From assembly GCA_036768485.1 (NCBI GenBank), contig JAVLUZ010000191.1, positions 1,176,242-1,240,241 of the forward strand: a DNA stretch of 64,000 nt, in the 5' to 3' direction. Source of the stretch: Mermis nigrescens (lineage: Eukaryota; Nematoda; Enoplea; Mermithida; Mermithidae). The notes below the pieces were generated by a model that did not search any database, had not been told where the DNA came from, and was given only the letters and a program-made list of their open reading frames with translations. The position numbers and the translations under genes are program-made. Below are positions 1 through 64,000 of this stretch, one piece after another. The first letter of the stretch is position 1; every line of letters starts with the position of its first letter.

Positions 1-689
1 AAGATTTCTTCTTGATTTTCCAGATATATCGCTGAGTCATCCGTTTTTGCATGTACTTTTTCAAAAAATCTTTTAAGGGTTTCGAATTTGTCTTGATAAA
101 AGCTGAGGTCGAATCAATTTCAAACGTCTTGTATGTAATCCTTGACTGTTTATCGACCTGCTGAAAGCTTTCACCTACAAGCTGCGGTCTCTTGAATCGG
201 TTTTAGATTTAATTGCATCTGCGACGATGACATTTTTTCGTGTGCTAAGCATATGATGTGCATTGCTTTAAATGCAATTTCTTTATTTTACTGGATGTTG
301 TATTATAAAATAAAGTTTATATTATGTAAACTAACGGTCCAATTGAGCACAAAATTTGGCAATTTGATCAAGTATGCCAAAAGGCGATATTGAGTTGAAA
401 AATAGTGAAAATCCCGATGGGGGTATAATCGATAAGTAGTTTTTAATTTTAACTCTAAACAGTAGAAAACTGCTAAGGTTTGTGCAAAGCGACTACTGTG
501 CTAGGATACAGCCACTTAGTTTTAGGAGATAAACTGTTGCGTGGCAGATTAATTTCAGTTGTGTATCCGGGTTTTGCATAACCTATGATAGGTAAGAAGT
601 AAAGCAGTTGGTTTGCGTGCGTTATAAGTAGTAGTATGTAGGTACTTACCTACTTATCTAATTGTAGCGTCGTTGTCGCTTGGGTACAT
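1..689. other. No gene seen
   Basis: AT-rich sequence with no open frame of note and no recognisable repeat boundary. It lies downstream of the 3'-most GPCR exon found, so it may be 3' flanking DNA. Confidence 0.5.
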
Positions 690-960
690 AGGTGGGCGGC
701 ACCAAAGTTCTGAGGGGGATGCAAGATTTTTTCAAAGGTCAAAAAATGGCCTTAAAAGTGGTGGTATGGCGAAAAAACACCATTTTTCAACGTATCTCAT
801 CGAGCACTATCCATTGGCATCAAAAAATTGCGGTAAAAAACGAAAAGAATTTTCAAAAATTGAAATCTGGGGGGTATTTTGATTTCTGGGGAAGGGGTAT
901 TTTGGTTTCTCGGGGGGGGTGTCATACTCCTCCCCAAACCCCTCCTCCCACGCCCAGGTA
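690..960 (+). repeat. Dispersed repeat R1, copy 1
   Basis: This begins with a GGGCGGCACCAAAGTTC-like start and ends in runs of G and then C. It matches 6160-6420 and 21815-22075 closely: all three carry GGTGGTATGGC(R)A, a CCATTTTTC stretch, AAAAAATTGCG, and repeated TTTGRTTTCTGGGG steps, then CCCCAAACC before CACGCCCA. Open frames here are by-products of the repeat. The class is not recognised; a non-autonomous DNA element or unclassified interspersed repeat is possible. Confidence 0.75.
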
Positions 961-1316
961 TGGTTGGGTATCGTTATCATGTTTAAGATGACTTAGTGCT
1001 TTATAACTGATGTTGGCCGCTGGTAATGCTTCAGCGTGCATCCGACTTCGGACTGACTCCTTTATTCGTTATAACGTAGTGGTAGTGGTATAACGTAGTG
1101 TCCGATGGCCACATAATTTAACCTTTATCATCATTGTTTCACAAACAACTCGCGAACTTTTATAAACAATTTCCGTTAAATAATTAAATCGTTGTAGTTG
1201 CATCATGCATACACGATAAGAATTTGGTCATGTAACGCTACTGGATTTACAGCTTCATCCTCCGATAATTTCAATCAAAATTTTGGTTCAGGCATAGATT
1301 TGGCGCAACGTCACAT

Positions 1317-1509
1317 CTACCAACTTCTGAAAGCGCTAGGTGTTCGTAGTTCAAGTACATTGGCATTTGTTTCAGCAACATTCGTGTGATTATTCGTCTT
1401 CCTCTCCGAAGGTTGACCGTTAAAGAAAAGGACAAAGGCCCTCCTGAATTTGCTTGAAATAGCAGCATATAGAAATGGGTTGATGCAGGAGTTGAGGAAG
1501 AAGAGCAAC
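1317..1509 (-). CDS. Peptide GPCR, last exon found (end of TM7 and C-tail)
   Basis: This exon encodes LLFFLNSCINPFLYAAISSK and then a basic, polar tail ending ...PSAFRSW before a TAG stop. The NPFLY is the NPxxY motif of TM7 in rhodopsin-family GPCRs, and FRRAF behind it fits helix 8. The 3' splice site is TTTAATTCTAG followed by G, so the exon takes two bases from the previous exon. Only about 14 residues lie before NPFLY, so TM6, ECL3 and the start of TM7 must come from an upstream exon that was not found. Strand and spacing fit the exons at 15871-16249 and 18477-18756. The tail has no obvious palmitoylation cysteine. Confidence 0.7.
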
Positions 1510-2541
1510 CTAGAATTAAACTAGAATAAAATATGCTGCTGAACTGAAATATGTCACTGACAGTAAAAATAAGCTAATACCTTAGTCATCTTGTATACAG
1601 TTATGTAACCTTCACACAATTATTCACAACCGATTTTGGTACCAGACATGTATGTGTAGACTAGACCTCTAAAATGGAAAACTTAATACTTTTCGGAAAA
1701 ATGAGACAAAATGACGACCAAGAATGGATGCAAATCAAAATTTATCTCCGAAAATGCTTAAATTGATCATTAACATTGGATTAACGTAACCCTGACACTT
1801 TCTAAGCATTTGAAACCAGATTTTGTGGTAATTTTAGCCCAAAAACTTCTTTAGCCGAACCCTCAAACGACTTACCCCTTCCCTAGATCGACCATACTGT
1901 GCATTTATATGGTAGCTACTCTTCTTTAATTATGTATTTGACTGAAGTTAAAATAGTCTAAATTCAATTTGCAGGTGTACATAGAACCATAACTTCTACA
2001 ATTGACTGCTGCAGCCATTATTGATGCAAAAATTCACTACTGAGGGAGTTTCGCGATGTTTTCATCAAATATTTTCGCAAAAATTATTCTAAATTTCTAA
2101 TCCTTGTTTGTATAGGCTCTCAATTATCTGAATGTAGTATTTGTTTAGCTAAGAATGACACAAACTGAGGAAATAAGAGCAGTAATGAAACAAATAACAC
2201 AAGACCTTATGATTGCAATCTTACATGAGCATCAGCTAAATTTTGGGGGTCAGATGGGGTAAAATTGCCAAAAGTAGCACCAAGAATTTAATTATGGGAG
2301 GTTTATCGATTTCGGAGGGGGTTTAGATTATGGAAATGTAAATCCCCGAAACCACCCACGCCCATATGTGTTCCCAATGCCGTTTTATGGCATGATAAAA
2401 TTACCTACAATATATGCCTCTTATCATTATGATTCAATTCATTGCTGCCTGGTTGAGACGATTTCTTGGAAAGATATTAAGTTTCAGATTCAATTTTTTC
2501 TGTTAGGTATTGCGAAAATAAATAGCAATTTGTTCGAAATG

Positions 2542-2911
2542 GGACGTTTTGGCGCCGCCGTTTTGGCGTTCTTTGTAATATTATTAATTATTTACATCTC
2601 ATCTATGATTAAAGTATAATACAGATTCTGAAAGCCCATTTAATTCTCTGCGCGATAGCATAAATTACTTTTAGAATATCTTTGAATTTAGTGAGATAAT
2701 TAAATCCATCTGAGAATATATTAGATTTTCTACAGTTTTTCAGTCGTACTCAAATGAATACTCACCGAATCGAAAAGAACAATATGCTATTTTGTAGCTT
2801 GTAGAACCTGCTTTCTAAATATATAATTTATTTTAAAATTGCTTCCAAATTGATATAATTAGCATGATCTATAACTTGCTGGCGCCAAAACGGCAGAGCC
2901 AAAATGTCGTA
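2542..2911 (+). mobile_element. MITE M1, copy 1 (GCCGTTTTGGCG ends)
   Basis: This is a non-coding element of about 370 bp. Its inverted ends are built around GTTTTGGCGCCGCCGTTTT on the left and CGCCAAAACGGC on the right. Its interior matches the minus strand of 63535-63912 along its length, including TTTGTAATATTATT, CAGATTCTGAAAGCCCATT and GCTATTTTGTAGCTTGTAG. It has no coding capacity. A target-site duplication is not clean in this copy. It lies in the GPCR intron. Confidence 0.8.
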
Positions 2912-3226
2912 GACCCCGATTTGTATAGGTAAAATCCGCAGAATTGACGATTTTTTCACTTACTATGTAGTGCTTAGTACTTACGTCCTCTATGTTCCGT
3001 AGACATTGAAATTCAGGGCCCAAACACTACTTGGGTAGCTAAAACAGAATAAAATATGAATGGGCAGCTTACTTAATTTTGATATATAAATATGATATTT
3101 GTTTTCTAATCAAAATCTAATACATCTGTTATATTTTATACATATTAACATGTTTTTGGCATATTTTCTGTAATGTGCCGTGTATGTATATGGACAAAAG
3201 ATGCATATAGTATGTTCTTTAACAAT

Positions 3227-3316
3227 CTAGAACCTGCTTTCTAAATATATAATTTATTAAGATATTCTAAAAGTAATTTATGCTATCGCGCAGAGAATTA
3301 AATGGGCTAAATGGAC
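3227..3316. mobile_element. Internally deleted fragment of MITE M1
   Basis: AGAACCTGCTTTCTAAATAT is followed directly by AGATATTCTAAAAGTAATTT and then GCGCAGAGAATTAAATGGGC. These pieces are separate in the full copy at 2542-2911, so this is a rearranged or deleted remnant in the opposite orientation. TIRs are missing. The phrase TGGACAAAAGATGCATATAGTAT occurs on both sides (3191 and 3312), which suggests a flanking duplication. Confidence 0.6.
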
Positions 3317-3594
3317 AAAAGATGCATATAGTATCTTCTTTAACAAAATAAAAGTGTTAAAAAGGAATTATAATGTTCTAAGATTTTCATCTAGGAAACG
3401 AGAAAATTCCAATATTCTCATGGTAATGAAATGTTGTCAGTCATCATTCCAATGAATTTTCAGCTACATCTGATAATCTGTGCATATCCATGTACCACTT
3501 ATGCCGCTACGTGCAGCGATAAATAAGCTCGTTTCAATAATCTTCCGATCGAAATGCCTCTTAGGGCTCAAACGGCTAGGGCACCAATATCCAA

Positions 3595-4095
3595 GGCATG
3601 TATAAGTAGTGTTTCTATTTATTTACATATCTGGGGGCTATTTTCAGCAAGCGCTGCCAGCCAAATTAGGCCCATTGCAAGGAAAGCCTTACCCCGACTT
3701 AACTTCTCACCTCTACGTTAGGTTCCCCCTTTATTTTATCGTTTCAATCGTTTCAATCGTTTGCTTCGAATTATTGCACCAGTATTGTTTGCCAATTATA
3801 TATTTAGCTCACTGCTTCATTATCGTCGTGTATAATACTCTATTCATTATAAGTTCGTACGAGCGGAGTCGGATTAGCCAGTTTATTCAACTCTTGCCGC
3901 CTTTTTGGTACCCAGGACATTTTTGGCTAGTATGAAAAGCGTTTCCATGCTCGCCCTTGTTCAAAAGCGTTTGAGTTCGAGCCACGTTAAGCGTGTCGAC
4001 GCCGCGCGGCCTTCGACGTTTGTGCTCTGGTTTTTAAGCGTTGAATAAAGTAAAATTCGTGAGTTTGTTTTCGTCACAATTCTTACATACTTCTT
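3595..4095 (+). repeat. Possible solo-LTR-like sequence
   Basis: A TATAAG box-like motif (about 3600) is followed some 430 bp later by a GC-richer stretch, then GTGCTCTGG, AATAAAG (a polyadenylation signal, about 4045) and a GT-rich tail. This order resembles the U3-R-U5 layout of a retroelement LTR. No second copy, primer-binding site or duplication is visible. The 108-codon plus-strand open frame at 3609-3935 has no recognised motif and is probably incidental. Confidence 0.2.
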
Positions 4096-4256
4096 GAAAG
4101 TCAAAATGGTCTAAAAATTTAGCAAAAAATATCATCGAACTTAATAGCGTAACTCTCTCCAGTTGTTGTGATATTTAATAAACGTTGCTTTAATGTCTGA
4201 GTGCTTCCTACACTATAACTTTTCAACATTTTCAATAATTCTTGTAACCAAATTAA

Positions 4257-5919
4257 CCTTTTATTGGCCAACGTTCCCAATCGGGAACATATTTTCAAAA
4301 TTTTGTTGCAAAACAGCTACTCAATTATTTTAAATAAGACATGTTTTGGATAAAAACAAGATGTTTGCCTATCCTGTAAGAGCAATTTCAGAACTTAATT
4401 ATGAGTATGTGTTAAGCTATACTGTCTTAAATCAGACAAAAATAGCAAAAGTTTGTCATGTTTAGAAATTTGCATATTGTCAATTGACATACAAAATTTT
4501 TGAGCCAAATGTCATGCAGTCGTGTTTGCCGAGGTTTATTGATCCTTTTGGTATGTTATACAATTTTATTTACTTGGTCATCAAAAGTTGTAGTTAAATT
4601 TATATAGATGTTCCCGTTTGGGAACGTTGGCTCCTAGGAGTGCAAAAATAATTCCTGGAAAGAGAATAAAATCTATGGGGCAGCATATGTAACCTCGGCT
4701 ATGCTCTTTAGTGACCTCTCATGCATTCCTTCAATATTCTAGAGCTCCACAAGCATTCTGGTATGACTCCAATGCACATATTCAAAATAATAAATGCAGA
4801 ATTATGGGATTCTTTACTTGATTCAATGTGTTACGATTACACAACAATGTAGCTCTTGATTTCTAGCGGTTTTTAGGCAAAAATTCAAGTGTTTCTGTGA
4901 ATAATTTTATGTGCTTTTGCAGAAATTACCTGCTCTACCTTGCTTTGCTTTATTTTTTTACTATAATTTACAGAGCTATGAATCTTTAGAGGCTTAGAGA
5001 CAAATTTTCTTGAATTCATGCACAATATCATGTGTTTTTGATCTGTAGAACATGCACTGTACTTTATCAAACATTATAAAACTACTGATTTCTAACATTT
5101 TTTAATAGCTCAGAAGCATACTAACAACATAACTTAACTTTGAGTGTAAGTTTATTGGACTATCGATAACAACTGTGGATAGGTAAATATCAGAATGAGT
5201 AAACGAATGATATTATGACTTACTTTAATTCACTGAAAAATTTTACTTATTGAAAATTGAATGAAATTGTCAAATCGACTGTATTACACCCTGACTTTCT
5301 GTTATTTCCCGAATCTTGATTCATGGTTTCTAATTTTTAGTATGCCAAAATAGTCGATGCAGTGTAAATAGCTCTGAGATCACGGGCATTAGTTCAACAG
5401 CGTAGAAATGAGAAAACCAATAAATTTTGAAAAAATCCAGAAAAAACGAAAATACAGATTATAGTTCAATGATAGTTTGTTACTCATCTTAGCTAGACAT
5501 TATTTAATGTTATCTAGAAAGCAAGCAAATCTAACAAAAAACAAATATAAAGTTATGGTGTCTACTGAAAGTTTCTTGGTTTTCTGAGGTTTATGGTTGC
5601 CATAAGGTTTCAAACACTCAAAACCACACCCTTGTAGGCTCTCTATTTGACAATTTGACAGTTTGGATTACTTGTGTTATCAATGTTTGTAGCAGATCGC
5701 TTTAATCTTATATGTTTTGCAAAACATAAGAGAAGATGAAATTCGACAAAGATGTTCCCCAAGAAGCCAACGTTCCCAAATGGGAACATATGAACAACAT
5801 GATAGAGAGAAGAGCTTTTGCTCTGGTTTTTTGCATACAGTCTTACATTTTACAGATTTGAAACATATTATGATTGCATTGCTGTAGCACATCTGCATCA
5901 TAGAGCGGACTCTAAAAGG
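4257..5919. mobile_element. piggyBac-like non-autonomous element
   Basis: The element is flanked by TTAA at 4253-4256 and 5920-5923. It begins CCTTTTA and ends TAAAAGG, a 7 bp inverted terminus. TTAA duplication with CCYT...ARGG ends is the hallmark of the piggyBac superfamily. Just inside the left end is GCCAACGTTCCC with the palindrome GTTCCCAATCGGGAAC. Related palindromes recur at about 4608-4631 (inverted) and 5768-5790, probably as subterminal binding sites. No transposase frame is visible; the small minus-strand frames at 4885-5070 and 5680-5901 have no recognisable domain. Length is 1,663 bp. Confidence 0.7.
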
Positions 5920-6159
5920 TTAACACAAAACTTTTGAAAGTAAAATCAATTAAAATCAATAAAAGTCTAACGCGATTCAATCAGAATTGCTGGAGGTACG
6001 ACTTGCATTACCCCTTCGATCAGGCTTCAGTCTTGTATAGATACATACAGCATACAGCCGGAAATCCTATCCACGGAGGGGCTATGGTCGAATTTTCCTA
6101 ATGTCCAGACACGCCGCCCCGCGTAGGTTATTGCGCAGCAGAGCATACTTACCATAGGT

Positions 6160-6420
6160 GGGCAGCAACGAAATTCTAGCGGGAGGGTGCAAGATTTTCC
6201 GAAGAGTCAAAACATGGTCTCAAAATCGTGGTATGGCAAAAAAGCGCTATTTTTCAACTTTTCTCATCAAACACTAACCTTTGGTATCAAAAAGTTGCGA
6301 GAAAACAAAAACAATTTCAAAAATCGAATTCTGGAGAGGATTTTGGTTTCTGGAGGGGAATTTGGCCTTCTGAGGGGAGGTGCATACCCCAAACCCCCAC
6401 CTTCCACGCCCACATGTGAT
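6160..6420 (+). repeat. Dispersed repeat R1, copy 2
   Basis: This copy has the same order of landmarks as 690-960: GGGCAGCAACGAAATTCTAG, TGCAAGATTTT, GTGGTATGGCAAAA, CACGCCCA at the end. It is slightly shorter in the G-rich tail. Three minus- and plus-strand frames across it are repeat artefacts. Confidence 0.75.
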
Positions 6421-7169
6421 AATACCTCCCCTCGCCATCAAATCCCACAAGGCAATTGTCCCGTTGTATTGACAATAACGGTGCCTCTATCTGCCGACGT
6501 ATTTGTGCCAATATGACGCACAATAAAGCATCCCTCACAAAAATTTGAAGAATACAACAAGCAAAAGAAAACTGTTATGACTGGTATCAAAACAAAACTG
6601 AAATTATAAGGAAATAACATTTTCCAAATTTTTGTGTGATAAATATAGAATAGGTCTTATACCTAAATTCACAGGATTATATAAAATAGCAAACCAAAAT
6701 TTACTTTTGTATGTATAAATAACACTAGATCAGGCATGGGCTAGGCCGAAATTCTTTAGGGTCTGGAGAGCCCTAAAATGTCAAAAAATGATTTTACTCT
6801 TAGGTTGACAATAACATGATCATCTGCCGTTCATATCGAGCGATTTCAACTGTCATTAAAGATTTTAAAAAATGAAAAACCGAATTCTGTCAGATTCTAT
6901 AAAGCGTTTTGATTTCTGGGGATCTAAATATACTGCGTTTGCGTGTGACCAGTGAGACCTTGTCTAACTGTTGTGAAGCAACTGCAAGAAAGAAAATAAA
7001 TGGCTTCTTTCGATTCCTACCTAATTTATCAGGATTAAATAAATGCGCTGTAACTTATTTTGAACGCTGATCATTTCAGAATAGAAAATCAAATCATTCT
7101 ATTGACAATTCATCTGAGATGTAACGTAATTTTAAATTTTTGAAAAATTTTCAACTAACATCGTCAGCT

Positions 7170-7400
7170 ATAAAAGCAGGTGGCTGAGAAAAAGGAACAG
7201 TCTGTTTCAATTAACTATGCGGTTTCTTTTGAATTTGATTCGCGCGAATCTGGCTACAATATTATTTCGAAATGTTGATGCAGTAATGCAACTTAAAGAT
7301 GGAAACGTCTTCTATTAGTCAGTTCACCGCAGAATATCACATCTGCGGCTTTCGTTTAAAACACTTCATTAGCCTCGTTTCAGTTTCTTCAAAAACTTTA
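7170..7400. repeat. Diverged repeat shared with 17880-18070
   Basis: GGCTACAA, a GCNGTAATGCNRCTTAA block and AGAATATCACA occur in the same order and spacing in both places, at roughly two-thirds identity by eye. No coding content is seen. The class is unknown. Confidence 0.35.
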
Positions 7401-8084
7401 AACTTTAATGAAACAGATTGTAGTTTGTACATTACGTCAGTCTCGGATCGTAGAAACTCAGGTTTGATCTCGCAATAATGCAAGTTCTTTTTCTTTCTGA
7501 CTGATCAATCCAGCATTTCATTCATTCGGTGTCGATGAATGGGAAGCCACACTCCTACGGCGGAGGTTAAAGTTTCAGCGCCCTCATGCGGTATCAAAGC
7601 CGATAGCATCTTCGGACGCATATATAAAGCCAACATGTGGAGGGAATCACGATTCTTAATCTTTTTTAGCCTCGATGGAAATAAAGTCGCATCTCGAAAG
7701 CTGCCCCATTTGCTAGAGCAATCTTTTTTGCAAATGAATCGGATCGCTCCATATTTGCAAAAAAGTTAGATATAATCGATGACCAATATGCAGAAAAAAT
7801 GCATTGTCTTATTTGTCATTGATCTGTAATGTTATCATATTACTCTTATTTATTCCTCTTAAATTTTACTGCTTCCTCTTCACTCACTCTCTAATATCCA
7901 TTATTTGAAACGTCTCAGTCTTACAATTAATGTCAAAATATCAAAGAAGCTAAGGTTGCCTTTCGCTCAACAAATTAAATTATTTGTAAATCAACTTGTT
8001 CATCAAAATAATACATTTCAGCTAAGCAGATTTCCTAAGTTTGTCCTCATTGTGAACAAATGCAAAAAGTTCCAGGCACGTATC

Positions 8085-8240
8085 TCTGGCGGGGAATGGG
8101 GGCTCGAGCCCTCCAACATTTAGAAAAATAGGAAAAATAGGACTTTTTAACGTCATTTTGTGTTATTTTTGGCCTTTTTGGGCTTATTCACCCCAAAATT
8201 GGTGTGGGTCTCCCCAAAATAGGCCTGCCAGCTACGTGCC
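8085..8240 (+). repeat. Dispersed repeat, R-type end module
   Basis: GGGGAATGGGGGCTC, then AATAGGACTTTTTA, CACCCCAAAATTGG, CTCCCCAAAATAGG and GCCAGCTACGTGCCTG. The same words occur in order at 59762-59950 inside the foldback element there. No gene is seen. Confidence 0.55.
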
Positions 8241-9204
8241 TGAAAAAGTTCCATGCAAAATTAGCAAGCAGAAATATTTGCATTTGTATTAGCATTTTTG
8301 AAAGTCGCGCGTTTGTTATTTTTGGTTGGTTTATATCGAATTGCTCGCACCCTAGTTTACACCACCAAAAGAGTAATCATAATTTGATATGTTGGCTTGC
8401 TGCGAGCTCGCTCTCAATGATAAATCATGCATTTTAAAAAATCCTTCGTGATTTCCCGTTAACTTGTCCCCTATGTATTTCATCGCGCTAGATCGTGGAC
8501 TTTGAATAGCTAATACTGAATCAGAAGTCCAAGAAACCGTAGGGGCCAAATTTTGGAAGTAAGATCCAAGCTGTACTTCTGGAAAAGACAAAAGCCTCAA
8601 TTTTGCGGAATGGATAGGGTACGTTTGGGCTTCTGTATCTCAAAAACCAATCCGTGAATTTTATTCAAATTCTACAGTAAAGTCGGCCACCATAACATTA
8701 TTAACTAACAGTCAAAATTTACTTAAAATTCATCCGCTGCGATTCAAAATATTCGGAGAAATATAGTTTTAAAAACGTTTGTTTTACGCTTTTTCAATTT
8801 ATACTGTAGTGTAAAGCAGTTTTACACCAGTGGACAGCGCATTAAAAGTTAGTCTAGGGTGGTGTAAAAATTTTGCTATGCTGCAATCATTTAAGCCGCA
8901 AGAGCCGCCAAAACTTTTTATTGTAATCCATCGTTTCCGGGTTTCAGAAGCCTGATCGAGTCATTTTGATAAAAAATTCGGAGTAAGTGTCCCGGCATAT
9001 TTATTCCGCCAAAATATCAGTACAGTGTATTATCCAGTGAAAACTTTATTGGACGGAAGCAGTCATGAAGAGGTCTCGTTTGAAAAAAACAGGATCCACT
9101 CAAACGATTTTTAGTAGTCAAGCTGTAAAATAATAGTTTAACTCTCTTACAACGATTGTTTGTCAATCGGGCGAATTTCAAAAATAATAAGATACGAATA
9201 GTTA

Positions 9205-9425
9205 CCTAGTAGCGGCAAGGACTGCAAGTAGAATCCTCGGCTCTAGTTCTCCGAGGGAACTAGGAGATATTAGTACCAGCATGATGATGATGTTAAAGGG
9301 CAAAGAGGCAACCGAAGTACGTAAGAATAACAACAGCCAGCACTGCTATTAGCCAGGCTCTGGGCTCAGGTCTTACTGTAATCCTACGCCCAACTTCACG
9401 AGACTGAGGCAATAGAGCGCTTTTT
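9205..9425. repeat. SINE-like or structured repeat with hairpin
   Basis: CTAGTTC at 9243 pairs with GAACTAG at about 9257 across a 7 nt loop. This is followed by (ATG)3-4 and a GC-richer block carrying GAGACTGAGGCAATAG. The block stands out from the AT-rich flanks in composition. A short simple-repeat tract beside a hairpin can mark the 3' end of a SINE or LINE. No pol III boxes were recognised and only one copy is seen here. Confidence 0.3.
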
Positions 9426-10019
9426 TCACCCTTTGCTCTTAAACAAAGGACAAAACGAATTTGGCAATAATCATTGAACGAAAAATTATTGCGGTAAAAT
9501 TTCGACTAGTTAAATGGTTGCACAAGTGTTATGAAATAGATAAATAAAATAATTCTTTTACTAAAATTTCAGGATACAAAATGCACTTTGTGTGCATTCA
9601 TGCTTCGCTTTGACTAATTCAAAAAGGCTTGCAATGACAATAATTTGCCTCGTACAATATGTTTGCACGGTTGTTGAAGCGGAGTGTAAAATTTACATTT
9701 TCTAAACAATTTGGCGTTGCATTTAATTGCCCAATTCAAGTTTGGTTTCAGTTCAGTCCAATTAATTCTATAATGTATAGGGTTACAGAATGTCAAAACC
9801 GCTTACACAATATTTCTTGATGTATGGTCGTTTTAGTGTAAAGCGTTCGAGGTAAAAAAAACAAATTTCTTCTGCCAGCTATTCCGCTAAATAGGCGAAA
9901 CATGCTCATTATGCTAAAAATGAGTCTTATTCTAAGTGTTACACATACCATTCTATTTTTTATACACCAATTATTGCGTCATTAGTGCACGTATAAAGTT
10001 TACACTTAAAAGCATAGGA

Positions 10020-13000
10020 ATTCTAGGAGGGTGGGCGTAAGAAAAACACTTTTAAGTATAGTCGTCTCTTTTGTTTCATCGGAGCATTTTTCTTTGCTAG
10101 TATCCTACTTTTAATTAGCACGATTTGAGTAAATCAGTCGTTAGGCCAAGTTAATTTTCAGTGAAAACATTACACAACTAATAGGTGTAAAGAAATCATA
10201 CAGTCAGATTCGCAATCCTGACCTTACGGAACATATTTTAAACAAAATTCATGTTTTGCAGCGCTCTAGAAGTAAAATAAATTTGTAGTGTAAACTTTGC
10301 ACATTAACAATAAATAAGTAGTGCGAACTTGACAAAACTACTGGGTGTAGAGAAAATAATAGTCAGATTCGTAATTCTGACGTTAAATACAAGATCGTGA
10401 GAAAAAGTTAAGTTTCCTCGATGATCTAGAACTGAAATTAATTTTCAGTGTAAACTTTACACAACTCTAGGTTTTAGGAAACTTAATAGTCAGATTTGTA
10501 ATCCTAACATTACGTGAACATTTTAAAAAAAGTTAATGTTTTAAAATGTTTTCGAAGGATAATAAATTTTTAGTGTGAAATTTGCAGTTCTACCGTGTAA
10601 ACTTTATACAAATAATAGTTTGCAGAGAAAACTAACAGTCAGATTCATAATCCTGATGTTACAGAGATCTTTTTGCAAAGAAATTCACGTTTCACAACGT
10701 TTTTGATATAAAATTAATTTTTTGTGTAAACTTTAAACTCCAACAATGAATGAATAGTGTAAACTTCACACAACTATTAGGTTTCGAAAAAACTAACAGT
10801 CAGATTCGTAATTCTGTTGTTACATACAACATTTTAAAAAAGCTTCCGCAATGCTTCAGAACTTAAGTTAATTTTCAGCGTAAACTTTACATAACTACTG
10901 GTTGTAAAGAAATTTAGCAGTCAGATTTGTAATCCTGACATTACGACAACATTATGAAAAAAATTTCATGTTTTATAATGTTCTGGAAGCGAAATGAATT
11001 TTAAGTGTAAACTTTTTGTTTCTACAATAATTCAATAGTGTGAACTTTACACAATTAATGGTTGCAAAGAAAACCAACAGTTAGATTCATAATTTCTGAC
11101 GTCACAGAGAATATTTTATAAAAAAACAATAGCAACGCTCTGGATAAAAATGAATTATTAGTGTAAACTTAACACCTTAAGAGTAACTCAATATTAGGTG
11201 TAATTAAAGGCGCTCCCGTTCACGCGTGATCCTCGATGTTTAGTACATCTTTAATAATTGGAATCGTCATCCAGCCCATATCAGGAGAAGTTGACAGACG
11301 GAAACCTAACAAAAGGGTGTTTTTCCACTCCAATATTGGAACTTTACACTTGTAAAAATAACTTAGCATTGAGTGTAAAGAACCGCAATTAGTTGCGATG
11401 CGTCTATCTACTTGTATCTTATTTTTAAAATACTTAGCACTATTCAATTCATACGCGGAGTAGTTGACAGGCACCAAATAGGCAAACGCATGTGTTTTTT
11501 CACCCCAGAGTGTAAACTTTACACCATTAGGAATAACTCTATATTGAGTGTAAAAAAAGACGTCCAAGTGCGATGTGGAAGCCTTGAGGCGTACTTTATC
11601 ATAGGTAGCGCTATGGCGCGGATCTATAATATACTTATGCACCTTCAACATATGTCCCCTTCTAGAACAGAGCTATCGGGACACATCTGGGAGGTACGGT
11701 TTCTTCGAAAGATAGATAATAAGAAGATTATGCGCTCTTTTGTGCTTACACTCGCTCTTGAATTCGTGATGAGCGTGCAACGTTTTGGCGTAATGTTATA
11801 ACATATAGCAAACGATGGTTGTTTGTTTCCATTGTTTGTGATTAACTCGAAATTGAAGCCTCAAATAATTAATAGTTTTGGAATATAGAAGAACAAATGG
11901 ACCAGATGTCGTTTTTCAAATTTCGTATTAATCATCGGATGGGATTGTAAAGAGTGTGAGAATCTGGGGGTGAAAAAACTTACTTTGTTCGAGTTTTCGA
12001 CTTGTTTATGTCTACTATCAACTCCGGTTATAAATCCTAAGAAATTTTTTCTGATAGAAACCTTAACAACTTAAGGGCTACTTTCTGCTTACCAGCAAAC
12101 TTTTGCACACTCAATACGGTGTTAGACATATGGGTTTAAACTTTACACTCTAGTGGATATTGTAAAAACAGATTTTGCCTAAGATTTCTCTGCCGACGTT
12201 TCCGCTTATAAGTCGAGATAAATTTAAGAGAACCGAAATGAAGTACCATTCTAAGGACTAAACGTGGCAGCAAACTGCGTTTAAAAACGCAATTTTGAGC
12301 TAATTATGGCGGTGTAAAGTTTGAAATCCGTTGTGTAAAACGGGCAAACAAAACATCTATTTTCCATATTTTGATTATAACATATCTCAAATATTTTGCG
12401 GAACACTAGTTTTCCACACACAAACGTTCTTCGACCTAAAGACTACAAACTGCATTGAACCAAATTTCTTTACACTCAATGGGGTGTTTTTTCCACCACA
12501 TTTCTCCTTTAGAAGTCGGGATAGGTTGAAAAAAATAAAAATAAAGTACATTCTATGGGATACATGTCACATCGAATTGCGTTTATTTACATGAATATTT
12601 AGCTTTGTCGGAAGGTGTAAAGTCAAAAATTGGGTGTGTTAGACGTGCTTCTGTCTTGTTTTTTTCTGCCAACTTCTCCAGTCATGAGTCTAGATATGAT
12701 CTCAAGTCTAGAAATGTACCAGGAATTGAACGTGATAAGCCAGTTGAGCGCGTTTGTTTACGCTTAACAGTAAGGTAAACTGCTTATTACCTAATATGTA
12801 TTTGTCTTCACCCCATTGCGAAGACTAAATTTTTTCATAAATGTTGATAGTAATATCAGAGCAATATCATAATTAGGAATCCGATTAAAATCTTTTTTAA
12901 ACTTAAAGGTTGTGTAAAGTTTACACTGCAAATTAAGTTTAGTTCTAGTGCTTTGCGAGCTTAATTTTTTTTAAAATGTTCTACGTGACGTAAGGATTAC

Positions 13001-14200
13001 GAATCGGACTGTTAGTTTTCTCTGAACCCTGTAATTGTGTGAAGTTTGCACTATTTATTTATTGTGAATGCACAATTTACACAACAAATTATTTTACTTC
13101 CAGAGCGCTGCAAAAGTTAAACTTTTAATCAAAATATGTTCCGTAAGGTCAGTATTACGAATCTGACTGTGTTTTTTATTTACACCCTGTATTTGTGCGA
13201 AGTTTACACTGAAAATAAAATTTAGTTTCAGTGCTTTGCAGAAGCTTTTTTGCAAAATGTTCTATGTAACATATGAATTACCAATCTGAGCGTAAATGTT
13301 CTTTACACCTACTAATTGCGTACAGTTTATTCTGAAAATCTTTGACCCGTTTGGATATGGTACGATTTTCTTGTTCAAAAAAAGATAATGCTAATGTTCA
13401 GAACAATATTGTTTTCCGCGTTCTTGGACTGCTGTCATTATTGTAGTATGTTAACGTATGTGTTTACTGACTGATTTACTCAAGTCATGTTAATTACGTA
13501 AAAGTAGGGTACTAGCAGAGAAAAATGTTCCGATGAAACGAAAAAGACGAATATAGTTAGGATTGTGAATTATTAAGGATGTAAAAGGAGGGGACTAGGA
13601 AAAAGCTACCTATATATATGCATATAGATAAGACGTTTCGCAACTATTTCACACTAAAGTCTTTGTCAATCAAGGTAGAAGGATATGAGCATACTTTACA
13701 CTACAAAGCAATAATCGGGACACATAATAATCCAATAAGATCAACATTGTAATCCTGACATTACCTTCCAACAACATTTGAGAAATAATCTCTTGCAACG
13801 CTCTAAATCATTTTAAGTGTAAGCTTTTCCCATTTAGTGTAAAGGAAAACTAAAGCCATTTTCATAGTCCTGATGTTACGTAAGAGCTTTTGTGAAAAAT
13901 ATTGTTCTGCGACACTCTAAAAAGAATTTTATTTTAGTGCACACTTTACACGATCGCTAGGTGTAAAGAAAATCTAAAGTTAAATTCATAACCCTAATTT
14001 TTAAGAGAACAGCTAAAAATTTAGCGTTCCGCAAATAAAGTTAATTCACAGTGAAAACTTTAAGCTATTGCTAAGGGCAAACAACATTTAAGACAAATTC
14101 GTAATTCCGATATTATAGAGAGAAAATTTTAATAAAGCCTTCTGCAAGGCTCCTCTGGTAATAAAGTTAATTCGCAGTGCATACTCCACACAACCACATT
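10020..14200. repeat. GTGTAAA satellite block S1 (large foldback)
   Basis: The block is dense in GTGTAAA/TTTACAC. From 10.15 to 11.2 kb a unit of about 120-160 bp recurs seven times, marked by CAGTCAGATTCGTAATCCTGA (near 10202, 10364, 10490, 10641, 10798, 10919, 11080). From 12.9 to 13.4 kb the same unit is inverted (GATTACGAATC at about 12996 and 13153). From 13.7 to 14.1 kb it is direct again. T modules bound the main palindrome at about 10045-10130 (+) and 13497-13640 (-). The frames at 11220-11651 (-) and 11412-11801 (+) overlap each other in the array and have no protein features. Confidence 0.8.
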
Positions 14201-15794
14201 TACACATTTTCATATTAAAAACTAGCTTGATTTCGGGCCTTTTAGCTTCAACTGAGGCTTCTAATACTCTACAATCAATCTATTTTGATCTCAAGCGTCT
14301 TTGGTGATATAGTGTGAAAGTTTTCTGACAGTAATATTAGCAGCTGGACGTTACGATTCTTAATTCAGCTACAGTACCTATTTCTAATGTTACCACCAGT
14401 CTATTGGATGCATAATATTGAGTTAAGATGTGAAAATAACTTTGTGCAGATTTAAAATTTTGTTGCTTCGTTTTGCATTCAGGAAATTTCAAGATTGTTT
14501 CGAACGGCAGGAATGATGAAATTTTCAAGAGAATTACTTTTAATTAAAAAAAGCCCATAATCTGACTTGGAAACGGTAAGAAAAATCAAAAGGTTTCCGT
14601 ACTATATTGTCAAATTTATTTGTTTATTTCCAGACATCCAGGAATTTACTAGGGCCATATCAAAAAAATAAATTGAAATGGATAATGTCATTAATGGTAA
14701 TACAATTATCGACAAAATAAACAAAGATTTTTTGTACATTTTACATCTACGAAATTACATTTTATAAAAAGGTGCACTGAAAGCATTTCTCAGAGCCGAG
14801 AATTTGCAAGTAGAACACTCGAGAGAGCCAAAGAAACCTATGAATCCTATTTAGTGAAATTAGTGGTCGGTCACCCTGCTTCAGTCATCGAACCCGTTTG
14901 CTTTTTATTTGGGACTAGATCGACAGTTTGGAAATGGTGATAGGTAAAAAACAAAGCACTTAAATAATAATAGGTGCATTGGGTAGAGATTTTGCAACAT
15001 CTGCTTATGAATTAATTGAGTGGATAAGTAAATAAAAAGATTACATTCATTAATAGAATACATCATTCGTCTAAACGAGTGTGGCGCAGATTATTACTAA
15101 TGCTCAAAAAAGCCATGTTTTTTTCATTCGTCGTCATTAGCAAATGAGTGATTAGTTCGACTAAATTACGTATCATATTTTGATATTCAAATCCTATCCA
15201 AAGAATGCGCTTCAGTAGCATAGAAGGTGATGCAATAATCATTCAACGAACTGAGCTGTATAATATTAATAATAAAGCAAATGTAACGGGATTAAACTCG
15301 ATAATTAATAATAGTTATCTTCTAGTAATAGTATAAAAACTGGATATTATTGAAATCGTGCATTCTGAGCATAAAAATCTCATCTTTCACCATTTGATAA
15401 AAAATTATAAATCGGGATGATAAATATTAAAAAATAGAAAAAATAATATGAAAATTTGAAAAAATAGAAGCCTCTCTCATAGAGAAAAATGACAATACTA
15501 GTTTATTTTCATAGCAATTTTCTGGTTCAGAGTGTCAACTTGTCGGCGCTTCCCGTGCCATATACTCATATTTTTACTATATTTTGTTCAACTTAATCAT
15601 TTTTTTAAATTTTTTTGTGAACGTTTAACGATATATAAAGACATAGACGCCACAAAATAGAGTTTTAACGCATACCCATCGTTTCTGAGACCAGAAAAAG
15701 CACCCCTATCTTATCAGTTCAGCTCTTTTCAATACGAATCAGACTATAATTTTTTCTGAAAATGCATTTTAAGATTACTAATGTTCTTTTTCAA
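14201..15794. other. Intronic AT-rich sequence, nothing recognised
   Basis: This is AT-rich DNA upstream (in + coordinates) of the TM3-TM5 GPCR exon. No repeat shared with the rest of the window and no exon was identified. A 63-codon minus-strand frame at 14337-14528 carries no GPCR-like or other recognisable segment. Confidence 0.5.
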
Positions 15795-15870
15795 TCAAAC
15801 AAACTTATAGTAGTGAATAAAAATCGAGTTAAAAATCATTTTTATTTTACATTTAATAAAAAATAAATAC

Positions 15871-16249
15871 CTTGAACATTTGATAGGCGCTCGCTTAAGC
15901 TGTACTACTATAAGGGCGTAGATGAAAAGGAGGGCAATGCCGGGACACATATAAAAAGCCAGCAACTGAAAAAGTGTGAATCGGCGACTAGACGGGCTGT
16001 CGTCGGCACTGCACTCTGCCATACCATTGTCCGAGTTGACTATCATATTATTATGCAAAGCTTGCGGCCAACTGGTGGCGAGGCACACGACCCACAGCAG
16101 GGCAATGGTGGTGCCCGCACGTCGCTTCGTGCAGTAGCGTTTTGCGCGCAGCGGCCATCGCACTACCAGCAGCCTTTCAACGCTAATCGAAAGAATAGTT
16201 AGCACAGAGGCATTCACGGAAACGTGCTGCATGTATCCCGTTAATTTAC
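15871..16249 (-). CDS. Peptide GPCR exon, TM3 to TM5
   Basis: After the 3' splice site TGAATTTCAG the exon starts with GT, which completes the Cys codon of the previous exon. It then encodes KLTGYMQHVSVNASVLTILS (TM3) and SVERLLVVRWPLRAK, where ERL stands in for the DRY motif. TM4 contains ALLWVVCLATSWPQAL, ECL2 contains the conserved Cys in AECSADD, and TM5 is FQLLAFYMCPGIALLFIYAL. The exon ends at AAG|GTATTT in phase 2. The segment from SVNASVLTILSISVER to the CTKRRA stretch resembles ETH and TRH receptors most. GC content is well above the flanks, as for the other host exons. The ligand cannot be inferred safely. Confidence 0.9.
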
Positions 16250-16889
16250 CTGAAATTCATCCGGAAAAATAATATAATCAATTCATACAGTCTCTATTCC
16301 AAAAGAATTAAATCAAAAGGTAATTTGTTCTTAGGGAAGTAAGTCTATTTATATTTAGTTAGAAAACTAAGTTAATTTATTCTAAATTAACCCTCCGTTT
16401 ACCATCATGTTTTCGCAGTCGAAGTGCACCATCGTAGCAAAAACTCCTAGTCCATATCAATCCACACCTTATTTACACGCTGTGACAGTTATAACTTTCA
16501 TTTAGTGCAATTTTATATGTTCTTCAAATATGTGTATTATTTTCTGTGAAAATTATTTTTGAAAGAGGTACAACTAAACGCATAAGAATAGCGCCTGGTG
16601 GATATCCATGCAAAAACAAGAATAAAATAGATTCCAGTTGCGTTAAACACGACCAGGGGTTGCATTTGAAAAGGTGGAAAGGAATAAACAACCAAATTTT
16701 TTCATAGAACCTTATTTTCTCAGTTTGAGGTTTTGTGATATCACTGTAAATGAGGCCAAAAATGCTTATTTTTTACTACTCTATAATCCCTCTTCGAGCT
16801 AAACCATTAAAAACGATGTAACTGAAGCCAAAACGAGGCTAGACAAAGTTTTGAACTCATAGATAAGGTAGAACAGAAAAAATGCCATA

Positions 16890-17310
16890 AAGTCATTCAT
16901 GACGCCTCCGGCCAAGCCCGTATCCAAGATCCGGCCAAGGGGCGGGGGCGGACCCAATATAAATTGGTCTGGATCTCGGAAAATTCGTCGGGATAGCTTA
17001 TAAAATCCGCATTTTTCAACGTTTTTCGACATCTATTAAGATTATAAAATTCGAACTTTTTGAAAAAAAATTTTCCTCCTACTCTAAATGGTATAAAAAG
17101 TGTCATTTGTTGGCCGCGCTTGAGCCAAAATTATGGGAAATACATCATATCTGGCGCGAAGCGCCGAAAATTTGAAGATTTTGTGTCAAATAGGCAATTT
17201 TTCCATCTTTCCGTGCATTATCTTGCCTTTCAGAATTTTTTCCGGCCAAAGGGTGGGGGCGGCTAACCCCTCCGGGTCCCCCTTAATACGGCCCTGCCTC
17301 CGGCATAGGG
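16890..17310. repeat. Dispersed repeat R2, copy 1
   Basis: GGCCAAGGGGCGGGGGCGG, ATAAATTGGTCT, CTCGGAAAATTCGTCGGGAT, a central GGCGCGAAGCGCCGAAAATTT palindrome-like motif and a closing ATACGGCCC. The same succession is found at 46660-47040. Small frames on both strands in this stretch are repeat artefacts. It lies in the first mapped GPCR intron. Confidence 0.7.
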
Positions 17311-17879
17311 CACGTTAAACGGAAGGTCAACTTAATTTCAATGTAAAGCGCTAGAAATTTTGCGAATCTTCACCTAAATTACGATGTAATGTTGCAGTCA
17401 GAAAGCTGAAATAATTCCTTTGACGAGTTTGGAAAATAAGTAAATTTATTTATGATGTATTACAGCAGTTAAAAGACACTGCATACACGAGTACGTAAAT
17501 TAGGTGCCCTCTATCGAAAAAAAATTTGGCAGGTAAGATAACTATAAAAAAGAAATTAGATGAAAAACTTGCCCCGATTTGCCAGAAAAATCATCAAATT
17601 TTTGGCCGCCATAGTTGAAATATTTGTATTTTTTACTTTCGCCTCAAGCGTGACCAAAAAACGACACTTTTCACGCCTATTCAATGAAAAAGATAGAGCG
17701 AGATAAAAACATCGGGAAATATGCATTTTTACGTGCTCTGCCCGCGAAGTTTTCAGGATAATAAGGTATTTATTTCAAGTCCGCCCCGCTTAGCCGCGCA
17801 TTATATTCATATTTAATAATAATTTGACCGGTGTACAAAAAATAACGAAACTGATCAAGCTAATATATAGAATAGTCAG

Positions 17880-18070
17880 GCACGTTTGCTGCAATTATAG
17901 TCTCTTTCGGTTAAGTTTGCGATTTTCTCACTGATTTATCTCACATAAATCAGGCTACAAAAGTAGTCCAAAATTTTGCTGCGGTAATGCGGCTTAAGAA
18001 CGGCAAAAGTCTCCCCATATGTCGATATACTGTTCTGTAGAATATCACAACTACGGTACTAATTTAGGAA
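17880..18070. repeat. Diverged repeat shared with 7170-7400
   Basis: This is the second member of the pair described at 7170-7400, in the same orientation. It lies about 400 bp from the GPCR exon with TM1. No coding content is seen. Confidence 0.35.
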
Positions 18071-18476
18071 TTCGAAGCGACATTGAGGATAAATTCAATT
18101 TGGTAATACTGTCACCGAAGGACAGTGATAGATAAATTGGCAAACTGTTCCGAAAGAAAACGAAGAAAATATTGAATATAGCTTAAAATTTTACGTACAG
18201 AAAGTATTTGGTATTGACAATGATTGATTGCGGAGTCTGTAGACGCTTAGCGCCAAATAAAAATGGAAAATAATTTTCACTTACTGCCGAAAATTTTTGA
18301 ATTTTCACTAAAAATGCGCATGAAAAAATAAAAAATGCAATATTTTTCACTCAAAAAGCCTTGCAGTTGTCCAAGCGCCTTGAAAGATGGCTCCTAAAAT
18401 CTGTAATGAGCCTCGACATACCGGCCCGTGCTTATAAAAACGCACTATCGCACTGCTTAGTTCATTCGTAGCTTAC

Positions 18477-18756
18477 ATATAAAAATTCCAAATATCCACG
18501 AAGTGCTGCTGAACAATTCGTACATAGCCACTGGTAAGCAGAGGAGAATGATAAGCAGATCGGCTGTGCTCAGAGACAGCAAAAAATAATTGGCCACCGT
18601 CCGCATCTTTCTGCGCTTGATTATCACCAGCACTACGAGAACATTACCGGTGACGCCAGTAAGAAAAATCAATGAATAAATGAAAACGAATATCAAAATT
18701 AATGAATTTGGTAGTTCATTCTGATCAGTATCGATCACATCGATTTCTTGGTCCAT
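18477..18756 (-). CDS. Peptide GPCR first exon found (TM1, TM2)
   Basis: ATG at 18756 opens a frame with a 15-20 residue acidic N-terminus. TM1 follows (LILIFVFIYSLIFLTGVTGN with the GNVLV motif), then the ICL1 basic run KRRKMRT, TM2 (NYFLLSLSTADLLIILLCLP) with the conserved LSTAD, and ECL1 ending SWIFGIFI. The exon ends at ATAT|GTAAGC. The split Cys codon is completed across a 2.2 kb intron by the exon at 16249, giving the ECL1/TM3 cysteine. TM2 ends LLCLPVAMYELF, as peptide receptors do. No N-glycosylation site is seen before TM1, and an extra upstream exon is possible. ETHR/TRHR-like is the best family guess. Confidence 0.9.
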
Positions 18757-21700
18757 ACCGTATATCGAAATGTTTGTAAAAAATGCTTCTAATAATCGGA
18801 TAAAATCTTCGAATATTGAAGTCGCGTCTTTTCGGAGATGAAACGTTGTTGTGTATCTGATGCTAAGTATTTGTCAGCCTTCAGCTCGACGAAGTATAAT
18901 AAATTATGTTAGCTGATCTATTTCGCCCATGTTTTTCAATAAACTTTCGATTAAGCGAAATTGGCGAGTAGCAGAAGAGACCATAAATTTGCAATTAGGT
19001 TGCGTTAATCGAAATAATGCATCAGCAATGAAATCTTATCTCCGAATCTCTTCCTATAAACATTCCTGAAGTTTGCAGACTTTTATATCAATCGGATCAT
19101 CGAAATGTCTCATCTAATAAGTTTATATCGAGTCGCGTGATTTGCAGTAAGGTATGTAGGTATATAACTAAGCGAAATTGAAAGAAAGGTTTTAGTGGCC
19201 CTGATTCCATTGTCGCATAAAATTGAAGTAGATGCTGATAGCGACTAGTCATCTACAATATTAATTTCGACTTGTCTACGTATCAAGGTGCATGGGTCTG
19301 CGTGAGTGTGGAAACAAATTTTTTACAGAATTTTCGAGTGATCCTCATGCTTTGATCTAACGTGTGGTTCGAACCACGAAACTTAGGGCTAATATTTTAC
19401 GCCAGCCTAAGCCAACTTTTGAAATACTAGAGCTTTTTAGACGTCTGATTAAAATGGATTATTCAAAGCTAACGATCCAGCACCGTAAAACAGCTATGTA
19501 GATAATGGTTTAGCAAGAAATATAACAAGTTTATGGAAAGCGCTAAATTGTTATTACATGAAAATTACTATTACATACGAGAAAATAAAGCAGGATACGT
19601 AAGCCAAATAAATTCAATCGTTGTAAAGTGATATATGAAATCTACAGAGCTAAAATTGGTGAGCGTGGCGATTCAAAATGAATAAATGATTATCCCTTAG
19701 ATGTTCTGATATTCATTGGAAGACTGGAATTTTAGCCGACAAAACCATAAAAGAAAACTGAACACGCAAAAAAATTATTTAGTGCATGAATTTGCTAAAA
19801 TAAACTGTAGCTAAATCGTAATCTAATAGTCATCAAATCTTGTTTTGCAAATGGAGAGCGAAGCGATCCATTTGCAAATAATACTGATATAGCGAATGGG
19901 GCGGCAAAGCGCTCCATTCCATTCGCTAGTTAAACTTATTTATGATCATTTAGGCGAAAAATTCATCTAAATTTAATACGGCTGACTGAGGAAATCAGCG
20001 CTGGTAAACAAATTAGCTAAGAAGGTGATTGACTGAGTCATTGGATAGGTAGTCAGCAACTCTCCCGCTTATGGCTTAATGTTGAAGTGTTCAGCGATAA
20101 TTAATAAATTCGCAAACAAAGCACCTACACTTTGTTTTCACCGTACAATGAAGATTAATTTCTGATTCGCGAGTTTATAATTCTCTGAATTTCGTAATGA
20201 AATTGCGGGCTAAATTAAATGTCTAATTTTTATAATATGAGCTTAAAACCTAGCAAAATAGCTGCATTTCGAAGAGTTCTATCTAAAAACACAAGTTTTG
20301 ATTACCACTTTTATTGATTCTTTCTGCAATCTTTAAAAGCCTTCAATTTGAGCTAAAAATGTTCGATGGTTTCTAATTTTTAAAAACTCCTGAGTTTTCT
20401 GGCTCTAAATCAAAATGTAGCAACTTGCCATGGAACCATAATTTATAGGATATTTATTGCAGTAAACTAGAAAATTGTTATCAGCCAGCAATAAGCTAAC
20501 GTGAATATCATCGCGATCCTACCTTTCGTAGACTGATGCGAAATTTTCGGTATAGTGAGTGAGCGTCAATTTTTCTTTTTCTTCACATCCTTATTATAAA
20601 TAAATAGTCTAGTCCTAAAGAATACTATCTTTGTCAGCGATAAGGTTAATTAGTTTACAAGAAAAAGTAGGGCTTCGCTGTTTGTCAGGTTTAGTCCAAA
20701 CACACTAGCTTAGATGAGACAAAATCGCAACGAGTCGTCTTATCTGTGGTGGAGTGGATCCGTCGTAAGCGACCGGATTCCAACGTACTAAACAAATTGC
20801 AATCGAGGCTAAAGAGAAAGATTTATTCCGTTAGTACAAGTAGCTCGTAAAATGGTAGTGGAACTTTACGTCAACATTCCCAAGAAAGCATCAATTACAA
20901 CAAAGAACAAACAAAAATGAAAAATCCGAGGCACGATGTTTGCCTTTGATCCAAATTGAACCAAATCACTCAATGAATTATATATACATAAATGAACTCG
21001 TTTGGAAGTCTGTCTAACAAAAAAATTCGATGTGCGCCTCTTATGTCTCTTTTCGCAGCCTGGAATGTAGTGCAGATGAATGGAAGCAATGATTGATTAA
21101 CTACAACTTCCTCTTTTCAGATATTGTATTTCAATCTTGCTCCCCTAGGGTCTAGATCACAGATGCACAGCGTGTCAGGTTTTAAATGAGGTCAGTCAGT
21201 CAGGCCTGTTGGATGGGATTTAACAAGAGAGATTTTTTAGCTGAAGTCGCATTAAATTGATATAAACATCAAAAGGCGCGTAGAAGACCATAATTGACTA
21301 TTTGTGGCCGATTTCAAGCATTTTATAAACATAAAACGCATTAATTTTGTCCACTTCGTTCTAAATTTCGCCTTATTCCCCTCTGAATAGTTTTCCCTTG
21401 TCCTTCTGGAAATGTAGTCTAACACCCCGAACCCCTTCCCTGATTTATGCGGATTATTCTAAACAATGTTTAGCGGCACATTTTTATCATAATTACTAAA
21501 GCTGTATACGGCCTGGCCCCGGCTCCCTTCTCCGCCCAACAGTCTTTTTTTAATAGTACCGAGATATAACTTTCAGCCACAGATGCATTTGCATAGAATT
21601 CACTGGTTTCGGGTCAGCCTGTTTTGGGGGTCAGCTTGTTTCAAAGCTAAAATGATTTTAAAAATGAGTAAAAACTACATGGGTGGCAGCCAAGTTCTTG

Positions 21701-21800
21701 AGGCTTCGATGGGTCCGAATAGCCAAAAATAGCATCGAAAATTTAATTCTTGGGATCTATGGATTTGGGGGTCTGCCGGATCCTTGAACGTCCAGACCAT
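18757..21800. other. Region upstream of GPCR, no gene recognised
   Basis: This is AT-rich sequence 5' of the GPCR on its strand, so its promoter and any 5' UTR exon should lie here, but no box is distinctive enough to call. It contains two tandem hairpins near 19.85-19.93 kb, listed separately. No open frame of interest was found. Confidence 0.45.
19844..19928. repeat. Two adjacent perfect hairpins
   Basis: TTTGCAAATGGA at 19844-19855 pairs with TCCATTTGCAAA at 19867-19878 (12 bp stem, 11 nt loop). After an 11 nt gap, TAGCGAATGG at 19890-19899 pairs with CCATTCGCTA at 19919-19928 (10 bp stem, 19 nt loop). Both loops contain a GCGAAGCG- or GGCAAAGCGC-like core, so the two hairpins look related. 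They stand alone in otherwise featureless DNA. Confidence 0.6.
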
Positions 21801-21814
21801 ACATGCACTCATAC

Positions 21815-22075
21815 GTGGGCAGCAAGAAAATTCTGGGGGGGGGTGCAAGATTTTTTGAAGGTCGAAAAATGGCCTTAAAAATGGTGGTATGGCGATAAAA
21901 ACACCATTTTTCGACGTTTCTCATCAAGCACTATCCATTGGCATCAAAAAATTGCGAAAAAAACGAGAAAAATTTTCAAAAATTGAATTCTGGGGGGGTA
22001 TTTTGATTTCTGGGGGGGGTATTTTTGGTTTCTGGGGGGGGTGCATACCCCCCAAAACCCACGCCCAGGTGTGCA
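21815..22075 (+). repeat. Dispersed repeat R1, copy 3
   Basis: This is the most complete copy. GGGCAGCAAGAAAATTCTGG opens it, then GTGCAAGATTTTTTGAAGG, GGTGGTATGGCGATAAAAAC, three G-rich TTTCTGGGG steps and CCCACGCCCAGG at the end. It is nearly identical to 690-960 over the central 180 bp. Confidence 0.8.
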
Positions 22076-22094
22076 TGCACTGCATTGGGATTCT

Positions 22095-22500
22095 GGGGCG
22101 AGGGTGAAATTTCTAAGTACCTGTTTTGGGCCACAAAATAGTGGGTTTCGCCTCCAAAACATCGTTTTCGGCATTTCTGACGATGCTCTATGTTTCCGGA
22201 GATTAAAAAAGCAAAAGATTAGGAAAAAATAAAAAAATATCGAATAAAGTGTTGAATAAAAATTGTTAAATATAATTAAAACATAAACATATGGCGCGAA
22301 GCGTCGGAAATTTAACACTTTTGAGCGAATAAATAGCTAAAAACATTCAAAAAAGCACCTTTTCTGCGAATTGTTATGATTTTTAGTAACTTTCAAAAAA
22401 TCGCGAATTCTGGGGCGGCGAAGGTGAAAAAATTTCTGAGGGGTAGTCGAAAATTTTTCAAGCAGGTTGAAACTTCTAAATCCCTCTAAGATAATGTATG
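22095..22500. repeat. Dispersed repeat R3, copy 1
   Basis: GGGTTTCGCCTCCAAAACATC, GACGATGCTC, AAATTGTTAAATAT, ATGGCGCGAAGCGTCGGAAA and a TTCTGGGGCGGCG stretch before CCTCTAAGATAATGTATG. A similar order occurs at 25785-26095, 53190-53590 and 62610-62945. The GCGCGAAGCGYCG motif also occurs in R2, so the R families may share a mosaic origin. Confidence 0.6.
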
Positions 22501-23029
22501 ATCCAGACTTCCTCACCGCACGCAAGGTTTAAAAACGTCATAACAACTGATTCAATCAATTCCACTGAAAAGACTTCACTTATGTTTGTTTTTGACCTTA
22601 AATTTACCACAATCTCTCTACCCGGAATTTCATCCTTCTCTTAAAATCCAACATGCACGTCTGCCTGCAGCTCTAATAGATGCAGCAGCAGTTCGCTACA
22701 TATCTCAGTGTACACAATCCTATATTAAAAAATTAAATTGTTTTTTATCAATGACGCATCATTAAATTCTTGATTGCGTCGGCTCAATTTCAAGGGTATT
22801 CAAATGGTTTGTTAAAAAGCTAAAAAAAATAACTGGGGCAAAGTAATAGTGCAATCATAAATAAATTACAAGTATTCACCATTGGGAAAGGTAGAATTGT
22901 TCAAGTGAATAAGATCTTACCTTGAATTATAGAATAGACTAGTAAGTTTGCATAGAATCATAATTATTTTCATTCATTATCACAAAATCATTATTATTTT
23001 ATTATTTCTCTATCGATCCTATTCTGGTA

Positions 23030-25180
23030 TAATATACCGGCGCGGCACAGCTATAATCATAGGTAGCGCGTTAACGCTTACCAATAATATACTTGGGCAC
23101 CCCTACAGAGTGACTCCCTCCCCTACAGCAACACTGGGACATTTATGGCAGGTGCGGCCATTTGAAAGATAGATATTTAAAAATCCGGATGTGCTCTTTT
23201 CGATTTTGGTTTACACTCCACATCGAGTGTATAATGAGCGTGTAAAATTTTGGCGTAGCGTCATAACATATAAAAACTTTTGACGGTTGTCGCGAACAAT
23301 TTTTAAATAATTCAGCGTAAACGCCTCATACAATTTAATTTTATAGAATTGTAAAGAATGAAACTCTCTGAATACGGTATTTTTTGTTTTTGTTTCTTCA
23401 TTCAGTTCTCTAGGGCGGTGTAAAGAGTGCAAAAACATACGGGTGTAAAGATAGATTTTGGTCGCGTTTTCAAATATTTATGTCTCCCAACAAATCCGTT
23501 TATAAGTTCGAAAAAATTTTTACTGATAGAAATGTAGTAGGACCTAAGGGCTACTTTCTGCTTACCTTCAAATTCTTTTACACTAAATGCGGAGTTAGAT
23601 CTAGAGGCTTTAAAGTTTCCAACTGTAGCGGATAGTGTAGAAAGCAGGTTTTGTCAGAGATTTCTCTGCCGGCCAACTTCTCCGCTTATAAGTGCGAGAC
23701 AAGTTGAATGAAATGAACATGAAGTACGTTCTAGGGGCTACACGTCGTATCTAATAGCGTTTAAAAACCCAATATTGACTCACTTCTGCAGGTGTAAAAT
23801 TCAAAATCAGGGGTATCACACGGGGCAGAAAAAAACACGTTTCCTTCCCTTTTTTGATTGGTCAATGACTCAAATATGAAGTGGAGCTAAAGTTATCCAC
23901 TCAAAAACGTACTAAAACTTCAATGCTATAAAGTGGCTCAAACTGAATTTCATTTACACCCAATCAGAAGTTAGCTTCAGATTTTTAAAGTTTACTCCTC
24001 TGCCAGTAAGCGAAAAAACACGTTTTTACGTTTTTTAGTTTTCCAACTCCAACGTTTACAATAACAGACGCGCAAAGTATACTAAAAATTAAGCATATTT
24101 CAAAGGTTACACATCACACTTGGTCGCGTCCTCAATACTGAGTTAGATGTGAAGGTGTAAAGTTTAAAATCTGGTGTAAAAATTACGGTTTTTCGCTGAC
24201 TTCTTATCAGCCAACTTCTCCGGTTATGAATTAGGTTGTGCTGCGGACTATTCTTAAAAATGAAGTACGTGTCGGCGGTTACAAACCACACTTGGTCGGA
24301 AATACTCTACACTCTATACTGAATTATTTCTAGAGGTGCTAAAGTACTAGCTCTGTGCTGAAAAAACGTTATTACAATTATTCTGTCTGCTTAGTTCCCC
24401 GTGTATGAATTGGTATGTCCGCTCTTATATAAAACATTAAGAACGTCTCAAGGGTTACACATCGCAGTAAGATGCACTTCTTTACGCTTAATATTGTGTT
24501 AGTTCTGGGGTGTAAAATTCTAAGTCTGGGGTGAAAAACACGTTTCTGCATCGGTTTTGTTAACGATCTTCTTCCGTTATGAGTGGGGACAAGATCTCAA
24601 CTCTAAGGACGTCTAGCGCTTAAGAATCACACATTCTACCGAAATAATTAGTTTGCAGTCAATGGAGGTGTAATCTACTTTACACTAAAGGTTTAATTTG
24701 GTCCCGAGTGTTGCGGAGGGTCAATTTTTCTGCAAAACGATCATTTAATATATATCAGGATTACGAATCAGGTTTTAAACATTCTTTACACTGAGCAGTT
24801 GTGTGAAATTTATTCTGAGAATTAAGTTCAGCTACAGAGCATTGCCGAAAGTAAATTAAAAGAAAAAATATTTTCCGGAACATAAGGATTTCTGCGTACT
24901 ATCAGGAATACGAACCTGACTGCCATTCTCTATACACCCTCTAGTAGTATAAATTATACGCTTCAGGTTAACTACATGTCTGTGAGGTTTTACGTTGTAA
25001 GAGCTAAGTTATATTACAAACTGCTCTCCGAAAAATCAGCGATTATACTTTACACTAAAGGTTTACTTTGGTCCCAGAGTATTGCGGAGGGTTAATTTTT
25101 TCTGCAAAACACGTTGTATGAGGTAACTTTTTTAAAGGACCCTTTTAGTGTTATTCGAGTATTTCATTTCGGCAAGTTAC
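23030..25180. repeat. GTGTAAA satellite block S2
   Basis: The block opens with the palindrome-like GGTAGCGCGTTAACGCTTACC at about 23060 flanked by ATAATATAC. It continues with GTGTAAA-rich blocks that share long words with S3 and S4 (TGAGCGTGTAAA, CTTCTCCGCTTATAAGT, GTAAAGAGTGCAAAAA). It ends with inverted 140 bp units marked GATTACGAATC (24770) and AATACGAACCTGACTG (24905). A T module follows at 25190. Small frames on either strand have no protein features. Confidence 0.75.
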
Positions 25181-25189
25181 CTCTGCGTT

Positions 25190-25425
25190 CCTTGATCGAT
25201 TCACTCAGATCATGCTAATCAAAAGTAGGGTACTAGCAAAGGAAAATGCTCCAATGAAAGTAAAAGGACAAATATACTTGGAATAGCGGATTATTAAAGG
25301 ATATAAAAGGAGGTGACTTGAAAAAGTCACCTATGCGCGTAAAAAATCATCGGAATCTTCTAAAAATCAGAGTTGTCTAAGCAACACAAAAATTGAAGTA
25401 TATTCTGAGGCCTCTAAAATCAGAA
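25190..25425 (-). repeat. T module, minus orientation
   Basis: AAAGTAGGGTACTAGCAAAG, then AATGCTCCAATG, TATACTTGG, TATAAAAGGAGGTGACT and GAAGTATATTCTGAGGCCTC. It is the diverged inverted partner of 26315-26500, at roughly 80% identity by eye. The pair encloses about 0.9 kb that contains repeat R3. Confidence 0.75.
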
Positions 25426-25784
25426 AGGTGTTAAATTAAAACATTTCTCACTGGTTTAGTAAAGAGTTTGGAGGGAAACGTAGGCCTGCGCTAAGTGGCC
25501 TATATTTAGTCAAGGCTCAATAGATGAATTATAACATTCGCATCATACTGTTTATTATGGCTCTACAATTACACGTGTTATGCTAGCATGATGATATGAT
25601 ACAGGTTCATTTTCCTCCGTTTTGGCATCCTACGATGAGCTCCGGTCCATCATTAGGCACTATTGCATTTGTTTGCATGCTTATCTCGCTCACTCTTCTT
25701 GCGCCGTGTCCTAAATTCTTTGGTGCAAACCTGTTTGCACATATTTAGTGCTTATGCGCGCTTCTATGCTATCAAATATGGGCG

Positions 25785-26230
25785 TGGAGAGTCTGGGGGA
25801 TAAACCATGCACGCACAGCATGGGAATTCCGGGAGGAGGAATTATAAAGTGCCTTTTTAGAATTAAAAATGGTAGATACGCGTCGAAAACATCGTTTACA
25901 GCGAAAAGAATGGGAAGAGTCGGAACAAATTGAACGAAATATAGTCAAAACATGAAGTATAATTGTGCGAAGCACAAAAAAGGGAACTTTCAAAAAATCG
26001 CCAATTCTGAGGGGATGAAAAGGTTTTTACAAGGTGTAAAAATTTTGGGGGGGGGGGGGTAAACCCCTTCCAAGATCATGTATGTTATACAACCCCCGAA
26101 AACGTTGAAAAACCCACGACAGATTACTGTAGACTCCAGAATTCTATTTTAGAGTAACATTTTTGACAATTTATGGCGATTTTTTAATGATTTAACCCCC
26201 ACCCCTTCAGAATTTTTTGCTGCCCATGTA
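25785..26230. repeat. Dispersed repeat R3 copy 2 joined to R1-like end
   Basis: GCATGGGAATTCCGGGAGG, GTCGAAAACATCG, TTCAAAAAATCGCCAATTCTG, a G run and ACCCCTTCCAAGATCATGTATG. The last 80 bp (CCACCCCTTCAGAATTTTTTGCTGCCCA) is an inverted R1 start. It lies between the two T modules. Confidence 0.55.
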
Positions 26231-26314
26231 TGGTTGTCATTGCAGGAGCGGCTCTTCATGTTTACATTTAGTTAAGGTTGTCAAACTGAGGCCACAATTA
26301 CTTTCTTCTGTAGG

Positions 26315-26500
26315 CCGCAGAATATACTTCGATTTTTGTGTTGCTTAGAGGAACCTGATTTTTAGCAGATTCTGATGATTTTTGCGCGTATCGGTAACTA
26401 TTTCCTAGTCCCCTCCTTTAACGTCTTTAATAACCCGCTATTATAAGTGAATTTGTCCTTTTTGTTCCATCGAAGCATTTTTCTTTGCTAGTACTTATCT
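26315..26500 (+). repeat. T module, plus orientation
   Basis: GGCCGCAGAATATACTTCGA, then CTAGTCCCCTCCTTTAACG, TTTGTTCCATCGAAGCATTT and TTTGCTAGTA. It is the right-hand partner of 25190-25425. Confidence 0.8.
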
Positions 26501-28620
26501 ATACATGTGTATCTTGCAAAAATTTTCAATTGAGACCAAAGAGAAGAATATAACTTTTTCCATTGTCTCGCCACATGAACATTTACATAAGCCTAAACAA
26601 GCGTTCAAGAACCCAGTAGGTCTAATCAATGGTGGATAGGCTTATTGGGTCCTCGTACACCAGCTCAGGTTAACAGATAGTACAAAACTAAACCTTAACT
26701 TTTAACATTCTCCGCATAAATTAGCAAAGTAAAAATTTTTGTTTTAAAATAAACATCTTTTTGTGATCGGCAGTCCCGAATTATTTTAATTTTCTAATTT
26801 TGAGAAAATAAATTCCTTAAAAAATCCTATACTTCCTTGGCTCCTCAAGCGCCTTAAAGCACGACTTGAATAAAATGCGTTTATCAAACCAAGGACAATG
26901 AGCTGAAATCCTCTCTGGTTGTGTAAAACACAACCAAAATTTACTTTTTCTTCTTTTCTGCTTAAGCATTGTAGTAGTTTTTTGATCGTAATTCATTGAA
27001 AAAATAATTTTCCTGAAAAATAACTCACACATTTGGAAAAAGCATAAAGAATTGCACAAAATGAACGGTAAAAGCAAGTGTCAATAATGCGTAATTTCAA
27101 GTATATTCGGCTTTTTTCATCTGAGCATTTTTTTCATACCAGTACCCTATTTTAATTCAGCTTAACAATTCGGAGGTCAGAATTATTCACAAACATATCA
27201 TTCTCATTGTAAACAAGACAAATCTAACCTTGTTTAAACACAGTTACATTATCAAACCAATTTCTTTACACTTAGCAAAACAATATCCAAAAAACAGGCC
27301 TTTGTAGAAAATTGTATTCTGTGCAGTTACATACTATAGAATTTTATTCTGCATTATGGTAAGAGCCATGAAGAACACTTCAAAAATCAGGGTCGAAATT
27401 ATGGGAAAGGGGGACAGGGGGGCGGCCGCCCTCTTCCATTGGCACAAAATAATGCGCAAAATTAAAGATTTTTGAGCGATTTTTAGCGATTTCCGGGTTA
27501 AAACGGCTAATTTTTCCGCATAGTCAGGGTTCCGCCCCACTCCTTAGGGGTACCGCTCCCTTGGGAAAATCGAAAATCCTGAATCCGCCACTGTCAAAAA
27601 TCACCATATAGATCAACGACCTGTGAGCGTAAAGAAAATCGAAAGTTAGATCCGCAATTGTGATGCTATGGGAACATTTTAAAAATTAACTTCTGCAACG
27701 ATCTGGGAGCTAAACTTGATTATCTGTATAGACGCTACGCTCCTACAAATAGCTCAAAAATAGAGGGCTAATAACGAGTGTGAAGGAATGCAATGAAGTT
27801 CAATTTGTGGCAAGCTGACAACAAAATATTGTTTATCACTCAAATCTTATATTTTCTAAATTTCTATGCCATACAAATTTGCTAGGCATCAATACTGAAT
27901 TGTTCACAGGATGATAACAAAATCTAAGATCATCTGATATCTAAATGTAGATCAACAATCACTGGATGTAGAGAAAAATTTAAAATCAGTGATGTTTCGC
28001 TGAACCTTCGAAAAATTAGCATCCTGCAACGCTCTCTGCAGCTGGAATTTATTTTAAGTGTAAACTTTGCACCTTCATGAATGAAGCACCATTAAGTGTA
28101 AAAAACGCAATAGTCCAATGTGTAGCGCTTAAACCAGGACGCACTTTTTGCACAATTAACACGTTGCATCTATAAGCGGAGAGACTTGCAAAAATCTGGT
28201 TTTCCTCAACTTTTTACACTTGAGGTAGTGCAGATCTAGAGCCGTGAGTATAAACAAATTTTTAAAACAGATTCGAATATTTAAATTAAGGCCGAAAATT
28301 AAATAAAACTTGGCCCTCCTCAAGTGATAATAAAGGTATGAATTTTTGGTGTAAGCTTTCACTAACTAATAGCCCGGCAGTCAGAAAAGTAGGTGATATT
28401 TAAGAAAACACGGGCAATGAGTTTCTTAATCATCTACTTTTTTAGATACTGCACCTCACAGATGCGCGCTATTATTGCTGTGGAGGCTGCTCATATTTTG
28501 AGCTAATTATGCATAGGCACATTCGCGCTAATGCGCTTATGTGTGTAGGTGCAAATCCAGAGACAATAATTTGTAAAACAGCAATATTAGATCATACTGA
28601 ATGATCAAGAATATGCTTTT
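26501..28620. other. No gene recognised; scattered repeat fragments
   Basis: Fragments of the T module (27108-27170: TCTGAGCATTTTTTTCATACC) and of the GTGTAAA family (27600-28380) occur. A GC-richer patch at about 27380-27570 (GGGGGACAGGGGGGCGGCC) is R-type repeat. The minus frames at 26817-27077, 27334-27540 and 28156-28362 do not resemble known proteins. Confidence 0.4.
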
Positions 28621-28635
28621 CACCGTTTTAAAAAC

Positions 28636-30890
28636 GATTGTGTCCCAACATGGCCACCAGTCCCAACACGGCCACCATCCCAACACGGCCACCGTCCCAA
28701 CATGGCCACCGTCCCAACAAAGCCACTTTCTCAACAAGGCCACTATCACTGGTTTTTAATCACTTAAGTAGGTATTAAAAGTTAATTACATGAAGGTAAT
28801 TAGGCATGGATATACATGTGATAGCAATTAAATTGATGACTAAAGTTAGTTTATTGCATGCATAAAAAATTTTGCATGCAACGAAGTACTGTTCTGCACT
28901 GTGGTCGGGTTGTGCATGTTGGGCGCATCGGAAACATTGAATATTTGTTAATAGTTTCAAAAAGCGGTAGGTAGTCAACAGTCGGCACACAATTACCAAA
29001 CAAGATACAGCTTAATGTAAATACGATTTTATTTATCGCATCGTGCACCTCATTGACAATAAAACAGGTATGTATGTAGGTAGTGCAGTGTCAAGATATT
29101 GAAAAGGTAACGTCCAGGGTGACCGACAGTCCCGGGTCATCGACAGTCCCGGGTGACCGACAGTCCCGGGTGACCGACAGTCCCGGGTCACCGACAAATA
29201 GTATAGAAATAGATCTGTCAATCAAAAAAATTCCCGAGTGACCGACAGTACCTACTGATCGACTGTTCCGAGTGGCCGACAGTCCCGGGTGGTCGACTGT
29301 ACCGGGTGGCCAACAGTCCCGAGTGGCCGACACTGTACCGGGTGATCGATAGATGGCATGAAAATTCCCAAATGACCCGGTTGTACTATTACTATGGATA
29401 AATATTTTTTAAAATCGAAATACGTAGTTTTTCATTCTCTTAGAACAGCAATAAAGTTTGCACTGGCATAAATGTGAGTATCAACTTATTACATGTACAT
29501 ATTGTATTGTATTTAAATTTATTATATGTGCATATTTACTAACAATTTTGTATCAAATAACAAATATTCATTTTTGTCCAGTCGTCTTTAAGATCTCGAA
29601 TTACTTATATTTTTGTGCGCGTTAAATTCGGCCTAGATCGTAGTTTCACATGCGCTATGGAATACATAAGCAATAAATCGCGTTTAGGCACCTTCAGAAT
29701 CAAAAAATTATAAAATAAAACCTCATTTGCATTCTGAATCGGGCGGATACTCAAACCTTTTTGGTCAAAATAAACATTTTCAAGTGAAGCGTTGCACAGT
29801 ATTTTCGAAAACTGAGAAACTGGCTGCATAAAAGTCTTGGCTACGCCTCTGTTTTTGATTAAATGGCGAGTAAATCATTTGATGGTACATTCGCAGCACT
29901 GAAGTTACACAAATATGTAGCTGTAATTTTGCAGCCACGATGAGTTTAAGTAGGATAGCACTAAATATTACGAAATGTAAATAATGAGGCCTTTTTACCA
30001 AATCCTGCATGTTTTAAATTTGTTATGAATTCATATGAGCAATGTTATTGCATTGGTAAAACTATTTATGTGCATAAATTGGTACCAACTTAAAAAAGGC
30101 ATTAATTTTCCGGAATCATTTGTCAGTTAAGAATTTTCATGACAATTTTATTATTATACCACTTGTCGGTCACCCGGGACTGTCGGCCACCCGGTACATT
30201 CGGCTACCCGGGACTGTCGGCCATCCGGTATAGCCGGCCACCCGGCACTGTCGGCCAGACGGGAATTTTTTTAGATTGACAGATCTATTCTTAAAACCAT
30301 TTGTCGGTCACCCAGGACTGTCGGTCACCCGGGACTGTCGGTCACTTGGGATTGTCGGTCGTCCGGGACACAATCATCAAAAATGTGCCGTTGAAAAAAG
30401 GAGACACATACCTATGTGGATTAGGTTAAAAATAGAAAACTTATGCCCAAAAACAGTATAAAACAGTCGGTGTCGTTTCGTGGCACATTTTGCTCTTAAT
30501 CTGCTAGTGTCAATACTACATCTTAAAAATCGATATGAATGATTTTGGACCAGTCCAAGAATTTTTTGAATCAGGAATTATCGTATAGCCTGTTAATTGT
30601 TGAATCGCGAAATCATCCTAACAATTACTATTTGTTTAAAAAGAAATCTCCTAAACGTCTGTCCAATAACGTTTCAAATTATTATTATATTTGCAAGTTT
30701 TGTTTGGTGGTAGCCTTGATGAGACAGTGGCTTTGTTGGGACGGTGGCCATGTTGGGACGGTTGCAATGTTGTAACTATGGCCATGTTGGAATTTCGGTG
30801 GCTGTGTTGGGACGGTGGTCTTGTTGGGATCGGTGGCCGTGTTGAAATTTTGGTGGCCATGTTGGGACGGTGGCCATGTTGGGACGTTCA
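28636..30890. mobile_element. Foldback element FB-A1 (17 bp array arms), carries nested FB-B
   Basis: The left end is GATTGTGTCCCAACATGG and the right end is CCATGTTGGGACGTTCA. Flanking TTTAAAAAC (28627-28635) and CTTAAAAAC (30891-30899) agree at 8 of 9 bases, as a target-site duplication would. Each arm is a tandem array of a 17 bp unit, GTCCCAACACGGCCACC, inverted between ends (28640-28752 and about 30715-30888). Inside the left arm, 28760-29090 is near-identical to 37995-38320 of FB-A2. A second foldback element interrupts the middle. There is no transposase, so it is non-autonomous. A 9 bp duplication with repeat-rich inverted arms fits MULE/Foldback types. Confidence 0.85.
29107..30375. 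mobile_element. Nested foldback element FB-B (17 bp GTCCCGGGTGACCGACA array)
   Basis: This element lies inside FB-A1 in the reverse orientation. The left end GTAACGTCC and right end GGGACACAATC are the inverted counterparts of the FB-A termini (GATTGYGTCCC / GGGACGTTAC). Its arms are arrays of a different 17 bp unit (about 29113-29350 and 30165-30370, inverted). The flanks ATTGAAAAG and ATCAAAAAT look like a decayed 9 bp duplication. The uninterrupted FB-A2 copy reads ATGAAAAATGTG at the same point, giving the empty site. The 0.8 kb core has no recognisable protein. Confidence 0.75.
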
Positions 30891-31342
30891 CTTAAAAACA
30901 GCTAGTTAATCAAAGAATCATCATAATAATGTTCAGAAATCTATACACATATGCATGTATATAAACTGTCCGCTATATAAGAGCAGATATAATTAGTCTC
31001 AAACTACGTATGTAATGCTAACTGCTGAGATAAATAGGTAGGTATCTACGCAATTTGATAAATTAGCCGTATTATTGTGGCTTAGCATCATCGAACGTGC
31101 AATTTCTAGAAACCTGATATTATAATAGTTTTCTTGATCCAACCTGCTAAAGGGAAAATTAGCATCTTGGTCAACGAAAAAGAATATCGGAGCATTTCAT
31201 TGGAACATGTTTATTGCACAGGTAAAACAAACATACAGCCTACATACTTTGAATAGCGAGTAAAGTCAAATTTGTCTGAATTGTAAGAACACACGACTGA
31301 CTACGAAAATGAAATAGAGCTAAATATACCCCAACTAGCAAA

Positions 31343-32165
31343 GAAAAATGCTCCGATGGAACAAAAAAGGGGAATATACTTGGGATTGTGAATTATCGAG
31401 GATGTAAAAGGAGGGGACTAGGAATCTCCCTATGTTATATGCCAAAAATCGCAAAATATGTTAAAAATCAGACTTTCTCTAAACAATGCAAAAAATCGAA
31501 GTATATTCTGCGGTCTCTGAAAAAACGTATTATTTTAAAATAATTTTCTCTGATTGACATAATATCTTAAAAGCATATTACGTAATGCAACTTTTTGCAG
31601 ACTTCATTCAACTTTGAGTTGCTTAATAATGTGACTGAAAGTGAAATGCTGTTAACAAATCATAATTAAGTTGTTCGTATTTCATTATTACTAAGCATGT
31701 CACTTAGCAGATACAGCCATTCTAAGTGTCAAAGTGCAAGCAATATTCAAATTACCAAAAAATTGATTGAAAAAAGCAGCGAATTAGCAATGCAGTAGCT
31801 AAGCGAATTGAATGAAATAGTACATATCGATGCATTCAAGACAATCGATGATATTGTTGGTTCAAAGCAGTAGGAAACACGGAAGCTGACGTGCAACAGA
31901 CCTTATGTAGATACTCTTTTACACATGTCTACAACAATTGTTTACTAAACTTTTACATTTTACAAAGGCCGCAGAATATACTTCGATTTTTTGCATTGTT
32001 TAGAGAAAGTCTGATTTTTAACATATTTTGCGATTTTTGGCATATAACATAGGGAGATTCCTAGTCCCCTCCTTTTACATCCTCGATAATTCACAATCCC
32101 AAGTATATTCCCCTTTTTTGTTCCATCGGAGCATTTTTCTTTGCTAGTACCCTACTTTTAATTAG
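31343..32165. mobile_element. T-T palindromic element with near-perfect long arms
   Basis: ACTAGCAAAGAAAAATGCTC at the left and its exact complement at the right begin inverted arms of about 185 bp (31343-31530 and 31975-32162). No mismatch was seen by eye until CGAAGTATATTCTGCGG. The arms enclose about 440 bp of non-coding AT-rich DNA. Such identity suggests recent insertion or gene conversion. Flanks TACCCCAA and TACCCTAC may be a degraded duplication. Diverged copies of the arm recur as T modules elsewhere. Confidence 0.8.
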
Positions 32166-32219
32166 CAAGATTTGGAAATACAATACTAGATTCCATTTAC
32201 TGTGCGGTTCTTCTAATAA

Positions 32220-35200
32220 TTGAATGGTTTAAACTTTACAAAGCTACTAGTTGTAGAAGAAACAAACATTCTGATTAGTAATTCTTATGTTACGTAGAAC
32301 ATCCTGTAAAGAAATATGCTTCCAAAACTTTCTAGAGCTAAACTTAATTTACATTTTAAACTTTACACAAGAGTGTAAAGAATTTTAGTGGGATTAATAA
32401 TTTCGATATTGCTCTGATATAACGATCAGCATTTATTAAGAAATGAAACCTCTATAATGTTCTAAGAACAAATTAACATTAGGTGTTAATCACTTTACAC
32501 TACTCTTCATGCGCCCCTAGCAGACGTATCACATCTGTTTCCATATATATTTTACGACTTTAGGGAAAAAATAAGTTACCGTGAGGCTCTAGAATGAAGC
32601 TTATTATATAGTGTAAACTTTACACTAGCAACGAGTGTAAAGAAGATTTTAGTCGGATTTGTAAATTCGATATTACTCGGATATTACGATCAACATTCAT
32701 GAAAAAATTATGTCTCCATAACGATTTAATGACAAATAGACACAGATGTAAACCACTTTACATCACTGTTGAGTGTAAACAAACGCGCCCAGCTGACGTC
32801 CCTTATTTGATTCCATGTAAATTTTCAGATTTCGGCAAAAAATTTAGGTTTTTGCAAAGCTCTAGAACGAAGATTAACCACTTTACATCACTGTTGAGTG
32901 TAAACAAACGCGCCCAGCTGACGTCCCTTATTTGATTCCATGTAAATTTTCAGATTTCGGCAAAAAATTCAGGTTTTCGCAAAGCTCTAGAACGAAGATT
33001 AATTAGCAGTGTAAACTTTACACAACCGCCTAGTGTAAAGAGGACTTTATTCCGATTTGTAAATCTGATATTACTCGGATATTATTATCAACATTTATGA
33101 AAAAATTGCATGTCTACAATGGTCTGAGGACAAATAAACAATGAGTGTAAACTACTTTACATCACTGTTGGATGTAAACAAACGCGCCTACGTGACGTCT
33201 CACATTTGATTCTTTGAAAATTTCTAGACTCCAGGAAAAAATTAGGTTTCTGGAATGCTCAAAAACGAAGATAAATACATTTGTAGTGTAAACTTCATGT
33301 AAACACCTAGTGTAAAGAAGATTTTGGTCAGATTCGTAATTTTGATATTGTTCCGATATTACGATTAATATTTATGAAAAAATTAAGTCTCCATAATGTT
33401 CTATGGGCAAACTAACAATAGGTGTAAACCACTGTACAACACTGTAGAGTGTAAACATACGCGCCAGACTGGCATATCAAATTTGGTTCCTGGTCTATTT
33501 CTAGACTTGATAATCGTGTCCCTGACTCATAACCGGAGAAGCAGGCAGAAAAAACAAGACAAAAACGCATTTTAAACACCAAATTTTTGACTTTACACTC
33601 GCTAAATATTAATGTATACACAATTTGCTTTGACATGCACCCGATATAAAGCACTTTATTTTTATTCTATTGGACTTATCCCGACTTCTGGACGGAGAAA
33701 GTGGCGAACAAAAAAAGCAACAAAAACGTATTTTCCATCATTTAGAACACTGTAAACTTTAAAATTCCGTACCGAACTCCCCATTGAGTTTAAAGAAATT
33801 CGGTTTGGTACAATTTGTAGCTTTTAAATCGTAGTACATTCCTGTGTGCCAAAATTCTCTTGCAAAAATTATTTGGTATGATTTATTAATCAAAATTCGG
33901 AAAAAACGTGTTTTTTCGCCCATTTTTTACCTCTGATTTCGAACTTTACACCCCCATAAATAACTCAATATTGCGTTTTTTAAATGCGGTTTGCTGCGAT
34001 GTGTAGCCTCTGAGAGGCACTTTATTACTGCTGTATTCAATTTACCCTGACTCATAAGCGGGAAAAATTTGGCAGAGAAATCTTAGTTAAAATCCGTTTT
34101 TTACACCATCCACTAGAGTGTAAACTTTAAACCCCAGGATCTAACTCACCATAGAGCATATAAGACTTTGCTTATATGCAGAATGTAACCCTTGATCCGC
34201 TCTACATTTCTGTCAGAAAACATTTTAAAAAACTAATAACCGGAGTTAGTATCGGACATAAGCAGGTTGAAAACTCGACCAAAAAGTGCTTTTTCACCCC
34301 CAGATTTTCGCACTCTTTACACTGCCATTCGATAACTAATGCGAATTTCAAAAAACAAAAAAAGTGCCATCTGTAGAATTCATCCCTCTATTATCCTATG
34401 CTGTTCAATTCTTCAAGTCATCAATACTCAGTTGTCCACATGCCGCAGTAAAAAGGTCCCAAAATTTGTCCTATGTTATAACGTTACACAAAAACTTTAC
34501 ACCTTCTTTACACAGTCAGTTTTGAGTTTCAAGAAAAACAAAAAAACACAGGCAGCGAATTTTTTTATTATCTTTCTTTTAAAAAAAACCGCACCTTCCA
34601 GAAGTGTCCCGTTATAGCTGTAGAGGGGGTGCACAGGTGTTAGGGGTACCCAAGTATATTATAGGTACGCGCTAACGCGCTACCTAAGATACATATGTTG
34701 TCATTTGCTTATAACTGAAATCATTTAAGTTTAACGTAAACATCGAATAATTTCAAATTTTTCCACCAGTTTTTTATCGATTGTTACACAAAATTACAGC
34801 TTAATATATCATAGGTAGCGCGTTAGCGCGTACCAATAATATACCTACTTGGGTTGGGTCCTCGAAGCATATGACTATCCCCCAACAGCAACATTGGGAC
34901 ATTTCTGGAAGGTGCGATTTTTTTTAAAGTTAGATAATTAAAAAATTTTGAGCAGAATTTTTTGTTTATACTCAATACCGACTTTGTAACGAGCTAATGA
35001 GTGTGGTAAAGTTTTGACGCAACGCTGTAACATAAGGCGATTTTTGTGGTTTTTTTAGGACCGCTTGTACACAACTCGGAGTAAATACCTCATGCGATTT
35101 AATAGTACAGAATTGGAAAGAATATAATTTTCTTGAGACACCTTTTTTTAAATTTCGCATCAGTTCTCGAGGGGGTGTAAAGAGTTTTAAAATATGTGGT

Positions 35201-35440
35201 TAAAAACCAGTTCCGATCGGATTTTTGACTTGCTTATGTCTGGCAACAAATCCGGTTATGAGACTCAAAATTTTATTTTGATAGAAATGAACTACGACTC
35301 AGTGGCTACTTTTGGTTCAACAGCAAACTTTTGTGCACTCAGTACAGAGTTAGGTATGGGGTGTAAACTAAACACTCTAGTGGGTGATGTAAGAAAACAG
35401 GTTATGTCAAGAATTTTTCCGCCAAAAATAGAGTAGGTCT
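32220..35440. repeat. GTGTAAA satellite block S3
   Basis: Units with GTGTAAACTTTACAC recur from 32350. A longer unit containing CGCGCCCAGCTGACGTCCC and CAAAGCTCTAGAACGAAGAT is duplicated almost exactly at 32745-32870 and 32880-33000, and diverged again at 33150-33300. From 33.5 kb the words match S2 and S4 in inverted order. Two palindromic GGTAGCGCGTTAGCGCGTACC-type motifs lie at about 34660 and 34815. The segment ends near a partial T module (35441-35476). No credible gene is present. Confidence 0.75.
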
Positions 35441-35479
35441 AAAGGGTTCCATCGGAGCATTTTTCTTTGTCAGTTAGGT

Positions 35480-37680
35480 ATGTAGTATATTATTATAAAT
35501 CAGAAAGGGATAATAAAAAGAAAAGAATGCATCAAATTAAGATATCCTGAAAAATAAAACATTAGTCAGGAAAGGAATTTTTCAGCAGAAATAAAAAAAC
35601 AAGCTCTAAAGGCGAATGGTTCAGATCGGATTTGAGCACTCATAGCTTGCTTCGTTATAATTTTATGCGCCTGAGTCGAATATAACAAGAGTAAAGTTTA
35701 ACGGCTTTTTGCATCGGATGGGCACTGTACACAGAGGAATTCTTAGAAGCGCTAAAAAGACTTAAAAATCTCATTTTTGAAATAGAAATAATTTTACGGA
35801 ATATATTTGGTACGAGTACCACACGGTTGCATGGTTTTGGGCTCTCGAGTTGATTTCCGTGTATTTCATTTACCTATTTCATGATATCATTCAACTTGAG
35901 CTTAGCTCATGCGCTGCATCGATGTGAATGCACATGATCAAGCTTAGGCCTAAATCTAACCTAAAAAACATGTATTAGGCATAAGCTAGCACTCACCCAT
36001 GTTAGTCATTCGTCACTTCATTGCGACTGTACCGTTCTTATTCCGCTCGCAACGATGTTCCGAAATGGGCTATCGATTTAAATCCCGATGTCAAAACGTT
36101 TTTTCATTTTCTTTTTTCCCACACTTTAGCGATGATCGTAAAAATTTTTTTGAAAAATAAAAAAAAACAGAAAGAAAAAATTTTCCGACAACGGAAATTC
36201 ACTCGGAAGCCCATTTATAAACATCTGTGTAGTCCTCGATTATGATCGTTTACAAATCTCACGTATTCCGAAAATTAGCCTAATCTCTCTGCTATAGTCT
36301 GTTCCATTCCAAACGGCCCAAGCTGTAATAGCTTGAACATTTTGTGAACGGGGAGGCTTGTTAATACGAACATACATATGTTAAACGTCGCTCGTAAGTC
36401 TGGAAGAAGAAATAAGATTAATTTATATGAGTATATGTAAAAACGAGGTTGCTGCGACCAGTACGGAGAAAAAATAATATTATCGATAATATCAATTGTT
36501 GCCAATATTACCTATATCCTTTTTCCCTTGTATACAAAAAATTTCTTCGTTGTTATACCTCGTTTTAGATGTATTTAAAATTAAATTCAAATTAATAAAA
36601 ATCCCGAGTTTTTACCACTCTTTGTGGATGATTTGTTAAGAAAAAATATTTCAGCTTTCCCAAGCTGTACAGGCCACCCTACTCTGAGAATAACAAAAAT
36701 CCCTTATGTTTTATACAGCGGAATATTAGAAACGGAGTCGGGTAATTTTATGGGAATGTTAATCCCACAATAAAAATTTTAAAAACTCAGCGGAACAAAA
36801 TTCTGTAAGAGAAGCGGCAAAAATATTTCCTATGGACGAATTGGTATTGTCCCAATATTGCATTACTGCGAGTCAAAGAAATTCACGCAGCATCAACTGG
36901 CAGAATCAAGCTGGCGATCACACTTTTACCGTTTCTACACATTATCAATTTTCTTTTATTCTTATTGTCATTTTATTCTGCATTGCTCCGTTTTCCATTT
37001 TACTGTGAATATTTCTAGACTAAGAAAGAAAAACGCTTTGGTGTGACAAATAGGACGAATACACTTGGAAACACACGCATCATTCAGGACATAAAGGATC
37101 GAGACTAGTGAATAAGTGACCTGAATTAAAAAAGGATCAATTCTTCAGAAAACGTTGAATTGGGGCAAGGCGCTAAACACGCGCATTAACTATCTGTCAC
37201 CGAAATGTGTAGGACGTGTGAGAATAATCAGCGAGACAATATGAATTATGGCGGAAAGCAAAGGCAAAAGCGAAAAATGTTAGAAGCTCTGAGTACAAAG
37301 TGACTGTAAAATAGGGGAAAATGTTGATCCTAATTACAGACGCACGCCATGCTAGCGTGTTTTTCGAAATTTTTTTGTACAAATTTGATAATTTTTGCTG
37401 TCAGACTATTAATATTCACAGAGCTAAAGAATATTGAGGGCGGTAAAAAAATGACTGAATTTCTTGGTGCTTTGTGCCATTTATGATTACTGAACAACGC
37501 TAATATTTGCTTGGAAATTGAATAATTCTGGCTAAAAATTCTATTTGCACGATTACTAGGACATAACCCCCGAGTGCCTAAAAGGTTAAATCGTTGTTTT
37601 TCATTTTTGCTGTTTATTGTTAGAGGCTCAATTGGATCTTGCAAAGTCACATGACAATTCCTAGCCCATTCATAATTATT
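35480..37680. other. No gene recognised
   Basis: AT-rich DNA with one strongly decayed T module at about 37015-37125 (ACGCTTTGGTGTGAC, ATACACTTGG, GGACATAAAGGATCGAGACTAG). Several frames of 60-80 codons on both strands show no domain or compositional bias of coding DNA. Confidence 0.45.
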
Positions 37681-37698
37681 GTAGACCGACGACAATTT

Positions 37699-38767
37699 GA
37701 TTGCGTCCCAACATGGCCACCAGTCCCAACATGGCCATCGTCCCAACACGGCCACCGTCGCAACACGGCCACCGAAATTCCCAACACGGCCACCGTCCCA
37801 ACATGGCCACCATCCCAACACGGCCACCGTCCCGACACGGCCACCGTCTCAACATGGCTACCGAAATTCCCAACACGGCCACCATCTCAACACGGCCACC
37901 GTCCTAACACGGCCACCGTCCCAACACGGCCACCGTCCCAACATGGCCACCGTCCCAACAAAGCCAGTGTCTCAACAAGGCCACGATCACTATATTTTAA
38001 TCAGTTTCAGTAGGTATTAATAGTTAATTACAGAAAGGTAATTAGGCATGGATATACATGTGTCAGCAATTAAATTGATGACTAAAGTTAGTTTTTTACA
38101 TGCATAACGAATTTTGCATGCAACGAAGCATTGTTTTGCACTGTGGTCGGGTTGTACATGTTGGGCGCATCGGAAACATTGAATATTTGTTAATAGTTTC
38201 GAAAAGCGGTAGGTAGTCGGCAGTCGGAACACAATTACAAAACAACATACAGCTTAATGTAAGTACGACTTTATTTATCACATTGTGCACCTCATTGACA
38301 ATAAAAACGGTATGCATGTAGGTAAACTGAAAAAATGATGTACGTGGCCCATGGACGTGCCAGTGTCGAGATGAAAAATGTGAAGTTGAAAAAGGAAACA
38401 CACTAATTTGCCGCCTCGCTGAGGTACAAATCTACGTTTCAAAACTTAACAATTACCTTTCTATACTATTAATACCTACTTACGGATCCACTGATTAGAA
38501 TAAATTGGTGGTGGTGGTGACCTTGTTGAGACAGTGGCTTTGTTGGGACGGTGGCCATGCTGGGACGGTGGCCGTGTTGGGACGGTGGCCGTGTTGGGAA
38601 TTTCGATGGCCGTGTTGGGACGGTGGCCTTGTTGGGACGGTGGCCATGTTGGGATGGTGGCCGTGTTGGGACGGTGGCCATGTTGGGAATTTTGGTGGCC
38701 GTGTTGGGACGGTGGCCATTTTGGGACGGTGGCCGTGTTGGGACTGGTGGCCATGTTGGGACGTTAC
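37699..38767. mobile_element. Foldback element FB-A2 with perfect 9 bp duplication
   Basis: It is flanked by CGACAATTT at 37690-37698 and again at 38768-38776, an exact 9 bp target-site duplication. The left arm (37704-37987) has 16 units of GTCCCAACACGGCCACC and the right arm (about 38516-38763) has 14 inverted units. Every few units there is a 21 bp variant carrying GAAATT. The innermost units in both arms read GTCTCAACAAGG, so the arms are ordered mirror images rather than random expansions. The 0.5 kb core is shared with FB-A1. The frames reading (W)PCWDGG or HGHRPNTAT are translations of the array, not genes. Length is 1,069 bp. Confidence 0.9.
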
Positions 38768-38776
38768 CGACAATTT

Positions 38777-40382
38777 CGTAAGTTGAGAAATTAAATATTT
38801 AACTTCAAATTGCGTTTAAGATGTTTGAAAGCTTTGAAAAAATTTCTGATGTCTCGAAATTCATCCATTATACGTACTTTAGTATCCTCTTAAGGACCTT
38901 GAATATGTGCTGCGACTAAGTAGTCGGGAACTCGAAAGTATGCATAATTAGCACCTTAATTCTGGGCCCGGGGTCCAATGCTTTTTAGCGGTAAAGAAAT
39001 GCCGAAAAATTGATGATAACGGCAGAAAACGCCATCTTTTACATTTTTATAATGCATAAGTGGCTATACCTACGAATTATTACTTGCCATTTTTCGAACT
39101 AAAGGAATACCTATCTAATCTACAAACTACAGTTTATGAGGAGGATCCAGAAAATGAAACTTAATTCTTTATCATTACCATCTCTTTTGTCTTGATTTCT
39201 AAAGTTATTATTCTTTTATTGCAATATCGAATGGATAAAAGTCGAAATCAATAATATGTGCATTGAATGGTTTTCCAAACTTATTTAAATCAACTTCTTT
39301 TCAGTTTGATAAATTTTTACGTTTTTATGCCAGCCATAATTCAATCTCTACAAAAATTTGATGTGCTGAGTAGGATATTGCAAAACGATTTTAAATGTAG
39401 AAAATATTATTCGGCATAAGAAATCAAGACGAAAGAGTCGGGGAGGATGAAGAAGTAAGTTTTTAGAATTTACTACATATGTTGGCCCGAAAAATAAGGC
39501 TAAATTGAAGAAATTAATGAAAAGAAAAATGATTAATTTGAGCAAGTAGCCTCAATGAACGAAAAATTTCCCGTGAAAACTGAAATAAATTACGGATCAA
39601 TAATGACCGGTAATTAATAGGTAAGGCATACTTTTTTGATAATCTGCTTGAATAGTCGAGTAGACCTATCGATCGACACTTCTTTCTTTTGAAAATTTTG
39701 TCAACAAAATTCAATAGATAAGAAAACGGGAAAAAACGAGGAAACAAAGCTAAAAATAAATGACTGGTAGAATCATATTGAAGCAATAAATTCAAAAGTT
39801 GTATCTTACATTTACCATTTAAAACATCCGTGTGATCGACTCTAATGAGATGGGAGTAACCCCGAAATTTAAGTGTTTTGCAAATTCTATTTGTCCTTAA
39901 GACCGGAATTCGAGGCGCGCTAGATTTTTAGAAATCTTGCAATCGAATGAGCAATTTATTTGTTTCCTTGAAATTTACAAAAATAGACGCTATGCAATAG
40001 ACAGATTGAACAACCGTTTGCATCACAATACGGCAACATTAAAAAAAACGATATACATACATATGCGCGAGTATTTACATGTCATACGGACCAGAATGCT
40101 CTTACCATACATAAATTAATAATTTCCGTTTTTGATCCTTCCATATTAGTCTTTGCAGAAATTCAAAAAATTGCGTAATCAGTTTTAGATCCGAGTATAA
40201 GCTTAAATATCCAAGCCGTAGGCTTAAGCTTAAGCGTAAGCTTAATGAATGCAAATCTTTCAAGAAAACCAGAGGATTATGCGGAATCGTTTGCGTATTT
40301 TTCATGCAGAGAACGCAGTCAGATTGTACACCACAAAATCTTAACCATCAAAGAAAATCAAATCATAAATTTAGTTATGAGA
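38777..40382. other. Downstream of the K2P gene, no gene recognised
   Basis: AT-rich sequence 3' of the last K2P exon. The channel's 3' UTR and polyadenylation signal should lie in its right part. The minus frames at 39348-39545 and 39514-39795 are low-complexity Phe/Leu-rich shadows. No shared repeat was noticed. Confidence 0.45.
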
Positions 40383-40506
40383 TCAAACTTCGGCCGCTTT
40401 ACGTCGTTGCGAATGAAGCAGGAAAGCTGACGACGCTTGCGTCGGCGACAAGTGCGACTTGTCGTGCGGCGAACAGCTGCTGCGGTCCGAAGTCATTGAT
40501 GCTGGT
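40383..40506 (-). CDS. K2P channel, probable last exon (cytoplasmic tail)
   Basis: After a good 3' splice site (TTTTGACAATTTTAG) a GC-rich open segment supplies one base to finish the Arg codon from the previous exon. It then encodes a Ser/His/Arg-rich tail, PASMTSDRSSCSPHDKSHLS..., and ends ...RRKAAEV before TGA. Phase and GC content both agree with the exon at 41408-41687. The tail has several SxS and RRK sites that could be phosphorylated. The alternative is that exon 4 reads through its donor and ends at the TAG at 41386, giving a 394 aa protein instead of about 428 aa. Confidence 0.6.
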
Positions 40507-41407
40507 CTAAAATTGTCAAAAGACATATTCAGCAAAAAAATATACTTCTAAATTGATTATAAGAAACCTAGCGCAAAAACTGAATTAAGTGAGTTCCATA
40601 CATTCGAAAAAATTTTCATTCAGATTAAATTCTCCATTTTCAAAAAAATCATTTTCGAAGGTATTTGTTTTTATCGTTTAGAAAACAGCATCGCCAAGAA
40701 CTTCGAAACTAGTATGTTTGACGCGCATCTATCCGTCGATTTTTCAGCCCGAGAATGCGCTGTAGAAAATATTTTGGATTCCCCTTATTCTAGTTTACCG
40801 TACACGTACTTTGGCTACCGCAGAGTCCATTTGACTAAAAAGAGTTAGGCCTACTGTTTTTCGATTTTCGGCATTCAAACACAAAAATTCAAAACGACGC
40901 TTAAGCGTTTTAACCACACTTTTAATAGTAGTGGATTCAGGAAATTCATACGAGCACGGTACCCTAAGTCTCCTCCGAGTAGTCTGAAATATTTTCGAAA
41001 AATCCGCTCATCACCGCTTATCAGCATTTTGCGGTGGCACATTTTATTCTGAATCATTTTTTTGGCTTAAATATGTAGTAATAAAGATTCAATATTTTTT
41101 GTTAAAAGCTTTATGCATATCAATGTTTATTCATCTTTTACTAACTTTTCAAAATTTTTCTTTCTGTGTACAAAGTTTAGCGACGCGATTAAACTGAAAT
41201 TAAAGCGCGGATGATTGCGTCATTCGACAGCGTGAGTCGCATTAGACTCAACCTAAATGAATAAACTTACTCTGTTGAAAATTCAAATCACGAAGCGCAT
41301 AAATGAACCCGGCGGCGAAGAAACTAATAAAAAAGGATTAGGCTCTATTTCATTTGCTCGATTTGATGGAATGCATAAAACGCTGCTAGCGTAAAGTGAC
41401 AAGAAAC

Positions 41408-41687
41408 CTGTGAGTGGAAGGCCCTGAGTTGGTTTCATCGACGAATTTCCACAAGTGGACGTTGCGGGGTACAAATGCCTGTTGGTTGTCCGGGTCGAAA
41501 CCTTCGTTAGCAAAGTACTCCTTAAGGTCGTTCCAAGTCACCTTAGCGCCGCCCTTTTTCCTGCGCATTGCCGTAATTACGTGCATCATTTCGCGGAAGT
41601 CCTCGGACATTCCCAAAAATCGACGCCTAGCCCGGCCGAAATAATGAATTTTGCGAAAGTATCGCTGCAAGTGAGTGCTGGCTAAGT
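41408..41687 (-). CDS. K2P channel exon, post-TM4 cytoplasmic domain
   Basis: The 3' splice site AAGGTGCGTAG supplies AC to complete an Asp codon, giving TMYD-LASTHLQRYFRKIHYFGR. The stretch KIHYFGRARRRFLGMSEDF and then ITAMRRKKGGAKVTWNDLKE...VPRNVHLWKFVDE is typical of the conserved post-TM4 region of nematode TWK channels. The exon ends at CACAG|GTTTCTTG, a weak donor, in phase 2. If the donor is skipped, nine further codons (counting the Arg at the junction) follow to a TAG at 41386. It sits 0.65 kb from the previous exon with no transposon between. Confidence 0.85.
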
Positions 41688-42343
41688 CTACGCACCTTAA
41701 GAATCGCGCCCGAATTACGTTGTTGTAATTATTCAAGTATTTATTATTTATTAGCAGTATTAAATTATTAATATCATTATTTATTTAATTTTTTAATTAT
41801 ATATTAACTATTCAATTATGATTTCAAAAAATTATCAAATCAGTTATATTAATTTTTTAATTATTTTAGTGTTTAATAGATTATTGCGTAATTACTTAAA
41901 TTATTTAGGTTGCGCAAAAATCAAAAATTAATAAGAAATTAAATAATTTCAGATCACCATTATAACAAATTTTGTAGCAAGCACCTAACGCACTCTAGAT
42001 TTATTGAATTTTTCCTGAGTTAACGAATCCTAGACTTTCCTCACTCCCTCCTCATGCCCCAGTCGTTAGAGATCAGAGACTAGCGATTTACGGCGATCCT
42101 ATGAATAGCGAACTTCGGAAATTTTTGATCCTTCTAAAAAGACTTAGCTTAGACGTTAGTAAACTCGTGCGGTTACATTAATAGGCTAATGTCGTTTTCA
42201 CTACGTTTTAATTGTGCGAAAACTCGCACAACGCGCGCATTATTATTTTCCGATGGCTTTATACCGACAAACTAAATTATGAGGTAGTCGCTGTCTCATA
42301 AGCAGTGTGATTTAGAATTTCGAATTCGGCACTCTGCTAAAAC

Positions 42344-42644
42344 CGTACATAGTGACCACGGCTAATCCGATGATGACGTAGGCGACGATTAGGGCCAAGT
42401 AGAAGGCGTTGTGTACCTCGACGTCGCCCAAACCCACCGTGACGACTGTATTGAACGCGAAATGGAATGCGTGGATGAAGCTCCACGACTGGTGCATGCG
42501 GAACATCAGCGCCCCTACGCTGCAGTACAAACACATCGAGAAAAAATAGCCGCCGATGGGCAGCCAAAGGCTGTCCATTGATCCATCACCCTCGTCGTCC
42601 TCGGACATCATATTATCCGCATCTAGGTCATCTTGCGCGGCCAG
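42344..42644 (-). CDS. K2P channel exon, TM3, second pore loop, TM4
   Basis: The 3' splice site is TCGTTTTGCAG. An acidic linker (DDLDADNMMSEDDEGDGSMD) precedes TM3 (PIGGYFFSMCLYCSVGALMF), the pore helix SFIHAFHFAFNTVV and the second filter TVGLGD, then TM4 (AFYLALIVAYVIIGLAVVTM). GLGD rather than GFGD is common in the second filter of K2P channels. The exon ends TACG|GTTTTAG (phase 1). The acidic linker sits in the TM2-TM3 cytoplasmic loop, where regulatory sites often lie. A 9.5 kb transposon-filled intron separates it from the TM2 exon. Confidence 0.93.
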
Positions 42645-43018
42645 CTGCAAAACGACTAAACATAAAAAAATCCGCTTCCTTTAAAATTTTTCAAGAGCCA
42701 CTGCTGGCGCTTCTTAAAAAAATATACGAGCAAAATTACGCTTGAAAATTCAAGATACAGTCTAATAAATTAACTAATTTTAATTCTATTTTATAGCTGT
42801 TTAGATTTTGGCTTCGTATCATAAAAAAGTGAATAATAGCGAGCGAGAAGCCAGTTTAGTAAAATGCCAAAACTTTTAGATTGTAAGCGTGATACTTTTA
42901 AATTGACTCTTTAATGCTGAGTTGAAAGAATAATATTAAAATATTGGGCTGAAATGCGTTGGGGGAGCAGCAAGCCGCTCGTTGCAATATAAGTCCGACT
43001 CGAACAAGAGCGCAGCAG

Positions 43019-44325
43019 GGAGTTAAATACTTTGTTGACCAACCGGTCGAACAAAAAGGCGCAGTGTTTACTTTTAATTAGCTTTTCGTATTCTAACCAA
43101 GTGGAAGCTGAAAATTAAACTAAAAACTTTTTAGGGTCGCATCAATTTCACTTAATTTTGTTGTTTTCGAACTCGACGAAAAATTTGAAGCATGATCATA
43201 TATAATTTTATACAGGGTGGCCCATAAAAAAGGCTACATTCCGATTTGGCAGGTCGTAACTTCGGCTCATGTTAACTTCAAAGTTTCAAACTGGCTGCAT
43301 TTGATAGATAAAAGTTTCTTCTTTCTAAATGTGTAAAAAATTTTGGCGAATTCTATGTGCTTCGGGCGCTAAGGCAATTTGTTTACACCCTATTTTAATA
43401 TTGTTTAAAAGCTGATAGCGTCATTGGTCCAGCTAGCAATTTGCACCCTCTTATGACGATATCCTGAAATTTTTTCACTCGCTAGGGCGCGTATCCATTC
43501 TGGAGATTTAAAAATGTGCTAATTAATTTTTGTGACTGCATATATTGTCAAAAATGTCAAACAAGGATACCAACATACACAGTTATGTAATACAATGTAG
43601 AAACCATATGCTTTAAACAGTGAGGTGTAAACAAATTGCCGCAGTGCAGGAACCGCTAAGAGTTGGCCAAACTTTCAACGTAGATCAGATAAGGACATGT
43701 TTACCAATCTAATGCAGCTGGTCTTGAAATTTTATTTTCACATATCTGTATGTTATGTTATGTTATGTTATGATGTTATGTTAGCCTTTTTTATGGGCCA
43801 CCCTGTATATATTGCATTTAAATTGACAACTTCCACCAGAGTTTTCTTTAAAGTCTATACAATAACGCGTTTGTAAAAAGTTTAAATGTCAAAAAATCAC
43901 TTATTAATGCGAAAAAATGTACATCGGAATACATTGTCAAGTAAATTAGTGTATATCGAACATGTAAGACGCCTACGAACAAAAGTCTTTAAATAACTGA
44001 TCTAAGGTATCAAATTTGCCGCGCCACATCCATTCAACCAGATAACTTTCGTATGTATTGGTGTTCATGCGTCCTCACTGAAGTTCGTACAATGTTTTGT
44101 TTTTATTTGTAAATAAATTAAAAGTAATGCAAAGCCTTAGAAAATTATATATGGTCAAGCTCCAAACTTTTCGAGGAATCCGAAAATAACAAAAATAAGT
44201 GAATTTGATGCAATCATAAAAAAATTTTAGTTTAATTTTCAGCTTCCAGGTGGTACGGGATCTTAATTACAAGTAAATACTGCGTCTTTTTGATCGACCG
44301 GTTTGTCAACAAAGTAATTAACTCC
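43019..44325. mobile_element. Nested element with ~100 bp inverted ends
   Basis: GGAGTTAAATACTTTGTTGACC and CCGGTCGAACAAAAAGGCGC at the left match, inverted, CCGGTTTGTCAACAAAGTAA and the flanking bases at the right. Inverted similarity continues to GGAAGCTGAAAATTAAAC (43107 left, 44230 right). The element interrupts the left end of the 42941-48858 element and is itself interrupted by a mariner-type MITE. No coding sequence is seen. Confidence 0.65.
43213..43805. mobile_element. mariner-like MITE (CAGGGTGGCCCATAAAA ends)
   Basis: It starts CAGGGTGGCCCATAAAAAAG and ends with the exact complement, a perfect 26 bp inverted terminus. It is flanked by TA on both sides (43211-43212 and 43806-43807). 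TA duplications and CAGGGTG-type ends are typical of Tc1/mariner elements. The 593 bp interior has no transposase. A short TGTTATG tandem tract lies just inside the right end (about 43748-43782). Confidence 0.9.
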
Positions 44326-44348
44326 ATGGGGCCAATTCATTTCCACTT

Positions 44349-44577
44349 GGGAATCCGAGTCCCAAGTTCCAAGTTTCCAAGACTTGGAATTTCCAAGTTT
44401 CCAAGTGTCAGTTCATGTGCTCAAATAAAAATTCCAAGTCATTAGCATTTTTTGACTTAGAAAAATGCCGTTTTTCTCCAAGTCTTCGAGTAAATATTCC
44501 AAGTTTCCAAGTGTCTGTCTTTTTGCTCTTTCTAAGCACTTGAAATTTCCAAGTCGGGCTCGGATAGAAATTTCAAA
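44349..44577. repeat. CTTGGAA/TTCCAAGT subterminal repeat tract (left)
   Basis: TTCCAAGT and its complement ACTTGGAA recur about a dozen times with irregular spacing. A matching tract lies inverted at 48588-48788. The paired placement inside the candidate Harbinger-type ends suggests subterminal binding sites. Confidence 0.7.
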
Positions 44578-44828
44578 GTCTAATTAACATAAATCTGTTC
44601 AAAATGCGCTGCGTGTGAGGTAAGTACGATAAAAGCATTGAGGAGTGTCACATGCGCGTCTCTCGTGAAAACCCGGTTTTTGGTGGAATGTCATTGTGTT
44701 TGCAAACACGGCGCTAAAAATGTCGTGCCGAAAACCACCGAACGATAAAATGCGCGAAAAATATTGTTTAGGCAATTGAGGAAAGAAGAGATGTAATTTT
44801 TGGGGCATTTTCTGCGAAATTAACGAAT

Positions 44829-45098
44829 AGAGACAAAGAAGTGGCATGGAAAGAAGTGCAAAGAGAAGACGCGCGCGTCGCTAACAGAACCTGGCCAATT
44901 TGCAGGAACAAATTAAAACTTCATTTTTGCATCGCAAACTGCCATGAGATTGATAGTATGATTGCCGTGCCAATCAACAAAATCTGGTTCTCTTTCTTTC
45001 GGCGACTTGATGCCAATCAAAGTGCCAACTAAGGGCATGCCAATATTTTCCAACTTGTAAAATTCGCTGCACAATTGCTGACATTCATTAGCCATTTC
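44829..45098 (-). pseudogene. PIF/Harbinger transposase pseudogene, downstream part
   Basis: The minus strand reads NECQQLCSEFYKLENIGMPL, VGTLIGIKSPKEREPDFVDW, HGNHTINLMAVCDAKMKF, then one in-frame TAA, then FVPANWPGSVSDARVF. This is the DDE nuclease core of Harbinger transposases: the family pattern GCIDGTH...P...Y.NRKG.HSIN.Q.VCD...F......WPGSVHDSR is easily followed. The Asp of the IDGTH motif is not preserved (TLIGIK here) and WPGSVSDAR keeps the second motif. It is interrupted upstream by the foldback element FB-C; the remaining N-terminal piece is at 46510-46607. It is dead by at least one stop and one insertion. Confidence 0.85.
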
Positions 45099-46509
45099 GG
45101 CACGCAGCATTAGAGCGCACGACATTAGAGCGCCGACATTAGAGCGCCGACATTACAGCGCAATGGCATTAGAGCGCAGCGACTTTAGAGCACAGCGACA
45201 TTAGAGCGCAGCGACATTAGAGCGCAGCGACATTAGAGCGCGCGACATCAGAGTGCGCGAAATTAGAGCGCAGTGACATTAGAGCACGCGACATTAGAGT
45301 GCTGCGACATTACAGTGTGCGACAACAGAGTGCGCGACATTAGAGCGCGCGACATCAGAGTGCGCGACATTAGAGCGCAGCGACATTAGAGCGCGCAACA
45401 TAAGACTGCAGCAACATTCGAGCGCGCGACATTGACGCAGTGGCATTAGAGCGCGACATTAGAGAGCAGCGACATTAGATCGCGCGACATTAGAGTGCAG
45501 CGACATTAGAGCGTGCGACAATAGAGTGCGCGACATTAGAGCACGCGACATCAGAGCGCCGATATTAAAGTGCAGTTACAATGGTGCGTCATGGAGGCAG
45601 ACATAAACTTTTTCTTTCCTACGAAAAAATTTGTAACTTTTTGTTTCTAAAAACTGGTGTACAAAAAATATACCTAGCATACATAACGAAAATCACTTAA
45701 ATTTCTTGTTTGCTTAAGAAGTAGAGGGTAAGTGAGATAAATTCTCTGCAAAAACAGTGTCTACAGACGACCCCTTGCTATGCTAGTTGTAAAGTTGTAG
45801 GTGTAAATTATTTCAAAAAAATTTGATCTTAATTCAAACATCTTTTGACCAATGGAGTAGACTGATCTGTTTTCTGACACGTACAGCTCTAAAATTACGG
45901 TAGTAAGGGTGTTATTTTCGGACATTATTTTGTAGCTTTTCATTCACTTTCTAATAGAACTATAACCTTTTCACTTGTTTTCTTGACACAGTAATCCAGG
46001 ATAAGTTTACACAAATTCTGAAGTTTTTATTACTTACTGCACTTTTAGGTTGTTTACTGCATCAATAAAGTTCACGCTTGATTTGCACAACTTACAGTAA
46101 ATGCGTACAATTTACAAAAAAATGTGAAAATGGATACCGTAATCTGTGTCGAGAAAATAAATGAAAAGGGTATAATGGCGTTACACAAAACCTACTGCTT
46201 CAAAAGTTACTGTCCTTTTTCCAAAGATAAGTAAAAAAGTCAAAATTTATACTTTCGTACATACACTAATTCAACCAGTGTGCGACTCAACCAGAAAGTA
46301 AAGAAAAGAATTCAAAAGTCTGTTCATTGTTTTACAAAACAAAAGAAACCGCATGCATTTATCACTAGCTCATATCGAGATATTTATGCGTAGGTAGTTA
46401 ACTTTGCCCCCTTAGCATAAAAGTTTTGTAAAGTTGCGTGGAAAACATCTATTATGGCTGCGCTCTAATGTCGCGCGCTCTAAAGTCGGCGCTCTGACGT
46501 CGGCTCACC
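45099..46509. mobile_element. Foldback element FB-C (16 bp AGCGACATTAGAGCGC array)
   Basis: It is flanked by AGCCATTTC at 45090-45098 and 46510-46518, an exact 9 bp duplication. The left arm (45099-45575) is an irregular array of about 28 units built on GCGACATTAGAGCGC; the right arm (46454-46505) holds three inverted units. The ends GGCACGCAG and, inverted, GGTGAGCCG are similar. The core carries an inverted pair of CTTGTTTTCTTGACACAG-like motifs (45970 and 46140) also found in the element at 47727-48411. The host is a Harbinger transposase pseudogene, whose frame is restored if the element and one duplication are removed. Confidence 0.88.
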
Positions 46510-46607
46510 AGCCATTTCAGGAAATTTCACAAAGTCGTAAAATAAATGTCTAACAATGACACCGACAAATTCGTGAAAAACGGTGCAAACGGTTGCTTTA
46601 GAAATAC
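46510..46607 (-). pseudogene. PIF/Harbinger transposase pseudogene, upstream part
   Basis: From a splice-like TATATTTTTCAG at 46608 the minus strand encodes GISKATVCTVFHEFVG and then HLFYDFVKFPEMA, running up to the FB-C insertion. GIS.STV...VH and FI.FP are the helix-turn-helix-like lead-in to the Harbinger nuclease domain. The frame continues directly into NECQQLCSEF on the other side of the insertion. No earlier exon was identified with confidence; an acidic stretch on the minus strand at 48440-48550 is a weak candidate. Confidence 0.75.
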
Positions 46608-46659
46608 CTGAAAAATATACTTGTCTATTCCTCATTTTCTGCTATTATGAAAATTAATT

Positions 46660-47040
46660 GTTGGCTGGTAGGCCCGTCTCCTGGATTTGGCTAAGGGAAG
46701 TCCAGCATAAATTGGTCTATATCTCGGAAATTTCGTCGGGATAGCCCGCAAAACCCACATTTTTCGACGTTTTTCAACATGCTCTACCCATTACGATAAA
46801 AGAATTCAAACATTTTTTCGATTAAGTTTTGTCTCGCTCAAAAAAGCTATAAAATGTGACATTTTTTAGTCGAGTTTGGGCCATAATTCTAAAAATACTT
46901 CACATCCGGCGTGGAGAGCCAAAAATTTGAAGATTTTGCGACATGGACATGCGATTTTTCATCTTTCCATGCATTATGTCACCTGAGCAAGGAGGATGGG
47001 CATGCGCCCTTCCCCCTCGCAGCCCTGAAATATGGCCCGG
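46660..47040. repeat. Dispersed repeat R2, copy 2
   Basis: ATAAATTGGTCTATATCTCG, AATTTCGTCGGGATAGC, TTTGAAGATTTTGCG and ATATGGCCCGG follow the order of 16890-17310. The CG-rich motif has become GGCGTGGAGAGCC. Confidence 0.65.
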
Positions 47041-47374
47041 TTGGCTGGTGCGATATTGAGTTGAGTATCTTTATTTTAAACTTAAATACCGAAATTTGAA
47101 CGTATTAACGTATTTTCAAAACGCTTTGAGAATATGTGTCCGAGAACTATTTTCTTTTTCTTCGTGTCAGCTAATATTCATTATTTCCCAGACTCGAGAT
47201 TTTCAAACAAAACGGGAAAATCTAAGAAATTCATTTCGAAAAAATGATAATTTTCAAATAAGTACCTTTTTACTTATTATTATAAAAATGATTACACTCG
47301 CATAATGATTTATGTTGATTTTAAAATGTCACAGGTTTATTTCGATAGATTTGAAAAATATAAGATTTATTTAT

Positions 47375-47460
47375 TAATATATTATTATTATTATTATTAC
47401 TATTATTATTATTATTATTATTATTTATTAACATTATTATTATTATTATTATTGATATTT
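47375..47460. repeat. (ATT)n microsatellite
   Basis: Mostly perfect TTA/ATT trinucleotides with a few interruptions. A frame reading poly-Tyr crosses it and is not a gene. Confidence 0.9.
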
Positions 47461-47726
47461 GATTATTCATTATTGATCAATTCTTAATTATTATTTGATG
47501 TTGTCTTAAAATAAATCGACAAAAACTTTTTATTTTGCATGCTAAAGAATAATAATTATACTACGAGTATCACTGACGACATAGTAAAATGCACTAGAGG
47601 TCAGGCATTGAAGTTCAATTAAAATTTTCTGATCGATTGTCAAATCACTGTTTCGTATCCCAGCGGTTTTAAAATAAGGAGATATTCGTTCCATCAGTAA
47701 TCTAGCGTGAAATGACGTGAGTCTAA

Positions 47727-48411
47727 AGGCCCTGCTATATTCGCCGCGCGGCGCCGCGTGGCGCCGCGTGGCGAAGTAGCTGCTATTCTTCCAACGCGGC
47801 GCCACGCGGCGCCGTGCCGCATGGCGCCGCGTCGCGCCGCGTGACATGGGTTGTGCTGCTGTACTTCCACGCGGCGCCGAACGGCAGAAAAATATTTATT
47901 GATGTTGTAACTGCAGTAAAACAGCAAAAAATAAAACATGTGTAAACTGTATACTGTATTCTGTGTCAAGAAAACAAGTAAAAGGGTATAGGTCAACGAT
48001 TGTGTACATTGAAAACTGTACTCATTTTAGGTTTCTCGCATCATGAAAACAAGTTTTGAAAGGCATGGAGACAAACATTTTCGCACACAGACATCTTAAA
48101 AATCGATTATATATTCAATTTTCACGCTTTCACGTATGCATAAACATCAGTACATCATAAAAAATGCTAAAATCAAGCTTTCCCTCATAAATACATGATA
48201 AATATAGGCCGCCGCGTCCCACCGCGTGGCAAAAGTTTGATCAGTGTTCAAACTTCAATTTATCTGCCACGCAGCGCCGCGCTGCGCCGCGCGGCGCCGT
48301 GGGGCGATGCGCTGCTATACTTCCACGCGGTGCCGCGCGATGCCGCGTTTAGAAGTATAGCAGCACATTTTGTCATTGCGGCGCCGCGCGGCGGGAAGTA
48401 TAGCAGGGCCT
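47727..48411. mobile_element. Harbinger-type MITE with GGCGCCGCG palindromic arms
   Basis: The ends AGGCCCTGCTATA and TATAGCAGGGCCT form a perfect 13 bp inverted repeat, flanked by TAA on both sides (47724-47726, 48412-48414). A 3 bp TWA duplication is the PIF/Harbinger signature. Inside are arms made of GGCGCCGCG and CCGCGYGGCGCC repeats with TAGCTGCTAT and ACTTCCACGCGG interludes. The GC content is extreme in otherwise AT-rich DNA. The core (about 47880-48210) shares a CTTGTTTTCTTGACACAG-type motif with FB-C. Frames reading RRHAAPRG are array translations. Length is 685 bp. Confidence 0.8.
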
Positions 48412-48587
48412 TAAAGCGTTCTTTAAACTGCATCGGCGGCAAATGAAAATTAATTCTCTCCTTGTAATTTTTTGTAATACCGATTTGCTCATCGTCAGAT
48501 GTATGATCCATTTCGAAGGTCCCGACAAACTTACAGCGCCAAACAATATGCAAAAGATCGACTTAACGCGTTTGGAAAAATTTTTCC

Positions 48588-48788
48588 AATTGAAAATCGA
48601 CTCGGGAAAAGTAATGCTTTTTTCCAAGTAAATTTTCCAAGACTTGGAATTCAAGTCAAAAAATTCAGAAGCAAATGAAGCGACCCTTGGAAAAAGGAAA
48701 ATGACGGAGCAAATGAACAGAGACCCTGAAAAATTTAGCGTTTTTCTAAGACTTGGATCTTGGGACTTGGTATTCCAAGGGCTCCTGA
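48588..48788. repeat. CTTGGAA/TTCCAAGT subterminal repeat tract (right)
   Basis: TTTTCCAAG, GACTTGGAATT, CTTGGAAAAA, GACTTGG and TTCCAAGGG recur, mirroring 44349-44577 just inside the right inverted end at 48781-48858. Confidence 0.65.
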
Positions 48789-48859
48789 CGCGCTCTTGTT
48801 GGAGTCGGACTTATTTTGCAACGAGCGGCGTGCCCCAAATGCATTTCAGCCAAATATTG

Positions 48860-50260
48860 TTTAAAAACGTATTATACGAGTAGTAGTAAAACGATAAATA
48901 ATAGCCGAAAAATAAATGCTATAGGCGAAATTGGAAGAATTAAATTTCGTAAAAAAATGAAAAATTCGTTATTTCCGTCGTCTGAAGCATAGACTTCGTT
49001 AGATGCGTGTCATCCGGATAATACGGAATCTTCCTCTAAATTCACCTCGCTAAGATAAAAGAAATTTCAAAATGCTACAATGTATGTTAAACTCGTTCGT
49101 CAATTCCCTACTAAGACGAAGACAGTATACATTTTATCATTAGCGTAAGGCAGAGGTAAGCTCAAAATACTCATAAGAATGGTGTGATTTTAAAGATTTA
49201 TTGGTCGAATAAATTCAAAATCTAATCGATGCGCAAAATCCAGCGATCATCGCGTAAAATTTGCAGATAATTTAAATCTTCACTAAAACTACGAATTCTA
49301 TAATTTTAATTCGCGTAAGACTAAAACTTGACTAAAACGGTCCTTCGAGCCCAGTCCATAATTTTATATGACAAACACCCATACATCCATTTTAAAGCAG
49401 TCGTAACCATAGATGCACAGCGTGGCTGATCTGCCGGGGAATGAAGTTAACCAGTCTGAAAGGAGGTCTAAAATTTAGCTTTTTCTAGGGCCAAAATGGC
49501 CTGAAAAACTGGTATAAGCACTAAAATATCGTTTTTTGAAGCACTTTTGAAGAAAATTTTCAATCACATCTATTTTTGGCCTTTATTTTGCCTTATTTTC
49601 CCCACAAAATTTTCCGTTTTCCATTCAAAAGTTCTAGACCCCAAACCTACTCCTTCACGTCGTAACAGCAGTTTTATCTTGATTACTATTCCATGACACA
49701 TTCAGCCGTACGTCGTAAGATATTAAGAAAAAGTGTATGAAATTAATATATTATTTTACGGGATGTCATCAAAATAAAATAATTACTTAAAATTGAACTT
49801 CTTTAAGCCTGTTACAAATTTTAACACGATACAAAAAGTCTCATTCTAGGCGCTTGATATAAAACATAATAAGGGTCAATAAACAAGGAATAAAACTTAA
49901 GTTAAATTATATTATCTACGTAAATGATTTTATGTCTCATCTGTAAATCTCCTTATCCAAAATCTTAAATAAAAAAATGTTCTAAAAGAATTAGTTTAAG
50001 AGCCTACATTTTTTGCATTTTTTTTTGTCATTTTATACGCAATCCAAAAAATATTTTATTTATAACAAATACTCTTCTATATAAGACATCAACAACTATA
50101 ATTATAATCTCCTTAAATTTTGAATCATTTCTTTCAATTTTATAAACTTCAACTAATAAAGTTCTCCATTTTTTATCACAGATATTTTAACTTTCTTACA
50201 CATATTATAGATGACTTTCCTATCCCGTTAGATTAAAAAAAATTCTAATAAATTATATAT
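48860..50260. other. K2P intron, no gene recognised
   Basis: AT-rich intronic DNA. A patch at 49410-49660 (CATAGATGCACAGCGTG, GGGCCAAAATGGCC, TTGCCTTATTTTCCCC) resembles 21150-21420 (ACAGATGCACAGCGTGTCAG, CGCCTTATTCCCCTC), so it is a further low-copy repeat. No exon was found. Confidence 0.4.
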
Positions 50261-50264
50261 ATTA

Positions 50265-51850
50265 TATTATAGGTAGCACGATAGCGCTACCTTTTTTTCT
50301 TATATGTTTATCACAGCGAGTGCGAAATTTGTGTCCCGCTCACTCACAGCAACAACGGCACACACATGGGAGGTGCGGTTTTTTTTAATCGATAGATAAT
50401 TGAAAAATTCGATGCCGATGTTTTTTGTTTAAACTCAATACCGAGTTAGCTATGTAGGTGTGTACGGTGTAAAGCAAAAAATCAAATGATTTGCGGTGAA
50501 CCGATTTTTTAAACGTTACCCCTGAGCTGTAGATTACGAATCTACTCTTAAAATTTCTTTACACTCAATGGTTGTTGCACAAAAATGTAAAGTATACGGG
50601 TTTTTTACTCTTTGTGTGTCCTTCAGCTTATCTAACTCAACTTTAGTTTCTGTGCAGTCCAATTGATTTAATGTTGTAGGGGATTACAATATCTCAAAAC
50701 CTTTTCTTCTTCTCTTATTACGCAATAATTCTTGATCTGTGATCGTTTTAGTGTAAAGGGTTCGAGACAAAAAACAAAATTTCTTCAGATACTCAGCTAA
50801 GTAGGCGGATCATGCTAATAATGCTTAAGAGGTGCCTTGACCTTAGCGTTACAGATCCTAGTTTATTTTGTTTCTACACACCCAATATTGCGTTATTAGC
50901 ACAAGTGTAAAGTTTACACCGAGAAGCACTTTTCCGCCCAGAGCTTTGGGTATCAAACAATTTGCGGAGGGCCAATTTCAGTTTCTAAAATGTTGCCTCG
51001 AGTTCTAGATTACGAATGTGACATTAAAATTTCTTTACACTCAATGGTTGTTGCACAAAGGTGTAAAGTATATCGTGACTAAGTATTGAAATCCGCCGAT
51101 ATCTTGAGTTGGTGCAGAGGCTGACGCATCCCTTCTCGCGTACGGATTTAAAAAAGACTAATGACACTTTTCATTTTTTAATTCTTTTGGAAAAACCATG
51201 CACTCTATTTGCTTATTCATTTATTCAGGTTCTTCAGATGACACTTTTTTGTTTTTTTGAATTTCGCCTCAGTTCTCGAATGGGAGTGTAAAGAGTGCGA
51301 AAATCTGGGGGGAGGGGGGTTTGAAAAGACACATTTTGGTCGAATTTTCGACTTGTTTATGTCTGCCAACAAGTCCGGTTGTGAGTTTAAAAAACGTTTT
51401 CTGATAGAAATGTACTACGGATCAAGGGCTATCTTGTGCTTACCAGCAAACTCTTATGCAATCAATACACAGTACCAGGGGTTTAAAGTTTGCACTCTAG
51501 TGCTTGAGTAAAAAAACATATTTTGGTAAAGATTTCCCCTACAAACTTTTTCGGTTATAAGTCGGGATGAATTGAATACACACGTCGAAGCAAGCCTTGT
51601 TCGAAAAAACGTAATATTGAGTTGTTTATGGGGGTGTAAAGTTCGAAATCTGAGATGTAAAATGGGCTGTAAAACAGGTTTATTTTTCGTATTTCGATTG
51701 GTAAATCATATGAAATATTTTGCGAAACATAAGTTTGGCACTTACAAACGTACTACAATCAAAGGGCTACAAACTGGCCCGAACCTAATTTATTTACACT
51801 CAATGGGGCGTTAAGTTCAGATTTTTAAAGTTTACAATGTGGTGGACAGT
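50265..51850. repeat. GTGTAAA satellite block S4
   Basis: It begins with a TATAGGTAGCACGATAGCGCTACC palindrome-like start at about 50270. It continues with words shared with S1-S3: GTAAAGAGTGCGAAAATCTG, TCGACTTGTTTATGTCTGCC, TTACACTCAATGG. TCTTTACACTCAATGGTTG followed by GCACAAA(A/G) occurs twice (50560, 51035). A T module follows at 51978. It lies in the K2P intron. Confidence 0.75.
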
Positions 51851-51977
51851 GGAAAATACGTGGATACGAAGGTAGTCAGCGTTGCTACTTGCCAGCAATT
51901 TAAAAAAAATAAACATTGTATATTTCGTTAATACACTCTCATCTAAAACTTTGAACATTATTTAAAAAAGATACTTT

Positions 51978-52155
51978 TAGAGGTCGCAGAATATACTTAG
52001 ATTTTTTGCGTTGCTTAGAGAAAGTGTGATTTTTAGCAGATTTTGCGACTTTAGGTAGCCTTTTCCTAGTCCCCTCCTTTTACATTCTTAATAATCCACA
52101 ATTCCAAGTATATTCATATTTTTTGATCAATCAGAGAATTTTTCATTGCTAGTGT
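51978..52155 (+). repeat. T module abutting K2P exon 2 donor
   Basis: GTCGCAGAATATACTTAGAT, CTAGTCCCCTCCTTTTACAT, TTCCAAGTATATTC, GAATTTTTCATTGCTAGTG. It ends about 25 bp from the 5' splice site of the exon at 52180-52406, with a short TGTATG/GTGT tract between. Confidence 0.8.
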
Positions 52156-52179
52156 ATGTATGTATGTGTGTATGTGTAC

Positions 52180-52406
52180 CTTCGCTTCGGCAACTAGTCG
52201 TTCGCGCTCTTTCATCCATTTTGGACAAAATTTCCACATGAAGGACGTATAAAAAGAAGAGCATAGTCTTACGAATGAAACGAATGTTTCTGATAAAAAT
52301 TTTCCTATGTCAGCCGCCGTAATGAACATTAAAGGAATTCCTAACAATGCGAATAATACCGCAAAAATCATGCCTTCGTTTGTCACAGGATCAATGTGAC
52401 TATATC
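52180..52406 (-). CDS. K2P channel exon, first filter end and TM2
   Basis: The 3' splice site CAATTTTTTAG is followed by GA, completing a Gly codon: TACG|YSHIDPVTNEG. TM2 follows, GMIFAVLFALLGIPLMFITA, with the GIP and ITAADIGKFLSE motifs of the TWK family. It continues to a basic cytoplasmic segment (WKFCPKWMKERERLVAEAK) and ends AAG|GTACAC in phase 0. The first filter therefore reads T-A-C-G-Y-S: the last glycine of TxGYG is a serine, and the filter is split by the intron between its Gly and Tyr codons. Both bases flanking the junction support this reading. Confidence 0.92.
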
Positions 52407-54199
52407 CTAAAAAATTGGTACAAAAATAGTTATTACGGAGAAAACAAAAAGGAACCTTTGCGGACATTGAGAATTGGATAATAAATTCGAATTGAAAACA
52501 TAAAAAAAATCAATCAATTCAACGTCAGACCTTTACTAGTCGGTATCTTGGTAAGAAAACTTAGGCTACCGATCAATTTCCTAAATTTTAGTCTGATACC
52601 TTGAAAGAGTAAAAATGTTTTTATCGATCTGATAATTATTTTGATTCCTTATCTATTGTAGTATTTATTTATTTTTTATTTATTGCACTGCATTATTCAA
52701 TATAAATATCGAGCCAATTTTTTATATATTTTTGTATCAGCGATTTTGTACAAGGTCCTTTCATAAATTTCTAAAAACTCTTAGGGAATAATTTTTCAAG
52801 ATGGTCCCTAAAAATCTGTGTATTATATGTGAGTTCAGATAGAATAGAATATGGTACATTAAGCGTTATGTAAAGTAAAATTGGGTTTTTCTACTTTCAG
52901 TTATGCAGTTTAGCCAATTCATAATTTTCTGATTGTAAACCAATACAAAAAATTTTTAGCACGGTTCGAAACGCCAAAACCAAATAGGTATGTTTTGCAA
53001 AGTGGAAAATATTTCGAATTAGAAATTTAAATGTAGGTAATTTGAAATTAAGCTCTCGGAAATTAGAACGTTTTACTGAAATTTCTATTTTTTTAAAGTC
53101 TCCTTTTTTGGCTTTTTTATCGGGTGATTGGAGAAAGTAAGATTCACGACGTACACACACATGTATAAAAAGGACATTATGTAAATACATGTAAAGCATG
53201 GGAATTCTGGTGGATCAATCTGAAAAATTTTTAAAAATGCCTTTTTGGGTTAAAAACGATGGGTACACGTCAAAAACACAGTCTTTTGTCGTTTCGGACA
53301 ATGCTCGTTCTTTCTAAAATATAAAAACACAAAAAAAATTTTGAAAAAGTTTGAAAAATTGAGTAAATTGAACAAAATATAGTCACAAAAATGTGTCTAT
53401 GGCGCTAAGTGCCAAAAATTTGAGATTTTTGAGCCAAAATAAGGAGCTGAAAACGCTTGAAAATGTAATCGTTTTACAATTTTTGCAAAAAATCGATAAT
53501 TCTGGGGGGTCGGGTCGCGGCCATTTAGCGGGGTCAGTAGCCATTCTCAAGGATGGGGGTTAAACCACCACCAAGCAATTAAGAACATGTATGTACTCAT
53601 CTCTTAGCGTTTTTGCCTTCCAAATTTTTTACGCTTCGCGCCGGATAAAATTAGTTAATTTCTTGCTCGTTCACAAGCCATATTTTTGTAACTATGTGAC
53701 TACATGGGCAAAAACAGAGAAATTTTGGCTATTCTATCTCATTGTAAGCAACGAGTCCAAATATTATACAAGCCTAGCGCCATATTCATTAATATTTTTT
53801 GTCAAACTCATTAAACTGCAAAGTGAAAAGTTGCACTTATTTTGGCTATCATTAGTCATCCTCTAGCCTAAGTTTATTTGAATTCTGCAGCCCATTTTCA
53901 ATTGAAATGCTATTCAACGACATACCAACGAAGTTTGCTCAATTTTCATACTGAGTTTCTAGATATTTCAAAATTTTTTTTATAAAATTTCCCGTCACAA
54001 AAATAATTCTAGACTATAGGAAATGGCAAAAAGTCGCCGTCCTCATGCTGATAATACGTACAATCCAAGAATACGTATAATATTCTTAGCTGCAAATGTC
54101 GATTTTGATTTGAATTTTTCGTTCATCACTTTTATAATGTGCGGTGTAGGAAAAATTAGCTGGAACCATTCTAGTCGTACACGGGATGCAATTTGTTAC
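52407..54199 (-). other. K2P intron 1 with R3 repeat
   Basis: The donor TGTG|GTAACA and acceptor are clear. The region 53190-53590 is a copy of dispersed repeat R3 (GCATGGGAATTCTGG, CACGTCAAAAACACAG, GGCGCTAAGTGCCAAAAATTT, a TTCTGGGGGGTCGGG stretch). The rest is AT-rich and shows nothing recognisable. Confidence 0.7.
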
Positions 54200-54554
54200 C
54201 ACATGCTGTAAGGACAGTAAGCGCGTAGAGGATGGCCGTTGAAAAAGTCCATTTGGTTTCAAGCGGCAGCTGGTCGTCAGAGAGGCGTCGGTTGAAAAAG
54301 AACACGGACACATTTTGCAGATGTTCGTAAACACGTCCAGTCCACTCAGCGTGCTCCAAGTGCAGCGATTGCGTGTGCAGACGCCACGTTTCGTCGGCCA
54401 CCCGACGGAACAACGAATCCAACTCGACAAGGCGGCCGTGGCGCCGCGTGATCTCTGTGCCATTCTCCAGCCGCTGCAAAATCGCCGCACCGGCTGCTAA
54501 ATATGATAGCAGCACGCTGATCAGAAGAACATGCGGCACTGCTATCTTGAGCAT
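54200..54554 (-). CDS. K2P channel first exon found (TM1, cap, first pore helix)
   Basis: ATG at 54554 opens MLKIAVPHVLLISVLLSYLA and AGAAILQRLE, the TM1 of a two-pore-domain K+ channel, with NGT and NVS glycosylation sequons. A long extracellular cap segment (RRHGRLVELDSLFRRVADE...) leads to the pore helix WTFSTAILYALTVLTACG. The exon ends TGTG|GTAACA in phase 1. Five exons join to about 428 codons, close to the usual TWK size. The ATG directly follows TTACGTGACAG, which looks like a 3' splice site, so a further 5' exon or a trans-splice acceptor is possible. Plausible role: a leak K+ conductance in excitable cells. Confidence 0.92.
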
Positions 54555-56095
54555 CTGTCACGTAATAAAAAAGAGTCGCTATGAAGTTTATGGCCGATAA
54601 ATAGGAGCTACACTTTATGGCGGAGGTCTACCTACTGGGAGTCAGCCGGTTGCGGAACCAATTAGTTCATTTTTAGTTCACACTTTATTCACAATTTTGG
54701 CTTTTTAGTGTAAAGTCTATATTCCAAAAAACTTTCTACTTTTTCCTTCTGGGTTTTCAGGACCCTCATTCCCACGTATGTTTGATTGTAACACGCAACC
54801 ATAAATGTACATGTGGAGCTTTTTTGTGCTAAAGGATATTAAAGATTAATATGAATGATAAAATAGCAAAATACTGAAAAATTGTCACTTTATACTTAGT
54901 TTCAAGCACTACTACAAAAATTTGAATTTTACTCCGCTTTTGATTTGATTTTTACCAGAACAATTTGCATTTTCCCTCAGTCCCTTTCCCTGTGCAAACT
55001 ATGGACTCAAGACTTAACGCGACCATAAATGGGCGTAGGGAGTAGGTGGGAGTTAGACCGCAGAATTCAAAAAACCTGTACAGAATACGATTAAACCCAA
55101 CATTAAATTTTTTATGCTTTTTCCGAATTTGCCCTATCAGACCTTTTCCTAAAATTTATTTGCAGCACATTACGAATGCAAACCCTTGCGGTATGTAGCG
55201 ACTAACACACGACTCTCATGTACAGGCAATACTCAATTAAGTACGAAAAACCTAACTCTAGGCAGCTTTTAGAATAAAGCACGGTTTTATTCAAACATAG
55301 CTGCTTTATAGCTACTGAAATAGTTTTTTCCGCTTTGCATGTGATAAAAGTAATCAAATCATCTTTCAAAAATTCATCGCTGTAAATAAGATATATCTGG
55401 ACTCATTTAAGCCTTTATAAATCTCAATCTTAATAACATTCGGATATAAAGTCTTCGCCGTTTGTAAGTACAAATCAATGTTTATTAATTAAAATGTAAA
55501 AGCTAACAATCTAGTATATAATCTTATTTCCAAAAATTACAAAGAATTTAAGTTGGGCCATTTCTCATTTTATTTTAAAATTATTTATCCGATGCTTGCC
55601 AATAATTGTCGCCTAAGCTGAATATGGGGATTGATCGTATTCACCAAGTAACAGCTTATAACGGTTTATTATATTGTGGTATGTTATATTTGTAAGGCGC
55701 GTTAGGTTGAAGCATGGCGTAGAGCATGGTACATCTTTAAGCCACTGTATCGGTAGTCCCACCGGCTCCTTAAGCCCAATGTTCCAATGGATTTAGCAGA
55801 AAAAAATCTCGACAGGTCTCTATTTCGATAGACCCACTAATAATATACCATGTCTCCCTAGACCCTTATTTTATAGCGTGTGTAGTGTTTATAACATAGG
55901 CGAGGTGCGCCCTCGCCCTAAATCAAGGTCGCACCAGGGCGCAAATGGGTGTGGATGGTGTGCCCGAACCTGCCCAGAACCGCCAGTAAGGCTATGGAGT
56001 CCCTCAGGAAGGGGGTCCTGGAAAGGATTTTCTATTTTATCGATTTTTCCACTGTAACAGTCGGTTCCGAAGCAAGTTATTCCGAAACAATATGG
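54555..56095. other. Upstream of K2P, no gene recognised
   Basis: AT-rich DNA that should hold the promoter of the K2P gene or an additional 5' exon. No distinct promoter element, repeat or exon was recognised. Confidence 0.45.
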
Positions 56096-56098
56096 CAT

Positions 56099-56099
<1 letters not shown>

Positions 56100-56182
<83 letters not shown>
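56100..56182. repeat. (GT)n microsatellite
   Basis: About 40 uninterrupted GT dinucleotides, followed by GCGGGG. Frames reading poly-CV or poly-HT through it are artefacts. Confidence 0.97.
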
Positions 56183-56183
<1 letters not shown>

Positions 56184-56204
56184 GGGTTAGAAGTGGATGT
56201 GGGG

Positions 56205-56425
56205 CTAGGGGTTTCATAACCGCCACCTAGGGTCACAAACGCCACCGAGGTGAACAATTTCCACTAAGGTTCACAAGCGCCATCAAGTTCTACAATCGTC
56301 ACTGGGGTCCACCAGTGGCATTGAGGCCATAATCACCCTGGGAATTCACAAGTGCCACTGGGGTCCACAAGCGCCACTGAGGTCCACAAGCGCCACCAAG
56401 GTTCAGTATAGCCACTCTGGGTAAT
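56205..56425. repeat. Tandem array, ~18-20 bp unit (GTCCACAAGCGCCACTGAG)
   Basis: About ten degenerate units run from CGCCACCTAGGGTCACAAA to GCGCCACCAAGGTTCAGTATAGCCACTCTGG. The array adjoins the broken end of the minus-strand PolB fragment. A related piece (AGTGGCTAGGTGAACATTGG) lies past the MITE at 63535-63912, behind the other PolB fragment. Confidence 0.85.
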
Positions 56426-56429
56426 TATA

Positions 56430-56880
56430 GCTACCAATGCTCATATGTGTACAACTATTTTGTGATCAGGTCATAATGATTATTATCTATGTACATGCAA
56501 ATTAATTTTTATATCGGTCTTAGGCCTTTCATAAAACAAAATGTTGTCCGAGTATATCTGGATTCGGTAGACAGATACCAGAATACTTTGAATTTTTTAA
56601 ACAGTTTCAGGATCGTATTTTTTATTGGTGCTAAAGTTAGCCTTACGCATTACATCTAAAGCCAGCTGCTTTTGCAGTATGCAGCTGCTTTTATTGCCTT
56701 TCCTAATAGACTCTCATTTTGGGCTATTGTCCAGCTTTGCTATTCCTGTAACAACAGCCCAAGAATACTGACGCTGAGAAAGTGGGACTTGGACTTAAAC
56801 AGGGAAATAAAGACTTGAATGGCTGATTTCAATGCCTACCATACTGTCTGCAGGGTAATTTTTGAGCGTCTTATGATTGC
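56430..56880 (-). pseudogene. Polinton/Maverick DNA polymerase B, N-terminal fragment
   Basis: This follows the capsid gene directly on the minus strand. It matches the plus-strand PolB fragment at 62945-63520 in order: AAGACGCTCAAAAATTACCC, CATTCAAGTCTT, GTTGTTACAGGAATAGCAAA, ATTCAAAGTATTCTGG and ATCATTATGACCTGATCACA. About 200 bp present in the other copy is missing here, and there are several stops. It ends at GAGCATTGGTAGCTATA, the same point as the other copy. Polinton PolB is the protein-primed polymerase that copies the element. Confidence 0.75.
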
Positions 56881-57346
56881 CTAATTGTCTTTTGCATCAA
56901 CATCACCTCCACCTTCACGAAAATATGACGCTGCTTGCAAGTGTGACTGCTTAGCATCATATCCATAATTCACTTCAAACTCAAAGTATGATCTGTATGC
57001 ATATTTATTAGAGCTGTCGAAAACTAATTTACCTCCTATAAAGCATTTTATCTGCTTGAAGAAGGTTTTACTAATAAGCTTTATAAATACATAGTCGGGT
57101 ACTGCTGCTCTAGCAGCAACTGTCCTTTTTTTATTTGTAGTAACTTACAAATGTAATTTTTATTCAGCTAGAGATAATTGGGTCTGGGGTTATTCTGAAT
57201 TCATAAGACCCCTCATTGTTAATCGGATGGGTGGGCAGGATTTTATGCCAAAAGCCTTGCTTTATAACAACCTGGGTAGGAGGGACCGTGAAAAGGTCAA
57301 ATTCACTTTTAGTACTTGGGATAGATTTTACATATATGAGCGCCAT
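56878..57346 (-). pseudogene. Polinton/Maverick major capsid protein, N-terminal part
   Basis: The first frame starts MALIYVKSIPSTKSEFDLF and continues TVPPTQVVIKQGFW, then ..SYEFRITP. SELDLF..PPTQ near the N-terminus is the conserved start of Polinton major capsid proteins (double jelly-roll). After a stop and frame change, a second segment reads KQIKCFIGGKLVFDSSNKYA and YRSYFEFEVNYGYDAKQSHL, the next conserved block. The rest of the capsid (several hundred residues) is deleted, and the sequence runs straight into PolB. An upstream in-frame ATG at 57379 is less likely to be the start. Confidence 0.82.
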
Positions 57347-57388
57347 TGTTTTCAGAAAAAGCATCAATTCTGTTAGCATCTACATACT

Positions 57389-57722
57389 GTGACCCACTTC
57401 CGAGTCCTTCCCCTTGCTGCTGTAGAGATTTAGAGGCCTCATCAAAAAGTTGTGCAGCTTCTCAATTTGAATATTCCATACTAGACTCGAAAAGCGGTTT
57501 TCCCTGAGCCAAATCAGATGCTATATTTGCAACCACCACTAAAGCATGCTTTCCAACTCCCTTACTAATAGATTGCAAAACAGGGACAGCCATTCTGAAA
57601 AGGAAACAAAAAAACTGCCAGGGCCAAGACCCCACTGGTATGGAATGCCTTTGAACCCCTCCAACAACCCATAGGCAGTTTGGGCTACCTGCCCTGTATA
57701 ATATTCCAACCAGACGCTTAAA
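57389..57722 (-). pseudogene. Polinton/Maverick minor capsid protein
   Basis: YYTGQVAQTAYGLLEGFKGI precedes a Gly-rich GLGPGSFF and, after one frameshift, RMAVPVLQSISKGVGKHAL and VANIASDLAQGKP, ending near LQQQGEGLGSG. The order of a short Gly/Tyr start, GxGLGSFF, a VP.....GK.VGK amphipathic stretch, NVASDxxxG and a QQxGxGLG tail is typical of the Polinton penton/minor capsid protein. At least one frameshift and one stop inactivate it. It lies directly upstream of the major capsid pseudogene on the same strand. Confidence 0.75.
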
Positions 57723-57788
57723 TCGTCAGAAGTAAATTGATGGTGGATTTTTGTGATTTTATTCAAATAAATTGAATACGATAAGAAT

Positions 57789-58345
57789 TTATATACTTTC
57801 ATCCCAATCAAATTCATCGCCTGCAGCAAAAATCTCCTCAGTTTGCCTACCTGATCTTTCAAGTGGAACATTGGTGTGATTGAACACTTCCAGCAATTCT
57901 TTTGTGCCAGGATATCTGCTGATTTTTTCGCACTCGCGTGCCAGATCATTGGTTAAATCTATAATATTTGAGTCTTCAATTTTTTGACCATCTATCACAA
58001 GTTCGCCAACCCGTGCCTCAATTTCAAGAAATAAAGTCGTACGAATGTTGTGAAGAAGCAGCTTTGCCTTTTGAAATTCGACTTTTTAGCATATCAGAGA
58101 GTATTTCTTTATCACTAATTTCATTATTTGCTCCTTCTACAATGCTACCTTTATATGATTCCTATTTCTGTTCTTTCAATCTCATAAATTTGACAAGTAT
58201 TTGATTGCAATTTATTAGCTTTGTACCAAGTGCTACATTGTTGTTATTAAAGATAATTTGCATCTCATTATCCAAGAATCGAGTAGAATGTCCACTAGTT
58301 AGAATGTTCGCTGATTCCAGTGGATATTAGAATCATTTTTTCAGT
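57789..58345 (-). pseudogene. Polinton conserved protein between ATPase and capsid genes
   Basis: The minus strand carries FLDNEMQIIFNNNNVALGTK, then after a stop EILSDMLKSRISKGKAASSQ, and a final frame with GELVIDGQKIEDSNIIDLTN and ending DEFDWDESI. A GELVxxGxxIxGSNIIDLxND segment followed by G..E....L...NVP occurs in an uncharacterised protein of Polintons placed near the capsid genes. Here it is broken by stops and frame changes. The function of this family is not known to me. Confidence 0.55.
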
Positions 58346-58732
58346 GTGTTTCATTGTCTACCTGTTATTGCATCAACTAGTAAACTGCCCGAAATTGTAA
58401 GTATAGGAGTAAGTAAAAGTGGAAGAAAACTACCACCTTATATTATGATGTTTTTTTTACTTGCCTGTCTATTGTTTGCCAAGTATCCTCTTTTGATTGA
58501 TTCTGATATCTTCGAAGTTTGCTGATATCTTTCTCACAAAAATCAATATTATTGTTCAGGAAATTGCTTTACACAGTTGCAAAGACAAAGGGTTTGATCT
58601 TTAGTTGCAGTATTTGTAATAGCGTCTGTTTGAAGTTTCTTTGTTTTACTTAAAAGATATAGACATACAATATTGCGTTTTAATCGTTCTTCACCCATTT
58701 TTACATTATTGCATTAGTGTTCTTCTTAGTAT

Positions 58733-59345
58733 TTATAGATCTTTTTGTATATGCACAGTGGGACGATCACTGAAAATATTTTTTAGCCTAAGCTCATCCC
58801 TAGCGTTTTGGGTGAAATCAATCAGAAGTTTGTCATGCGGATGATAAGTAGCATCGTAATAGGCTTCTAAAAAGTATTTTGGATTGGTAGGGTAAAGCTG
58901 CCTAGACAGCATTTGTGCCTGTTTGTACCTGATCAGCAGGATTTTTAAATAAAACAATGTAATCTTTTTCTATGCACAATGTTCTGAGACCTTCAAAGAA
59001 AGCGTTTTGTACAATGTGAATGATGTTAATGTTCCAATGATGACAAGACAACTCCTTGTGAATAGTTGTACAATCTGAGCATTACCCCTGCTCTCTTGCA
59101 TTGAAATTCATCGAGTATCAAAAGTTGTGGTGTAGGACTGAACTGCTAAGAGTAATTAAAATCAGGAAGTCCTCTCTATAAATGACACATTCTCGATTTT
59201 TCTTTAAAAGCGGCTGGTTTTCTGTAAAGCACCGGCAAATCTTTTTATTTTGATATTATCAATCAAACATTCTCTGTTCTCAATCAGTCGCCTTACAAAG
59301 GTTGTTTTGTCTGACTTCGTTGACTTTTGAGACAAGGCATGATAA
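58733..59345 (-). pseudogene. Polinton/Maverick packaging ATPase pseudogene
   Basis: A degraded Walker A region reads SKSTKSDKTTFVRRLIEN. Further on, QLLILDEFQ is a Walker B-like motif, then AQIVQLFTRS and, in another frame, VQNAFFEG and IVLFKNPADQ. The C-terminus is open: QLYPTNPKYFLEAYYDATYH, then PHDKLLIDFTQ and ..LRLKNIFSDRPTVHI. This order (Walker A, ILDD-type Walker B, FT..SHH, V.QN.F..G, LFKNP.D, YP) matches the A32/HerA-FtsK-type genome-packaging ATPase of Polintons. Multiple frameshifts and stops show that it is dead. Confidence 0.78.
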
Positions 59346-59540
59346 AGAATGTTCAAAAATTATTTTTTGTTATGAATATGACTTAATCAGAATGTGAGTA
59401 TTTATAGAAAATGATCGCTATACAGGAGATTATGCTTACTACAGCACTACCGAATGTGCTCAATCTAGATTATGTCTACCTGAAATCGCCAAATACTGCG
59501 CAATACAATCGCCAAAAATTTTCTGCGGTATTGTATTTCG

Positions 59541-60510
59541 GAATGCGAAGATCAGCCCCGCCCCCACATTTTCGCCCCCACAATTTCGCCCCCCCACATT
59601 TCGTCCCCGGACATTTCGTCCCCACGCCCCCGACATTTCGCCCCCTCACAATTCGCCCCCCCCCACATTCGCTCACCCCCGACATTTCGCTCCCCGACAT
59701 TTCGCCCCTGGACATTTCGCCTCCCCCACAGTCAGTGGCGTATCGCAGGATCTGTCTAGGGGAATGGGGGGTCCGGACCATGACGTGGGCAGCACCAAAA
59801 TTCTAGGGGTGGTGCAAGATTTTTCAACAGGTAAACCGCGAAAAATAGGACTTTTTACATCGTTAATTTTGTGCACTATTTTTGGTTTAGACCCCCCAAA
59901 ATGGTGTTGGCCTCCCGACAATAGGAGGGCCAGCTATCGTGCCTGCCCACATTTCATCCTGCAGAACATTTCAACCCCGGATTTATCCGGTACACTTTTG
60001 TGTGCTACCCTGTAACTGAAAAAAACTTCAAAAAATGAAGTAATGTGAGACACCATACATTTGATGCGAAGTTAAATTTTTTATCAAGATTTCTTCGCTT
60101 ATTCAAAACAGAACATAATATGCATAAAAAATGACTAATCAATACTTTACTTACAATTAAGAAAAAACAATGACTTAAATTTGAATTCATAAGAGCACGT
60201 GGGCCCAGGGGTTTTATGAAGTATACGCTTGTCTGCTCAAGGACCAAATCTAATTCATTTTAAAGTTTACACCCCCTATGCACAGTGAATATGGGGGAGG
60301 GCGAAATGTGTGGGGGGGTAGTGACATGTCTGGGGGTAAAATGTGAGGGGGGGCGAAATCCGGGGGGCGAAATGTCCGGGGGCGAAATGTGGGGGGCGAA
60401 ATGTCCGGGGGCGAAATGTGGGGGGCGAAATGTGGGAGGCGAAACGTGGGGGCGAAATGTGGGGGGCGAATCGTGGGGGCGAAATGTGGGGGGCGAAATG
60501 TCCGTAAACC
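59541..60510. mobile_element. Foldback element FB-D (15-16 bp CCCCACATTTCGCCCC array)
   Basis: The left arm (59557-59733) repeats CCCCACATTTCGCCC-like units and the right arm (60290-60503) repeats the inverted GGGCGAAATGTGGGG. The flanks TGTATTTCG (59532-59540) and TGTATTTTCG (60511-60520) differ by one T, so a 9-10 bp duplication is likely. The inside left carries the R-type end module (GGGCAGCACCAAAATTC...GCCAGCTATCGTGCCTG). The core of about 0.3 kb has no gene. It is inserted between Polinton remnants. Confidence 0.75.
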
Positions 60511-60859
60511 TGTATTTTCGATTACATCAGGCAACATTACTGATTTTCAGATCGGGCAAAATTGTATTTGTAGGAGCTAAAACAGTTAAAGATGGCGAAA
60601 TCGCACTGGAAACAGGTGCTGAAGCATTTGGTGCCCAAGCACATAATCTTGTGGGTTCTGTTTATTTAGGGTATCGGTTTAATCTATGAAAATTTTATGA
60701 TATGGTAAATGGGAAATGCATGTATGAAGTAGAATTTGTTTTACTGGTTTAGTATACAAATTTCAAAATGTAACATTTTTGCTCTTTACCAGCGGAAAAA
60801 TGATTCTCTCAGGTGCAAAACTAGAACACTAGTTGCACATTGCATTTGAAATAGCTTCA

Positions 60860-61160
60860 GCAATACTTGAGAAATTCCGTATTGAATAGCAAAATTTCCA
60901 AACTCAATAAAAAAAATTTTAAAGTCAACAAGACATTTACCGAACTCAACAAAAATTTTTTCGAACTCGAACGAAAATTCTCCGAAATCTACAAAAAAAA
61001 TTTCTAAACTCTGCAAAATTCCTAAGCTTAAGCACGCAAAATCAATTCCAAACTGCGAAAAAATTTCAAACTTTGTAAAAAAATGTTTCCACTTTTTGCG
61101 AGAAATTTTCCAAACTCAACGAAAAAATTTCCAGACTCTGCAGAACTTTAAATTAGAACT
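60860..61160. repeat. Degenerate tandem repeat, ~30 bp (CAAACTCNNCAAAAAAATTTC)
   Basis: TCCAAACTCAACAAAAAAATT-like units recur about nine times with drift (CTCGAACGAAAATTCTCCGAA, CTCTGCAAAATTCC, CTTTGTAAAAAAATG). The minus-strand frame reading repeated FxxFGK/FVEF is a by-product. Confidence 0.7.
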
Positions 61161-61614
61161 TCAGACATGAATGAGATTATGTGCTCGTCCATGTGTGTTG
61201 TGTAAAGGTTTGCAAAGAAAATTTAGCCTTAGGACTTAAAAATTCCCATAACTTAAATAATATGTAAATATTGCCTTTTTTTAATCGTTTTTTGATATAC
61301 TTTGAGAAGCTCGAAATAGCATTCTCATCAAATTTGAGCAATGTTCGCCTATATCGCTCGCTCATTTTGGCCAAAATAATCTTTAATTGCGTCATCAGAC
61401 AAGTAGGTGTATTGTGACAAATGATGCAACATATGATTGAAGAAATACTGACTGATCTCCATTTTTGACTTTAATCGGAGATACCGAATTACTTACTATT
61501 TATAACATTATAACGTCTGAAACACAAAAATAAAACTTTTCCGGGTACCCTCGCCAGCGTACTATATTAATCAGTTTTATTGCCTTTCTTACGCGTTTAA
61601 AAAATCTATAATTA

Positions 61615-62440
61615 CGTAGAAATCGTAAGTTTTTGTTTCAATTTTTAGTAGTACAGTTTCATAAAAAATACCCTCGACTAATTCGCTCGTTAGATCTTCT
61701 AAAACGTAAATGGGTGGGGTTTTAGCATATCTTTCTGTAATAACGAAAAACTCCTCGGTCCAGTTGGGCTGGAATCCCTTTTCAAATTTAAGCTTAATTT
61801 TACACAGGCGGACTTTATCGCCAATATTAAATTTAGAGACAACGTTCTCTTTATCAATTCTGAATGCTTTATTTAAAATTTCACGCTCATTTTTAGCTGT
61901 AACACTTGAGTTGGGCGAATCTTCAAACCTATGGTCCTATGAAACGAACTGTTGTAATTTTTCATGATTTTTGGCAAAATATCAATGTGCTTTTACGTAT
62001 TCTTTTGGTGAATTACCGCTACATACGTTCTTTAAGCGTTCGATTAAAACGTTCGACCACACTAGCCTTCATTTCGCTTCTAGTCGTGAAAAAATCGATA
62101 GATTCAGATTTTAAAAATTTTTGGAATTCTTTGTTTGTAAATTCGGGCCCTGCATCTGTTTAAAGCTAGTACGGTTTCGGATAACATTGCTTAAAAATAC
62201 GCTCGTTCTAATTTAATTCCTAATCGAATTCTATTTTAAAAATATCCTTCTTCTAATTTAGCAGTTGGGCGAATCTTTTTGGCACGTGCGTAAAATTGGT
62301 TGACACAAGTATATCCACTTTGCGGGTCGCAGTACAGTTTTTCAGTATTTTCTCCATTTTAACCCATTTTAGTTATAAGAGTCTATCTATTTATTAACAT
62401 CATTCTTAATGGCCTTTTTCCGTCTCTCCAATAAACAATA
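61615..62440 (-). pseudogene. Polinton/Maverick rve-type integrase pseudogene
   Basis: The minus strand carries a retroviral-type integrase core. TDAGPEFTNKEFQKFLK contains the second catalytic Asp, and EMKASVVERFNRTLKERM the catalytic Glu. After stops and a frameshift (YNSSFHRTIG), a C-terminal part is open: NEREILNKAFRI, FNIGDKVRL, FEKGFQPNWTEEFFVI, PPIYVLEDL and VEGIFYETVLLK. GD.VRL...F.KGY.PNW..E.F.V......P..Y.L.D.....I.G.FY..EL is the Polinton integrase tail. The first catalytic Asp region near 62.35 kb is too decayed to align. Orientation is the same as the 59.35-56.43 kb remnant. Confidence 0.8.
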
Positions 62441-62609
62441 ACTTTGTCTAAAAATAACAATGAGTACGTATGTCGTTTTTTCTAAAAAATGGAGCAGGAC
62501 TTTGAAGTAGGCGAACTCTCATCCACTTCTGTTCATAGGCTTAATTCAATTGCAAGGACCTTTCCGCTTAAGTTTCGAAACATTCATGACTGTCCTGATC
62601 ATACATTTA

Positions 62610-62945
62610 CAGCAGTACAGCATGGGAGCTCTGGAGGTCAGGCGCAAAAATTTTTAAAAAGTGCCTTTTTTGAGCTAAAAACGATGAATACTCATCAAAA
62701 CACTGTTTTTCATGTTTCAGACGATGCTCACTCTTTCTAAAACATAAAAACGTAAAATAAATCTTGAAAAATTTGAAAAAAATGGAGTAAATTGAACAAA
62801 ATTTAGTCAAACGCCCGTAAAGGCACACTTTTTGCAACTTCTTCCAAGTTTTACAAAAAATCGACACTTCTGGGAGGAGGTAGCAGCCATTTTGCCGGAG
62901 GTCAGTTGCCATTCTAGGTGGAGGTCGTCCTGGAAAGATATTTGA
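62610..62945. repeat. Dispersed repeat R3, copy 4
   Basis: GCATGGGAGCTCTGGAGG, AAAAACGATGAATACTCATC, GACGATGCTCACTCTTTCTAA and AAAAAATCGACACTTCTGGG follow the order of 53190-53590. It abuts the start of the plus-strand PolB fragment, so the insertion probably truncated the Polinton there. Confidence 0.65.
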
Positions 62946-63520
62946 GATGTTTGAACAAGCTTCCCTAAAGATGCTCAAAAATTACCCCACAGACAGTTCG
63001 GCAGCTATTGAAATCAGACATTCAAGTCTTAACTCCCATGTATTAGTCCCATTTACTCAGTGTCAGTATCTAAACGCTAACAAGTTTTCAATATTTTGGA
63101 AAATATTGCGCAGTCCGAGGAAGAGTTTTGCCTGAATAAAGATATTACCTTCAAGGTAGTCAGTCATTTTAGATACAAATCACAACTGGGTAGAGGACCA
63201 TACATGGAAATAGCATCAACCAATAATTTATCCCTACCTCGAGCTGTTGTTACAGGAATAGCAAGGCTGAATAATTGCCCAAAATATGAGTTTATTAGGA
63301 AAGGAGACAAATGTACAAAGCTAATCTCAAATATGATAGAGAGAAATACAGTCTTGAAGCTGTTAAAAAAATTCAAAATGTTCTGGTACCTGACTACCGA
63401 ATCAAGGTATACTCGGACAATATTTTTTTATAAAGGGCCTAAGGCCGATAAAATAATTAATTTGTGCGTAGATAATAATTACTATGACCTGATCACAAAA
63501 TGGTTATTCACCGTATGAGC
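62945..63520 (+). pseudogene. Polinton/Maverick DNA polymerase B, N-terminal fragment (second copy)
   Basis: Two overlapping frames with a shift between them give AAIEIRHSSLNSHVLVPFTQ, then ENIAQSEEEFCLNKDITFKV, LSLPRAVVTGIARLN, LKLLKKFKMF, and last FYKGPKADKIINLCVDNNYY with DLITKW. A LCLARALVVGIA-like block, then a KFQ...Y.I.V/FY.GP.ADK.I.L...HYDVIT stretch is the conserved N-terminus of Polinton protein-primed DNA polymerase. It stops at 63518, before the exonuclease and polymerase domains. The orientation is opposite to the other Polinton pieces. Confidence 0.8.
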
Positions 63521-63534
63521 ATTGGTAGCTATAA

Positions 63535-63912
63535 GGGCTACGGCCGCCGTTTTGGCGTCTGCAACATATAAATTATGTTCAATAAATCAATTTTGAAGCA
63601 ATTTTAAAATAAATTATACATTCAGAAAGCAGGTTTTCTACAAGCTACAAAATAGCATATTTTTCCTTTCGATTCGATGATAATCCATTTGTGTACGACT
63701 GAAAAGCTGTAGAAAATTCAGGGTATTTTTAGATGCATTTAATTATCTCAATAAATTCAACGATACTCTAAAAGTAATTTAAACTATCATGTAGAGAACT
63801 GAATGGGCTTTCAGAATCTGTATTATACTTTAATCATAAATGAAATGTAAATAATCAATAATATTACAAAGAGCGTGGCGCTAAAACGGCGGCGCCAAAA
63901 CGACATATTCCG
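63535..63912 (-). mobile_element. MITE M1, copy 2 with perfect 9 bp duplication
   Basis: It is flanked by TAGCTATAA at 63526-63534 and 63913-63921. Read on the minus strand it follows 2542-2911 throughout (GTTTTGGCGCCGCCGTTTTA, CAGATTCTGAAAGCCCATT, GCTATTTTGTAGCTTGTAGA). It is inserted just past the broken PolB end, in a repeat related to the array at 56205-56425. The 9 bp duplication points to a MULE-type transposase as the mover. Confidence 0.9.
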
Positions 63913-64000
63913 TAGCTATAATGACTTACAGTGGCTAGGTGAACATTGGTAGCTGCGATGAACTCTCATTATGTACACACGTGCTAATATTTTTCTGTGG

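Follow-up and report, generated by a model that had tools for sequence, protein, structure and literature searches.

Foldback arrays of Mermis nigrescens as probable arms of non-autonomous, Phantom-type Mutator transposons

What are the inverted arrays of short tandem units that recur in this stretch of Mermis nigrescens DNA, and do they call for a system not yet described? In the 64,000-nucleotide stretch that we analysed (the window), the four units A to D form inverted tandem arrays where the first-pass annotation had placed them, far above chance (17-41 matches against 0.01-0.28 expected). A1, A2, B, C and D all have the foldback architecture of inverted arms built of tandem short units (Table 1), although the right array of C is short, at about 45 bp against about 460 bp on the left. 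Short direct duplications flank the elements, with agreement between the two borders of 8/8 for A1 and A2, 9/9 for C, 7/8 for D and 6/8 for B, for which there is also an empty site. Overall, we believe that the arrays very probably belong, as arms, to non-autonomous DNA transposons of cut-and-paste type; these would be members of the Mutator superfamily, Phantom-type in their affinity and foldback in their architecture. No FLYWCH+MULE transposase was seen inside the window's elements. The Phantom assignment is strongest for D; for A, B and C it rests on anatomy.

Table 1. Foldback elements of the window, their arrays and the duplications at their borders
Feature	Position	Strand	Description
A1	28636..30891	.	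Non-autonomous foldback element, 17-bp units (GTCCCAACAYGGCCACC), interior split by B; ends GATTGT- and GTGAAC- (the latter GGTAAC with two changes)
A1 target duplication, left	28628..28635	+	8 bp, TTAAAAAC
A1 target duplication, right	30892..30899	+	8 bp, TTAAAAAC
B	29106..30375	.	Nested in A1, 17-bp units (GTCCCGGGTGACCGACA); ends GGTAAC- and GATTGT-
B target duplication	29098-29105 and 30376-30383		ATTGAAAA/ATCAAAAA, 6/8 identical
A2	37699..38768	.	Family A element; ends GATTGC- and GGTAAC-
A2 arrays	37705-37985 and 38516-38762		
A2 target duplication, left	37691..37698	+	8 bp, GACAATTT
A2 target duplication, right	38769-38776		8 bp, GACAATTT
C	45099..46509	.	15-16 bp units (GCGACATTAGAGCGC); ends GGCACGC- and GGTGAGC- (borders by eye, single copy)
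C target duplication, left	45090..45098	+	9 bp (9/9), AGCCATTTC
C target duplication, right	46510-46518		9 bp (9/9), AGCCATTTC
E	47727..48411	.	Inverted family, 10-bp units (CGCCGCGYGG); ends AGGCCCTGCTATA; borders by eye
D	59540..60510	.	14-15 bp units (CCCCACATTTCGCCC / CGGACATTTCGCCCC); ends GGAATGC- (by eye; GGGATGC in other copies) and GGTTTACGGACATTTCG-
D target duplication, left	59532..59539	+	TGTATTTC, 7/8
D target duplication, right	60511-60518		TGTATTTT, 7/8

Copies elsewhere in the genome show the same borders. Family A ends in GGTAAC-GTCCC on one side and GATTGT-GTCCC on the other, and the exact sequence GATTGTGTCCCAACATGG, its GATTGT end, occurs 105 times in the 524-Mb genome, against none for the reversed control. 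Exact duplications at a fixed offset are found in 13 of 21 copies (10 of 8 bp and 3 of 9 bp), and 4 more copies have one with at most one mismatch (3 at 7/8, 1 at 8/9), against 0/420 exact and 4/420 within one mismatch for mismatched flank pairs; the GATTGT end is absent from all 4 copies without a duplication. Among the 21 copies, 20 of them distinct, L018 looks like L017 inverted and both miss the duplication, and L027, a stretch without the left end, was left out of the end and duplication counts. The outer hexamers of B (one copy) are the GGTAAC and GATTGT of family A. That a single element might own both arm pairs, A and B, was considered and rejected because another A copy, L028, carries B's empty site: B is a separate element inserted into A1.

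In family D the end motifs outside the array again differ from each other (GGTTTAC and GGGATGC), and duplications of 8-9 bp are present in the 5 of 11 stretches showing both ends (3 exact, 2 at 7/8). Both ends are visible in 4 of the 10 stretches fetched, with one end in L030 and L036, none in L037, and one in L029, L034 and L035, which look like copies of a single stretch; L031 has two GGTTTAC ends, of which the outer was taken. Thus the short duplications are real, but the length of about 9 bp first given to them is not the usual one, since 8 bp is commoner than 9 and element E apparently has 3. That apparent duplication is TAA, at both borders of E (one copy, read by eye); a 3-bp TWA duplication is a trait of PIF/Harbinger elements, and E is regarded as a transposon of another type. 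In addition, a 200-kb sample (20 stretches of two contigs) contains two inverted-array pairs judged to be elements, with units of 18 bp and 20 bp; the AT-rich or short pairs of L041, L047, L050 and L056 were, by judgement, not counted. The 20-bp family, H (L054), has inner ends that look alike (GGTCGCTCC), and no convincing duplication was seen in it.

Arms built of short tandem units are familiar from the sea urchin TU elements and Drosophila FB. Within the sections of the papers drawn on here, the whole anatomy is in print: an end motif, arms of short tandem units, an 8-10 bp duplication, a MULE transposase and many non-autonomous copies. The suggestion that the arrays represent an undescribed system is therefore not supported, since Tm1 (PMC3169594) and Muta1/Muta5 (PMC5225508) were already published with such anatomy. 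As described in those sections, Tm1, a Mutator/Foldback element of Meloidogyne, carries asymmetric motifs of 7 bp at its ends, beyond the inverted repeat, together with a GGA motif of 3 bp. Its arms consist of tandem units, 14 bp being the commonest length; it has duplications of 8-10 bp in 45 of 53 cases, an autonomous form that encodes a FLYWCH+MULE transposase, and many non-autonomous copies (PMC3169594). Like Tm1, A, B (one copy) and D have two unlike short motifs outside the array; unlike Tm1 as excerpted, the Mermis elements comprise several unit families together, with units of up to 17-20 bp, and their unit and end sequences are different. The Muta1 and Muta5 MULEs of Aedes aegypti carry a terminal motif and nine subterminal repeats of 12 bp (with 3-4 bp spacers) or 15 bp, their duplications are 8 or 9 bp, their non-autonomous derivatives number in the hundreds, and Muta1 moves in yeast; subterminal repeats of 9-15 bp are reported in 10 of 12 long-TIR families of that species (PMC5225508). 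The sequence here differs from theirs as given, and among 100 listed ends family A has no autonomous member found. Phantom MULEs (group 20) include FLYWCH among their zinc fingers and have duplications of 8-10 bp and a TIR of 18-613 bp or none (PMC6446971, in part); A (8-9 bp, 17/21 within one mismatch), D (8-9 bp) and C (9 bp) match that duplication, whereas the window copies are gene-less. Galileo, again from an excerpt, has long arms with tandem repeats, whose sites are bound by the THAP domain of its transposase, and that transposase, unlike the type to which we assign A to D, is P-type (PMC3688188). Tetris of Drosophila virilis is a foldback with 8-10 bp duplications and units of about 220 bp, its known copies in the account consulted all being non-autonomous (PMC4079207). 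The common layout thus points to a common kind of transposon, and the foldback families give no evidence of a novel type of system.

The genome itself contains genes of the expected type. There are at least 60 MULE matches and at least 121 FLYWCH matches, both lower bounds (150 of 169 FLYWCH candidates were scored), and a FLYWCH place lies within 2.5 kb at 29 of the 60 MULE places listed. The frame L059 contains both domains, as do the best 34 of its 79 relatives; its protein has no match in NCBIfam, and the transposases are filed as Phantom by domain content and relatives. The unit CGGACATTTTTTCCC of family I, read from L059, is like D's CGGACATTTCGCCCC at 12/15 bp and differs at 3/15 (by eye), and it occurs at 57 genome places in 25 clusters, against 1 for the reversed control; the longer pattern CGGACATTTTTTCCCCGG has no genome match. 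Ten of the 25 clusters have a FLYWCH or MULE match no more than 3.5 kb away, where about 0.07 would be expected, L059 being one of the ten by construction because the unit was read from it. The match is a weak one in three of the ten (FLYWCH E 4e-4 to 6e-4, in C161, C64:3611371 and C68:3925249, the last 3.3 kb away), and no gene match is present at the other 15 clusters. Phantom genes between inverted arrays of the D-like unit are seen directly: the arrays bracket both domains in C61 and C366, and the FLYWCH match in C68 and C161. The ends of C61, GGAATCCCGGACATTT and GGGTATCCGGACAATT, are laid out like D's GGGATGCGGACGTTT and GGTTTACGGACATTT, and its duplication is 7/8, with borders read by eye and fitted to the duplication. 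In a second Phantom copy, C726 (L060, L061), about two units are left on the 5' side of the gene, and inspection by eye of the 2.3 kb fetched showed no array on the 3' side. In at least one family, gene-bearing and apparently gene-less copies have arm units in common. These genes, together with the alike end hexamers of A and B, speak for one mechanism behind the families, as had been proposed. FLYWCH and MULE matches are absent within 21 kb of the A ends (100 listed of the 105 exact ends) and near the 11 exact D array places (compared by eye), so that no autonomous copy was found for A or D. The longest A elements fetched, L022 (5.2 kb) and L019 (2.9 kb), have neither an evident transposase frame (ORFs of at least 80 and at least 90 aa) nor a FLYWCH/MULE match.

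Each such element consists, in order, of a duplication of 8-9 bp, an asymmetric end motif of 6-7 bp, an array whose units are 14-18 bp long, the interior, the inverted array, the second end motif and the second copy of the duplication. A FLYWCH+MULE transposase would come from autonomous Phantom elements at other places in this genome; it is predicted to mobilise the element by binding its ends, and perhaps its units as well, with staggered cutting of 8-9 bp giving rise to the target duplication. D may be mobilised by the family I (C61-type) transposase or a near relative, and A, B and C by further Phantom-type transposases. Duplication of blocks and unequal exchange would lengthen and shorten the arrays, as suggested by TRF periods of 51, 55, 72 and 89 bp that overlie the 17-bp unit.

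It is possible, if doubtful, that a structural constraint, such as a transposase footprint or helical phasing, keeps the units near 14-18 bp as their sequence drifts, a reading compatible with the Phantom foldback explanation. Units are mostly 14-18 bp long, 284 of 387 spacings in family A are exactly 17, and the published units, in the excerpts consulted, are of similar size in Tm1 (mostly 14 bp; PMC3169594) and in Muta1 (12 bp plus a 3-4 bp spacer) and Muta5 (15 bp; PMC5225508). Set against this, spacings inside one family differ by 1-4 bp and the Tetris units are far longer (PMC4079207, in part). The constant unit length of the first-pass annotation is not borne out, the modes in eight families being 10, 14-15, 15, 15, 17, 17, 18 and 20 bp (A and B 17, C 15 with 13-16, D 15 with 13-17, E 10, H 20, and the 18-bp sample family with 18 ahead of 17 by 15 to 14). 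A core C[AG]ACA is present in 4/5 representative units, a score reached by 2/200 shuffles, but over all units it is found in 5/8, which 20/200 shuffles equal, and as a common core it is weak. Nor is unit sequence altogether free, since GTCCC is common to A, B and the sample families G and F, but the likeness of A and B is no better than that of shuffles (of 200, 184 reach it, against 0 for F-G, 1 for A-G, 3 for B-F, 11 for A-F and 23 for B-G). G and F look like further members of the GTCCC group.

A and B may come from a different superfamily. We consider it distinctly unlikely that this GTCCC group is moved by a non-Mutator transposase of P/Galileo or hAT type, leaving only C and D as Phantom-type. 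Transposases of both those types make 8-bp duplications, and A duplications are mostly 8 bp. The lack of FLYWCH/MULE matches near any of the 100 listed A ends points the same way, and in Galileo, too, repeat-built arms go with a P-type transposase (PMC3688188, in part), but mixed lengths of 8-9 bp are on record for Muta elements (PMC5225508, in part) and both lengths occur within family A, and the asymmetric end motif is a trait of Tm1 (PMC3169594, in part). That arms are rebuilt within an element, one being copied onto the other by fold-back templated repair, is quite improbable. In a comparison made without L017, the two arms of one element score a little higher than other pairings (0.752 against 0.733, permutation 0.009), but arms from the same end of different elements are no less similar (0.764 and 0.758), an arm's own partner is the best match in 1 of 20 elements, and the two arrays of C are very unequal, so that the copying mechanism first suggested has little support. 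That the arrays are satellite or minisatellite DNA which chance or a rearrangement has inverted is scarcely credible, for although the tandem units show higher-order periods, the ends recur, and the duplications and one empty site tell against such a reading for A and B.

A single Phantom-type machinery in this genome might tolerate near-complete turnover of the unit, provided that the outer motif and a spacing of about 14-18 bp are retained. We think this rather unlikely; it is suggested, at the level of sequence, by A and B, which have their outer hexamers and GTCCC in common and are otherwise no more alike in their units than shuffles. If true, end recognition would read the outer hexamer and the repeat spacing, and not a fixed internal site. 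A single animal genome with several sibling foldback families and many Phantom genes is suitable material for studying the role of the repeated units and the turnover of their sequence.

The set of features is real, and the families in the window are best explained as non-autonomous foldback transposons of the Phantom type, a group of the Mutator superfamily (MULE). The four units named in the first-pass annotation, allowing up to three mismatches, match the window 41, 17, 28 and 21 times, against 0.01, 0.04, 0.28 and 0.08 expected from shuffles, and all four form inverted tandem arrays, as that annotation described. E, a further inverted family, is regarded as a different sort of element from A-D, possibly Harbinger-like by its traits. 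The window also holds an inverted repeat element lacking a tandem array (31334-32148; 191-bp arms, 98% complementary), with pieces resembling it, judged by eye, close to 13519 (+ strand), at about 27133 and 10092 (- strand) and flanking an A copy elsewhere (L010), and an element with ends TACAGGGTGGCCCATAAAAAAGG (43211-43809, inside a larger inverted pair, 43096-44254) that we take to be mariner-like. The surrounding assembly comprises 524 Mb in 860 contigs; four of ten open frames tried matched 7tm_1 or Ion_trans_2, as expected of an animal genome.

Inverted-array elements of the window, and genomic places with a FLYWCH match and no listed MULE match
Feature	Position	Remarks
A1	28636-30891	houses nested B
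B	29106-30375	nested in A1
A2	37699-38768	
C	45099-46509	
D	59540-60510	
E	47727-48411	10-bp units; ends AGGCCCTGCTATA; apparent 3-bp TAA duplication, read by eye
FLYWCH places with no MULE match listed alongside	C64:13037478, C61:29947852, C48:15982743, C61:25499603, C63:1445736, C101:1895513, C44:3817292, C64:9155874	eight places

The genome carries 105 exact occurrences of GATTGTGTCCCAACATGG (reversed control, 0), and 20 stretches of family A and 10 of family D were fetched from it. Family A ends in GGTAAC-GTCCC on one side and GATTGT-GTCCC on the other. Across 21 copies (19 fetched, A1 and A2), the flanking duplication is an exact 8 bp in 10, an exact 9 bp in 3, 7/8 in 3, 8/9 in 1 and absent from 4, all of which lack the GATTGT end and two of which (L017 and L018) look like one copy; among 420 mismatched pairs of A flanks, none matched exactly and four came within one mismatch. 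L017 and L018 (C48:17604100 and C48:17788600) seemingly hold one and the same A copy together with its flanks, inverted relative to each other and separated by 184 kb, which looks like an inverted duplication or an assembly duplicate. Both D ends are visible in five of 11 stretches (the fetched 10 and the window, whose left end was read by eye), with duplications of 8/8, 9/9, 9/9, 7/8 and 7/8, and C has 9/9. By these counts, the flanking duplications of A, C and D are 8-9 bp long and not fixed at 9. B starts with GGTAAC and finishes with GATTGT, like family A, with units unlike A's. Its uninterrupted site survives in another A copy, L028, as ...AGATATTGAAAATGTG..., where A1 reads ...AGATATTGAAAA[B]ATCAAAAATGTG..., strong evidence that B inserted into A1, fixing its borders; the two copies of its 8-bp duplication now differ at two positions.

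Unit length is less constant than the 15-17 bp first proposed. An independent sample of 20 evenly spaced 10-kb stretches from two contigs (200 kb) yielded two pairs judged to be elements, G and H, the other listed pairs being AT-rich or short. Modal spacing is 17 bp in A and B, 15 in C and D, 10 in E, 18 in G (17 close behind), 20 in H and 14 in I, the family of D-like unit CGGACATTTTTTCCC (15 and 16 nearly as common); of 387 A spacings, 284 are 17, 38 are 18 and 36 are 21. The variation in unit length that was to refute the idea is present in part: the main class spans 14-20 bp instead of sitting at one value. Nor is unit sequence wholly free: GTCCC is common to the units of A, B, G and F, another family of the sample, and the observed likeness was reached by 1 of 200 shuffles for A-G, 0 for F-G, 3 for B-F, 11 for A-F and 23 for B-G, but by 184 for A-B. 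The ends of G and the single end of F (GATTGTG) were read by eye in the stretch L053, where an 18-bp-unit element (2840-4140; ends GGTGAT/GATTGT-GTCTC) lies in or beside an array of roughly 17-bp unit CCCACCGTCCCACTAGA terminating in GATTGTG. On the suggestion that arms are rebuilt by copying, there was no sign of routine rebuilding: among 20 A elements, same-end arms of different elements score 0.764 and 0.758 against 0.752 for an element's own pair and 0.733 for opposite-end arms of different elements. The own partner ranked first in one of the 20, and the own-pair excess is small (permutation 0.009).

For the common transposase gene with similar termini that had been envisaged, the genome offers candidates. 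At least 60 places match the MULE domain and at least 121 the FLYWCH domain and, among those listed, a FLYWCH place lies within 2.5 kb of 29 of 60 MULE places. The one such gene that was read, in the stretch L059, encodes both domains in an open frame of 334 aa and follows an array of ~15-bp units including CGGACATTTTTTCCC. A set of 5.8 billion proteins yielded 79 relatives, of which the 34 best all carry both domains, those named coming from firefly, aphids, wasps, spider, shrimp, horsehair worm, frog, rotifer and nematode. CGGACATTTTTTCCC occurs exactly at 57 genome places in 25 clusters (reversed control, 1), and ten of these clusters have a FLYWCH or MULE match no more than 3.5 kb away (~0.07 expected), counting L059 itself, the source of the unit, and three weak FLYWCH matches. 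At C61 and C366 the order is array, both domains, inverted array, and at C68 and C161 a FLYWCH match sits between inverted arrays; seven inverted pairs with no match between (C120, C161:423758, C226, C314, C366:1319232, C723 and C776) look like gene-less copies. The C61 element (ends GGAATCCCGGACATTT and GGGTATCCGGACAATT; duplication 7/8) resembles D (GGGATGCGGACGTTT and GGTTTACGGACATTT) in end layout, and 3 of 15 bases distinguish CGGACATTTTTTCCC from D's CGGACATTTCGCCCC. The 100 listed of 105 A ends all lie at least 21 kb from any FLYWCH or MULE match, and the 11 exact D places, by eye, have none nearby, so that no gene-bearing copy with A or D units was found. Eight near-equal FLYWCH matches in 70-aa open frames, with no MULE match listed alongside, perhaps represent a recently spread FLYWCH family, intron-split or of another sort. 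An A-ended 5.2-kb stretch (L022, about 1300-4500) has an interior like a degenerate tandem repeat, judging by its repetitive ORF translations.

D most likely belongs to the Phantom type, the case including a gene-bearing family with similar units and ends; A, B and C probably belong there too, judging by their anatomy. FLYWCH plus MULE is the Phantom domain pair, and Tm1 of root-knot nematodes combines this transposase with asymmetric end motifs of 7 bp, a GGA motif, arms built from tandem units whose commonest length is 14 bp, and 8-10 bp duplications (PMC3169594). Muta1 and Muta5 of Aedes carry a terminal motif and 9 copies of 12-bp (3-4 bp spacers) or 15-bp repeats, with 8 or 9 bp duplications and non-autonomous derivatives in hundreds, Muta1 being classed as a foldback element and mobile in yeast (PMC5225508); a published table gives Phantom duplications of 8-10 bp, with TIRs either absent or 18-613 bp long (PMC6446971). 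The Galileo transposase binds sites within comparable repeats but is P-type (PMC3688188). A literature search in general terms, not by unit sequence, returned no recognisable description of these families, which is not proof that they are unpublished. Arms of the Phantom-type foldback kind, published and present, tend to favour units of 14-18 bp, and unit sequence can turn over beneath the same ends.
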